A DNA stretch of 64,000 bases from Morinoia aosen (Eukaryota; Arthropoda; Malacostraca; Amphipoda; Talitridae), in the NCBI GenBank assembly GCA_030386875.1, contig CM059560.1, positions 26,468,183 through 26,532,182 of the forward strand, in the 5' to 3' direction. Of the stretch, positions 1-64,000 are shown piece after piece (within the stretch, counting starts at the first letter, position 1; every line of letters begins with the position of its first letter). The translations under genes and the position numbers were made by a program. The notes beneath the pieces are model-generated. The model saw only the letters and a list, made by a program, of their open reading frames with translations. It made no database searches and was not told the DNA's origin.

Positions 1-183
1 TTTTTCTCTACTTTCCCAACTTACCGTTTCTCTGCGCATGGGGCCTTGTGTGAGGACACTCCTTGTGCTTAGATTCTCTGTTCTCTTAATTCCATGGTAA
101 ATGTGACCTTCTTCTCCGGAGCATTTTCGTTGTAGCTAGGGACCTTTAACCACTTATATAGTTTTCATTAATATAATCTAATC
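1..183 (+). mobile_element. SINE-like retroposon copy A, 3' half, cut by window edge
   Basis: This is the 3' half of the family that dominates the window; its 5' part lies outside. It matches other copies from the CT-rich body (CCCAACTTACCG) through the CATAGATT-like block to the ATCTAATC tail. It keeps the extra block (roughly GGGxxTTGTGTGAGGACAC) that is missing from the younger copies, so it belongs to the older class. It is well diverged. Copy B starts about 20 bases downstream in the same direction. The assignment rests on visible similarity only. Confidence 0.75.
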
Positions 184-206
184 GATAATGTTGTGTTACT
201 AGGTTA

Positions 207-537
207 GCGCTCCCAGGGGGACAATGTGAGGGCCCGAGCTGAGAGTTAGGTAGGCCTTCTTTTTGTTGAAAAAAATGTTTTTGTTGAAAAAAATGTTTTT
301 GTTATGTTGAGGACCACCTTTTTCGGTTCACTGGAGTCCTGTTTTTCAGCACCTACTACTGTCTTCTTCAACTTTGATCTTGTTTCATAATCTTCCTTCC
401 CAACTTACTGTTTCTATGCCTTTCTGCGTAGATTCCGCGTTTCCTTAACTCCATACTAAATGGTGCATTCCTCCTTCCTCTCTTTGGATCGCATTTGTTG
501 CTGGGTAGGGAGGCTAAAACTAATGACTAATCTAATC
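207..537 (+). mobile_element. SINE-like retroposon copy B, 5'-truncated, with target-site duplication
   Basis: The copy begins inside the family head at AGCGCTCCCAGGGGG, lacking about the first 40 bases (the first two hairpins), and runs to an AATCTAATC-type tail. A 15-base direct repeat, TGTGTTACTAGGTTA, flanks it at 192-206 and 538-552. A 5' truncation with a perfect duplication right at the break is the signature of target-primed reverse transcription. It is of the younger class, lacking the block of about 20 bases. An extra GTTGAAAAAAATG duplication lies near 266-298. The duplication has no mismatch, which argues for a fairly recent insertion. Confidence 0.88.
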
Positions 538-552
538 TGTGTTACTAGGTTA

Positions 553-3500
553 CTCGCTGGTTAACTCATGGTAAAAATTATGAGTCCTGTAGTGTTGTGG
601 AAGAAGAGGTAAAGATAAAAGCCTTCACTCAAGCAACAATCACATATCAGGCTACTTTGATTTTAGGGTTATCAAGAGATAATGTCGAGCGCTTAACGAG
701 ATAAACCATTCCAATAAATATCTTCAGCGATCGCTTGTAGAACGCTGGACACGCTTTTGATATAATGTCTTCACCTCTGTGCCAACTTCCCAGGGTTTGT
801 AAAAATTATGCCCACGATGTTTCGTGTCATGTGCAACTTGGTGTAATGTTTTTGTGTATCTCAGATGTCACATGAAAAACCCGCTTTTGCTTATATTGCG
901 AATTTAAAGCTTGTAAAAAGAACTCGCATATAACGAGTTAGGATATATTTCAAAATTTGAGATGTATACAGAAAAATGCAAAAAGTTTTGAATTTTTGGT
1001 TGTAGGTGAATTTTTTTTCGCCATCCATTGGAGTCAGTTAGTTCCATTGCTATATCGTATGCTCACCGAGATACAAATTCATAAAGTTTGATGTAGTCCC
1101 ATAATCAGGAGGAGCTGAAGTCCCATTCTTCCTGCGTTTTTAACTTGAGATAGTTCGATGTCTGAAGGGCGTTAGATAGAGCTCGATGTTTGGACGTGTC
1201 GAGAGACGGGAGCCTTGTTCTCTGCAGAACTCGTTTCATGAACGGGCAATGGCAAAGTGCGCGGTATGCACATACACTAGTCCTGCAGTTATTTCCCACG
1301 TGTGTTGTAAAGGTCAACTGTAGACAGCCTGAATTAGATGCCTGCTGGTGTATCCACGACTTCTGTGTGCCAGTTTCGTAATGATGGTTAACTCACCATG
1401 CATTGAGCCTATGTATATTTATCACATTGGAAGACGCATAGTGCAATTTACTATCTAGACAATGTAAATTCATGCGTTAAATTCTTCCAAGTTTTCCAAG
1501 ACTTTGCTCCGTCATTTATAGAAGAAACTGTTCTAACTTCTTTACTTTCGCGGTCTAAAAGGATTTCTCCACTTTTTCCTGAGAAATTCCGTGCTCGAAA
1601 AGAGCTGAAAAATCTCGTCCAGTGCGTGTGGAGCGAATCTTTTCGAGTTGGAGGGCAAAATTAAATAACACTGTGCTCTTTCGCTTCACTGAAGCAGAAT
1701 AGGAGTCGAGTCTGCCTGCTTTAGTGGATACTTTTGCCTTGACTAGGTGGTAGGTAGGTCTGCTGCTCCTCCTCAATTGGGAGACCGAGCAGCAGCTTCG
1801 CTGCCTTCTTTTTCAAGGATTTCCATCGTTTTGGCTGCCAGGTTTTTAGTTTTCATCATTCGTTGAACTTATGACTGCTACGTAGTGATGCTTGTACTAG
1901 GTTGAAGGATGAACTGGGAGTCTGTTAATTCCCTTACTTTGATCTGATCAAAAATTAACTGCGTTTTGACCACAATAATTATTGTCCATTCGGCGTGTGA
2001 AGATTATGCGCTTTTCAGGAATAGGCAAGATTGCTGCACTCGACTTGCAATCTATTGTGTATTCATCAGTGCCAAGGAAATATGCGCTCACGGTGAAATC
2101 TCAAGTGATATTCGGTAGAATCAGCAACTCTTATTGTACGATTTTGTTTTTTTTAGCGACTAACTTAGCTCTGTCGTTTTTTTTCCTGTTCTCAGTCTCT
2201 TTCGTAAGTGCAACTGATATTTTGGACAAGTGTCCGTTTTTTTCCGTCTCTTCGAAAACTTACTGAGTGAAGTGGAACAATAATATTGGTCGAACTTCGT
2301 GTATGATAGTGATCATACATTTTCCGGGGATTCGACTACAATAATATTATTCGTCTCACCTCATGGGAGGTATTTGTTAAGAGCTTAAAACTTAGCGTAA
2401 GTTTTGAAATAGCAAATAGTTTTTGCACATATAGACAATTTGCAAACGGTCCTCGTAGAATCTAATCGAATGTCCACGTTCGTTGCGCACGTTGCATTAC
2501 CAATTAACAACTTAAGGTAATTAATCATGTTGTACGCACTCCATGTCGAATTACTTGATAATGCGTACATTTACTGAGAAAGCTACTTCTTGTTATCGTC
2601 ACAATCCGGATTAGATATGGCATTAATTGAGGCTGCACTCCTTTATGTGAAAGAAAATGAATTCAATGCTTAGATTTTACTGATTCATTACGACTGGAAA
2701 GTGGAAGATCATGCACGCAGTAGTTATTGGCATCGTACGTTTGATGTCTTGCTTTGAAAATGTGGTGTTTGAAAAGTCAATGAAATATGTCATTTCCATG
2801 CGTTCTTCATGACGAGAGGTTGCAACAGCTTGTATCGCCAAGTGTTTTCATGGTCTCGAGCGGTGGTGGAGATATGTCATGGAGTGCTGAAGGTACGTCA
2901 GATTAGAAGCCTAGAAGGGAGGGAGAGAGCTGACCTTGACGGAACGGTTGTGAAGCGCAAAAACTCGTCTTGGTGACCCTAGCGCTCATCAAGGAACGGT
3001 TTGTGTTTGTTGTGGCACCGGCTCTTTTGTGTTTGTACCCATTGTACTTGGCGCTCATAAATGGCAGGTAGAATTACTCTTGGTGGTATGTGATTTTCTG
3101 CCTTTGCTAGCGTGCCTTATGTACTTGTGCTCTCTGAAGGTGAGTTGCGAGCAATGCTTGCTAACGTTCTTTTGTGTGCGCTTAGTTGATGAGCTAATTT
3201 TGCCTCTGCTTTTTCTTTGTTGTTTACTGTGTTACCGGGGAAACCAGTACTCCTTTATTTTGTTTTTAACCAATAGGATTTGACCTCTCTTGTTGATGCA
3301 TCATGGAGAGGATGCTGTGGTGACGTGGCAATGCAGTGGTACCACTAGGTCTGAAAATGCGATCAGTTCCATCGTCAATAATCGCCTTTCACTCCAAACT
3401 GAAATAATATTTTGGCTGTAATAGTTATAATGGTGCTGTTGTAATTCGATTCCAGTATCGAATTTCAAAAATTTGTAGCGTTTTTTGAATGATATCATTG

Positions 3501-6177
3501 TTTTGATATAAGTTCTAATTGAGATTTTACCCATTGAGTTTTGTACAACCTTTCGTTGTTGCATGAGAAAAATTTGCTCACATTATGAAGAGTGCTAATC
3601 CTTCATGCTGATATGATGGGTGCAGGAGTAGGTAATTGGGATTTATTTGAGGCGCTTTGCTTTGATCGCGTTCACATGGTAGCTGGAGGCGGACGAGGCA
3701 GCGAGGAACTCTCCGCTCCGCTGCCTGGACTCGTTACAAAGAAGACGGCGCCTGCCTGCCTGCCGGAATTTCAAGCTTCGTTGCTCTTTTAACTCGCCCA
3801 GATTTACACATGAAGTCATCTGGCTCAGCTCCTAGCTTTTCTCGACGCCGCTTTCCGAGCGGGCCTTTGCTTTTCCCTTGGCTTCATTTTTTTGGTTTGA
3901 TTGATTTTCTGAGTTTCTTTGGGAAATTTGTTCTATTTTAATTCTTTTGTGAGCCTTACTGATATAAATAGGTTATCTTGTTTTGAGACATTTTCAATTT
4001 ATTTTTTCAGTTTCATATCCTTCATTGTTTCCGTAGCTTTTACGACACCTTGGCCCCTCATCACTGGTGTGAGGAGAGTCAGGTATCGAAGAGGAGGTTT
4101 AAACCCTCAATAGGGAAAGAGAAAGGAGTAGAAAAAAGAGAGAAAAGTTCACAGAAAGAGATAAATCAGAAATAAGGAGAGCTTCCTACTCTGCATTCGC
4201 TTGATCAGCGTGGAGATGATGAGTAAATGAAAGATTCAGTTATTTTATTCAAAGTAAACACGTGAGTTAATAAAGGCTTCATTTTGAACGAGCGCGCAAC
4301 ATAGGGTGACCAAAAAATCAATGTGAGACCCCAGAAAAAATCTTCCGACACAAACATAAACTCAGCACAAATTTAAATATAACATTTAGATCACCACATT
4401 ATTTAATGAATGCACGCCGCATTTTTCGAATACAATATTCGAACACTTTACGGCCCCCATTTTTTTGTGTGGTCTCGTGAACGACACTCCATTAGTAACT
4501 TGGTATTCTACGTTTGAATTATTACTGAACAATTATATCAGACATGATAATTACTTTGGCATCATCATTACCTTTCAAAGATTTTACGGCTGACGTTTAA
4601 CCCGCCCTGCCGTTGTCTCGGTTCTTTTTTCGTCCGATAGCCTAAATCACGCATTTTCATTTTCAACTGTCGCCTAGTCTTCACCCTCGTCATAGACGCA
4701 GTAAGAGCAATGATCACTATCTTATATGATATTACTGGGTATTGTTGAGCTAAATATCCCTTCCGAATTTTCACCGAGTGGCTTGTCTTCTCGTTCGTGC
4801 GCCCGAGGTTTGTCGCGGTGTTTTCTTGCAGCGCCCTCCCGTTCCTGCGAACATTTTGTTACTGTAACCTATTCTTGTATAATTTACTCCCCTGCATTTA
4901 ATGAATTGACATTAGTTTAGCTACGTTGCAGATGCATAAAGCTGTAATGTTTTTACCGGAATGTCTACTCATTTTGCAACGGAAATTCCGTGCTTATTTA
5001 GGATAGCGTTCAATTTTAATTTTATTTTTTCATCCGTTTGCCTCTTAAAAAATGAACTAAATCATGGCTGAAAATGGACTCATTTCGCCTTAATGCAAAA
5101 TAATTAAGAAATGGAAACTGAACTGAAATCTTGAGCTTCCTCCTAACTCTGACGTTTGAATTACCCGAAATGGCGTCGCTGCCCTCACTGATTGCTTGCT
5201 GTAGAAAATTGAAATATGTTTACTAATGGTGAACTAAACATCGCTTTGTTCAATTCGCTCAATAAAAAAATAACGTAACGCTTGAATTTTTTTCAATTAG
5301 TTATGTGTCTCCTGTTCGACCAAGTTTTGGTTTTACATGGCGTCGATTAGTACACCGCACCGGTTCACGCTTCTTTCAGGGCTCACTGACAAGAGAATTC
5401 CTCTGTTTCAAAGCCTCAGCTTAAGCTTATATGCCAAACCAGCCCCTTGTTTTAGATATTTTTTTCAAAAGACCGACGCCCATTCCTGCGCTGTGACTAA
5501 CCCTCGAGCATCCCCCAACATTCCTTGGCATCAACGTCTAGATTTTATAAGGATATCTATCACCCATATCTCTTAGTGTCATATACCTCTTAATTTAGAA
5601 TTGAATTTATATCAATCATATTTCAAAGTTCAGTTATGCTCTCAAAGTCTGTTTGAATATACATCCTAATGCTTCCCCGTTCAGCTACCGCCACATACAC
5701 CACACTGTTCCGTGAGGTAACTCAGATGCCTTGTCTTCTCAAGCGGCGTAATAATACCCTCGATTCTTAAGTGACGCCGTTGTTCGGAGCTTTTGCAATG
5801 GTTTCACTGTATAGTTTTTCTCTCCTTCTTGTACCAGTAAGTGCTCTAATATTTTTGGAAGAATTGAGTTTGCTGTCTAAGCTTTTGAGTTGTTCTTCGA
5901 GCTTCTTTTTGCTTTTAGATTAGCTTTATGATTATACAATTATGTTAATAGTTGTTTTTTTTATTCGATTTTAAATTTTCTTAGCATCCCATTTAATTTT
6001 ATGAAAAAGCGTGCATTTTTTCTTCTCTTTACATGAGTTTTGCGGCAATTTGAGGCAAAACACTTTGGGAAATGTCGGCGCCCATTTGCGCGCAGGAAAC
6101 TGCCTATTTGCATGAAGTAGACGTGATGGAGGGGCGCCTTGCTGGCCGCTGTCGCGCGGCTCTGTGGAGCCCGGCTG
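553..6177. other. Stretch without a recognised gene
   Basis: AT-rich noncoding DNA. Reading frames here are all under about 110 codons and none resembles a known protein. A GC-richer patch lies at 3650-3800. A purine-rich tract (GAAAGAGAAAGG-like) lies at 4118-4180. A small perfect inverted repeat, TTCGAATA-CAA-TATTCGAA, sits at 4425-4443. A GC-rich run at 6120-6177 leads directly into the pyrimidine tract that follows. I see no repeat-family copy in this stretch. Confidence 0.6.
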
Positions 6178-6470
6178 TCTGCCTTCCTTCCTTCCTTTTT
6201 CCTTCTTTTATCATTTCTTCCTTTTTTCCTTTCTTCCTTCTTTCCTTTTTTCCTTCTTTCCTTTTTTCCTTCTTTCATTTCTTCCTTCTTTCCTTTCTAC
6301 CTTCTTTCCTTTCTTCTTTCTTTCTTCCTTCTTTCTTTCTTCCTTCTTTTCTTTTTTTCTTCATTCCTTCTTTCCTTTTTTCCTTCCTTTCTTTCTTTCC
6401 TCCCTTCGTTCTTTCCTTGATTCCTTCCATCATTCTTTCTTTCTTTGTTCCCTTATTCCTCTCTTCCTTC
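6178..6470 (+). repeat. Degenerate CCTT/TTTCC polypyrimidine microsatellite tract
   Basis: About 290 bases of almost pure C+T on the + strand, built from CCTT, TTCC and TTTCC units with occasional interruptions (an A near 6209, 6298 and 6427; a G near 6409). Three + strand frames and their minus-strand shadows stay open across it because the repeat contains no stop. These give S/F/L-rich or K/E/R-rich peptides that are not genes. Long mirror-like pyrimidine runs of this kind can form triplex DNA; that is general knowledge, not something shown here. Confidence 0.93.
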
Positions 6471-8510
6471 ATTTTTAATGATAAAATGCATTTGGATGTC
6501 TTGTAAAGTTGGTAGTTATTTGATTTTAATTCAGAATTATTTTCCTCAATGACCGAATTGAGTTCAACGGAATGTGTGAATACGCTCTACCTTGACCTTT
6601 ACCAGTATTTTACGTTTTGCATGTCGTACATTCAATCTAAACAATTCACTCTACTTTCTGATCTATCATCGATAAGTAGAGGATTATTAAACCCTCTAAC
6701 GGAATCGATATTGTGATTTTTTCATTTTCCGGCGTCTGCAATGTACTGACGAGATAACTAAAACGTAATGCGACCAAACGTTCTCAACGCTAGTAAAAAC
6801 CTGAAACTAAGCAATCACACTGTCCCTTTCTGAGAGGTGCATACTTTTTACCATGTTGCTCTCGTAGCTCTTGTATTAAATTCTCAAATCACCGTTCGAA
6901 AAAACTAACTTCCGCGGTCAAATTTTGAAATGATCATTATATTGGCAGTGCACTGGAGCGGCTATCAAGTTTGACATCGCCAGCATAAGTACCCTTGTTT
7001 TCGTTGGTGGGAAATGCTCTTAGAAATCTCCTCAGACATCATTAGCGCCGGATCTTCTTTGCGAGGTATTTCCCTGCCCGTGCTACCCTCTTCCTATAAA
7101 TAGCTCATTAGGCTTGCCTCATACTTGAGAATGGTTTGAGCTTTGTTCGTCAGAAGCCGCCTGAGAGTGTGCCGCAACAGGGAAAGCATTTTAACGGAGA
7201 TGTGCTCGCAATTGTGCCCTTCCTCGCGAGCCCATCGTATCTCTGACGCAACACATATGTTCGTGAAAAGTTCAAGGGCTGTATCGTTCGATGCATAAGG
7301 CTTCCTGTATTTGAAAATTTTTAAGGTTGGTCGACTCATAACGTGTAAGGCTGACAAACTGGTATCCTTTATTTCGATTCTAAACCAAATCTACGGAAGA
7401 TGTACTTTTGCATTAAAATATTTTTAGTAGCACCCCGTATTACGCGGACGTTATGAGAAGCGTTGGCTACATCGACGAGTGATCTGCCAGGGTCAGAGAT
7501 TACGCCTCTCCGCCATTTCCTATTGCCAGGTCTTCCTCCAACATTGCGATCTGTGTGTGGCCTTCACGAGCCTTCGTCGCTGACTTGTTTTACTTGTTTT
7601 GAAGAGCGAGCTGAGAAGGTCTTTCGTCTGCTGTCCGTATTGCCATTGGTACTTTGTGTCGTTGAATGGTTTTCCATGTCCTGTGTGCGTGTGTACTTGC
7701 TCTAAGTTTGGTACTTAAGAAATAAAATCTGACATAGGTGAAAGTCTAATAGCTGTGTGAAATAATAACTTATATTGTAATTAATAAAATACGGCAGTTT
7801 CGTACTTATTAGCTCCTCAAATGAGGCACCACTGAGAGAGTAGGTTGTTAGTAACAACAATTTTGGTGTCGACACATCGTATTTGTATTGAATGAAAATA
7901 AAGATTTTAATTTTGTGAGGATAGAGAATTGTTTAAGGCTTATCAATATTGATTTCAATTTAGATGAAGCAATTGGCGCTAACCGATTTGAGTGTGATAT
8001 TAGCAGCAATGTGAATTACAGGTTTTGTTGCTCACTCGTATCAAAATTCAAAATAAGGATCATAAGAAAAGGTATATGTGTACATCTGTTGCTTTTAGAA
8101 CAGAATATGACTTGGCTTTGTTAAAATCGCGAGTTTTACGATATGTTTGAGGTCCTCGTCACAGCGCATGACGGAATGGTGGAATGAAGTGAAAATCACC
8201 AATTGCCGTCATGGCCCAACGTAGCGGGCCGGGTTGTTGCGTTTTGGTATCCGCCGGTGGTGGCACGTCTTGCATTTCGCTCATGTCCCGCGTCAGTAGA
8301 TCTAGTTCAAGTAATTTTGTGCAATTTATATTGAAGGATGGCCTCATAATTTGGTGTCAATAATTTTTAGATAATCGGTTTCTGAACCGTCAGAAAATTA
8401 TTCGAAGTTGGTAGCGTGCGAAAAAAAATTCCGAGAAATACTCGCTTAAAAATAATGAGCAATGATATTAAAATGAAGCCATAAATATAGCTAAATAAAT
8501 TTGAATACTT
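6471..8510. other. Stretch without a recognised gene
   Basis: AT-rich sequence with no recognisable protein, RNA gene or repeat-family copy. Frames are short (up to about 90 codons). A mildly GC-richer patch at 7440-7640 and another at 8155-8300 give slightly longer open frames on opposite strands. The sequence 8511-8524 at the right edge is the target-site duplication of the next retroposon. Confidence 0.55.
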
Positions 8511-8524
8511 TTTCTAATACGTGT

Positions 8525-8890
8525 CCCCTCAGGGGGATACAACTATTGTATCTATGGGAATTGGCGCTCCCAGGGGGACTATGTGAGGGCCTGAGCTAAA
8601 GGTTAGGCAGGCTTCCTTTTTGTTGTAATAAAATAGGTTTTTGTTTTGTTACGGACCATCTTTTTTCGGTTCACTGCTGTCCTGTTTTTCAGCACCTACT
8701 ACTTTCTTCTTCAACTTTTTTCTTGTTTCATGAACTTCTTTCCTAGCTTACTGTTTCTGTGCACTTCGTGCATAGATTCCGCGTTCCCTCAACTCCATAC
8801 TAAATGGTGCTTTCCTCTTTCCTCTCTTGGAACATCTTTGTCGTGGTTAAGGGAGGCTAAAACTTTCTTATATAATAATAATAATAATAA
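8525..8890 (+). mobile_element. SINE-like retroposon copy C, full length, young, with target-site duplication
   Basis: This is a full copy and a good reference for the family. It starts with the hairpins CCCCTCAGGGG and GATACAA-CTA-TTGTATC. The GTGAGGGCCTGAGCT block follows at about base 59 of the element, a pyrimidine tract ending in TTTTTCAG at about base 168, the TACTAAATGG block near 275, GGTTAAGGGAGGCT near 321, and a tail of AAT repeats. A perfect 14-base duplication, TTTCTAATACGTGT, flanks it at 8511-8524 and 8891-8904. No A box or B box is apparent, and T runs inside would stop Pol III. It is nearly identical to copy R at 56046 and shares private changes with it. Confidence 0.92.
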
Positions 8891-9043
8891 TTTCTAATAC
8901 GTGTTTCCTTGTACAAGTTAACAACGTTGTTAAATAATATAGTTGTCTCAACTGTGGTTCAAGATTTAACGAAACCCAAGGATTTGAATAGGAGAAGTTA
9001 CAGATCATCGGTGCTTTAGTAACGTCGCATTAAATAATACGCG

Positions 9044-9404
9044 CCCTTTCAGGTGAGTACAATTTGTGTACCTATGAGAATTAGCGCTCCCAGGAGGGAG
9101 ACATGAGGTCCCGAGCTATAGGTAAGGTAGGCCTTTCTTTCATTGAAATAGAACAGTTCAGGTTTCAGGAGGGACCGACTTTTTTCGTTTCACTGCTGTC
9201 CTTTTTTCTGTACTTGTTACTTTATTCTATAACTTTTAAACTCGTTTCATAAACCTCTTTCCTTATTTTGTGTTTCTGTAAGCTGAGAGGGGAGATATCT
9301 TGTGCATAGATTCCACGACTTCAAGTCCATTTAGAATGGTCCTTCATTTCGATCTCTTGAGAACACTTTTATTGTGGCTACAGAATCTTTGACTACTATA
9401 ATAA
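9044..9404 (+). mobile_element. SINE-like retroposon copy D, full length, old
   Basis: A diverged near-full-length copy. The second head hairpin is altered to GTACA-ATTTG-TGTAC, in which the outer A-T pair of the young copies is a G-C pair, so pairing is kept despite change. The block missing from young copies is present (AGCTGAGAGGGGAG region). The pyrimidine-tract acceptor is lost here: the run ends in TTTTTTCTG. No clean target-site duplication is visible. It lies 140 bases downstream of copy C in the same orientation. Confidence 0.82.
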
Positions 9405-10816
9405 AATGACGCTAAACAAAATGGGGTGACGACGTTACCGCAAGTGACTGGTCGGTCCCACCCACCGCCGCGGTGCGCGTCCGCCGTGAGTTGGTGCGAG
9501 GAGCAGCGCTCGGCAGGCCGCGCCTGGCCCATCCTCCTGCCGCCCTAATTGCTCCTCTTCACGAAGCACAACCCCGCGCTCGTCTCACTTTTCTGTTCTG
9601 CCTCGTTTTAGTGGAACTTTTTGGTAGCGAGCTCCATGTTTCTTTGCGATCTCGTTACTCCGCCATAAGTGGGACATGACTGTTTCTCGGCAAGTCATAT
9701 GGTTCTCGGGGGGGAATGTAAATCAAGTGCATTTCTATCTTTTGTTTCGTCTACTTGTTTGAATAGTGGCTATTGAAGACGTACATAGGTGATGTGTGGG
9801 AAGAATTGTAGCGATAGTGCCGTAACCGTTGCAGAATTCACCGAATGTGCTACTTGATGTCTGAATTCGTGTCTTTATGATAGCTTGCTCTTTAAAACTG
9901 ACTTGGAACAGCCGTGCGTAGTACTTGGATCGCTGGATTCTCACGATGTAAGTCATGTCGAAATTCTCGTAAGAGTTATTTTATCGTGAGATTGCGGTTT
10001 TCCCGTTATGTTCCATTGTAGCTCTATGTTGAGCGACTTTTTGTAATGTTTGTTCATTTTCACGTACAATAAAATAACTGCGACTAGTTTGAAGGAATTT
10101 TTATAGATCTGTGTATAACGTGCAGATAGTAGAGATTTTTTCGGATAATACCTAAACTATTTCGACCATGTGTTCCATCTTAGCTAATGATAGATGTAGT
10201 CCATTTGATAGAACTGTGTCTTAATTAAATGTAATTTAATCTAAAATTGGTGCGATTTGAGAGTCGGGCAACAGTATTGAGTGTGTTGCACTGAAGGCGT
10301 AAGCCATTGACTCCAGGCTGTGTTACAACGTATGCGATAGGGTTGCTTTATTCGTTTCACAAGTCTCCATGACTTCTTCTTTTTCCCAACAGCTGGCGTA
10401 CGTTTTGTCATCCCGTGAACTGAAAGGCTTCCAAAGCAGTAATATCTCGATTACCGCCTCATCACATGTACGCAAACAAGATAAATTGTTGGCCAATGAA
10501 TATTCCTGGGTTGCTGAAGGCATCGCAGTGTCACAATTTGACGTCGCTGTAACATTTCATCGGCAAAGAAATTCTTGTTCAGCATTTATCCTTAAAACGT
10601 TCGAAATTTGTCCCCGACCTGTGTGAAGGCAGTTAGGCGTTTAGTTAATCACATACGTTTTAGAGTTCACATATTTACGATAGAATTATTGAATATGTGA
10701 TAAACTTCATAAAGCACCTATTGACGCGTGCATGAGGCTTATGTGTTTGTATGATTTTTATTTACAAAAAATTTATCTTCGGCATAAGTTCTTTGAGTTG
10801 TATTCTCAACGCCGCT
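9405..10816. other. Stretch without a recognised gene
   Basis: A GC-rich patch at 9440-9660 (CCGCCGCGGTGCGCG and similar) gives open frames on both strands; neither product is recognisable. The remainder is AT-rich and featureless to my reading. No other repeat-family copy is seen. The bases 10817-10828 are the left duplication of the next retroposon. Confidence 0.55.
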
Positions 10817-10828
10817 TCTCGATTTAAT

Positions 10829-11200
10829 CCCCTCAGGGGGATACAATTATTGTATCTATGGGAACTAGCGCTCCCAGGGGGACAATGTGAGGGCCCGAGC
10901 TGAGAGTTGGGTAGGCTTTCTTTTTGTTGAAATAACATAGGTTTTGGTTTTGTTAAGGACCAACTTCTTTTCGGTTCACTGCTGTCCTGTTCTTCAGCAC
11001 CTACTACTTTCTTCTTCAACTTTGGTCTTGTTTCATGAACTTCTTTCTCATCTTACTGTTTCTATGCTCTTTCTGCATAGATTCCACGTTCCCTTAAACT
11101 CCATACTAAATGGTGCCTTCTTCCTTCCTCTCTTTGGATCTCATTTGTTGAGAATAGGGAGGCTTAAACTAACTAATAGTCTACGACTCGTAATCTAATC
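10829..11200 (+). mobile_element. SINE-like retroposon copy E, full length, young, with target-site duplication
   Basis: Full copy from the CCCCTCAGGGGG head to a tail of TAATCTAATC. A 12-base duplication, TCTCGATTTAAT, is exact at 10817-10828 and 11201-11212. It carries the younger-class deletion (TGCTCTTTCTGCATAG). The acceptor-like run ends TTCTTCAG. It differs from copies C and R at the GAAATAA and GTTAAGGACC positions, so it belongs to a different young lineage. A mariner MITE lies 56 bases downstream. Confidence 0.92.
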
Positions 11201-11256
11201 TCTCGATTTAATTGGTTTTGTAGTTAATTAAACAGACTTGAGTTTGTTTGCAAATA

Positions 11257-11483
11257 TTGGGTTGGCCAACAAGTTCGTTTTACGAATGTCATCTTTCCGA
11301 CCTTCTAAAGGTCGTTTTTATACTCTTTTAATTTCTATATCCTGTATTCGATACAATGAGCATGTTTACGTCAGTGTGTAAGAAGCTTGCAGTACCGAGT
11401 TTAGAAAATATTAATATAAGAACGACCTTTAGAAGGTTGGAAAAATGACATTCAGAAAACAAATTAACTTTTTTCCAACCAAA
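11257..11483. mobile_element. Mariner-type MITE with long terminal inverted repeats
   Basis: About 227 bases bounded by inverted repeats of roughly 65 bases. The left end reads TTGGGTTGGCCAACAAG and the right end, on the other strand, TTTGGTTGGAAAAAAGTT. Both continue into GAATGTCATxTTTCC and then ACCTTCTAAAGGTCGTT. The TTGGGTTGGCC start is that of irritans-type mariners. A TA precedes the left end (11255-11256); the matching right TA has decayed to CA. There is no room for a transposase, so it is a non-autonomous element. The inverted repeats match well, apart from a few indels. Confidence 0.85.
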
Positions 11484-12806
11484 CAGTTGGCCTTGTCCCT
11501 GTTTACTGAGTTTTAGTCATGCATTTGTTGCGTAACTTGTACTTCTTTTCGAGTCGTATGTTATTCAGTGTTCGCATATCGTATATTTTAGAAACGCAGT
11601 ATGGGACTGCGTGGAAATTTTCCTACGACTCACATTTTTTGTGCGAGACATGCCTACCTTGGAAGGTCACTCTTTTGTGCTGGGAATGGGTCGAAGATTT
11701 TCGTCTCACGAACCAATACTTCTTTTTGATTCGTCTTTTGAAGCAGCTCACGGGGGAAGAAGTTCGTTTCTGTGGATAAATTGAGAGAAGAAATGGCGTC
11801 CTAAGAAGAAGTCCGTGCTTCAGAGCTCTCGAGTGCGCACCGCTGAATAGACGGCGTCTGGACAGCGACTCCGTCTGACGTCCCTACGCACAGCGCTGCA
11901 AGAACTTTTCAAAACCCGCGAGTTCTTCTAGCAAAGAACTATCCCCTTGAGGTTGGGCCCTTTCGGAACCGTGGTCCCTGATTTAGCGTCGCTCTGCGCT
12001 GATTGAATGCAGTTGGTCCTGCTCTGGAGGCCTTTACCGCTGCGCGCTTCTGATTTATCCGATCGTTCAATGCTGCTCCAAGACGGCGAACTCCGTATCG
12101 AATTTGCTCTCCATTGCAAGTCGTTTCATTTGTAATTCTTGAAGTTTTACGTGGCTGTGAAAGTTCTCACGGGGCCTTCTGTACGGGAGGTATTTCTTTT
12201 TTGCAGTGATTCCGACTGTCAAGGATATTTTTACATGCTCTTCCCTTTCGATTTTAGTCGTGTTTTTTTTAAAGAGGGCGGTTAAGTCTTCTTGCGAAAG
12301 TCTTCAAGCCGTCATCTAACCTAAGCCTACCATTTGATGTTGAGGTGTCTGAGTATGTTAGTTAATGACAACATACCCTCAGTAGCCATTGTTGAAAGCA
12401 ACCAACAAATTCTACTGACAGACTAGTAAATATGTACTTGATACGTTGGAACTTAAAATCTGAAAATTCCATTGGGTTGAGAGTTATAGCTTCAGTGTAA
12501 AGGGACTTAATTTTTTCAAGTGCATCGTGTTTTTATGGGAAATAAACTTTATTTTTCATCACCTTTGAGACGTCATAGCAAAGTATAAGTGGTCGACCAT
12601 TAGTGGTAAATTGTGCACCCAAAGAGGGCATTAGAAGTAACGTTTCTTGGGAGATGTATAGGATTTGTGAGCTTCTCTAAATTTTGTCAAGAGTTCGTCT
12701 CCATGGGCGTTATGTAAAATGGTGAGTGTTACTCGAAGCTGGTTATGACAATTACTTTATCAAGCAGTTCTTTTTTTTATTTCTCATTTTTTATTTCTTT
12801 CGTTCG
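11484..12806. other. Stretch without a recognised gene
   Basis: A GC-richer patch lies at 11790-12120 with open frames on both strands but no recognisable protein. The rest is AT-rich, including a T-rich run near 12770-12800 that leads into the next retroposon copy. No repeat-family copy or RNA gene was seen. Confidence 0.55.
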
Positions 12807-13150
12807 CTCCTCGGAGTTCACAATTATTGCACCTAAAGAAATTGGTGCTCGGAGGAAGAAGCAATGGTTCCGAGCTGAAGGGTAAGTGAGCCTTCTTTTT
12901 GTTGGTATAAAATAGGTTTTTGTGAAGGATCATCTTTTTCTGTTTACTACTGTCCTTTTTTACAGCATCTAATGCTTTTTTCTTCGATTTTTCTGTTCGA
13001 CCTTGCGGTTTCTGTGTGTGAGATATGGGGGACACCACTTCTGCGTAGATTCCTCGTTCCTTCAATTCCTTACTAAATAGTGTTTTCTCCCTTCCTCTCT
13101 TTGAAACATCTCTGTTATAGTGATGGAGGGTGAAACTAACTTCAATCTAA
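12807..13150 (+). mobile_element. SINE-like retroposon copy F, old
   Basis: A strongly diverged copy. The head is recognisable (CTCGGAG, CACAATTATTGCACC) but the second hairpin no longer pairs. It keeps the block missing from young copies (TGTGTGAGATATGGGGGACACC). It contains GGGTAAGTGAG, where the family has AGGTAGGC; this is a near-perfect splice-donor string. The acceptor-like run reads TTTTTTACAG. No target-site duplication is evident. Confidence 0.8.
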
Positions 13151-13685
13151 TGGAGCGATTATAGGTCGTTTAAAAACGATGGAATGATGCGCAATCCTTC
13201 TGAGAAATCCTGTTTCCTTTAAATTTGCGCGCATCTAACAGTTCACTACTTTTGAATCTTTCTGGTTATTTCCATAACAGAAAGGGAACGTATATGCTTT
13301 AGTTTAGCGAGCGTCAGTTATTCTCATTTGAGAAGTATCGACCTCATGTACATGGAAAGCTCAGTAGTTTGAAATGTGGTGCATGCATGACAGGTTTCGA
13401 ATACCGGAACATCAGAATCGGACGCGCTGTGTGCCTGCTTGCTTCTGCTATGGCTTTTCGATACCCTGAACATTTCCTGGCGGAGGAAGCTCTAACGACT
13501 TCCAATGCATGCGCTGGTCGCTGTCATCTCCTCATTCGATGTCGTCCCTCCAAATTGGCGTCTTCCATTCTTTATGGCGAGCACGGCGGTATGCTCCAGA
13601 GAGTTCCCCATCGTGACCTTCCGGCGTTCCATTATCGAAGTTTGATTTTTGCTTCAGGTCTTCCTCTCACCTTCTCATCTCGTGT
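13151..13685. other. Stretch without a recognised gene
   Basis: A GC-richer patch at 13370-13660 contains a 118-codon + strand open frame that runs on into the head of copy G. Its product has no domain I recognise, and the frame crosses into repeat sequence, so I do not call it a gene. Confidence 0.5.
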
Positions 13686-14041
13686 CCTCTCAGGGGAATA
13701 CGACCATAGCAACTATAGGAATTAGCACTCTCAAGGGGCAAATGTGAGGTCCCGAGCTGAGAGTTCGGTAGGCCTTCTTTATGTTGAAATAAACTTTTTT
13801 TTGTTGTTATGCTAAGGACCATCTTCGTTTTGGTTCACTGCTGTCCTGTTTTTCAGCACCTTCTACCATCTTTTTCAACTTTTATCTAGTTTTAAATACT
13901 TCTTTCTCAACTTAATGTTTCCAAGTCTCTTGGGCATGGATTCTGCGTTTCCTTATCTCTATACTAAATCGTGCCTTCCTCCTTCTCTTTGGAGCGCTTT
14001 TTTATTGGTTAGGGAGGCTTGAACTGACATCTAAATCTAAT
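13686..14041 (+). mobile_element. SINE-like retroposon copy G, full length, middle-aged
   Basis: Full-length copy with a CCTCTCAGGGG head and a CTAAATCTAATC tail. It has the younger-class deletion but more substitutions than copies C, E, P and R. The acceptor-like run TGTTTTTCAG is kept. No duplication is visible at its 3' side because the truncated copy H is joined directly to its tail. Confidence 0.85.
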
Positions 14042-14197
14042 CTTGTTTCATGAACTTTTTCCTCAATTTACTGTTTCTTTGCCCTTTCTGTATGGATTCC
14101 GCGTTCCCTTATCTCCACATTAAGTGGTGCTTTCCTCTTTCCTCTCTTTCCTCTCTTCGGCGGTTAGGGACGCTTAAACTAACATCTAGTCTAATTT
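14042..14197 (+). mobile_element. SINE-like retroposon copy H, 5'-truncated, joined to tail of copy G
   Basis: The last roughly 155 bases of the family, starting at the internal CTTGTTTCATGAAC string and running to an ACATCTAGTCTAAT tail. It abuts copy G with no unique sequence between them; the junction falls on ATCT, which occurs both in the tail of G and at the internal start point of H. That suits a second, truncated insertion into an existing tail. It could also be a dimeric source RNA or unequal exchange. Confidence 0.8.
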
Positions 14198-17032
14198 CGT
14201 TTGTAACTTTCCAGTTGAACGCTGTTTTTGACAAGTAATGTTTAAAATAGAGTAAATCCCCCAGTATAACAGTTGGGTGAAATCGGTAGCAATATTTTTC
14301 GAGAAAAATTTACCAAGTCTTGTTGTCGAAAACCAGAGCTGCCGAAACTGCCTTCAAATCTACAACGTACTTGCTGCGACGCATTTTTTTCCGGTGCTCA
14401 AACGAAGAAGAATTTCAAATCGTTGCTTATATGAAGTTCGAAATTAACATTCATTTAACTGTCGTTAATTTTCCAGTACGTTCAGTAATAGCGCTTCTCT
14501 ATCGTCATTGTTCTATTAGCTTACGCATTTCACTTGTTTTGGTCGGTGGCTCATAGGTAGCTTCTCGCGTCTTTTTCCGAAAAATTTACTGCAGATTATG
14601 TGAAGATTTTTTCTCGCCTGCGTGTTGTTCCCCTCCTGGTTCCTTTTTTTTGCGGTGTGGTCACAGCAAGCGTTCTCATGGAGGAATGCTTTGATTCTCT
14701 GCGTTCCTTCAGTCTGTGTTGTATTGCAGTGGGAAGCTATATGTGTGGTGTGGTGGATTTGTTCGATGAGACGGGCTTGTAGTGTCCTTATCGCTAAATC
14801 GAACAGATATCAGGTCGTTAGTTATCTTTCTAATTACTTGCTCAACACCGTCGTCTATTTTATCATTAATATTTTGTAGCAGTCACTCACTGATGAATTT
14901 TATACTTTCGAACATGTACAGAAACTAGAGTACTAGTTAGGTGAGGAGATGGCAATTTGTGGAAATTTTTCAATTTTTACTCCCGGTAGATACGATGCTT
15001 CAGAGCAGTGCAAGAGAATGTCACTATTGTTAGGTGTTAAGGTATGCGAAATTAAAAATGAATTATTTTTCATTTATTGACTCCCAGTTCGATTTTTCGA
15101 AGTAAAGTTTCATGGTCATGTTATTTGTGCATAAAGAATATCTCGGTAAAATTAGCGCAATGCGATAAGGTCTTCTAGTTTTTCCGTCAACTTAAAAGCA
15201 AAAGCTCCGTCTCTCCGGGTCCACATTGGTCTTTGAGGTTATTCTGGTTTTAAAACCTCGCCTCACGTCTCAGTCATTATTGTTGCAATTATGCTGCGGC
15301 GCTGGTTTGTACAGTTTATCAAATGCCCAGAGGGTTTCCCGTCCCCAAACCTACTCTCCAGCGTCTGAACTTGTGGCCGTAAATATGCCTCAGTGATCGA
15401 ATGAATGTTTTTACTATTCGATTGTGGTCTGAATTGCGAGTGTAAATCATTAAAATGAAACTCGTGTGGCTATGCAAGCTTTGTTCTTCTGGAGTGTTGG
15501 TGGAGCGCTGGGCCTGCGCGCATAGCGTCCATGTCTGATTGTGTGCAGTACATCGTCTGTGTGTTGCTTACGTGTCGTAGGTTTCTAGTCCATCATACGT
15601 TATCTAAATTTACTTGCGACAGTAGCTGGGTTATTAGCTGTATATGTTGCATCCTAAATTTATACATTTTTGTATTACTTGTGCTGTATGAAGGAAGGCC
15701 AACCAGAAATTACATCGATTACTTTTCGTTTGCTATGAATCATGGTCGACAATTTTTTGTCAACGATTGTAAGGGATATGTACAACCGTCGTTTCGTTGT
15801 TGTGCCCGTCATTGAACAACGGTTTTTAATACTTTAGATGCCATTCGCCAAAACTATGTCTGTGTTAATGTTATGGTTTATACTTTCAGAATTGTTATAT
15901 TCATCATTGTTTGCATTTTACTCAACGCGTTAGCTTAAACTTACCTTTTGTTTATCTTGCTTTCATATTGCCACCTACGCCGTCATTACTTGGATTTATT
16001 GATTGCCCTATGAAGTGTTTTTTATTCAAGTGTGTCAATCTAGCATAGCGTTGTTGCGTGTGCTGTGAGGCGGTGCCTTTGCTGCGCCTACTTCGTTATA
16101 TTTTTTACGAGTGACCCGACTGCATTACCCCTCTCAGCCACTCATGTAGGAGCCGCACCCGTCCGAGCTGCAGATGCTGCGCGATCCACTTACCGGTGCC
16201 GCGGGTCCATAAAAAGTAAAACTCTGAGAAAAAACCTGCAGCCCCTTCATAGTCTACCTCCTTATTGCGCCGCATTACAAAATTAGAAAGAAGCTAATTT
16301 ATTCGCTCGGTAATCACCACTCCTTAGGAAAATAAATGAACTTGAACTAGAGATCAGTTGATAGGATGAAAAGATCTAACCCATGTGGCTGGGCCTGCAA
16401 CTGTTTATGTTCATGGTTTCCTTCTGTTTAGGTAAAGGATTTTTTGTGTTCATTTCTAACGAAAGTGCTGGAGCATTAAAACGGAGCGAGGTATTAACCT
16501 GTCTCTGGGCGTCCGTTCGGCGCTGCTGTGACTCGCCGCTGGTGCTGGTCTCTGAGTGGGACAGAAATTCAGCGGTAGCTCAAGTTGACATGAGAACAGA
16601 TTTATTATGATATGTTAAGAAAAATATAATTTATTGAAAGCAAGGCAACGTTAACAATTCAACCTAATTTTCCCTTAGATTATACGAGTGAGAAGACAAT
16701 GTCAAAATGCCGAGAACCCGTAAAGGGGAAGTTACTGAGTTAATTTTTGATTTGCACAACACCTTGTTTCTGTCCCGTTCGCAAAATAGGAACATGCATT
16801 TTTGTATGTTGATAGTTCGCACTGTATTCCCTATATTGAGACGGATTGACTACACAATTTGATGTGCGTAGATATATCTCTCTGAAGAATTAGCAAGTTA
16901 TTTTAAAATTTGCGCCGCTTTTTAGCAAATAATTCGCATGTTTTCATTATGCGATGCGCACGCCAGTTCATTGCATGCTACAGGCATGAAAAGTAACTCG
17001 TTTCAGCGAAAATTATAAGCACATCTTGCGCA
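14198..17032. other. Stretch without a recognised gene
   Basis: Mostly AT-rich with short open frames. A GC-richer patch at 16100-16210 is the only compositional change. I see no retroposon copy, transposase fragment, RNA gene or convincing exon in this stretch. Confidence 0.55.
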
Positions 17033-17694
17033 CAGAGGCTGAGCAAAAATGTGGAAACACCTCGTGGAATGCATGCGTGAACGCAAACGTTGATTTTAGC
17101 CAAGCCTGTAGGTGGCGTTGTTGTATTCACCTACTAACGCCATCTGTATAGTGTCTTCGAGACGTTGCGAGTGTCAGTCGTCAAATCCCAATCCCGAGAT
17201 GCACTCTTAGCTGTCAACCGTATCGTGGTATTCCATGGCTCTATGATAGCTCTGCAAGGTCGTATAACTGGCAAGGATAACATGACCATTTTGGTCGATC
17301 ATGTCCGTCCCATGGTGCAATGTTGGCTTTCCAACGGTGATGCTGTTCCAAGACAACAACGCCTCTGTTCACTCATCTCGGATCGTGCAGGACTGATTTT
17401 GAGCATGAAAGTGATTCATCGCAACTCCCTCGGCGACCTGTCACCAGATTTTAATTTTATTGATCCTTTATGGTCTAATTTAAAGAGAACGGTGCGGATC
17501 GCTTTCCGCTTACCTGAACTTGTTTTTATTTGCTGAAGGGATGGTATGAGATTCCTTTAGAAACCATTCAGGACCTGGTTTATCTATTCTGAGAAGACTA
17601 CAAGGTGTTTTGAATTCCGGCGGTTTTCCTCCTCCGTGTTAAATGTTGCTATTTACTTTTTCTAGATGTTCCAATATTTGTCTCCATATGTCCG
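17033..17694 (+). mobile_element. Tc1-like DNA transposon, internally deleted
   Basis: About 660 bases with degraded terminal inverted repeats. The left end is CAGAGGCTGAGCAAAAATG followed by TGGAAACACC. The right end, read on the other strand, is CGGACATATGGAGACAAATA followed by TTGGAACATC. The inside carries the C-terminal part of a Tc1-type transposase at 17165-17536. Near its end the frame reads SPDFNFIDPLWSNLKRTVR, matching the SPDLNPIExLWxxLKRRV signature of the last acidic catalytic region. Upstream, GRITGKDNMTIL and WLSNGDAV align with the middle of the DDE domain. The DNA-binding domain and first catalytic aspartate are absent, so it cannot move itself. The flanking TA has decayed. 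Confidence 0.85.
17165..17536 (+). pseudogene. Tc1-like transposase fragment (C-terminal DDE part)
   Basis: Open for 123 codons but only a fragment; intact Tc1-like transposases are about 340 residues. The part SPDFNFIDPLWSNLKR holds the region around the final catalytic acid, with D in place of the usual E in the PIE motif (FIDPLW). Central residues VRPMVQCWLSNGDAV match the usual strand before the second catalytic aspartate, but the following QDNAPxH signature is scrambled (QQRLCSLISD). The open frame is therefore chance survival, not evidence of function. Confidence 0.8.
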
Positions 17695-19675
17695 TTGGAA
17701 CGGTGCACTAGTATGATAGTGTAAATAATCTATGTACGTGGTTTATTTTCCGCTGATTTCAGCTGTTCACTCTAAACGCAAAGCTGTTCAAGGATAGAGC
17801 TCAGCTTTTGGTCGTTTCTTCCACGGAGATCAAAAAGAACCGGACATAAATCTATCTACACGACTGTTTTTGTTGCCTCGCCTGTTCGTTTGTTTTCCAA
17901 TCCTGACAAAAAGCTTTGGAGTCGTCACCCCGGGTACTTGTTTCTCTGCTCCGACTGCTGCGGCTACTTGGTCGCTTATACTTAATAACTGGATCTTGGT
18001 GGCTCCAGTTATTAATTTCTCCGAATAAGAATAGTCATCGTTTAATGAGGTATTACGATCACCGGTTTTTAAAGCTCGTGATTGATGCAAAATTTTATTT
18101 ACTAGGAAAAAGTCTTCGGCTGATTTTCATTGAAGGATGCTGTCTAATTATCTCGATACAAACCTATGTCTAAAATCTGTACTAATGAAATAGATTTTTG
18201 TTGGAGGATCAACGTTATTCCGGTATTAAGAGAATTGTGCTGAGTTAATTTGAAGTAGGATTTATAGAACTGCTCCTTCTCGCTTTCCATCTGGATAAAT
18301 GTTTAAGATTGAAGTTCAAATTTTACTTGTAAAGTGCACCTAGTTTTTTCCCAGGAGTTTGATTCTTGAAATCGATACCCTAACTCTATAGTCATATTTT
18401 ATGAATTAATGATTTTTTCAAGAATTACTTCACTGTGCCTGTGTATCAAGATTTCATTTGTATTAATGGAATAATAATTTAAAGAATTGATCAAATTGAT
18501 TACTCTAGAAAGACTGTGCATTATTCAACAATGATTAAAAAATTGGCCGATTTCTGTGCAAAAAACAAATTTATTCATTGAAACCTAGGGCTAAAAACTA
18601 TCGAATATTTATGTCTATTAGTACGGATCACTACTGACATCGTTTTTAATGGCTGCAGTGGTTGATTGGGGAAATTAAAGGTAATAAATTAAGTATACCT
18701 GCTGAAAACGAAAAACTGATATTTTGTCGAATGGATGACCGCCTGAGTAAGACCATTGAGTGAGCTACAAGAAAGGTGCCAGATATCCCGACACAATAAT
18801 TAACGTGACTGACCATCAAGTCTTCGTCTCAAGACTTGGTCGCACTTGCTGGGTCGGGCTCTGTAGCGGCGCCTGTCTCGCCTATATCCATGCCGTGAGA
18901 GGGAAGAGAGGGTGCAAGATCAGGGTGTCGGGTCTGCATCAACCAGTTGCTGGTGTGCTGCAGTCTCCTCTGTTTTAGCTCTGTAGCGCCTGACTTGCTC
19001 TACTTAGTCACTTGGTCGTAATCGATAGCACCAACCTGTGTTGGGCACGTCGTATATGAATACTTCTTGAGCCTTTCTTCAAAAGCTCGGTAGAAACAAA
19101 TCAATGATCTACCTTGCAAGAATAGATCAAAGTTTGAATGTGATGGGAGCAAAATATTGAATTTCATGACCATTTCTCTGCTGTGATTCGTACCACATAA
19201 CACCTCCAATGATGAGTGTACCCGAGATTTACTGGAGCTGCGTCACTAAATCCTCGATTTCGTTTAAAGAATGAACCCACTTTTCAGCTCTGCTCTTTAA
19301 TTTGAAAGCTCTCCCCCTTCTCGCTTTCATTTTTGCGTTACCTTTTACCGCGAGGCTATTGGCGCCCGTCCATTTGTGAGTTATCGCTGTCGAGCTTCAG
19401 TTCGTTTCTATTTTTTAGTGAAGTTCTTTGCTCAGAACCGAGTGGAGCCCCATGATTTAGTTCATATTTATCGTGTGGACCTGGTTATCATTAAGATCGC
19501 ATTACCGTTCGCAGTGCTCATTCCCTCCGCCATTTGTGTTTTCGTCGAAAAACATAGCATTTTCCTGTGAGCTGTGAGGCATCGTGCTATTTTTGAGACG
19601 AGCAGTGCTTCGTGCGCTTGCACACCTGCTTTATACCATGGAAGGCTGTCAGGATTGTATTTCGCCATTATAATT
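17695..19675. other. Stretch without a recognised gene
   Basis: AT-rich, with a GC-richer patch at 18820-18980. Nothing recognisable as protein, RNA gene or transposon. A mild GC-rich run with open frames on both strands lies at 19360-19560. The frames are too short and too ordinary to call. Confidence 0.55.
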
Positions 19676-20048
19676 CCTTCAGGAGGATACAACTATTTTA
19701 TTTGTGGGATAAGCACTCTCAGGAGGAATATGTGAGGTTCTGAGCTAAAGGTTAGTAAGGCCTTTTTTAATTTGAAATAGAATGGTTTTTATATTTTGTT
19801 ACGGACTATTTTTTTCGGTTCACTGCAGTTACGTTTTTCAGCACCTACTGCTTTCTTCTTCAACATTTATCTTGTTTCATAAACTTCTTTCTCAACTTAC
19901 CGTTTCTATGCACCTTCTGCATAGATTCCGCATTCCCTTACCGCTATACTAAATGGTGCCTTCCTCCTTCCTCTTATTTATATGCTTTTTTATACGCTTT
20001 TTTTTAGTGCTTGGGGAGACTTAAACTAACATATAAGCTAATCTAATC
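19676..20048 (+). mobile_element. SINE-like retroposon copy I, full length, middle-aged
   Basis: Full length from CCTTCAGGAGGATACAACTA to a tail of ACATATAAGCTAATC. Younger class by the deletion (TGCACCTTCTGCATAG). It has a small local duplication near 19979-20005 (TATGCTTTTTTATACGCTTTT) not seen in other copies. The acceptor-like run CGTTTTTCAG is kept. No exact flanking duplication is seen. A further truncated 3' end follows directly. Confidence 0.85.
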
Positions 20049-20109
20049 CTCTCTACGGAACGCCTTTGTTGCGATTAGGAAGGCTCAAATTAACACCTAA
20101 TCTAATCTT
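20049..20109 (+). mobile_element. SINE-like retroposon copy J, 3'-terminal fragment joined to copy I
   Basis: The last roughly 60 bases of the family (GAACGCCTTTGTTGCGATTAG through ACACCTAATCTAATC) directly follow the tail of copy I. This is the same arrangement as G/H at 13686-14197: a severely truncated second 3' end attached to an existing tail. Confidence 0.75.
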
Positions 20110-21665
20110 TGTCATGATGATTAAATTGAATGCCTCTGTTATTAGTCTCATTAGTATCGAGATTGTATTTAGTATCGTACTGAGTTTAAATTAAAGAACT
20201 ACTGCTATGGGAAATTCTGGGTTTGAATTACTCATTAGTATATTAATGTAGTGATTGACATAAGTCTTAATCGGATCGCTAAAGAGATGGAGTTCTGATA
20301 GGAGAACACACACTGGTTGGTTTTGATTTTCGTACTTCAAGTTTGAAGTGAAAATTGGGCCATTGGTGCTTTTGAAATACGCTTATAACACTAAAAGGTT
20401 GTCTTTCACTTTTCGAGTTCAACAGACGCTGTGCCACCTAGTAAATCACGTTCGACTTTAGGAGCAGTTGATCTAATGGGGTGTCAGTTGAAGCATTGGC
20501 GTAGAGTCATAGTGTTGCAGGAGAACATTGACCATGAAAGCTAGGAGCAACTGGCCAATTGAAACGTCAGGGCATTAAAAGTGGTTATCAGTGATACGTG
20601 TACTTTTGCCGCTTGTGCTACTCCCCTCGGTAGGAATTGAGCTTGGCTACTGTCGCGCTGGGGCACAGAAACTGAGCGTGCCTGCGCTGTGCTTGCAGGC
20701 GGGCGAATCGCTCCTGTTGGTCATCCGCCAGTGCTGCTTGCGCTAGTTGTGAGCCGTCTTAAATTATCTCGTAAGCAGCTATTCTTGCTATGATGCCAAC
20801 AGTGAAGTTAAGCGAACACTAACTGAAAAATGTGCTTATTGTATTATTAATTGCTTGATGTGGTGAGTGGGGTATGTGTGATGCCAGTGGCTAGCCTGAA
20901 ATGGAAGTTATGGGTTGAGCTGAAGCTTCACAGAAATTCCTTTACATTGCTGGCTCATTAAATTTTGCGCTATAATGCAGGCTTCAGGGATATACTATGT
21001 ATGAAAAACTGAGGAGCTTTTGTTGCCAAGAGTACTTCTTTCCTGGGTGGGGTATTCACGTCAGTCTGCCCATGAATCCCATTTTGTCCATGGATGGGCC
21101 ATTTCATTTATTTGTTGCTTGAAAACTTGGGAAGAGCTAGTATTTTAGTACCTCCATAATTATATGTGGCCCGTGTACTCGTTAGATTACTCACGAGACT
21201 TGTAGCTGTAAACAATTGAAGAAGTTATCCCCTGCTGCGTGTGTAATGCATTCCAAGTGTAGATTTTCGTTTTTGCTTTTACACTTTAAAAGTGAAAACA
21301 GAATTATGAAGCTTCCCGTTCGTAATATGCGGCTGTAATAATGCGCTAGCTTCGAGCTGTAAATGATTTCCCGCGTTGAAATCCATGGCATCTTTTGTAG
21401 GTTGCCGTTGGTTTTCCGCGCCACTTTTTGCTAGTGCTCTACGCGTCGGCCACGCGTTGATCACTTGTGCGCCACCCACACGTATGGCTGTGGCATAAAT
21501 CAAGTGGCTGCAGAAGCCACAACCATGAAACTGCAGCACCAGCCATATGGCTGCGCGTGTTCGGTCGCTCTGCGTTTCTGGCTCATCTCCTTTAAAAGAT
21601 TCTGCGGCGCAGCTGGACGGCCTCCACCGGTATCTTTCTATTTCTATCTCCTACGCCCTCTGCAG
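20110..21665. other. Stretch without a recognised gene
   Basis: AT-rich to 20600, then a GC-richer patch at 20610-20750 and another at 21430-21660. The second contains two small inverted repeats: GTGGCT-GCAGA-AGCCAC near 21503-21519 and the perfect palindrome CAGCCATATGGCTG at 21540-21553. No protein or RNA gene is recognised. Confidence 0.55.
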
Positions 21666-21982
21666 CTCACGCTTCTGTGCTCTGCACCTGTCTTCGTTTT
21701 ACTCAGCATCCTCTGCAGCTCACACTTCTGTCTTCTTTGTCTATCTGTGCTTTTTTCAGTGTGTTCTTCATCTCACACTTTCGTGCTGTGCACCTGTCCG
21801 CTTTTCTTACTCTCAGCTCATGCTTTCTTGCCGTTTACCTGTTAGTGTTTCAGTATCATCTTCGCCTCACGCTATTCTCCTGTGTACCCGTCGGTGTTTA
21901 TTTCTCTCTGCGACTTCTACCGCTCACGTTATTCTGCTGCCTGCCCGTGAGTGTTATTTTTTGTGTTCCCTTCGTTTCATTT
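21666..21982 (+). repeat. Degenerate minisatellite, about 45-60 bp unit, at least six units
   Basis: Units begin with CTCAC(A/G)CTT or a close variant at 21666, 21719, 21772, 21817, 21866 and 21923, with lengths 53, 53, 45, 49, 57 and 60. The shared core is CTCACrCTTTTxTGCTG followed by TGyACCTGTCxGTGTTT. Weaker traces continue to about 22115, where CACACTTTGGTGCTG and TATCTGTCAGT recur. Unit lengths are not multiples of three and the + strand is CT-rich, so the three overlapping open frames here (including one of 218 codons at 21547-22203) are by-products. Confidence 0.78.
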
Positions 21983-22599
21983 CTTACGCTTGTATAATTT
22001 TTCCAATGGTTGCTTCTTTGTTCTTGCGCCTTCTCGCCTGTTTCTCCATCAGTGTTCGTGTCTGTGTGGTCTGCGCTTCACACTTTGGTGCTGTTTATCT
22101 GTCAGTATCATTATTAAATACTCTTTATTTGTGCATTTTTTGTATTCGTTCTTTTGTTTTGTCGACATGTCTTCTATGTAGAAGACATGAAATCGGTAAA
22201 TAACATGGACCAGTCGATGTTTTGAAGTAGTCGTATTAATCCAAATTCAGTAGGAATGTCCATCGAACTGCTGTGAAGGGATTCGCGTTCACATACAATG
22301 GCTCGCGCAGTTATATCACCTTTTGTTCTACATAATTCGTCTTCGTTTCAAGTCGATTTCCTTATGTCACGGTCGGATGAAAAAATGCTTCAAATTTTTC
22401 CGAAGGCAATCTGTAATAAAAATAATATGAAGAAATATTTGTGGTATTACACTGTAAGAAGTATTGGTTTGGCATGGAGATCACTTACGACACGGAATTA
22501 TACTAGTTATTAGGAACTAAATCGTAAACGTTCCATTTTTCTAAACTGGGTAATTCTTTTCAAGCCTTCGCGTCAATAACGGGTGGGCATAGTCAGTCA
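21983..22599. other. Stretch without a recognised gene
   Basis: Decayed continuation of the minisatellite to about 22115, then ordinary AT-rich DNA up to the Tc1 relic. A short exact repeat (TGTCTTCTATG and its complement-like partner around 22168-22190) is local only. No gene is recognised. Confidence 0.5.
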
Positions 22600-23285
22600 A
22601 CTTCGTTATAGTCGCATTATGTTATTTGCTTCCACGCCTCGCCCAGGTGCTGGAACATTTTCTCCGTATTTCGGGGTAGCCAGGCGTTCTTCAAGCTCTG
22701 TCAGTATTAGCTTGATAACATTCTAGTCGGGAGACAGCGGGCCATTCTAAAACGTCATCACAGCTATGTTAGAATCGTTACACACCTGACATCATGTGTG
22801 TTTCCAATCTCTGTTCTGTGAAAATGTAATGTTCTTGCATTAAATGAGTGTATCTTCTAACAGGTGCCGGTCCATTGTACCTTAAATACAACGTTGAGAA
22901 CCCTGAATGAAGACACTGTCTCCGCCATGCTTCATAGTGGAAATTCGGTATTTAAACTCAAATCTAGTGCCTAACATCTCTCCGCCGAACCAATCATCTA
23001 TTCGATATATCAATGCATGCAAAACGATTTCATACCTCCAGATAACTTACAGTGGATAGACTTATTTGTCCATTGTACACGAATTCGTGAATATCTCCAA
23101 AAATCTATGATTTCTTTTACTAAATAGTCCAGTCTCCCATCGACCTCATGTAAGTGCATGGTGGCGGATTTTGAGCCGTGCGAGTCATTAATTTTCTGAT
23201 GTCCACTGTGGTGAGCCTTGGATTTGCTTGAGATAATCGTCTTACATTTCGATAGGTCAAGCGATCAGTCATTCGTGGTCTGTCT
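22600..23285 (-). mobile_element. Old Tc1-like transposon relic, minus strand
   Basis: Read on the minus strand, scattered pieces of a Tc1-type transposase appear in the right order. Near 23180-23278 TDRLTYRNVRRLSQANPRLT resembles the N-terminal helix-turn-helix part. Near 22913-22932 KHGGDSV matches the KHGGGSVMVWG motif. Near 22868 comes GTMDRHLLED. Near 22790-22815 TFSQNRDWKHT matches FQQDNxPKHT of the second catalytic region. Near 22660-22740 PLSPD and then ELEERLATP match SPDLNPIExxWxELKxRL. Several stops and frame changes separate them, so this is a long-dead copy. Terminal repeats were not found, so the ends are approximate. Confidence 0.72.
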
Positions 23286-24372
23286 GCTTATGTCACCTTG
23301 ATAATTTCTCCTTGTATCTTCGAACATTCAAGGAGCTTTGAAAATGAAGAAGTGATCAGTTGAACAGCCTCTGCCTTGCCAATTATGCCGATGGCTTTTT
23401 AGCTTGCCTCCCAGATGCGGTAACTTATCTGGTAAAATTATACTCTCACCGTCTTGAGTGGCCTCGTTAAAATTGTTGTAGAAATATATATCGTGGGAGC
23501 AAGCACGAGACAGCGAGCACAAAAACGATGCTCTTAAAATGGTTCTTCTTGAGAAATCTGAGAGAAGTAAGAATCATTTGGAAACTCTTTAAATATCATG
23601 TCCAGCACTACGCCCAACTATGTTCTTTTTTCCCATTTCATTTATTATTTTGTATAGAAATTCTCGTGGAAAAGTAAAGTTCATTTCGTTCGTTTCGTTT
23701 TCTCAAAGTACAGAAAATGACGCTGAATCCTAGTTAGACGTGCGTTCTAATATGCACAAGCAATGAATTTCAACCAAAATATGCGTTGAGCAAAGGCCAC
23801 GAAATTACGTTTCGAGGTAATGCGCTCTGCTAAGAAAATTGTCGACTTTTAAAAGGTAAGAAATAACCATTACTCCGCTCCACTGTCTCTCGGTAGCAAC
23901 TTCAAGACCAAGTTTATGCGGCCTTGCTGGAAAAAATTGAATTAGCTTTTTCTACATTAATGTTTATTGGGTTGAGGAAGTGCTGGAGGGTGGGGAGTTC
24001 AACAAAAAGGGAACAGGGGTATCAATGAACGTTGCTTAGCACAAAAACAAGCATGCCAGAAAACCGGGTTTGATCCCTGAAGGACAGTTGAAGAATGTTT
24101 TTATGTCACCGCAGTTTCAGCAGTCGAATACTACCTTCATCCTAGTGTGTAATTGGCGTATGACAACTGTAAATGTGGGGTTTCCCTGTTTTTTTTTGTC
24201 GGTCTAATCGCAACTTCGAAGGATTATTACTAACCCCACCATTAGCGGAAGCACAATCGTTTGCACAACATGTATACCATTTTATCAGTCATCAATAATA
24301 ATGAAGTAATTGTAATGGGGCATCAAATGCTCTTAGTTAATCACATTTGACGTGAATTCGGCCGATATTTCC
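23286..24372. other. Stretch without a recognised gene
   Basis: Ordinary AT-rich DNA. The longest frames are about 65 codons. No repeat-family copy, transposase trace or RNA gene is seen. Confidence 0.55.
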
Positions 24373-24723
24373 CTCCTCAGGGGGATACATCTATTGTATC
24401 TATATGAATTAGCGCTCCCAGAGGTAAAATGTGAGGTACCGAGCTATGAGTTAAGTTGATTTTCTTTTTGTTTAAAATGTTTTTTTTTGTTTGTTTTATT
24501 AGACACCATCTTTTTTCGTTTTTTTACAGTCCTGTTTTTCAGTACCTACTACTTTCTTCAACTTTTATCTTGTTTTATGAATTTCTTTCTCAATTTACTG
24601 TTTCTGTGCACCTTTTCCATAGGTTCTGCGTTCCCTTAAGTCCATACTAAATGGTGTCTACCTTCTTCCTCTCATTCAAACATTTTTGTCGCGGTTAGGG
24701 AGCCTTATGCTAACATCTAATCT
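24373..24723 (+). mobile_element. SINE-like retroposon copy K, full length, middle-aged
   Basis: Full copy with a well-kept head (CCTCAGGGGGATACATCTA, AGCGCTCCCAGAGG), the younger-class deletion (TGCACCTTTTCCATAG), the acceptor-like run CTGTTTTTCAG and an ACATCTAATC tail. Substitutions are more frequent than in copies C and R. I could not find an exact flanking duplication. Confidence 0.87.
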
Positions 24724-27700
24724 CGGGAGGCATTTCTAGTTCAGTTAATTCTGAAAAAGTTGATTCACGTTGATAATTTAAGCAGGAGTACTGTTTCATT
24801 TACAAAATACTGAAAGTCAGTTTTCACGTTTCTTGTTTTATTTTAGTTTCCCTGTTCGTGTATTCTCCAGTTACTTTTAGTTTGTTGTTCACAACCGCTG
24901 TTTCGCAGCCACTCGTCAATTTTTCAGGCTTTAACTGTGTCGGTTACATTTAGCTGTTGCCGTTTTCCTTCGTGCACCCATTCTTGCAACTCTACTTATT
25001 GTGGAACTGCGCTCATTCATTTGAGGTTTCTTTCATAGTCTTTAGTGATCTCGAAAGTCCTCTGTGTTCCGCGTCGTTACGGTTTCTTGGGCTCGAGCTC
25101 TTATTGGCTTGAAAATATCTGTCGGTACGATGGTAAAATATAACGCGACTGTAGCCGTTAATGTTCGTATGCTAATCTGAGTTTTATAAATCGAAATAAA
25201 GTTTAGGCCGTTTTCTAATTCACCAATAGATGCGACGTATAAGAAGAAAAATATGACTATGAACCTTGAGAAAATGTTGTTGTATAGTAGAATTGAGATC
25301 TTCTAAAGAAGTTGATACTGCGCTGGAGAGTGTTGACGATGGTGAGTGTGTGGCAGCGTTGAGCTCATCTCGAGCAAAGCCTCATGATGCCGCCGAGCCC
25401 ATAAGGTGTTCTGGAACGCAGTTCGTGCGTGGCGCTCTTTTCCCGTCTTATCCCTTAGGCGCGTGCTTCCCTCTTCAAAACTTGGGTGTGAACGACTCGT
25501 CTAAATCCCGCTGGTACGAACTTGATAATTCTCGAGGCAAAACTTTTCATTTTGGAATGCAAAGGAGGTTGTTCGAGCTTACCGACGACCAGTTTGTCTG
25601 GTGCAACGAGGTCGTCGCTGCTGCTTCTGCTTCTGATGCTCTTCTTCCATTGTTGTTGATGTTCTGATGGCCGATAGTTTTATGCTATTCTCTTATATAT
25701 ATTATTTATGCATTTTTTACAAAGCGTTGCTTCTACAGCGTATAAATTTATGCTGATGCTCTTATTAGGCTACTTTTGGCATGAAGTTGTTTGCCGTTTT
25801 CAATCTGCTTTATTTTGTGCAGGCCGAGTTGCCATGCTCTGCAGTTCAGGATTTCATCACTCGAAAATGCCAGTCCGAGTTTACGAGACTGCGTACGACC
25901 TTCTATTAAAAAACTCAACGAATCATTGAAATATTCTCGGATGTGGGATACTTCATTTGCATACGAATCACCTTCTGTTTATATGCACAGCAATGTTGTA
26001 AGTATTTAGCTCATACGCTTTTGGACCTTCACGACTGTTGTGTTTCTGTTACGTGTGGTACTACTCAGTAAACAGTGGTACTACTATGTTTATGTTAGTG
26101 TTGTAAAGACACAAGTCTTGACTAAAATTTTCTGGCTCGCACACTCATAGACTACCTGCATTTCTACTTACTGATCAATGAGTGCGTGACACTCTTTTGT
26201 TATCGTGTTGTTGATTTGCTAGTCCAGTATTCTACGCAATTTATTCATCGTAAAGAATTATTACAATGCAAAACTCAGCAAGACAAAATACATGCAAGAT
26301 TGCTAAAGAATACTTTGGCATATTGGCATTGCTCGCAGGTGGTTCTCAAGGAAATAGCCTTGCTGAAACAAATATAATTTAATTTTTTGGGAAAAAGATA
26401 CCATTGACTAAAATAAATCTTGACAAAAGCTCAGACTAGTTCGTTGCCTTTTCAATAAAATTTTCTGTAGTTTTATTTGAACTCGCCTATAACTGCTTAA
26501 TATAGCATGTATATTGAATGATTGTTTTGTTTGTACCTCGCCGTTCTCGATTTATTCTTTCATCACGTGCTTCATTCGAGGAAAGAAGTATTATTTACTG
26601 TACCTGGAAGTTGCAGCTGCGCATTTTTTGAGCAGTTGGAGCGGCACACGAACTCCGACACGTACGGAGCGAAGTTTGCGAGTCCGCGATGCATGACGTC
26701 GCTGGCTCTAATGCGACGCTCCAGGCTCGCATCTGTTCAATTCATTTTGTTTCGAGCCGTCAACTTTTTTTCCCCGTGCGTTTGTAGGCAGAATTTTTGC
26801 TAGCAAGTCTGGGAGTCACTTTTTAGCGAGGTTTGATGGCTTGGTCGTGATGCAAGTTTCTGCAAAGTTGCCGCCTAAGCTCCTTAGGTCTAATGGAAAT
26901 GAAAAGCGTTCTTCAGCCGGTCGGCCCCACTCACCAGGCTCTGCATATCACCTCCTCCCGAGTCGCGGCCTCCATGGAGAGGACGGACGCTTGTAGCACT
27001 TGTAAAGAGTGTCGTGCAGTTCCCTAGAACTGGTTTTCATTTCTTAGGTCGAGAGTTATTCTTTGACTTTCGTCTGTTGGACTCATTTGTGAAGGAATAT
27101 ATTGTATTTTCTGATATTTATGATCAGTCCTCTTTTTAATTCAGTTGCGAATGAGATTCCTAATTAAAATGTAAGAAAGTTGTATGTTATACTTGAAGAC
27201 TAAATTAATGAAAAACTATACAGTACGGTAGATGTTTACTGGGTCATTTTTAGAGCTTGGTCGGTTATGGTCAAACGTGTAGGAAGGTATTCCATTGAAA
27301 TGTTTATATATTTCAGAACATTGTTCCGAGAAAAGCTGAGTTGCGTTTTGATATTTGTTCGTCTTCTAGTTTTCTCACAGTCCTGCATATACATGAATCT
27401 GATTGTACGTGGGAGACATTATCTTTTCAATGTTCGTGTAGTTATCGTCTGATTCTTATTTGTGCACGATATTTTGGGGACTTCGGGCGTTCAGTGCTTT
27501 AGAATTTAACCAATTCGAAAGCTTGGACAATTTTTTCAAAAATTGCCCACTGTCCAGTTGATGTTTTATCAGCAAATTTTAGCGAATGCTAAGAGTTTTG
27601 GCTGGTAGTGTATAAAATATGCTGTACTTCAGTGACTCACAGCGCGTTATCATTTTGCCTTCGTTTATCAAGATAGGTTATCGCAGACATGTTGGTAGAG

Positions 27701-29226
27701 TAGAGGGCGCGTCTTGGTTGTTCCGTTTCCGGAGTGCTTTTCAAATTGTGATACGAAGCGTTGATTCTCAGTGACGCAATTTGCCGCCTCTGAGCAAAGC
27801 CTTGGTAGTTCAGAGAGAGAGCTGAGTTTAACATCTTCATGCAGCGAATCTCGCTTCACTCGGGCCGCTGCATGGTGCTCAGATTCAGTTGAAGTTGTTG
27901 GCTTCCGGGTTTGCTTCCACGAAACCCTGAATAGTTGCGCAATTCTGTTATAGTGAACACTGGGGTTTTCATATGTCTGATTCATATTCAAATGAAATAC
28001 GATGTTGAAATTTACTACACGAGTAGGATGTCTCTGAAATGATAGTAGTTGGAGCTGATGCCGATGGCCTTTTGCAAGTATGTGTATCAGGCGGTAGTCA
28101 TTCATCAGCTTTTAATGAACTTTGACCATGTAATTTCTTCTACTATAATAGTGAAGTATGCGTTTTTCCATTCACAATTAGGATTGTATGTTAAATACAG
28201 AATGATTCGGTTCATTTTTGTTTGGTTGGGGTAATATTAAAGTTTGTTCGTCACCTTACAGTGGGTTTTGAGTTCGATGTTGAGCAGAAATTTTTGATGT
28301 GTAGGGCGTTGGGTTAACTGACAGCTTCTCTTGTGAATGCTTTGCGGGATTTTAAGATGCTCTTTCCTGTGTTCGGCGTATTGAGTCTGTGAGTGCCGTG
28401 AGAAGTGCAAATTGAAATTGCTCTTTCATGTTTTAAGCGTAACTAGGGGACTTAGCTCTCAACGAAGAGTAGATATGATTTATGCATTTCACTCGAAGGT
28501 AAGAGCAGAGGGTAAGATCATTTAGTTAGAATATTGAAAATGATGGTCGGGTGAAAGTAAACGAGTTGTATTTCACTTGGATACAGGTAAGTTAATGAAA
28601 TTAGTGTATTTGTTGGCTGGACACGCAGAGTTCAAGAATCCGGTGCGTAACTGCCCTATTTGACAGAGAGGACCAACTCTTGGTTGAGACGAAGTGCATT
28701 GTGCGCATGCTGGGTGGCGCGTGAGTATGCCTGCCCGCCGCTGTTGCCACTCGCTCTGGCGGCCCTCGCTCGTAACCTCAGCTAACTTGCGGGCCAAGTT
28801 GGGTCGTTACCTTCCGAGGGGAGCGGCAGCACAGAGCTGCCTCCTCGACCCCCGTGTTCTGCCTTTCCTCTCTCTCTGCTCAGCCGTTGTCTTTCTTTGT
28901 GGTCTCGCTCCACTGTTAGCGACATTCTTCGACTCTGTTCACTGCGCCCATCTCCGCTAGACTAAGAGGCGATAGGTTTAGCTCGTCAATTGCGTTGACA
29001 GGCTGTGTTGGTAAGATTTTAGTGCCAGTGAGGTACCACCCCAGTGATTTAGATCAGTTTTGATAGATATAATAATCGGATCGAAAACAACGTTACTTCC
29101 GGAAAGAATACTTCTGTAGTTGTATGAGAATGCTACACGATCTTGAAGGTCCACCAAAATGGAGTTTATGTTCACGTATTTTCCAACAGCAACCCATTGT
29201 GCTCTGAGAGCTCTGTAATGGTCTGT
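24724..29226. other. Stretch without a recognised gene
   Basis: GC-richer patches at 25330-25640, 26620-26760, 26900-27000 and 28680-28950 alternate with AT-rich DNA. The longest frames are 133 codons (+, 25266-25667) and 145 codons (minus, 27668-28105); neither product has a recognisable domain, and the second overlaps open frames on the other strand. At 4.5 kb this is one of the longer stretches without a retroposon copy. Confidence 0.5.
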
Positions 29227-29424
29227 CTAACCCTTAACCGTACCATGTGCCATATATGGCACACTCATCAAAAAAATTCTAACGCAATTTTTTGTTTGTC
29301 GAATTTGTGTCCTAATGTAATTTTTCAAGCTTTCTGACGGAAGGCATTTAGAGTTAGTGTGAAGCAATAACAGTGGTTGTGATACTGGAAATATGAGTAA
29401 GTAAATTAGGCCTGCGAGGGTTAA
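29227..29424 (+). mobile_element. piggyBac-like MITE copy 1, palindrome-bearing
   Basis: About 198 bases with worn terminal repeats: CTAACCCTTAACCG at the left and, on the other strand, TTAACCCTCGCAGG at the right, each at a TTAA-like site. Just inside the left end is a perfect 18-base palindrome, TGTGCCATATATGGCACA, at 29246-29263. The middle (CTAATGTAATTTTTCAAG, then GGTTGTGATA and ATATGAGTAAGTA) aligns with the other three copies. It is non-autonomous and too short for a transposase. Confidence 0.78.
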
Positions 29425-29831
29425 GTGTTGAAATTCCACCGCTCCGGTGCCAATTGCTATGGTTCTCTTGAGGTGGCTGTTTTCAAGCCTATGACGCAAT
29501 CTTTACGTGTTATTTTCGTTTCCAATAATGCTGGATCAACGTAAGATTTTCGCGTGATATTATTTCAAGAATGTGTGCAACGCAGTACGCTCTGTTCGTA
29601 TCTTCGTTATCATATTTTTGTAACGCCAGCGTAACATTTTTCTTTTCACTCATATCTTCCATTAATCACTCACAAGATGGATAAATCATCTGTAGTTCGT
29701 ATCAAACTTATCCTATAATGACAAATCAACGATTCAGGACTTCAAAGTTTCTAGGTATTAGGTAGCGTGATTTTCAACTTCAATTACGTCAGCGACAACG
29801 TGCAACTCCATCCTTGACAAGGAAGTAAGGC
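29425..29831. other. Stretch without a recognised gene
   Basis: AT-rich DNA between the MITE and a transposase scrap. The part 29760-29831 may be the degraded upstream portion of that transposase, but no frame there is convincing. Confidence 0.45.
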
Positions 29832-29906
29832 GACCTGAACCCCATTGAAGGGTTATTGCCTAAGAGGAAAGAATTCCGGAATTACCTTGCACGTCAAAGA
29901 AATGCC
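29832..29906 (+). pseudogene. Tc1/IS630-like transposase scrap
   Basis: Twenty-five codons read DLNPIEGLLPKRKEFRNYLA and on to RQRNA. DLNPIE is the signature around the last catalytic acid of Tc1/IS630-type transposases, and a lysine/arginine-rich stretch normally follows. Upstream frames are broken and no terminal repeats were located, so only this short piece is claimed. It could be part of a larger relic spanning about 29700-30000. Confidence 0.55.
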
Positions 29907-30447
29907 TAACACGTCAAAATGAGCCTAATGCATTATAGATAATTCTACTTTTGAATAAGAGATGGGATCAGGGCTCGAGAGAACGCTAGTAAATAACGAA
30001 ACTTATCTTGCTTGCCGGTTCCTGGTTGGCGATTTGAATGAGAAATTTTAAGCACGTTTATACGTCACTTAGATCTTGATGATGAATGACAACAAAGTGA
30101 TTTCATCTAGAAAGTTCCTCGCCGTGCCCTAGGGGCAAGCAGGGCAATCTTCGCCAATCACTGTCGTCTGAGGACTGCCCGTTTCTCTCTCGAGGGAAGC
30201 CTGTCCACCGCCGTGACTCGCAAGGAGCCGTTGTGTGACGGTCATCATCGAGTGTCTCGAGCGAGCAATGTCATTCTATGATGAAGCTTTGAAGCCCTAT
30301 TTTCAGTAGAAATATCGATTATTACTTAATTAGCTTGCTAATGACATCTTGTTTAGTTTTCCTAAGAAAATGGATCAAAAATGAGAAGATTGTTAAAATA
30401 CTAACTTTTTCTTGGCGTCAACATCTGGCTTCTTCTATTGGCGGTAG
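29907..30447. other. Stretch without a recognised gene
   Basis: Nothing recognised. A GC-richer patch lies at 30120-30260. The sequence TACTAAC at about 30399-30405, followed by a pyrimidine run, is the putative branch point for the exon candidate that follows. Confidence 0.45.
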
Positions 30448-30587
30448 TTCTTCGTCTTGGAGTCGCTGGATGGGGGGATCTGATGCTGGTGCAGGCCCCG
30501 GAATGTCAACGTTCGGTTCGAGTCACACTGTTGATGCGTCCTCTGCGGTCTCACTTGAATATGAAGATTTGATTTCAAGTCGTATAT
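30448..30587 (+). CDS. Candidate coding exon, unknown protein
   Basis: A consensus branch point, TACTAAC, lies about 45 bases upstream of the first downstream AG (30446-30447), with TTTTTCTT in between. The single long open frame then reads SSSWSRWMGGSDAGAGPGMS followed by TFGSSHTVDASSAVSLEYED and LISSR. This serine/glycine-rich, linker-like stretch looks more like protein than the surrounding frames do. Possible donors are GTATAT at 30582 or GTAAAG at 30588, both weak. I do not recognise the protein. The first base completes a split codon. It is an exon candidate by appearance only and may be chance. Confidence 0.22.
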
Positions 30588-33500
30588 GTAAAGCGTTATG
30601 AGATAACTCATAACAATTCATAATTGAAGAAAGTTGAATAATATCACATCAACATTTGTTGCGTTATTTCAACCTGGATGTGAGTGCTAGCACGTTCAGG
30701 GATTTATTCATAGTCAATGGTTTCTCTTCAAAGACCCACTTTCAGTGCAGCATCAATCCCTATAAAGAATGGTTTGATTAGTATCCATAATGAATACATT
30801 CTATGATAGTTACAAAAATGTTCTGAACAATATCTACATTCTTAACCCTCATTTAAGATCTTTAGTGAACCCAAGTTCGAGTGCATCATCTCATGGAAGT
30901 ATATTGAAGTTAAGTGACATTTTCAGTGAATCGATTAACGTCTGATAAATTTGGATCAGTGAATAAATCTTCCTGCAATATTGCATAACATTTGACACCC
31001 AATAACCCGTAATTACGTGTCGAATGGGACTTCCGTGGTTTTGTATATGGGTATCTCGTTTGATTTCTTTGTCATGTATTGGTATTTGGTATATACTCTA
31101 AAAGTACCGAACAGCAGCATTCTGTTAACACAAGCATGGTTATCTCTTTGAATGTAAAAAACGCCTTGTTGCTTGTCCAATTGGGTGAAAGTAGGACTAG
31201 TACCTCTCAGGTGTAGGTGAAATTACATACCGCAATGTCAACAGAGTGCACACATGAAACTCGCCAACACTCGGGCATTGGCTGTGCATGTACCATATTT
31301 GTTGATTTTATGATTGCATATCACTTTTATTGTACAAGTAATTATGTTTCGCCTCACTGAAAATTTCTTGGTAGAACTAAAACCATAAGTTTGCGCAGTA
31401 GAATTGTTCTTTTCTGCATATTGGGCACCGAATTCTTTTCCTTGGTAGGAGGTAAGGTGCTTTAAACCAATAGGAACCGTTCTCGTTTCTGTTTATTGTG
31501 TCTATTTTCAAGATTGTATTTCGCCCTCGAAGGTCATTTTGATTTTATTTGTGTTTTCATTTTTTTTGTGTTTGGTTTTGCTCATGCCAGCATATATTCC
31601 TTTTACAACCGATATGATGAGCTGTCTTTTCATCCGAAGATAGTCTCCTGGGTAATTTTTTTAGTTCTTCCGGATGGATTTTATTACTTGCGATATTCAG
31701 GTCGTAAATTGATACTGGTGCTAAATGTTTCACGTAATTATAACTTCTCTATGATGCAGCTGCAGTTTTTCTAGTTTTTCCTCCACTTTGCCGGGCCACC
31801 TTTTGTTGAGTAATTAAATTATCCACACGCATGAGTCGCAACGCTTCTTCAAGCCGGTTCCTAGTTCAAGTGTAAAAAATAATTTTTGCGCTGCTGATGC
31901 AGTGTTCGAGGAAGTTGGTTAAAATGCAGAGTTAGAGAGAGGCGGTCGACATTCTGCTTGAGTGCGGATATTGGATTAGCTGAATTTGACGCTTGACAAA
32001 TTGAAGAAAAATTCTCTTTCAAGGAGCAAAGTCTTGAACTCAGGGCGACTCGACAACCGGGGGGGCTCGCCATGAAGTCGTTTTGTATTCCCAGCTGTGC
32101 ATCAGTCTCGGATGCACCGAATTTTTGCTGCCGTCTTCAAAAGAAGAGCTTTTAATGGAAATTCCTTTCCGCGCCGACGTCGGATTGCGAGATTTATTGA
32201 CTCTCCGGTCTTCAACTCAACTAGAGCTGGCGCGACGAAACTCCTTTTCCTTTATTTATTGAATCGTTGAGTAAATATGCAAACTATGGTAAGTAGTGGT
32301 GGAGGGGATCTCATTGCCGAATCATTTGATGTGCGATGATTTTATTTGGGCGGCAGTAATACTCTCTATCTCTATTTTATTAATCAAGGTATTTTCCTAA
32401 CGGTTTGAGAAGTTTTTAGATGGTTCAAATCCATTTGAATCACTCATAAACAGATATTATTTCATCAGACATCAGATACTAAAGTATTAAGAGTTCAAAC
32501 TTCATTATTAACTGACCGTCTACTCCCCGTTTTGATTCCCGGACACGCTACGTGTGCTGAGTTTGCGGTATTTAAAATCTTGACTTCTCACACGGCCTCT
32601 TACGAACAAAGTTAATGGAAAAAATTTCTTCTGCCGATTTCCCAATGCTGCACGGTTTATTCTGTCATCAATTTATTCCGTCATGCATTTGTAGTTGCCA
32701 GTAGGTCCCATACTTTGGTGAACATGAAAAATGAAGCACAAACTTATTAGGATGAACATTATTGCAATAATACTCATTCTATTCTGCAAATCCTGCGAAT
32801 TTCCTTAGCCTTCGTATTAGCACTATGAAAAATAATTTTTTTTTTGACACTGGAACTCATCGAGATACCAACATTATAATTCTATTATTTTTTGAGGCAA
32901 GCGTGGAGTCTTGGACACTCGTGGGATTATGTCGTTTTCCTGCCCTATCTCCGGTCTCGAATACGTGCCTTTCCTCCGTCTTGAGAGCATTATGAGCTTT
33001 ATTATGGAGAACGAGAGTGAGCTTGAGGATTTCCTGCCTCTTCTAGCTCTCACCGTACGCGTGTCGAACAAAATTTCTACTTATCATTACCGTTTGAAGT
33101 TACTTCGTAGGTGATAATTTCATTAACTTCCAGATATACATAAAAACGTTGGCGATTTCATGCTTCAGTCTAGTATCGGTTCGAATTGCGTGAGATCTGC
33201 ATGGAAACTTAATTCCTATGAATAAATGACAATTAGTAATAGGCTTTTTCAATTATTTTGTAGTGTTAAGTGCGAGCGTCTTACAACTTCGCAAATCTTT
33301 CTATTTTATGAAGAGTTTATTTATTATACTTGTGTTCTAAATGCTCAAGTGTTTGGAACATTTCTTATCGTTGTTAACTGTAGCGTTGTTCTTAAATTTG
33401 GTTGAATTCTCAAATATTTCGTACACATTGTTTTTGCTTCATGCGCACTATTTGGCGTGGTATAAATAGCAGTTGAAGTCCATAAATAGAAAAGTGAATG

Positions 33501-34143
33501 AAAGTTTTTTGAAGTGCGGAGAATGAAGAAATTTGGAAAAAATTGTTGGAATTGAAATCATGTCACTTACGTCTTCAGCGCAGAAAAATTGCCCGTAAAC
33601 GATTTAATCGTTCAAAAAAATAATGCTTGAATATAGATATACTTCAGCGTTCTAGCGCCTGCTATAGCGTATTTCTCATTAGAGGGTATTTAACAGGCGG
33701 TCCTTGTACATTTTCGAGTAAATGTTATCTGTTTCATACGGTTCGAGAGAGCTAATGCAAAATTTGATAATCAAACTTATTTTTGTCGTTCCATTTCGTG
33801 CATTTTATTGTAAGTTTAGAGTGGTGGAGGGTGGAGGTGGGGGTTCGGATGAGCTGCGGTTGCACCACTCGAGCACGATCTGGATGGTGTTCCGGTGCTT
33901 CTCTTGCAGGATGCTGAGCTGCTCTATCAAAGATGTTGACTTTCAATATTGGATGGTCGAGTGGCTTACATTTGGCCAACATCTAAATTAGATTCATTTC
34001 GTTTCTTCGTGGTTTTCTCTTTTTCTCTGAATTTCTTCATTCTTCAAGCCTGCTATTTTTAAAGCATCGTGGATTTTTTCCTTTTTCTCAATGTTTTACT
34101 ATGTACTTACGAACTTCCGAGGCGAGTTATTCGTACGCACAAA
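30588..34143. other. Stretch without a recognised gene
   Basis: AT-rich with no recognised gene, retroposon copy or transposon. A GC-richer patch lies at 32040-32200. An imperfect inverted repeat, GGTTCAAAT-CC-ATTTGAATC, sits at about 32423-32442. A G-rich run (GGTGGAGGTGGGGGTTCGG) lies near 33829-33847. Confidence 0.5.
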
Positions 34144-34474
34144 AAGCACTCCTATGGGGAAGGATGTGAGGTTCCGAGCTAATCGTTAGGTAGGTTTTCT
34201 GCTTGGTTGATATGAAAATTTTTATTTATTTTATTACGGACGATCTTTTTTGGTGTACTGTTGTCCTTTTATGCCAGCCTCCATTCCTTTTTTCTTTGAC
34301 CTAATGTTGTTATAAACTTTTTTTTAAATTTACTGTTTCTGTTTGAAAGGTGTGGGGACGCACTTTATGCATAAATTCCTCATTCCTTCGTTTGAAAGTT
34401 AAATGGTGCGTCCCTCCCTCTCTCGGGAACAGTTTAGTGTGGTTAGGGATGTTTAACCTAATTCGGAATCTAAT
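34144..34474 (+). mobile_element. SINE-like retroposon copy L, old, head eroded
   Basis: Recognisable from AGCACTCCTATGGGG (family AGCGCTCCCAGGGGG) through GTGAGGTTCCGAGCTAA to the GGTTAGGGATG block and an AATCTAAT-type tail. It keeps the block missing from young copies (GGTGTGGGGACGCAC). The first two hairpins are absent or unreadable. The acceptor-like run is weakened to TTTTATGCCAG. No flanking duplication is visible. Confidence 0.8.
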
Positions 34475-35623
34475 GTGCACCTGCGCGCGTCAACTTCTTA
34501 CGAGAACGCCTTTCTTTTGCACCCTATTATTACAAATTCTGAAATTTTGAGCTCCATATCAAAATTGATATAGCATTTTTGCATCATTCTTAGTCTCAGC
34601 TGTTCTATTTTATTTCTCAGTAAAATCCGTTAAGTTGTGGTGGAGTATTTTGATGGATATACTCATTCACCTATTTTGTTGCCTAATATATTTTGGCCGT
34701 TCTTTATTTAATTCCTAAGCTCTTACCAGGAATGGGTCAAGCGGACTATTTTCGTGAGGATATTTTCTGCACTCTGCGTTATTTAGCTTGGTGTTTGAAA
34801 TGACTTCATTTTCTCTTAATCTTGTATTTTTATTTTATTTTACGTGGCCTCTTAAGGAATTCTTCAAGGCTTGGCTCTCTTTGAGTGCTGATTGAATTGT
34901 ATTTTTACTGTATTCCCCTTTGACAATCGTTTCTCTGAGCGAAAACACTGGGTACTCCTCATAAGTGTCTAAAACCAATGATTCACGAAACTTGGGATGG
35001 ACACCCGTATTCAACACTGTTCTCGTAAAATTCTTGTGAAGTACGTTCAGTAGTCCCAGAATCATTTTTCAAGCAACCCTTATCCAGTTTTGATTTTCGA
35101 GCGTCCAATTTCCGTAGATATTATAGTTACATTTGCATTTCTTCTTATTTCATCTGACGCGACCATTTCCGACGAAGTTACTCTCATTGTAGAGGTGGTT
35201 TCATATGAAGAGTTATTCAACAAATTCACGCCTTGTATAGCATGAACGCCGTTGCCTACACCCGGCTTGTGAAATCGACTACAAACTTGTCGCTCACTCG
35301 AACAGCCTGTCACTCAGTGAGGCATTCGAGTGACTAGTCTGTCTCACTCATCCACACACTTCAGTAACCACCCTGTCACACACTAACTCTACTAACTGGT
35401 CATATCGTTACCTTCCATAACTTTTCATTAAGTTTTACAAAGATGATGTTCCTGCATTAAAGTGATTTCTGTCTCCGAATGATGTGTCGTACCGTCTGTT
35501 CAGTTAAGTAGTTATCAAAATTCCTGCGACCACCGCAGGATGATATTGTTGTTCAATTTTTTATCATTTTTTTGCCAGCCCTCAACAGTTACTTGAATCT
35601 TAACTTTTTTTAATATATTTTAG
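34475..35623. other. Stretch without a recognised gene
   Basis: AT-rich with short frames on both strands. Small CACTCA-type repeats occur at 35290-35400. No gene or repeat-family copy is recognised. The pyrimidine/AT run TTAACTTTTTTTAATATATT at about 35600-35619 leads to the acceptor of the exon candidate that follows. Confidence 0.5.
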
Positions 35624-35714
35624 TGTCGGTCTCAAGCACGTTGTACTATGCGTGAACTCAGCTCAGGATATAGGCGTACGAATTTTTATAGCACCCCATA
35701 CCTGCGGCGCGATG
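35624..35714 (+). CDS. Candidate coding exon, unknown protein
   Basis: A plausible acceptor (CTTAAC about 23 bases upstream, then a T-rich run, then TTTTAG) is followed by 91 bases. The first frame reads CRSQARCTMRELSSGYRRTN then FYSTPYLRRD and hits a stop just past the putative donor GTAACT at 35715. The second frame is also open and runs on to 35838. Two competing open frames and a mediocre donor make this weak. I recognise neither peptide. It does not join in frame to the candidates at 30448 or 56440 in its first frame. Confidence 0.17.
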
Positions 35715-36847
35715 GTAACTGACGATTCGATTCTCAATTTGTACGCCTACGCACACCAAACGAAAATGCGTTGGTTTGTGTTCCCAAGGCTTAGGCCATG
35801 CGAACATTTGTGTTCAGATGTGATGCTCTCGGCGTCTTAGTGTGAGAGCGCGCTCTCACTGTCTCATGACGAATACTTCATAAGTTTGTGAGCCAGGCTG
35901 ACGCTTCATGCGGGTTGCTGCCGGCCTCATGCCCTGTCATGCGTGTTCTCGCGTGGTCATCGTTTCTTTATTGCAGTATTTATGGTAGCTTCTTGTCTAA
36001 AGAGGAAGCACTTCATTCCTCGGCGCGAAATGGTTTCTCTTATTTATGTGCCTTGTTTTTGTTACTTATGTTCTCTTACGTTACTACGTTACCATGCTGT
36101 AAATTTCGGGGCGGAGTTTCCGTCATTTGACTTTGTCTTGTTTTTTATTTTTTCTGACACTTTTGAAAAATAATTCTTATTTCCGAAAACGTGTATTTAT
36201 GAGTTAAGTATACTTCTTAGCGAGTATTCAAAATCACTGTTAGCCTCTCTCTCTCGCTCGTTCCCTTTAGTTCGCACGTTTTTAGCTGCGTTTCATCTTC
36301 CCACAGCCCTTTGCCTTTGTGCAAAGATGACGCAAAGCTCTCCTTGCTCAACCATGCTTCTCTCCTCCTTTTTTACTCTTTGTATTTGTATAGAACTCAC
36401 CTTTGTTCCGAGCTATAGCGTGTCTTTGAGCGCCTGTCCGGACAGAGTCTTCAGTTGGTGCACCCTCCATCTTTTGTACGTGCCATCCTGCATGTTTGCG
36501 CCCTGAACATCTCATGTTGTCCTAAGTTTGCTCACCAACGGTGCTCTTCTATATTTGAACTCCCGAACTGCGGGAAATGAAGGAGCAGACCGCTGTTTGA
36601 AAACACGGTTCCACTCAGACGCCGTGGGATCCTCAGCGAATGAAAGCCTGCGAGGCACTTGTTTTTGCTATTTCCTTAATAATTCCTTTTGTCAAATTAT
36701 TCTTTTACTTTGATTACTTCTCTACAGTTTCGCATTAACTTGGTCACTCTTGACTCTATTGGTGTAGATTTTAATGAACCAGAATGTTTTTTTGCGTATT
36801 TCATCACAGAGATTACACTAATGTGGGGAGTACACTAATGTTGAGTA
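35715..36847. other. Stretch without a recognised gene
   Basis: A mix of moderate GC and AT-rich DNA, with CTCTCTCTCTCGCTCG at 36245-36260. Just before copy M the string ACACTAAT occurs three times in about 55 bases (36816-36867), twice as GGGGAGTACACTAAT, a small local duplication that includes part of the retroposon head. No gene is recognised. Confidence 0.5.
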
Positions 36848-37182
36848 TATCAGGGGAGTACACTAATCCCAGGAAGAATATGTGAGGTTTCGAGGTAGAG
36901 GTTAGGTAGGCTTCTTTTTGTTAAAATAGAATATCTTTTGTATTGTTTCAGATAAGCGTTTTTCGATTCCTTGCTGGCTTTCTCTCAGCACCCGTTGCTT
37001 TCCTTTTCAATTTGTATCTTGTTTCATTGATTTCTTTCAAATTTACTGTTTTCATGCACAATGTGTGGGGACACGCCTTGTGCTCATTTTCCCCGTTTCC
37101 TTAACTCCTTATTAGATGATGCCTTCCTCATGTAACTTCTGCGTTGTGATTAGGGATGCTTAAACTAACTTGCATCTTAATT
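36848..37182 (+). mobile_element. SINE-like retroposon copy M, old, head internally deleted
   Basis: It begins with ATCAGGGGAGTACAC, the family's first hairpin region, then jumps to TCCCAGGAAGAATATGTGAGG, so about 20 bases of the head (second hairpin and following) are missing. The rest follows the family to GATTAGGGATGCTTAAACTAAC. It keeps the older-class block (ATGTGTGGGGACACGCC). The acceptor-like run reads TTTCTCTCAG. Confidence 0.8.
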
Positions 37183-39990
37183 TTTTGTGCGTCATGTTTT
37201 TCATGATGGCGATGGATTTTCTAGTCATGTTTCGCGCACACGGAACTTGAGAGGTATTCATTGTATGTACATTTGAGCTCTACTAAAAGTAAAGAATTTC
37301 TCACCTCTTTAGAAGATTCAATTGATGCATTAGAGACTAATAAATCGTTGGTTTTCCTTATATAAATGAAAGCGCAAATGATTCATCCTCACTTTAGCCA
37401 GCATCCATGGTAAGAATTCCTCTCAACGTTGTTGTCCCTGTGTCTGCCTTGTGGAGTGTGAGAAGAACTAGCAATGTGGTGTTTAAGTTTTGTACATTTT
37501 GGGTGAGGCATTCTCTTTTTCGTTAATCGTTTATTTTTATTTTTATGAGGATAATTGTGAACTAGATACCCAAGGGATTCATATCGTTACTGAAGCTGCC
37601 TCGCAGATTTTTGTCCGCATCAAACGTGGCGGTCCTTTCCGTAGTACGCGTTTCTTTTTGAAATTGTTATATATACTTGAGTGCATCGCCGAAACTAGTT
37701 GGTAAAGTAATGCATAAAAACTGCAAATCCATGGTGTTCAACGAAGGGGCTTGGCTTTCAATCCACGTTGTGAACTAAAGATTGAGAAACTCTGATGTAA
37801 CTGACCTCTCGGTCAAGATATTTGCTGTAACACGGTTGCACCTAAGCTTCCAATTGATGCTTATTTCAGTATGATGAACCGCCTTAATTTGAACATCAAA
37901 AAGTGGACACTTTGCAATCCTCGCCAATTTGGATCATTTTTGAGTTATATTGTTTGGCTGAAAATAATTATTTGTTAAATTTCTTTTGAAAGAGAGCAGG
38001 TTGACATCAACATGCGAGAAGAATTAAATGCGTCTCATTTTGAGTAGCATTTAGAATAATTTCCTTGATGAGCCCCTGTTGGGTTCGTGGTGGCGATGGC
38101 AGGAGGGGCTAAGTTACACTGTCGTGACGGAGTGGCGGTGGTGAGGCGGCAGTCATGGTAGACGTGTGCCGTGATGGCAGTCCTGCAGCGTGGCCGCCTT
38201 GCGCAACGGCGCGCACACCTCCCCTGTTGTGCGGGTCTGGCTGTCCGTGAACTGACGGTCCGTCCTCAGCCCTCCGCTCCTCCCTCGCCTCCCACTGCCT
38301 CCTCGTTGCTCGCCCTCGGCTGTACTCATCGTCCCGTCAGGGGTCGACTTTGGAGAAAATTTATTTTCTGAGGCCAATTTTGAATGGTGAGCATTTACAA
38401 TTTAATTACCTTGCCACCTGGCTGCTCCAGTCAGGATAGTCAGAGTGAACTGACGTGAGAGCAAGAAAAATATTTACCAATGAATTTACATTTCGTGACA
38501 TTGTTTTGCTTTTAACTCCATTATGCCATGATAGCATTTGCAGCTTCAAAAAACAAATTATTTTTGTAGTAGCGTTTCCTAGTAGCGTAGGGACACTACA
38601 GAAATTTATAGCTCATTTGTTGCTCTAGTTTCTTGTTTGACCGTCATCGTTTGCTCCAATCACCTCATCAATCCTCTAGCTATTTCTCGGCACTTGTACA
38701 TTTTGTTCTCCTAACCTCGAATCTGTTCTCCGTAATCATCAAAACTACTGTAATATAATAAGCCATGAAAACAAGGATTTTGCCTTTTTGACGCCGATGT
38801 TTGAAACTTTGTTATTTACATGAGAAATATTTCATTATGACGTCAAGGTTTTGTTCTATTTTGATGTAGTAGTAATCGAATGCAGAATTCTAATTAAAAT
38901 CATTGTCCGTTCTGCGAGTTAAATCGAATAATTTTCCCGTAGTGTCAGCGACTGCTTAATCTTCGGCACATAAAATCCCAACCGAAGCTTATCTATTCAA
39001 ATCCGTTATGCAGCGTGTCAAGGGGCTGACTTGCTAAACAAAGCTAGCGTCTGTCCCGTTCAGTTACCACGCCAGCATTGGACTCTACGAGTATGCTCTG
39101 CCACGAGGTCAGTAAAGACAGCGCTCGCACAAAGGGTCGTCACGCTCTAGAGTGTCGTATCTTGGCAGCTTCTTCATCTGGGGTCAAAAGCGTGGCTCCC
39201 TCGATACCATCTGTCCCCTCCCACCTCACTCCTCCTTTCCTCGCCCCTGCGTCCTCTCGAGCGTGATCATTCTCTCTCTCTCTTCTCTTCTCTTTTGGGT
39301 CTCTTTTGTGTTAGTTTACTAGCGCGTCCTTCCACTCGCCTAAGTTCCGAACTGCTCTTCAGGCGTTTCAGTACGAAATTCCTTAAACGCGTAGGTTTAG
39401 TCGAACAACTGATCCCTTTCATTTTGAGCAAAGGATGAAGTGCTGTGTAACAGCATCTCAAACTAATAGTATTTAGTGAACCTATCATGTTTGCTTTTGA
39501 CGTTCGTAGCTTTTTTAATGTAGAATTCAATTGTTTCATACTGTTTAGGAGTACATACGTGTGTGAATTTTGGATTACAAATTTACCGAGGTCAGTGAAA
39601 AAGGTATTTGTTACTGGCCATGAGAAATTTTTTGAAAATATGAATTCCTTTCCATGAGCTTAAAATCAAAGTTGTTTATTTGGTAATATTTAACTTGCAC
39701 CGTTTAGAAAGGAATGTTTGCGGCCGGTGAATCTTCGTATTTGTCAATGTATCATTCACTATGTAAATATTGACGAAAGACGAGTTCAAACCATAAATTC
39801 TCTTTACGGCCTTTACTAGGCGAAGCCATGATGGCAATAATGATCTCATCTCTGTTTCCTCACCCGTTTTTCCCTGTGGCCAGGTGCCTTGGTACGTCAA
39901 TGTTTGCCTTTAGCTTCGCCTTACTACAAATTGAATAAATACTACGGGATTATTTTGCTAATTTTTTTAGTTGACTATAAACTATAGTAG
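37183..39990. other. Stretch without a recognised gene
   Basis: AT-rich apart from two GC-rich patches. The one at 38060-38360 is CpG-rich and open on both strands; its minus-strand frame (38153-38377) starts only with TTG and gives a low-complexity G/R/S/T-rich peptide. The one at 39050-39260 also has an open + strand frame. A TC-dinucleotide run lies at 39267-39297. None is called a gene. Confidence 0.5.
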
Positions 39991-40220
39991 TTAACCCTTT
40001 AACGTCCGAATTTTTGTACTCATATTACCGTTAACACAACCACCGTCACTAAACTGGCGCTGGCATCTGACAGTCACCGATATCAGGATGGGATAAGAAC
40101 TGCCTCTCGGCAGAGAACATCAAAGAACACATTAGGGAACTAATTGAATAAGAAATAAAATATATTGAAGGGGAATTTTGAAAGAGGACACTGGTGTCCT
40201 CTGGGGCGTTAAAGGGTTAA
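39991..40220 (-). mobile_element. piggyBac-like MITE copy 2, intact ends, palindrome-bearing
   Basis: The best-preserved member: 230 bases including TTAA at each end. Terminal repeats TTAACCCTTTAACG match perfectly at both ends, and the site and CCC start are typical of piggyBac-type elements. A 9-base perfect stem, AGAGGACAC and GTGTCCTCT with a 2-base centre, lies at 40183-40202, just inside the right end only. In the orientation of copy 1 this is the minus strand. There is no coding capacity. Confidence 0.88.
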
Positions 40221-42999
40221 GCTTCTCAATGTTAAAGCTGCTATTTATTATGCCGCTACTCTTTTCGTGAAGACTGTTTTCAAGTAGATTGCGTTAAGGT
40301 TGTCAGATATAAGTTCAAATGTTGCCAACGAGTAGCGCAGGCTGAGGAGTGTGTTGCGAAACATTTTCTATCCGTACTCCAATAAAAAATTCGTTATATC
40401 GTCCGTGCTCTAACATCGATCAACCCTCAGTTATGCTACACAGACTTACCGGTAATTTAATGTGTTTAGTGTCTCTTCTGGTCTTCATTTCGTCTCAAAG
40501 ACTTTTGCGGAAGACTTGGTTGTTTGGGCGCACAATTTGCGTATTTCGTTCCACGCTTCATTAAATTTGGCTGTTAGGGCTTTAGTATTGCGGCTTAGAG
40601 TAAGGCATGCCTCACTCCCGAGAGCTTGGTGACAAAGAATAATCAAGGACTTTGAAGGAAGCTATTCTTCGGTGCTCTTGCGCTTGAACAGCTTGTCTTT
40701 TCACTGATATTGTTACACTAGTTCTGTTTGTAGTTCCGTCCCTTAAATGTTCATTTCTAATTCTATGAGTTGTATTGCATCACAAAATTGTTGCACCCTC
40801 CAGAATTTTGTTCTACGATTCATCGCTAAATTCCACTCATGGTTTTTTTTTTAGATTAGGAGGGGGCTTCTTTCTTTCCGAAATCTTCTTAGAACAGTCA
40901 CTGAGCCTTGTTACTCAATTTATTGAAAAAATTTCCAATCGTGTGAGAGATTGACTCATGAATTGTAACCTAAAAACAATTATTCGAAAGCTTTAAAGTT
41001 AAACACATTGCGAATGGATTGTCGCCTGTTTACTTTATTCTTTGCGTCATATTTTCTCGATTAAGTGAGAATGAACATATTTCTCGGAATATTTTTGTTT
41101 TTTCGGCGGAAATAAGAGGACTCTTCAGAATGATGTGAGCCGACTCCTTCAAATCATCTCTACATATCCTCCGTATATTCTCGCCGGTACTATGGTCTCA
41201 TTCATTGTCTATCTTTGGGAATTTTAGAAATTTCATTTTACTTTTACCCTCGTACTGTTCATGAGTAATTGCGTTCCATAGATGCCCATGTCAATTGCTG
41301 ATCTCCCGGTATCGGCCATTGTCATTTTGATATGCTCTTCATTGTACTCCCTCCTTTGAAAATCTCGAGCGAAGCCTTTTCTATGTTGCTCGCTTATGAA
41401 TTTATTTTATCCCACCTACTTCGACCACTGGCAGTTGTTATTGAAGATTAGTAGCTGTTTTACACGCCATATTAATGAGAAACTCATTTAGTGTATGGTA
41501 TGAATTTTCAATCCTGGAGTCGTAGCATTTCAATCCAAGTTAATTTCTAAAAAAGCCCATGTCGAGAGGAAGGAGCATCGCGAGTTTGTATGGTCGGAAT
41601 GGAAGTCAAGCGCGAGCGCCCAGTGGTAGCATAGTATAGGTGGTAGGAGGCCGAACTTATGTTTGCCGAGACCATCGTTCCGTTTCTCGAGTGCAACTTG
41701 AGCCGCTGCTTCTTAGTTGAGGGCAAGGTGCTTGTGGGTTCATTTACGCTTCAAGGATCTCCTGTCCTGTTATATTCGCCGTCTTGGTCAATAATCGTTA
41801 GCCCGAGCTTTCCATTCATCGCAGCGCTGTGCTGGATGTGAACAGAGAGGTACCGCTAGTGAACGTTTTCATTGTTTGTGAAGCACTTGCGTAACTTTGA
41901 ATTGTGTCTTGCCTTCTTCGCTTCATATGCAGGTGATATTCTTGGCCTGAAATAACTCCGTTGGGGCTGCTCTTCGTCCTAGTACATTTTATAATTTTAT
42001 TCATGAATTTGTTTTGAAGTGGTCACACTCTATTTTTTCTTATTTTCGAATCCTGGAAGATGTACTATGTAAATTTGGAAAATTTCCTCGTAGAGGAAAC
42101 CAATGTCTTGCTTCTTTTTTCGGAGTATTTAAAACCAGTGCTGCTTCTTTTTGGTCGGTGCATTTAAAGTCAACGTGAAAAAATAAATGTTTTTGATAAA
42201 CCTTTCAAACTATATCTTCAGGGTTCCAATGTGAGCATCAGCTTGATTGCGTTAAGCTTCAAATGCTACGAATTTCGAAACAATTCTCGATTTAGTGTAC
42301 CCTAGAGCGTTTAAGTCATTCCGTCATGCAGTGTATCAAACTGTTATTTGAGAATCGTAAAGTCCTATTTCAATTAAAGTGGATGTGACAAATTTTGGCT
42401 GCGCGTCCTCCTCGATTCCGGCATCCACAAGCTATGAATTCAATCAACGGCGAGCCCTGGAAGTCTGTGCTCCATATTGCTCTTCTCAATTGCCAAGAGC
42501 TTCGTCTGACGGACGAGAGCAATCTGGAGGTCTTGCAGAGCAATTGTAAGTTTGCTCAACACTTCACGACTAAGACGAACTCCTTCGGGCCAAATGCCCG
42601 CTCTCGCTCTGCTCGTCTTCTCACAGACTCGGCCTTTCCCTCCTCCTCTCCCTCTCAAGCACTTCTGCTGTTAGACTTGAGAACGGAGCTTCATAGCTTC
42701 GTATTCTTGCTTATTTATCTTCGTCTGTGTATGTAATTATACGACCTGCAAGATCTCCGTCTGCACTGTGGTAGATTATGTTTTGAATGTTTAGTGTTAG
42801 TGCAATAGCTGAAACTTTAAAATTAACGTCCTTTTGATAATTTTCTGTTTTATCTTTTGTGAGTTTGTGATGAGCATCCATTTTTTGGTATTATTTCTGA
42901 ATCGAAAGTGAAATAAATTCTTGTATCGTTTGTAGAATCTCGTGGCCTTTGTGTATCACAATCCTATCACGTTAGGAATATTATAAAGGTGTTTGAGTG
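40221..42999. other. Stretch without a recognised gene
   Basis: AT-rich overall. The GC-richer patch 42390-42660 is open on both strands (113 codons +, 72 codons minus from a CTG/TTG-type start) with no recognisable domain. No retroposon copy or transposon trace was seen. Confidence 0.5.
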
Positions 43000-43320
43000 G
43001 GCGCGTGAGGTCCCGAGCTAGGAGTTTGGTATGCCTTTTTTTGTTGAGATAAAATGGGTTTAGTTTTGTTAAGGACGATCTTTTTTCGCTTTACTGTTGT
43101 CATATTTTTCAGCACCTCTGACTTTCTTCTTCAACTTTTATCTTGTTTCCTAACTTTCCTTCTCAACTTACTGTTTCTATGCGCACGGGATCCTGTGCGG
43201 GAACACTCCTTGTGCATAGATTTTACGTTCTCTTAACCTGATACTAAACGGTGCCTTCATCCTTCCTCTCTTTGGGCATCGTTATTGTGGTGAGGCTGAA
43301 ACTAACTTATGATCAATCTT
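43000..43320 (+). mobile_element. SINE-like retroposon copy N, older class, head missing
   Basis: Starts at GCGCGTGAGGTCCCGAGCTA, lacking all head hairpins, and continues to GTGAGGCTGAAACTAAC and a short tail. The older-class block is present (GCACGGGATCCTGTGCGGGAACACTCC) and itself forms GCACGGGATCCTGTGC, a near palindrome. The acceptor-like run ATTTTTCAG is kept. No flanking duplication is obvious. Confidence 0.82.
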
Positions 43321-46102
43321 ATTTGAGTGGATAACGTTTTTTCGTGTAGCTTCGTAGCGTGCTTTTGTTGTCTGCCTCGGTCACAGCTCATACACACGGA
43401 GTTCACTCACGCCTCGTCATGTCAAATGAAATGCGTTAGTGCTGTGGTAACTTGATATAACTTGAATGGTGAGCGGTAGTTGTGTGTCGTATTCAAAGTT
43501 TTATGATAGTTTAAGTATTCATATCTCATTAAACAAAGTGCCCTGCGTTATCAGCTATGTTATTTCTGCCTCAACGACGGTAAAGTCTCGCAACGTATTA
43601 TATTGTTAAAATTTACTTAATTGTTCTAATCTTTTCTGTGTAGAGCGCTGGATTTTGCTCTTTTATGGTAACCCGCAATGTTTACCTTTTTTGACTTAAT
43701 AATTTCAATATGTGCGGCTGTACAACCGGTTTTACGAAGATCATGCTCATTGCATTTGCTAGCATGCAACCTGCATGCACTTCTCACCATCCAAAGATAG
43801 CGTAAGTGCTCGGTGCATTGCGATGCGAGTTCTATTTTACAGTTTTCGTTGACCAAATGAAGTGCTTGCTTCTCTTATTCATTCTAGTACTGTGCTTCAA
43901 CAGCCGATCGCCTAGTCGTTGTCTCCCCTGCTCTCAGTATGAGACGACTGTATGCAATACTGTGCACATACTGCATTGTGGTGCGCCAACTGTGCGCCGA
44001 GTGTTGGTCGCCTGCTGTCCGACTCACTTGAGGCTTGCGAGGGAGCGCCCGCCGGTGGCACCCGCTTATTCTTAGGCGTGACGGGATTTCCACTTCGTCT
44101 TGACCAAACTGATCCTTTCTCAGCTGTGTTTGTTCCGATTCCTCTTGCGTTGCAGTCGCGTCGAGATGCTCGTGTTTTCATTGAGGTGGCTCAAATTGAC
44201 GCACTGTTTGTTACTTGTGCATCCACATCGTGGTTCAAAAATGTTTTTGCATGCTCTTTCGTCCACTTGATTTTTTCGAAAATTATGTGTGGAATTTTTC
44301 TCGAATTAAAAGTATTGATTCATCAGGTATACTTGGGAAAAAGTAGCCTTATTCAACGTGTCATCAACTGGGAACATACCTTATGCTTACGCACGAAGTT
44401 ATTGCGATCTTGTCACTTGTCAATCATCATTCATAGACTACGTGACGTTAACCTAAAGTTATTTGTGCTGCGCCTGAGCTGCTACTACCCCGGACATGCG
44501 TTGTCTGCAGTGCGGGGCGCCCTAGACAGTATGGGCGCGCGTCTGCTCCGTTAAAAGGCAGCAGGCCTGACGCCAGCCTGGGCGTTGACGCGCAACTCTA
44601 GTCACTCACCTTCGACCTTGGTTAACAAACTTTACGTCAATGTTACCGTTCGCACGCGTCAAATTCAGCATGTTGAACATTTCTCAGTATGTCAAATTTC
44701 AACCGTAGTTGAGGTTAATTTCCACGTTAACCTTTACCGCGTGAGGTTTACTAATGGCGGTGAGAGTCAGTGTCCTGTGCAGGCTCGCTGACTTATTCTT
44801 TATACCATTTGTTGGTGTTCGATATATCATATTTACCTACGAGGAGAATATTACAAAATGAGTTGCTTTTTCTATTGTGCGGATATGAGGTTACCGGAAG
44901 GTATCGTTGCGCAATTCTGTGTTCCAGTGAATTTGTTAGTAATTCTTGTTCTCGCTTGGAAATAAACTTGTAAACATCTGCTATCCTCTCACATTTTCTA
45001 ATTTTTGTTTGAAAATTCTGTGGCACGGTTTCTACTCAAATTATGTTGACGTCCAGGTTCATGTTTTTTTACGGTAATTTTTTTTTTCTAATTGAGATAT
45101 AATTTTATATGGAATTTGAATATTTTCGTGCCAAATTTTTTTAAAACTTGAACCAATTTATTCTTTCAAGCACACTGGTATGTCACAAAAGTTAGCAGAA
45201 TTCCTCTGTTTTCAATAAATACCTTGACAGGCTTTCCTTGTATTTACCTGTGCCCAACACTACAAGGGCTCTGAAACATTTTTATCTGTGGAATAATCTT
45301 CTAGTGTAGTCTAGCTTCTAACATTCAAATTTTTGCAATTGTAAAAATGAAATAATAGCAATCAGGTACATAAATTTTTAAACTTTTTCTTCGTTGAATG
45401 TCAGAATTTTTGGGTCATTCTCGTAATGGGCTAGAGTGCTAACGTGCCAGACTTTTGAAGAGAAATTGCTTTTCAAAATTGTAAAAGTTCATATCTATGT
45501 TTTACTATCATACTATATCTTGTTTTGTGATGCTTTTCTAAGTTACTTTTTGAAATTTTGTTGGAGCTTGATCAATACCCTCAAATTTTAGTTCAAATTA
45601 AATAAGCATGTGATATTCACAGGGTTATCATGGTTATCGTCATTGTAAAAGTTAAATGTTGCTGTATTCATCGTCTGAACGACTGTTGTTACATAATCTT
45701 CAACATCACTCGTACCATTTTAGATTCCTTGGTAGGGATTATTTTATGATTTAGTATCATTCGGCTATGATTCCTATCCCGCTATAGGAAGTTTGAACTT
45801 CACAACGTATGACTTGCGTGTTCTGTCCACATTTGAACAAAATGCAGTGGTACGCCGGTCGTACCCTTTAGGTTTACTGTGGTGACAGGCGTACAATTCC
45901 TTGCTACGGCGAATTTGTTCATTTTGTCGCGCTGGAATTGTGTCTAGTTGCGAGGAATGCAGGCTAGCTAACTCCTCGTTTGTATGCGTCACTCCCATTA
46001 GGAGTCAGGTTATTTCCGTTTTTCTTGTTTTGTGATACTCCTGAGTCCTATCATAGTCTTAATGCTTTTCTGACTTTGATTTAAACTTCAAAATGACTCT
46101 TG
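43321..46102. other. Stretch without a recognised gene
   Basis: The GC-richer patch 43900-44170 and its surroundings carry the 200-codon + strand frame 43952-44554 and an 89-codon minus frame; neither has a recognisable domain. 45030-45700 is strongly AT-rich. No transposon copy was seen. Confidence 0.5.
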
Positions 46103-46423
46103 TCACTTGACTTCATATCCATGTATCGGCGAAAAGATGATCCTAAAATAAACATATGTCATCAAATAAACCAATTGATCTCCGTTTTTTTCCAGCTGTT
46201 TGGAACTTGAAATCTCGAGTAGTCTTCTTTTTCGTATCATCGCAAGGCGTTTTAGTGTTAATTGTGATGCGTGCAGAACAAAACCGTATAATCCCGCGGC
46301 TCCCCCTAAAGTACTCTTCATTTGTGTGAGAGAAACCCTTTTAATTAGTTGGCCAGTGTTAGTGGGAGGAAGGACGATATCATTAGCTTTTGTATAGCGA
46401 CTTAAGACATCAACAGCCGCCAT
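46103..46423 (-). CDS. Candidate first coding exon, unknown protein
   Basis: A minus-strand ATG at 46423-46421 sits in GGCAAGATGGCGGCTG, which has a good start context (A at -3, G at +4) and also matches the YY1/Pho-type motif AAGATGGCGGC often found at or near animal gene starts. The frame gives MAAVDVLSRYTKANDIVLPP then TNTGQLIKRVSLTQM and on, 106 codons in all. The upstream side (46424-46820) is GC-richer than average, as a promoter might be. Against it: no strong splice donor is seen within the frame, the C-terminal half looks random, and I do not recognise the peptide. A decayed retrocopy or chance is possible. Confidence 0.25.
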   Translation of the reverse strand: MAAVDVLSRYTKANDIVLPPTNTGQLIKRVSLTQMKSTLGGAAGLYGFVLHASQLTLKRLAMIRKRRLLEISSSKQLEKNGDQLVYLMTYVYFRIIFSPIHGYEVK

Positions 46424-46429
46424 CTTGCC
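46417..46429 (-). promoter_or_regulatory. YY1/Pho-like motif
   Basis: GCAAGATGGCGGC on the minus strand matches the AAnATGGCGGC core bound by YY1/Pho proteins. Such an 11-base match is not expected by chance in 64 kb, but function is inferred from the motif alone. Confidence 0.35.
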
Positions 46430-47924
46430 AAGGTTCTTCCCTTAGTTCCGAGCCACGATACCCAGACCCTTAGCCGGCCTGCTTATCTAAGGCCATTCAA
46501 AGCCGGTTGCATTTTGCGTATTTTTGTGGCCGACTTGTCAGCGAAAATCATCGGATCGTTAAAAGCAGCAAAGACACGCATAGGAACCAACCATTTGGTC
46601 GGGCTGAGGGAAGTCGCGTATAAGATTTTTCCAAGCCTTCCTGAAAGGCCTTATTCCATCGTTAATGAGGCTCTATTATAAGAGACAAAGAAGAGCCCGC
46701 GTACAAAGGCCCCCAGAATTGAGTCCTAAGCGAGTCTCTAGATGCGGAGCGACTAGGTGGGAAGCAGCTGGTAGGGAGGAGATGGATGTGTGGCAGCCAG
46801 GGAGGGAAGGGAGCGAGGGAGCCTCATGGTAATTAAGTTCATGCCGTCAACTCGTTAGCTGAGAACTGCAGCTCAACTTTCCTTAATTTAACCTTAAGCT
46901 TTTTTCGGATTAAAATCTCATGTTGTACTTGCTTCTTACATCTGAAGCTTCATCTGGCTGCATGATAGCAGCTGTGGTATCTTCGCGCGTTGCCTTCTCA
47001 TTGTATTATACTAATATTTACTTCCCCTGCGGTAGAAACTGGGAAATTTTGTACAAACCCTAATCTTATTATTTTTACGCGGAATTCTACTGCAAGTAAA
47101 ACTGTTTTCAATCAATGTTAATTACGAAACAATGAATTAAAAATTACGTATTATGCCTTAAGTTGACTGCGTTCCACATAATGCTGTATTTATAATTCCC
47201 ATTTGAGCCTCGTAAATGAATCAACTATGGTGGAGTTAGCGACACTGGGTAAGAAAGCCTTTTATAAAATTGTTTGTGTAAATAGGAAGCGATCTACATA
47301 TTGAGAAAATTAATTTGTTTTAGATATTTCTTCTGCGTAAATATATGAATTTTGCTGCTAATCATGTGTACAGAACTTCAGTGCATGTCGCAAGTATTAT
47401 AATTTGAATCAATTTAATTTATAACGCTATTGAATTCATTTAATGTAATGGTGGTCATGGTGTAAAGTAACTACTGATATATTTCACGGAGGCCCGGTTG
47501 TCGCGTCTGAATCTTGGCAGCAAATGGAAGCCCGCAACGATTGGATAATCCTTCTACAGCATTGTGCAATTTTCTAATTTGAAATAACTTTTTCTGCTTG
47601 AAAATGGAAAACCATAAAGAATTCTGCCTGAAAATGAAGCACAAGAAGTTCAACTTAACAAATATCGCTCTTAATTCACCGAGGAAATAAAATGGATAAT
47701 GAACACCGGCGATTGATATTCAACGACACGACTGCCGAGACAACCAATATGTTGTCATCCATCACTTTACTCCATCAGTGTACACAGGGGAGCTGTTTTA
47801 TTCCACTAGTGAATTTAAATTAGAATTAGGATCGTTAGCACGATAGGAGGGTGTTTTAATCTACTTCCATATTAAATACAACTTCTTTGTTTGTCTTTCA
47901 TACCCTCTTTGCTTCTTTCAGTTT
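46430..47924. other. Stretch without a recognised gene
   Basis: 46430-46830 is GC-richer, with GGCCGGCC-like strings and a purine-rich end (GGGAGGGAAGGGAGCGAGGG near 46799-46818). The rest is AT-rich. No gene or repeat-family copy is recognised until copy O. Confidence 0.5.
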
Positions 47925-48125
47925 TCATGTGCCTCTTTTGTTGTGTTTTCTTCCTCTTCATCTGTCTTCACCTTCTCTAACTTGCTGTTTCTGTGCTTAG
48001 GGTATCCTGCGAAGGGACATAACCTCGAGCATAGATTCCCTGTTTCCCTAAGTCCGTAATTTATGGTCCCTTCTCTTTGCTCCCTTGAGTTGTCTTTGTT
48101 GTGATGAGGAAGTCTAATTTGTATA
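47925..48125 (+). mobile_element. SINE-like retroposon copy O, old 3' part
   Basis: Family sequence is recognisable from CTTCTTTCAG (acceptor region) through AACTTGCTGTTTCTGTG, the older-class block (GGTATCCTGCGAAGGGACA), AGCATAGATTCCC and TGTGATGAGGAAGTC to a TA-rich tail. The 5' half is absent or too diverged to read. No duplication is visible. Confidence 0.75.
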
Positions 48126-49351
48126 AAATATTAAAATTATTATGTTACTCTAATTTATATGAAAAAATAGTTTTAGCAATAAAAGAATTCTATTTTTTGA
48201 CATTGGATAGGAAAAACGTGAACATTGACATCCATGTTGTTAGTAAATAGCATAAAGTACTCATGTATCGCAACAGATGAGTTGTGTTAGCGAAACGTTA
48301 ATTTCTATGCGTCGAATCAAGTGAACCTTGATTTGAAGAGACTGATTCATGGGCCGACTACATAGGCGTGAGTGTTGAGGCTTTAAAATTTTCTCTGAAG
48401 CTCGCGTGTACAATGCTAGGAGCGTTGGTGCCTCTCGAGAACCCTGCACAAATTAGCTTCTTAATCACGTTACAGCTTCTCCCATATTACTGCCTCCCAT
48501 TTTTCTTCGTTCTTCATTAACGAACATGTTTTTGCGCGCTCTTTATGAACGTAGGCGTGCGAGTGTCGTGCACAGTGTGCGTTCAGCACTTGTGCCAGCA
48601 CTAAGATATTTCCATGAGGGTCATTGTTTGCATTCCCTCTTTTCTATCATTGTTGCGTACATTCATGGAATAATGTTCGCTTCGTTTTTTATAAAAGCAA
48701 ATGTATTTTTTCGTTCATGAAACATGAGCTGAAACTTTATTGAGCAAGATTATTTGAATTGTTTGTTTCATTTCAACAAGTTTTTTAGGAAGCTAATAGT
48801 AAATCCTTTTAGATTTTCAAGACGTTAAACCACCTGGTAATAGTTCAAGGTGATCAGTATTGTTGTATTTGATTTTGTAATGGGGAAAAAAATAAATGTC
48901 TACGTTCTCAAGATGTTCACAAAACCCCTCGGTGAGTTCCTAGTTTTATTTGTAATTATAGTCCCTAAATCATAGTCTAATAAACTAACAATATTCAAGC
49001 AGTTTTTGCAGTTTTTACATAGTTTGTTTAATTTTTATTGTGTATTGCAATTATCCATGAGATGGTAATTATTATGAAGTATTTCATCAGCAGTCACAAA
49101 CTCTTGAGAATAGAATGAAACGCAAGATTAGTGTTTAGTTGTTTACTTGTCCATTTCTAGTCTTACAAGTGAAAGCCAACGCGTATTAAGTATTAATTTT
49201 GTACATATCAGATATAGTGAGGTCGATATTACATTCTAAGATAGAATAGAATAATGGAATGGAATAATGGAAAACAGTGTTCCTTGAGAAAGAGTGATGC
49301 CTCGTGAAATGGATAGTGTGTAAGACAATGCAAATAACTTTAATTTTCTTG
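48126..49351. other. Stretch without a recognised gene
   Basis: AT-rich DNA without a recognised gene. A short pentamer-like repeat of GAATA and ATGGA units lies at 49237-49274. Bases 49352-49364 are the left target-site duplication of copy P. Confidence 0.55.
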
Positions 49352-49364
49352 CTTCCTGTTTTCG

Positions 49365-49732
49365 CCCCTCAGGGGGATACAACTATTGTATCTATGGGAA
49401 TTAGCGCTCCCAGGGGAAAAATGTGAGGGCCCGAGCTGAGTTAGGTAGGCCTTCTTTTTGTTGAAATAAAATGTTTTTTGTTATGTTAAGGACCACCTTT
49501 TTTCGGTTCACTACTGTCCTGTTTTTCAGCACCTCTGACTTTCTTCTTCAACTTTTATCTTATTTCATGAACTTCTTTCCCATCTTACTGTTTCTATGCC
49601 CTTTCTGCATAGATTCCTCATTTTCTTATCTCCATACTAAATGGTGCCTTCCTCCTTCCTCTCTTCGATACGCTCTATTTTTGTAGCGGTTAGGGAGGCT
49701 TAAACTAACTTATAATCTATAATCTATACAAT
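49365..49732 (+). mobile_element. SINE-like retroposon copy P, full length, young, with target-site duplication
   Basis: Full copy with head CCCCTCAGGGGGATACAACT, the younger-class deletion (TGCCCTTTCTGCATAG), the acceptor-like run CTGTTTTTCAG, and a tail of TATAATCTATAATC. A 13-base duplication, CTTCCTGTTTTCG, is exact at 49352-49364 and 49733-49745. It is closer to copies B and E (GAAATAAAAT, GTTAAGGACC) than to C and R. Confidence 0.92.
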
Positions 49733-49745
49733 CTTCCTGTTTTCG

Positions 49746-52700
49746 AGTATTTCTTGGAATTCGTGCCGCCTTCCGTTTTCATGTCCGTGCTCCATCGATA
49801 GTGTTTTCCTTCTCCTTTGCTTGACTCGTCCATCTTCCAGTGCATTATCCCGTTCGCCTCACGTCCGTCCAGACTACTTTACGAGCGTCGTTTTTGGTGC
49901 TGACGAAGTTATGACATTATTTACTTTTTTGCTCATAAAGTAGTTTAGCTCTAATGCCGGAACGGGGTCTTGCGCTGTCCGTTCTCTCACGAGCGCGTGT
50001 GCATGTGTGTGTCTAGTATTAATTTCATGCGTCCATTAAACTAAATTTATGCTTGAACCTCGTTAAGGCTTTTGGCGAGCTATTGCAATGGAGGCTGGTG
50101 TCATTTGCGTTCGTAGTCGTGCACGCCTAGGCAGAATTTCGCGCGAGTGGGTGGCAGACTTCAGTTTACTTTACATTCCTATTATTGTGCCGTGATGAAC
50201 TCGAAGACGCGCTTGCCTTAAATACTGCACTATGGTCTTGTATAAATATTACCGTGGTTTTGTTAGGTACTATTTGGTTGTCTTCATCTTTTATATTTGA
50301 ATATTCGCTATTAAATGTATCTATTCACGTGTGATATATGGCACAGCGCCGGGCTATTGCTGTTGCTGTGAGCTCTGCCGCTGTCAGTGCCATGTTATTG
50401 GCTTCGCTGAGTGTGGTATTCTCGGTGATGTTTCGGCTACACAAATGGGACTGGATCACGTGATCACGTCTGCATGTCGTTTGCATCGTTGCTTTGAAAC
50501 TAAAACGCTCTTTAAAGCGGATTCCTAGCGATCTACTGCAGACTCGGCTGTAGTTGTGGCATGTGACATTCATTGTTGTTGGTGTGGTGCCCTCTGATGG
50601 AGGCGTTATCTATTATGCTACCAAATGCGAAGTATCAATTTCGCTTAAAATGATTACCAAAAGCGAATTTACGTATATTCCAGCTTACAATAACATTGAG
50701 TTAATCCATTTCAAAATAAAAATTATCGTTCTCAGTGCCGTTTTATTTTTTGTCCAATGTGAAAAAACACGATCTTATTAGACAACTAGTTAATAATAAA
50801 GTTGTTCTTTCATGATGCAGGTTAGCTCAATCGACTACACTGAAGGCCGACTCTGCGAAATGGACTCATGTCATATGAAAAATAGTATTATTTTTCAAAG
50901 GAAAACTAAAGTTTCTAATTATCGTTAAATTTTTCCTTCCGTGTTCACCATGAGATAAACTTGTGTGTAGCTTGTAGCATTTTGCATTAAATGAGGGTGA
51001 ATTTCGTCACTCCTACGAAAAAATTACTCAACGTGACGAGAGCCTACTCTGCTCGTGCTTTCGAAGCTTAGTTATTTCTTACACTAGTCATTGTGTCTAT
51101 ACGAATTCAGGGTTTTAATAAATCTTTAACTTCACTGAAAAGTATCGACTTCAGCCTCTTGGTATCAGCCACAAGTTCCCAATCTTTTGAAGTTACCACT
51201 AGGTTGTCGAAACAAGTGCTTGACAAACTTGAGAATAGTTGTGATGATGAACACGCTGAAAATATGCAGTGATCCATGATCGTATCGTTCGCTTCCGCTT
51301 GTGCTGACTGTGTTCCACAACTCGTTGCCTTTTGAAGTAAGAATGTAAAAATTTATTTTCTTCTGTTTGTTCCTGTTGTAGAGCAGCGGTAAAAATACAC
51401 TCAACGTGCTTCCCTAATATGGGCGAGCATGCTCAAAATGCTAATTTTCCCTATGAAATGTGATCGTGTTTCCTCTGATATTAGTGCTTTAAAAAAATTT
51501 CAAATATGAACCTCCGGACCTAATTTTGAAGCTCTCGTCTACTTCTTTGTGCGCAGACTCGAATGTTTGACAGCTTAGCTGTCAGTTGATGTCGCAGTGT
51601 GTCGTGCAATACTGAACAGTTGCTGCTTGCTGCAAATTTACTGCCAACGTGCAACTCGAGGGTCGCTCGTGAGAGTGACAGCGACATGACATGCTTTTGC
51701 CACGCTAAATTATTAAGTCCCCATCGCGCGCCCTCCAGAGAAGCGCTCCACATTTGTCAGCAAAAATGCCAACGGCAGTTCCGGCTACGTTGGCATGCAG
51801 ATCTGCCTCTAAAGGATTTATCATGAGATCGTGAGGCAGCGTCAAATCACATATCACCAGGTGGTGTATAATTTATGAGTTCATTCAGCACCAGTGCCTC
51901 GTTCCGCTTAAATTGTGTGCGTAATTTCTCGCTGTTTGCACTTCATGTAATTTCAGATTAGGTAATTTCTCTTTTGTGTTTAAAATGTAGCATAATTATT
52001 CTCGTTGTAGATGAACGTCATGTGTTTGGGTGAAATTGTGCGCTTATTTTTATTGAGTATTAGCCGCAGTGCGAGAAGTTCATGCACCTTGCGGTTGTTG
52101 GGGCGTGTTGTGTCAATGATGCCGGTCATATGTAGCGCACAAAGCTCAGGGATATCAAATGGGTTATTTTTTTGTGTAGGGAGAACACTGGGTAATTTAT
52201 CGGGCGACCATTTCTTAAAAAATATCTCCGAAGGTCTATGCAGAGGAATGAATTTAGTACTTTAACATTCATGTAAATACTCAACTTTTATTAATTGTGA
52301 TTCGGTTGGTGAATGGCTATAAAAAGAACCAAGCCAAACTCACCTTTGTATAGCTCACGAACCCTATTCTCTCAGACTTTCATAAATCCTGTGCAGAAAT
52401 TGAAACATTGTTTACCTAGATTCGGATGAGTTCAGGAGGAAGTTTCAACGACTAGGTACTTCTGTTCTCCCGACTTCCAATTACGAGCGTTCTGCTGTGA
52501 CTCGTTACATCGCTGAGCGCTGTGCGACAGGATACAATTCATTTTCGACATTGCGCTGCTCATTGTGGCAGGAAGTGATTGATGGAAGTCGTGGGCGTAT
52601 CACAGATACTGGCTCTGCTTGGCTGGGCTGCTGCAGCGGTGCAGAAACCTACGCTCCTCATGTGTTGCCAGGTATCATTTAGCCTTTATTTTCAACACTT

Positions 52701-54285
52701 CAAAACAACGTTCTGCGATGTTTTACCACCCTCATTTTGAGTTACTTGAAAGCTGTATTTGCAGAATAAATCGCTTGGCTAATTATGCTGGTATAATGAA
52801 CAGCCGTGTGTCTGGTCTGAGTGAAAAAAAATCACGAGACCGCTACCTCCTGCTGTCGCTGCCAGTAAGTCAAGGTCGCCAAGTGAGGGAGGCCACGCTT
52901 CTTCTTCGGAGTCTTGGCACATGATCAGCCCCGTGCCTCACTTGGCACCTTTTGCTGCAGTACTTGCCTCATGCACGCACTTCTGCAGATACCAGACGGC
53001 TGCATCTCTCACATGTAGTATGTGCCGATTTATTAGTGTACCTGAACGTCCGCGCCGTCAAAAATAAAGGCCTCATTTCCACTTCAGAGACATAATGCCT
53101 TCGTGAAAACGGTTTTTGAATGAACGAATTGTTTGAATGCGTGTTCATTCTTCGTTCAGTGCTTTCCTGTCTGTGTTGGGCGGAATAAAGTTCAAATGAA
53201 GATCTTCTACTAAGAATGATCGTCGTGTGTTTGTTTATATGTTTCGTGTCACGCTCTTAAGAATAGATCAGAAAAAATTAGTACTGGCGGTCTTGGTTTC
53301 AGTTCACTGGTAAACTAATGCACTCATTTTCGCTGTACAAGTGCTCTGTAATAAGTCACTTTCAAAATAATCAGAGAGATCCAGAGCCTTATATTCTCGA
53401 GTCCTTATCATGGAAACCTAGTTCGGCGAGGCATTGCATATTACAAAATGCATACACAAGCTCGCAGTTGCTTTCAGTAATGCTGAATTTCTGTATCTAG
53501 GATATGACACGGATGGCTATAACTACTGCTATTGCGGCTCAAACATACAGTATTCTAATTGTGTGTTACTGTCACCAGAAAAATAAGTTCCCTCTGAAAT
53601 AAGCGTATGCATGGAAACTCCACTCGAACGAAAATTTTGTCATGAAAGGTATTGAATCCCGGAATTTTTGACGGGCCGTGTGCACTAGTCAGTTAGTATA
53701 AGTGAATCGCAAACGAAAATCCGAAATTTCAACAGTGCACGACTGAGGACGGCGGAGTCACCAAACGAAGAATCAAACAGCAACTAACTGTGATTGTATT
53801 ATAGGGATCTATCTTCCTGCCCTCAAATTCGATGTGTTGTGTCACCCCTGGTGAAAGCGGCGCTGCGAGAAATTTGCATTGGATCGGTTTTGTCGTAATT
53901 AACCGGCCTTGAAGGAAATTGCCTTGTGCTATCCAGTCGAATTTTCCATTCTCTTGTTCTTTATTACTTCTTGGGGTTTAAAGGTCACATGCTTGAAAAG
54001 CCTTGGGAGCCATGTTTTTGGAAGTGAAATCAGCGTCAATAACTTGAACGAAAATTTAGTGTGTGTTTTGATAGAGAATAGAATGCAGTCCTTTCTTCTA
54101 GGAACGGGGATGATTCCAGGGAAGTGGTTAATGTACGCGGTGTGCAGCACTTGGTGGAATGGTCTCGTCTGCGTATTAAGAATCCCATGATTTGTTTGTT
54201 AACAGTCATTCAAAAAGCGCAATGCCAGGTAGAGCTTCAATAGTTGGTTGCAAGGATCAAATATTACTTTTGCTAACGGTCTTGT
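49746..54285. other. Stretch without a recognised gene
   Basis: GC-richer patches at 51540-51800 and 52480-52930 hold the longer open frames (77 codons minus, 101 codons +); no product is recognised. The rest is AT-rich. At 4.5 kb this is, with 24724-29226, among the longest stretches without a retroposon copy. Confidence 0.5.
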
Positions 54286-54640
54286 GAGGAGAAACAGCTG
54301 TTGTGTCTCTGCGAATTAGCGCTCCCAGAGGTGAGATGTGAAGTCCTGACCTAAAGGTAAAGGAAGCTTTTTGTTGAAATAGAATACGTTTTGTTACATA
54401 TGTTACGAACTATCTTTTTTTCGGTTCTCTGCTGTCGTTTTTTCAGCACCTTATATTTTCTTCTTCAACTTTCATCTTGCTTCATAAACTTACAATCTTG
54501 TTTCTATGTGCTGGGTATTGGGGCACTTCGTATGCGTAGATTCCCCGATTCCATAATTCCGTACTAAACAGTGCTTTCCTCTCTTTCGAACACCTTTGTT
54601 GTGGCAAGGGAGGCTTAAACTAATTTATTATCTAATATAT
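54286..54640 (+). mobile_element. SINE-like retroposon copy Q, old, near full length
   Basis: Head is recognisable (GAGGAGAAACAGCTGTTGTG, GAATTAGCGCTCCCAGAGG). It keeps the older-class block (GGGTATTGGGGCACTTCG). The acceptor-like run reads CGTTTTTTCAG. Ends in ACTAATTTATTATCTAATA. No exact duplication is found. Confidence 0.82.
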
Positions 54641-55619
54641 TTCCTTCAATTGTGAACAAATGAAACAATGAACTACTGCTTTCAAACATGTGGAGTAGCT
54701 TGGTAGGCCAGCGGCAACCATTTTTCTCTCTTCTCGAACGTCAGCTGCATTGTGATGACTTTTTCCTCTTTAGCTAATGACATGCTGAGCAATATTATCA
54801 TGGTGTTCACGGGGGAAAGCATTATTACATTCCTAAGCTGATGTTTCTAATTAATATGTTGATACCAATCAAACCACTTCATTATTTTTTGGCATCTGTT
54901 GTGTGATTTGCTCACTCAGCTGCTATATAAACGCGGATATCAGATTTGCTCGCTTGATATTTTTTGCCTCGTTATAAATACAGCTCTCAAGATCCAGATG
55001 CTTTCACTAGACCAAAGAGTCGGTTTTTGAAATTCATCTTCCCACTTCCTACTTAACGATGGCATGAAATAGTTGACAGTTTTCACGGCAACAGTAAATC
55101 AAATAACGGGCCGCACTGATGAGGTTTAATACATTCTTGCGTTAATATTAAAGGTTAATTGCAATCCCAAAAACTTCCCTGTCACGGAGGCAACGTTTCT
55201 GAAATACTTCACGACTATTTTGAGTTTGAATGCCAGCTCAAGTGACTTCCTTATAGCTGGTTAATTCTAAACTACTCGTCTTACCGACGCATATTGATCA
55301 CTGAGCTAGTTAGCCACTGTCATCGTTTCAAAGGTAGTCTAAAGGAGCGAGGGCAGTACCTAAAAGAAAAAACTTGAATAATTCGATGGTTCGCGCCCGA
55401 AACGCCGCTACAGCGATGCATGTTCGGTATTGCGCCGAGGTGACAGGAAAGTGCTAATTAATTTAACAGTAAGAGAGTCTTCTACTTTCCAAACGATGAT
55501 TTTATGTGCTTATTTGTAACTTGAGTGTTTATTTCATCACCCAATATTCGTGTGCTGGATTATTTAATTCAGCACATTTTTCAATACACTCGTCGGCATC
55601 ACCTACATTTGTAAATTCT
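54641..55619. other. Stretch without a recognised gene
   Basis: AT-rich DNA with no open frame of note, no transposase trace and no RNA gene recognised. Confidence 0.55.
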
Positions 55620-55845
55620 TTCATTATTTAACGCCCAAGTGGACTGTACGGTCCTCTTTCAAAAATAACAATAATATATTGTATTTCTTATTCAATTTGT
55701 ACACTAATGTTTCCTTTGTACTTCACTGCCGAATGGCAGTTCCTTTCCTATCTTGATAACGACTACCGAATACCAGTGTCGGTTTAGTGATAGTGGTTGT
55801 AATAAAGGTAATATGAGTATAAAAATGTGGGCGTTAAAGGGTTAA
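55620..55845 (+). mobile_element. piggyBac-like MITE copy 3, palindrome-bearing
   Basis: The right end, on the other strand, is TTAACCCTTTAACGCCC, identical to copy 2. The left end is worn (TTCATTATTTAACGCCC). The interior is copy 2 reversed, with shared blocks such as GCCGAATGGCAGTTCC and GGTAATATGAGTA. The subterminal palindrome is degraded: AAGTGGAC and GTCCTCTT around 55637-55658, with one stem mismatch. Confidence 0.85.
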
Positions 55846-56045
55846 GTACTAGATGAGGTCTGGTTGCATTTTATTGCAGTAATTGTTCAAAATTGTCAAC
55901 ACATGATTCTATAGTTATTTATTATTGAGTGTATTTAGTGTTTAGTCATGATTTAGGTTGAGTTCAGTGCTTTTAGTTTTCATCAGGCTTTTAAGTTAGC
56001 CTTTGAACTCGTTCGTAATTTGACTCATTATTGCTTGTAATTTAT
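55846..56045. other. Short unannotated spacer
   Basis: AT-rich spacer between the MITE and copy R. Its last 14 bases (56032-56045, TGCTTGTAATTTAT) are the left target-site duplication of copy R. Confidence 0.6.
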
Positions 56046-56401
56046 TCCCTCAGGGGGATACAACTATTGTATCTATGGGAATTAGCGCTCCCAGGGGAAC
56101 CATGTGAGGGCCCGAGCTAAAGGTTAGGTAGGCTTCCTTTTTGTTGTAATAAAATATGTTTTTGTTTTGTTACGGACCATCTTTTTTCGGTTCACTGCTG
56201 TCCTGTTTTTCAGCACCTACTACTTTCTTCTTCAACTTTTTTCTCTTGTTTCATTATCTTCGTTCCTAGCTTACTGTTTCTGTGCACCTTGTGCATAGAT
56301 TCCGTGTTTCCTCAACTCCATACTAAATGGTACCTTCCTCTTTCCTCTCTTAGAACATCTTTGTCGTGGTTAAGGGAGGCTAAAACTTTCTTATATAATA
56401 A
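56046..56401 (+). mobile_element. SINE-like retroposon copy R, full length, youngest-looking, with target-site duplication
   Basis: Nearly identical to copy C at 8525, with which it shares TTGTAATAAAAT, GTTACGGACC, CCTAGCTTACTG and AAAACTTTCTTATATAATA. Younger class by the internal deletion. A 14-base duplication, TGCTTGTAATTTAT, is exact at 56032-56045 and 56402-56415. The acceptor-like run CTGTTTTTCAG is present. An exon candidate with canonical splice sites starts 38 bases past its end. Confidence 0.93.
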
Positions 56402-56439
56402 TGCTTGTAATTTATGTAACTCGTCCCCTTTTTTTGCAG

Positions 56440-56478
56440 GTGTGTGAGGACATCATTCTATACGAAAGGGCTGTGAGT
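56440..56478 (+). CDS. Candidate microexon, unknown protein
   Basis: A strong acceptor, CCCCTTTTTTTGCAG, ends at 56439. Two overlapping strong donors follow: GTGAGT at 56473 and GTGAGTAC at 56479. These bound an exon of 33 or 39 bases, both multiples of three, so use or skipping of either would keep frame. Only one frame is open, reading VCEDIILYERA(VS). The tandem donor would add VS. Splice signals this clean on so short an open segment are unusual, but short pieces like this arise by chance in 64 kb, and I cannot place the peptide in any family. Confidence 0.27.
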
Positions 56479-59400
56479 GTGAGTACTTTAGTTTAATTTC
56501 TTTGTTACCTAAAGAATCTGTTTTTAAATATCAACGTGTGCACTTTTTCATTATTGCAACGTTCTTTTGCTCTCAATATGCTACAATGATTTTCTTTAAA
56601 TCTATTTTCTTTCACTTCAGTTTTGATTATATCTAAACTTATAACTTTATAATATAATAGCATTTGCTTGTTTTAAATTGACTTCCATCAGGTTCTTTGT
56701 ACCATTTAGTTATTCGTAATTCATTATTTGCTTAGAAGGTTTTATTTTCGCGTCGCTCGCCTTATGGTGACACTTTCACTCTCTGCATTGTGTCGGCTTT
56801 CTCTGCTTGTAGCTGATTTTTGGTAAGTTTTTGATGGTGGTGGCCAATTCTGGGCTGGCACGTTATTGCAGCCGCGAGGCAATTGCTCTCATGAGCCTCC
56901 GTGTTCGGAGATAGCCGCGAGCGCTGTACCGCTGAGAGCAATTTGTGCCATTCGAGAGATTAATCAATTTAGAAGATCGTTTGGGCTGCTGGAGCGCCAT
57001 CTAATCCGTGCATAGGGCCGTCTAATGGCCCTCTGCGTGCGCCTCTCCTCGCCCATAATCGCCTATATTGGGCCGCCTTATACGTCATTCGCTGGGCACT
57101 CCGGAATCAATTGCTTTCTCGCCCTCATTTTGCTACGTCACTGCGCGGACATTCGTGTTCGTTTGTACCTCGGTAACTTCAGTGTTGTAAATGTTTTAAG
57201 CAGGACTATCGTAAAGAGAAAATTAGTGACGTTGAGAAAATCGACCGACTTTTCTTTACCGAGAAAAGTAGTGACGTCGGTGTTATTCCGTCACTTGAAT
57301 GTGTATTTCAATGCATAAATCTAAGTAGCAAAACCTCAGTTCTTCTCGCATCTTAATTTAAAAATCAACGTTCTTACTCCCTGGATACCCAAAACACCTT
57401 TGTCTTCCACTATTAGTTCATTTTATATTGTGTCTGGCACACTGTGTGTCACACCACTCTTTCTTTCGGTGTTACCTAGTGACACCATTTTCAGACTCGA
57501 GAGAGGAGTGCTTATTAGGGTTGTACCCTTAGCTTCATCAGGCATTTCCGTGGTAATGTAACGTGACGCAAAATTTCAAGAGACATTTACATGTAGGTGT
57601 CGAATTCAAGCATCGGAAACGTTGTTAGATACCGACGACTGATATTATTTTTGAGCAATTACTATGTGATCGTGGAACGTTTTGTTGATTCAGTTTGGGC
57701 AAACTGTACATTGTCTCTTTTAATTTTTAGTTTTTTTGCGCTACAATAAGCGCAGGCTTTAATGTGGAACAACACAAAAGGAGAAGCATTTTACGGATTG
57801 GTGTCTTTTACTTTTATGCTAAATTTGAGCATGCTTGAAATTTCTTTCACGCGGGCGCGAAACTCACAAGTTGCTGTTAAAAATGCTGTTAGAGGTGAAG
57901 CTACGATTAGAGTGTCTTATTCATTTTGTTGTACGTTTTCGTTTAAGATAATGTAAAAAAGACAGACTTGTCTCAAAAGTGTGCATGTAAACTCAAAAAC
58001 TCTTGGAAGGTTACGCGAATCAGCGCGTTGAAACGCACGCCTTGAATGTAACTGTGAGCTTTTAATATTCGCGTTACAAGACGGTTATTCAAAGGTGAGG
58101 CGCACATGTCGTCAAGGAGTTCAATTACGTTAGGCCCCAGTTTACGACGAGGCTACCACAGCAACAACGCTGTACACGGCCGCAGCCATTGCCCTCACAC
58201 GAGTGTTAGTGCTCCTTAACCTCGCTGTAATAACCTCAGACAATCTCCCGTCCTGTGCTCACGACCCTCGCTATAGCTTAGATTGCCTGCCGCTCGCGCG
58301 CACCCTGTACGTGTTAGGACACCGCAGTCATCCCCTCTCGTCTTGCGCTGCTCTGGTGCGTGTAGCAAGCACACCGTGGTGCCCAGTGCGCCAAAAAATA
58401 AATTTTTCGGGTGTCGATGCTTTTGAGAAAAAGACGGAAAGCACGTTATAGTAGTTATCAAATTGGAGCGAGTGAGAGGTTGGTGTGTGTCTTGCATTTT
58501 TTACTGTTCTACTAGAGCATAGTCAATAGATCATCGGTCCATGAGATTTGTGATGTTCTAAGCATTTTATCGTAATTTTTGGGCTTGTTGCCTGCCTAAA
58601 ATTGTTACTAAACGTATCTTCCAACTATTAGCCTGTTTGGTATTTTGGTGAACGGAAAGAATAATAATAATAAAACAAATGATGAACAAATTTCAAATTT
58701 TAAGCTGAAAGAACTATTTTAATGATTTCCATGCGAACATTTGGGTATATTGTGTCCGGACTTTATTATTGAATGATTTGCAAATTATCTTGTCCCTAAA
58801 AATTTGAGCTACTGTCTAAAACTTTTGAAATTACTATGAGAAATTTGTGCATCAAATTCAGTACATAAGTATTTTTCAGATTTATTTTTTATTACATCAG
58901 TTATTACACAACCGGACATGCTGTTTATTCTCAAGTTTCGTAAACGATGTAATATTCTAGTGGAAGCTCATATATTTCATTTGTTAACATTTGAGCAATT
59001 AGCATAGTTTAGTTTAATTGAAGATCATTGTTACCTGGGAAAGTATTTGAGTTAATGGTATTAAGTTGTCCTAAACGAAAGTATTTATGTTGATGCCTGG
59101 TGATCTAATATTTCAGTATTTCCAGAGTTGGAATATGACCTTGTTGCTAAGCAAGTTTCCATCAAGCACAGAAGTAAGATATTTTGGTGCAATTACAAGT
59201 TTTTACTTAAACGCATGCTGTTGATCAATCCTTGGTTGATCCGTCGAGAATTCATTGGAATTTTATTGTAAACATTCTAAACATTGAAGTTGAAAGCTTC
59301 CCTCCCAGCGCCGCCCTATTTTGGTATTAGAATATTATGATGTGAACGCTTGCCTCCCATCTGAGAGTTCCCCTGGAGTGCCGTGCATATGACGCCCAAG

Positions 59401-60992
59401 CTCTCTTTTTTTTTCATTTTTTTCCGTAAGATGAAAGGGCAGCGCGTGCCAGTAACGCGTTTCACCATCGCGTTTGTGGGCGTCAGATTTTGTTTGTGAA
59501 TTGAATGCTAAGTGCAAGTTGAAATTCTGGAGGCTTGTTAAATCAGTTCCCGTTAGTATGTAAATGGTTCAACTCTGCTAGTATAGAGCGAGCAGCGCGG
59601 TCATTAAGGCATGTTGATGCCAATTTTTGTGACTGGTTAAATCCTTTAAGCACGCCATATTATTACTGATACCTGCCCTTTTCCAAAGTTGTTGAGTGTC
59701 TAGAACGGTAGCTCTGTACTCTCGCTGCAGTTGTATTGCGGTGCGCGTATCTTCTAATGAGGACACTCGTTTTTTATGATCAACTTGGCTCATTACGGCG
59801 TGCGGCAACGACCTTACATTCTCTGTCACTTTATCTAATTTGAGGGGATGAAAAAGGAATGACAACTCTTCAAAATTACTCTTGTGTTATTGAAATATGT
59901 GGTTGAAATATGCCGTCTCTGTTTTGCATGATTCGATGAACGTTGGGAAAAAATAGACATTATTGTCAGATGTTCACGCACAACTCGTTTATTTTATTCA
60001 TTGTCCAGTGATAGTTGTGTGACTTATGACTATCGAAATATTTATGGTTTGTTAAGTGACGAATCGCCAACATATAGCCTTGCCCATTAATATTCTGAGT
60101 ATTTTTGACAGTATGTTACCTATTATAACGAACGTGTACTTTGTCCTTATTAGTGCCTAATAAATGAAATTTACATACCATGTGCTAGTTTCTTCTATTG
60201 AATTTAGTGTGATGGCTTTTAAGGGAGTAAAATTTTCATGTAGTGTGGCTGGTTTCAAGTATTTGTTGAAATCCGTGGAGGATGAATCAAAATTCCACCA
60301 AGAACACAGTATTGTAATGCCGCTATGTTTGTGTTACTAAGGATCGAGACCTTTATTGGTTTACTGCACTGCGCACGTGCTGTGCTGTACAGTCCAAACT
60401 TGTGCAATTTGCATGCAATTGGGGCTCGGAAGAAGTCCTTGAGAGCCGCAATCTTTTTCAAATCTAGGTGATTGTGGCTCCTACGGTGTCTTTATTGGCT
60501 CGTAGTTGTGTTTATTTTTCCGACTAAAGTTGTGTTGAGAACTAAGTCGGGTTCGGTCACTCGGATCCATTTAATATGTAAATGAATACTTTTCCCATGG
60601 CTTTCGGCCTCAGTTTGGTTCCCCAAATAATCACTATCGTTTAGTGTGATGTAGCATTGTAGAAAATAAGCGCTGAATTTGATAACATGCGTAGAGTTCT
60701 TAATCTGGTGTAGAATCACTGACTTTTATAACATGCGTAGAATCTCAATCTGGTGCAGAAGCTAAAGGTAAAATGTACTACTCTACTGTTGCAACGCTTT
60801 TTGCATCAAGATGGTGACGACATCTGAGTTTTAGTGCCCCAATGACTTCTGGAGTTCCGATGTTTGAAAATTATTTTTTTCTCGTATTTTCAAGTTTTTA
60901 GAGCTCTATGACGATGAAATCTGCTGTTAAATAGCGTAGGTATTTATAGTGTCATGTGTATTCCACATACATTTCCACGACATTGGATCCCT
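56479..60992. other. Stretch without a recognised gene
   Basis: A GC-rich patch at 56860-57150 and another at 58100-58390 carry open frames on both strands. CGCCATCTAAT-type motifs lie at 56994-57031. AAT repeats lie near 58660-58678. The rest is AT-rich. No gene, RNA or repeat-family copy is recognised. Confidence 0.5.
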
Positions 60993-61085
60993 GGACTCCA
61001 TACTAAATGATGCCTTCCTCCTTCCTCTCTTTGGATCGCCTTTGTTGCGGATAGGGAGGCTCAAACTTACTAATAATCTAATTTA
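60993..61085 (+). mobile_element. SINE-like retroposon copy S, 3' fragment
   Basis: The last roughly 90 bases of the family, from GACTCCATACTAAATGATG through GGATAGGGAGGCTCAAACTTA to a TAATAATCTAAT tail. The sequence is close to the young copies, so this looks like a recent, severely 5'-truncated insertion. The fragment is too short to assign a class by the internal block. Confidence 0.8.
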
Positions 61086-63130
61086 ATTGAACATTTCAGA
61101 CTTTCTATTTAGCGTATCTTTCAATATAAATATCTGTTCCGTCGCGTCTTGGCATATTACATCAGATCTGACGAGTGTGGATTGAAATGTTCAGAACTTG
61201 ACGTATGATTTTGTTCTCGTTTAAACAGTCTCCTGCATCAACCCTGATACCTGAATATTTTAGGTTTGAGTAATTTTTCAGATTTTTGTTATCCTACCGT
61301 TATGAGTAAAATTTGTAACCGAGGCCTAGAGTGCATATGGTGACAGACGCAGATCTTGTCCCGTTTAATCTGGTTCATGCGCATGCGGTGAGTTTCTGTT
61401 CATAATAATGATTGTTCCACCTCACGATTCTTTTTCGTCTATACTCACAAAGATGATGAAAGTTCTCAGTGAAAATCCTGCGCCGAAGAATTTACGAGTT
61501 TCCCAACGTGGTCGTAATCAAGTCCAGCCCGCCAAGAGATCCCCGCGGAAATTTTGAAGACCCCGTAGTTGCTGTTCGCTCTCTTCCCAATGACGACGCA
61601 ACTATTGGCTAAGATACTTGGCAGTCGTCTCACAGCCTCATTCTTTATTTAGGTTTGAGTTGAGAAAATATTGTCATTTAAAGGACGCTACGAGAATTTG
61701 AATTGAATTGCAAACGCCATCTAATGGCGCTCACACGTAGCCGTTTTGTTGTTGTGGTGTGAGGTGCACGCCTCCAAACAGAACACTCTGTTGCTGATGA
61801 TGGATTGATTTAATTTTTTGTGCGTCAGCGGTGATCTTGACAGTTTTTGATCTTGTTTTCGATGAACCGTATCTCGTTTAAAGCTTTTGTTTTAGCGTTC
61901 TCATGGTCAAACATAATAGCGAAATATTTTAGAATAATTGGCTTTTGGAAAAAGGGATGAAGGAACTTCTCAACAATATAAATGTCTGTGGTTTTATTTA
62001 AAAGTGTTCATGCCCCCCAATTAATGAGTGAGCTGCAGAAGCCTTCTAGCCCTACACTAATAAGCTGTAAGTACCCCAATCGAAATACTCTTAATTGGGA
62101 GCTTTTTACGGAGCCAGTGAGGCATCTAATGGCTGCTTGATGCACTCCAGAGCACTCGCAGTAATTGAGGCAAATTGTTTCGAAGAATTGCGCGCGGGAC
62201 ACCGAGTTGAGCCGGTGCTCCGCCACTCCGCCGTCTTCAGGCCGCTAGCGACTCACTTGCTCTGTTCTGTGGGGTGCGTTCGCTCTCGGTATTGCTTGTG
62301 ACGCCCAACTTCAGCACTGGTGCTCGTGTCCGTCTGGGATGTGTTGTGTTGCTTGTAATTTTCTCCTTTTATACTTTCACATAAACATAGTTGCTTTTCA
62401 TATCATTATATATTATGTTATAAGGGCTATTGTTGAGTGAATAAGACTAGAGTTTTGTTACTTGTGTGCAAACACTCGGGCACATTCGCTCCTTTGCATG
62501 CATCGTTGGTGGAGCGACAAGGGAACACCATGTATTCAAGACATGTGTGCTAGCGAGCAATGCGTGAGGTCGCCCTTTGTAGTTCTGCAGCGAGATGTTG
62601 GTAGCGACTTGAAACAGGCAGGTCGCCTGTAAGCTCACGACCGTCGCTTTTGTGATGCGCTTAAAGTGTAGCAAGCTAGGCGGCGACTGCTGCCGCCGCT
62701 GCTGCCTGAGAGATTTGCTCGCCCAAATTAAATCCGGGCGCTTCTGTTGCTGAATCTCGAGTCCTCGATTGATGCTGCCCACGAGGCCCATAAATGATGC
62801 GTCTGTCGGACCAACACCCGCTTGCTTCCTCCTCAACAGCCAGCAACAGACGCGGGCTGCTGCAGACGGCTGGATGGACGGGTTTAGTGACATGGCAGGT
62901 GCTCTCTTAGTTTTACTTGTAGCGCAGCCACCACACATGTTAGCTTCGTGCGACCAAGACCCACGGAAAAAAAATAATTATAATAATTTATCCCCTTCAA
63001 TTTTCTCGTGTTTGATCACTTTGAGTAACTGATCAATGGCTTCGCTCCATGAAAGCGTGAGTGCGTTGCGTGATGCGAACTTTCGCTTTTAAGCAGCGTT
63101 TCTGCTTGACAATGACAATGTGTATTCATA
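61086..63130. other. Stretch without a recognised gene
   Basis: GC-rich patches at 62110-62330 and 62630-62930 carry open frames on both strands (longest 163 codons, minus, 62447-62938) without a recognisable domain. A perfect CGCCAT-CTA-ATGGCG palindrome lies at 61715-61729. The remainder is AT-rich. Confidence 0.5.
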
Positions 63131-63423
63131 AGCTGGAGCCTAGGTAAGCCTTCCTTTTGTTGAAAGAGAAATGTTTTACGTTTTCTTGCAGATCATCTTT
63201 TCTCGGTTTAGCGCCGTTTTTTCAGCATCTGTTACTTTTTTCAACTCCATCTTGTGTATTCTTTCAATCTCGCTGATTCTTTGCGTTGGAGGTGGGGACG
63301 CATTTTGTGCGTAGTTTATCCGATCTCTTAATATCACACTAAATGGTGCTTTCGTTCTTAATCTCCTGGGAACCCCTTTGTTGTGGTGATAAAAACTCTA
63401 ACTAATTTATAATTGTATCTAAT
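63131..63423 (+). mobile_element. SINE-like retroposon copy T, old, head missing
   Basis: Starts at AGCTGGAGCCTAGGTAAGCC, lacking the head, and runs to AACTAATTTATAATTGTATC. It keeps the older-class block (GGAGGTGGGGACGCATTTTG). The family AGGTAGGC here reads AGGTAAGCC, a good donor-like string, and the acceptor-like run reads CGTTTTTTCAG. A MITE is inserted directly at its 3' tail. Confidence 0.8.
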
Positions 63424-63613
63424 GTAACCTTTAATCGTTTAATTTATTTTTACTCGTATTACCGTTGTTAGACTGGCCCTAGCATCAGAGCAAAGATTGA
63501 ACTGCCACTCAGTGGTGAAGTTTAAAAATACATTAGATCGTAAATTGGTCAAGAAATAAAATGCGTGAGCATTTTCATCGAGTGTGCCGTGTGTGGCACG
63601 TGGAGCAGGTTAA
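63424..63613 (-). mobile_element. piggyBac-like MITE copy 4, worn, palindrome-bearing
   Basis: Left end GTAACCTTTAATCG is a worn TTAACCCTTTAACG; the right side ends at TTAA (63610-63613). Interior blocks (TACTCGTATTACCGTTG, GAACTGCCACTCAGTGG) match copies 2 and 3. The subterminal stem GTGCC and GGCAC with a 6-base centre lies at 63584-63599 and is of the same type as copy 1, not copy 2. It abuts the tail of retroposon copy T. Confidence 0.72.
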
Positions 63614-63814
63614 GGCTTGAAGACTTAACGGCGAGTCTACAGATCCAGTAATTGTAGGCTTCGCTTCCAATGCCCTTAGGAGCGAGGGCCTCCTCAATTT
63701 GTGTGAGATCATACATGAATTGAAACGTTTTTCTCTCTTCCAGATGCTTCATTTTTCTCTAAGCATGTGTCTCATCGAGCTACTTTTAATCAAAACAGCA
63801 TTTTTTGTTCTTGT
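63614..63814. other. Short unannotated spacer
   Basis: About 200 bases between MITE copy 4 and retroposon copy U. No recognisable feature. Confidence 0.55.
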
Positions 63815-64000
63815 TCCCCCCGGATAAATATGTGAGATCCCGAGCTAAAGGTTGGTAAGACCTTACTTTATTGAAAAGAATATGTTTTTGTTTTGGACGG
63901 ACCATCTTTTTTCGGTTCACTGCTTTCCTGTTTTCAGCCCCTACTACTTTCTTCTTCAACTTCTATCTTTTTCCCCCAACTTCTTTCTCAAATTACTGTT
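63815..64000 (+). mobile_element. SINE-like retroposon copy U, 5' half, cut by window edge
   Basis: Begins at CCCCCCGGATAAATATGTGAG, a rearranged or deleted head, then follows the family closely: GATCCCGAGCTAAAGG, TTTTTTCGGTTCACTGC, CCTGTTTTCAG and CTACTACTTTCTTCTTC. It runs off the window in the CT-rich body, so class and tail cannot be read. Confidence 0.82.

Follow-up and report, generated by a model that had tools for sequence, protein, structure and literature searches.

Why should every copy of one short retroposon lie on the same strand across tens of kilobases? The question is raised by the 64,000-nt stretch of DNA analysed here (the window), in which an earlier note had claimed that all copies point the same way. 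The repeat is a SINE of about 355 nt that probably spreads through target-primed reverse transcription (TPRT); the main reading put forward below is that its insertion follows the direction of transcription.

A single-strand array of one SINE

Using nhmmer with --max and a model built from eight copies, 21 matches were found on the plus strand of positions 1-64000 and none on the minus strand at E<1e-3 (Table 1). Past this cut-off only noise was present, consisting of one minus-strand match (E=2.4) and one plus-strand match (E=5.5). A rebuilt 78-copy model again gave 21 plus and 0 minus matches at E<0.01, and returned no match when reversed, uncomplemented sequences were searched. The claim of the earlier note was therefore borne out by two profile models, including the both-strand consensus search of the window that it had proposed. 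The 21 stretches represent at least 18 insertions, the possible single events being 8-160 with 191-534, 13686-14034 with 14033-14193, and 19676-20040 with 20047-20104. If orientation were random, the chance of a one-strand outcome would be about 1e-6 for 21/21, the one in a million quoted earlier, or about 8e-6 for 18/18 when insertions are counted.

Table 1. SINE copies and other features of the window.
Feature	Positions	Strand	Evidence
SINE 3' half (model 211-348)	8-160	+	E 2.9e-16
SINE, near full length	191-534	+	E 1.3e-92
SINE, full length, young; TSD TTTCTAATACGTGT	8525-8876	+	best matches elsewhere 98-99% identical
SINE, full length, old	9045-9400	+	E 2.3e-65
SINE, full length; TSD TCTCGATTTAAT	10829-11183	+	profile match and TSD
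SINE, old	12812-13145	+	E 1.1e-61
SINE, full length	13686-14034	+	E 9.7e-91
SINE 3' half, directly behind the 13686-14034 copy	14033-14193	+	E 1.3e-31
SINE, full length	19676-20040	+	E 2.0e-88
SINE 3' end, behind the 19676-20040 copy	20047-20104	+	E 1.0e-7
SINE, full length	24375-24722	+	E 3.0e-84
SINE, old	34141-34472	+	E 2.3e-50
SINE, old	36826-37174	+	E 4.6e-59
SINE, 5' truncated	43003-43314	+	E 8.6e-70
SINE fragment	47960-48117	+	E 1.9e-18
SINE, full length; TSD CTTCCTGTTTTCG	49365-49719	+	profile match and TSD
SINE, near full length	54288-54634	+	E 1.2e-74
SINE, full length, young; TSD TGCTTGTAATTTAT (alternative: 17 nt, 1 mismatch)	56047-56399	+	profile match and TSD
SINE 3' fragment	60986-61080	+	E 7.8e-23
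SINE, old	63114-63412	+	E 2.8e-46
SINE, cut by window edge	63816-64000	+	E 1.7e-38
T-rich strand of transcription-like domain	1-64000	+	A 15952, T 22181; AT skew -0.149, SINEs masked
MITE-like control repeat, ends TTAACCCTTTAACG / CGTTAAAGGGTTAA	39985-40220	+ (relative to its other copy)	repeat comparison
Same MITE-like control repeat, opposite orientation	55627-55851	-	repeat comparison

Of the window copies, the 19 that exceed 120 nt match the consensus at 68-91% identity and are therefore of different ages. Target-site duplications (TSDs) are readable in four copies (8525, 10829, 49365 and 56047) and all four differ. Because ages and readable TSDs differ between copies, duplication of one block is rejected, as the earlier note had argued from ages and flanks. 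No exons were detected in the window by a coding-score scan together with Pfam searches of six of its open frames.

Genome-wide, 13,444 exact matches to one 27-mer of the SINE are present in 1.99 Gb. Among 51 full-length copies examined, 34 carry TSDs of 12-17 bp (at most one mismatch allowed), which begin with A or T at 32 of the 34 sites within T-rich surroundings. The 3' tail is (AAT)n in young copies and (ATCTA)n-like in others. Rfam gave no match in the window at gathering scores and only chance-level matches for the 8525 copy, and neither yielded an Rfam-derived origin for the SINE, such as tRNA, 7SL or 5S RNA for its 5' part. A partner LINE was not found, a SINE-like tail being absent by eye downstream of two LINE frames (samples L011 and L026). 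As judged by eye, few of the LINE 3' ends taken as a control lie near listed SINEs.

Orientation domains along the genome

The 27-mer is balanced between strands over the whole genome (6,596 and 6,848 matches), and its order is local. Among the copies listed on contig 1 between 0 and 14.7 Mb, adjacent pairs share orientation in 36/36 cases below 10 kb, 22/26 at 10-20 kb, 30/36 at 20-50 kb and 17/30 at 100-300 kb, concordance being at chance level past 100 kb. Among listed contig-1 copies, six adjacent pairs closer than 20 kb are discordant, two of these being closer than 10 kb. The 150 listed copies form 34 orientation runs where shuffling gives 74; the runs no longer than chance that the earlier note said would count against its claim were thus not what was found. 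Random orientation is rejected by these runs together with the window itself. Loci with at least two matches were never of mixed orientation (0/18). Orientation flips from one domain to the next, domain sizes being about 100 kb to 1 Mb, and the window lies within a sampled plus-strand domain of about 277 kb that extends to a plus-strand plexin gene. The sample that is a copy of the window was left out of pooled counts.

The youngest copies, defined by pure AAT tails, lie on the same strand as the nearest other listed copy in 15/15 cases within 15 kb; of 22 such copies, the three that disagree with their closest listed neighbour are all 49 kb or more away from it. As a small control, a MITE-like repeat shared its strand with the closest SINE in 2/7 cases within 30 kb and occurs once in each orientation within the window. 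An orientation bias common to all repeats is therefore unsupported.

Orientation relative to genes and strand composition

Transcription was inferred from exons and AT skew. Among the genes checked, the SINE is in sense orientation in 11/11 that have a copy in or near them. Near the window, 8/8 matches are sense in plexin, Lon, MIR-domain and myosin genes, the Lon and MIR assignments being barely above Pfam cut-offs. In large introns of six ion-channel genes, a test fixed in advance, 7/7 matches are sense, found at 5/12 loci and in 3/6 genes. Four kinase genes have a listed SINE within 60 kb and 5/5 of their exons agree in sense; under the rule set ahead of the kinase search 1/1 exon counts, the other four being more than 20 kb away or containing a stop. 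The kinase comparison used 166 of 244 exon rows, set against SINE places from which copies belonging to the window, along with three secondary pieces, had been removed; the remaining 78 rows had no listed SINE place within 60 kb on their contigs. The SINE is absent from at least four further sampled genes (two on C11, one on C12 and the ankyrin gene of L023). Together, these observations suggest that the SINE clusters along transcribed regions, gene-sense in the genes checked, and inserts in step with transcription.

Strand composition follows the same pattern. Across 20 samples of 10 kb, net SINE orientation correlates with masked AT skew (Spearman -0.72), and the nine near-neutral samples (masked skew <0.04) hold only 2/32 SINE matches, in L024 and L026. 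Skew and SINE orientation disagree in L003, L011 and L024, and two intron samples hold sense SINEs despite a slightly positive sense-strand skew. Among the eight samples termed empty, L009 is not neutral (skew -0.095) and L021 contains one match of about 50 nt with the refined model.

Candidate explanations

Transcription-coupled, strand-specific insertion of a SINE moved by TPRT is the preferred reading, and is given slightly better than even odds (a probability of roughly 0.55). Under TPRT, a sense insertion would imply that the template strand carries the initial nick, or else the 3' end from which cDNA synthesis is primed. The LINE machinery serving the SINE may thus use template-strand ends that are present or exposed only during germ-line RNA polymerase II elongation; candidates would be topoisomerase nicks, incisions made by repair where the polymerase has stalled, or the template strand within an RNA:DNA hybrid. 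Such priming would account for the sense bias as well as for the scarcity of copies in AT-skew-neutral DNA, and the SINE map would preserve, as a fossil record, the direction in which the germ line transcribes its DNA. The stronger version, in which integration is obligately transcription-coupled and template-strand-primed and the strand transcribed in the germ line is recorded genome-wide by tens of thousands of copies, is held tentatively, at a little under even odds.

Of the three causes offered in the earlier note, targeting tied to transcription is best supported, by the 11/11 genes, the domain flips and the 2/32 matches in neutral samples; none of the observations speaks for a functional role of directional arrays, and selection within a long intron is possible but not sufficient alone. 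In the latter account insertion would be random and antisense copies quickly purged, through harm to pre-mRNA processing or formation of dsRNA with sense copies; it is unlikely, though it deserves serious weight. Selection on intronic repeats has been proposed for mammals in the literature consulted, and in long introns rich in sense copies an antisense newcomer would form inverted repeats. The sequence words of the SINE point both ways. GTRAGT-type 5' splice-like words are found antisense in 9/57 copies and sense in 1/57, and Y8NCAG words in 2/57 and 1/57 respectively; however, AATAAA is found sense in 37/57 and antisense in 13/57, Y10NYAG sites in 9/57 and 0/57, and GGTAAG in five sense and two antisense copies. 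As these last three are commoner in the sense direction, the usual argument from harm does not speak for sense copies. Genic selection would also not deplete untranscribed DNA; the nine near-neutral samples are SINE-poor, and the target-site matrix described below predicts 16.5 matches for the eight empty samples. The bias is not relaxed in the youngest copies (15/15). If inverted pairs were simply avoided, about half of genes should be all-antisense, against 0/11 observed.

The orientation domains, at about 100 kb to 1 Mb, could be of replicon size. Insertion coupled to the direction of the replication fork, with genes co-oriented with replication, is nevertheless improbable: SINE-poor neutral regions do not follow from it, and it requires all 11 genes to be co-oriented with forks. 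For LINEs and SINEs in human, PMC10030826 describes replicative strand asymmetry. The A or T at TSD starts, the T-rich flanks and the correlation with AT skew would fit an endonuclease preferring T-rich targets on T-rich transcribed strands. A target-site matrix was built from 33 TSD sites (L054 was dropped, its flanks being those of L053), in which the T preference is overstated. Even so, the sense excess that it yields is 2.85-fold in the window and reaches about 4-fold in some individual samples. It makes the observed orientations of 53 matches highly improbable (log10 P = -9, matches taken as independent), and it predicts 16.5 of these 53 in eight samples where the first model finds none. 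Target preference combined with strand skew is therefore insufficient, and as the main cause is very unlikely. Hardly credible is an array built through duplication, whether local or segmental, or through a gene's own transcript retroposed into the same gene. Partial dimers (13686-14193 and 19676-20104) and one duplicated site, with flanks shared by L053 and L054, are of the expected kind, but TSDs differ between all copies other than that pair, and the best matches of the 8525 copy on other contigs share 98-99% identity with it over about 365 nt, against 97% over 198 nt for the 56047 copy in the window.

Comparison with known systems

Human L1 is likewise a TPRT element whose genic orientation is, in the account of Servant et al. 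2017 (PMC5717806), biased at insertion via transcription-coupled repair; by that account, an element inserted into the template strand ends up in sense orientation. That bias is antisense and weak (62.1% to 37.9% in CSA+ cells; p = 0.049 for pooled repair-proficient versus deficient cells), and L1 is described there as landing almost equally inside and outside genes. The SINE here differs in being sense, in showing no exception among 11 genes and in the SINE-poor state of AT-neutral samples. Leishmania SIDERs (PMC2689281) are similar as short, degenerate retroposons that are mostly transcript-sense. The abstract has them exclusively sense within 3'UTRs, whereas the table gives 3.6-8.3% antisense in 3'UTRs and the text an approximately 4-fold excess of sense over antisense in gene clusters, with spacers antisense-enriched. 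SIDERs, which are marked by a 79-nt trypanosomatid signature sequence, occupy 3'UTRs of polycistronic units in a trypanosomatid; the present SINE, by contrast, lies in introns and upstream stretches of single genes, an antisense copy was never met in the genes checked, and its host has malacostracan-like haemocyanins. Alu-type SINEs in human transcribed regions are comparable as abundant SINEs with genic orientation statistics, Alus being often clustered in direct orientation according to PMC10030826. In the literature compared, orientation biases of transposable elements are incomplete and in most cases antisense, and it is difficult to tell insertion bias from selection. Beyond Leishmania SIDERs, a sense-only SINE of this kind was absent from the titles and abstract openings surveyed in the open-licence PMC literature.

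The SINE would offer a clean natural system, with no antisense copy in the 11 genes checked, youngest copies that are equally one-sided, and skew-neutral DNA that is SINE-poor. Were insertion indeed coupled to transcription, TPRT would be able to start from template-strand ends that transcription creates, and in unannotated crustacean genomes the orientation of SINEs would help to annotate gene strand, the limits of giant genes and ancestral transcription in the germ line.

SINE copies in the window

A profile of eight copies, run at full sensitivity against both strands of the window, identified 21 SINE stretches; every one lies on the + strand. The same result was obtained with a model rebuilt from 78 copies, which gave 0 matches on reversed sequences used as a control. 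The same-strand array described in the earlier note was therefore borne out by two profile models (21/21 on +, none on -). The stretches represent at least 18 insertions, and the 19 window copies longer than 120 nt show 68–91% identity to the consensus. Full SINEs abutting same-orientation partial copies could be dimers, template jumps or repeated insertions into tails.

The element is ~355 nt in length and starts with CCCCTCAGGGG, where two small hairpins are predicted. The youngest copies have an (AAT)n tail at the 3' end, whereas the tails of other copies are (ATCTA)n-like, and target-site duplications of 12–17 bp flank 34 of 51 full-length copies examined. Together, these sequence features indicate a SINE moved by target-primed reverse transcription (TPRT). 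The pure (AAT)n tails of young SINEs (loci L002–L008 and L041–L060) differ from the (ATCTA)n-like tails elsewhere, a contrast that would fit a change of tail in the source element or in its partner. No RNA ancestor was found by Rfam in the window or the 8525 copy, nor a partner LINE on reading by eye downstream of two LINE frames.

The 1.99 Gb genome (29 contigs) has 6,596 forward and 6,848 reverse matches to a 27-mer of the SINE; as 3 of the 21 window copies carry it, the genome-wide total may be near 90,000. Copies with pure AAT tails, the youngest, number 1,377 genome-wide. The MITE-like repeat of the window gave 3,228 genome-wide pattern matches with up to 2 mismatches allowed. The open stretch at 17138–17533 looks by eye like a Tc1/mariner transposase end; it had no Pfam match.

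The genome also contains arthropod haemocyanin genes in clusters; the PDB chains closest to one haemocyanin read were 1hc1 and 6l8s, from spiny lobster and shrimp, with chelicerate chains well behind. On this basis the host is probably a malacostracan crustacean. On contig C7, gene matches at 21.59–21.65 and 22.28–22.34 Mb recur with scores and spacing that are the same or almost the same, as do other pairs, all hundreds of kb to Mb apart, representing either recent segmental duplications or uncollapsed haplotypes.

Features in and around the window (L-numbers, sampled loci; C5, the contig of the window, which spans C5:26468183–26532182; other positions, window coordinates)
Feature	Position	Strand	Basis or remark
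Full SINE abutting partial copy	8–534; 13686–14193; 19676–20104	+	same orientation
CCTT/CTTT-type microsatellite, 262 bp	6182–6443		
Open stretch like Tc1/mariner transposase end	17138–17533		likeness by eye
MITE-like repeat, ~230 nt, ends TTAACCCTTTAACG / CGTTAAAGGGTTAA	39985–40220; 55627–55851		opposite orientations
Plexin Sema exons	C5:26585143 and 26586731	+	53 kb past window end
Plexin exons	L019	+	Pfam
Lon exons	L025	+	Pfam
MIR-domain gene exons	L027	+	Pfam
Myosin exons	L013	+	Pfam

Orientation follows long domains and genes

Twenty samples of 10 kb, taken every 100 kb over the 2 Mb surrounding the window, showed + blocks, - blocks and empty blocks of SINEs. On C5, + SINEs were present at 26.330, 26.355 and 26.400 Mb, across the window, and at 26.570 and 26.600 Mb; two 1.8-kb samples between these positions held no SINE. 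With + copies on either side and throughout, the window lies within one + domain of ~277 kb, sampled rather than read through, that runs into plexin. The window probably belongs to plexin, as a giant intron at its 5' end or as a leader region; alternatively, it may belong to a separate + gene upstream.

On contig 1, copies matching any of three search words were listed, up to the first 100 places for each word, and counts are among those matches. The 150 listed copies in 14.7 Mb formed 34 orientation runs, the longest of 33 copies, compared with 74 runs expected from shuffling, so that the runs exceed the chance length against which the earlier note had proposed to judge its observation. Concordance of adjacent listed copies was 36/36 below 10 kb, 22/26 at 10–20 kb, 30/36 at 20–50 kb, 6/9 at 50–100 kb and 17/30 at 100–300 kb. 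Over all listed contig 1 copies, six adjacent pairs closer than 20 kb were discordant, two of them closer than 10 kb, and may mark gene borders or nested genes. None of 18 loci with at least two SINE matches was mixed. A minus run of ~1 Mb (13.2–14.27 Mb), just preceded by a lone + SINE among minus copies near 13184527, may represent one giant gene or a series of genes in the same orientation, possibly including a nested one.

All eight SINE matches at the plexin, Lon, MIR-domain and myosin loci were sense; the sample with an ankyrin gene (L023) held none. Under a prior written prediction, central 4-kb segments were taken of 12 large introns or intervals in six ion-channel genes. Seven matches in five loci (three genes) were all sense, although one locus with three of them may fall between genes; 7/12 loci lacked a SINE, and sense-strand AT skew was negative in 10/12 samples. 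For kinases, a preset rule admitted a single exon, on the SINE strand, and a wider count, which allowed distances of as much as 60 kb and included one frame containing a stop, gave agreement for 5/5 exons in four genes; 161 of 166 exon rows, plus 78 further rows, had no listed SINE within 60 kb. Over all gene tests together, SINEs were sense in 11/11 of the genes that contained one or had one nearby.

Insertion bias, target sequence and selection

T exceeds A throughout the window (A 15952, T 22181), with an AT skew of -0.149 when SINEs are masked. Masked skew was below 0.04 in nine of the twenty samples, which held 2 of 32 SINE matches; the other 11 held 30. The eight samples without SINE, seven of low skew plus L009 (-0.095), make up 31% of the weight by target sequence, so that 16.5 of the 53 matches were expected there; the refined model placed one ~50-nt match in L021, otherwise an empty sample. 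A matrix built on 33 target sites, in which the preference for T is overstated, yielded a sense excess of 2.85-fold for the window; under it the orientations observed had log10 P = -9 with matches treated as independent. AT skew is useful as a marker but not fully reliable: SINE orientation contradicts it at loci L003, L011 and L024.

Among the causes offered in the earlier note (selection in a long intron, targeting tied to transcription or replication, and functional arrays), insertion coupled to transcription is best supported. Selection, a less likely explanation, is its main rival. The usual argument for counter-selection would lead one to expect a bias in the other direction, since AATAAA occurs in 37/57 sense but 13/57 antisense copies and polypyrimidine-AG sites are better on average in sense; GTRAGT words, commoner in antisense (9/57) than sense (1/57), are the exception and favour selection. 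All 15 of the youngest copies within 15 kb of the nearest other listed copy shared its orientation, and the 3 of 22 that differed overall were all at least 49 kb away.

As stated in an L1 study (PMC5717806), sense insertion in TPRT results from insertion into the template strand, against which L1 is biased by transcription-coupled repair. The L1 described there is biased against sense insertion, whereas the present SINE is reversed, being sense without exception in the genes checked. We propose that SINE insertion requires template-strand ends, and the enzyme serving it would need ends of a kind that occur only during transcription.
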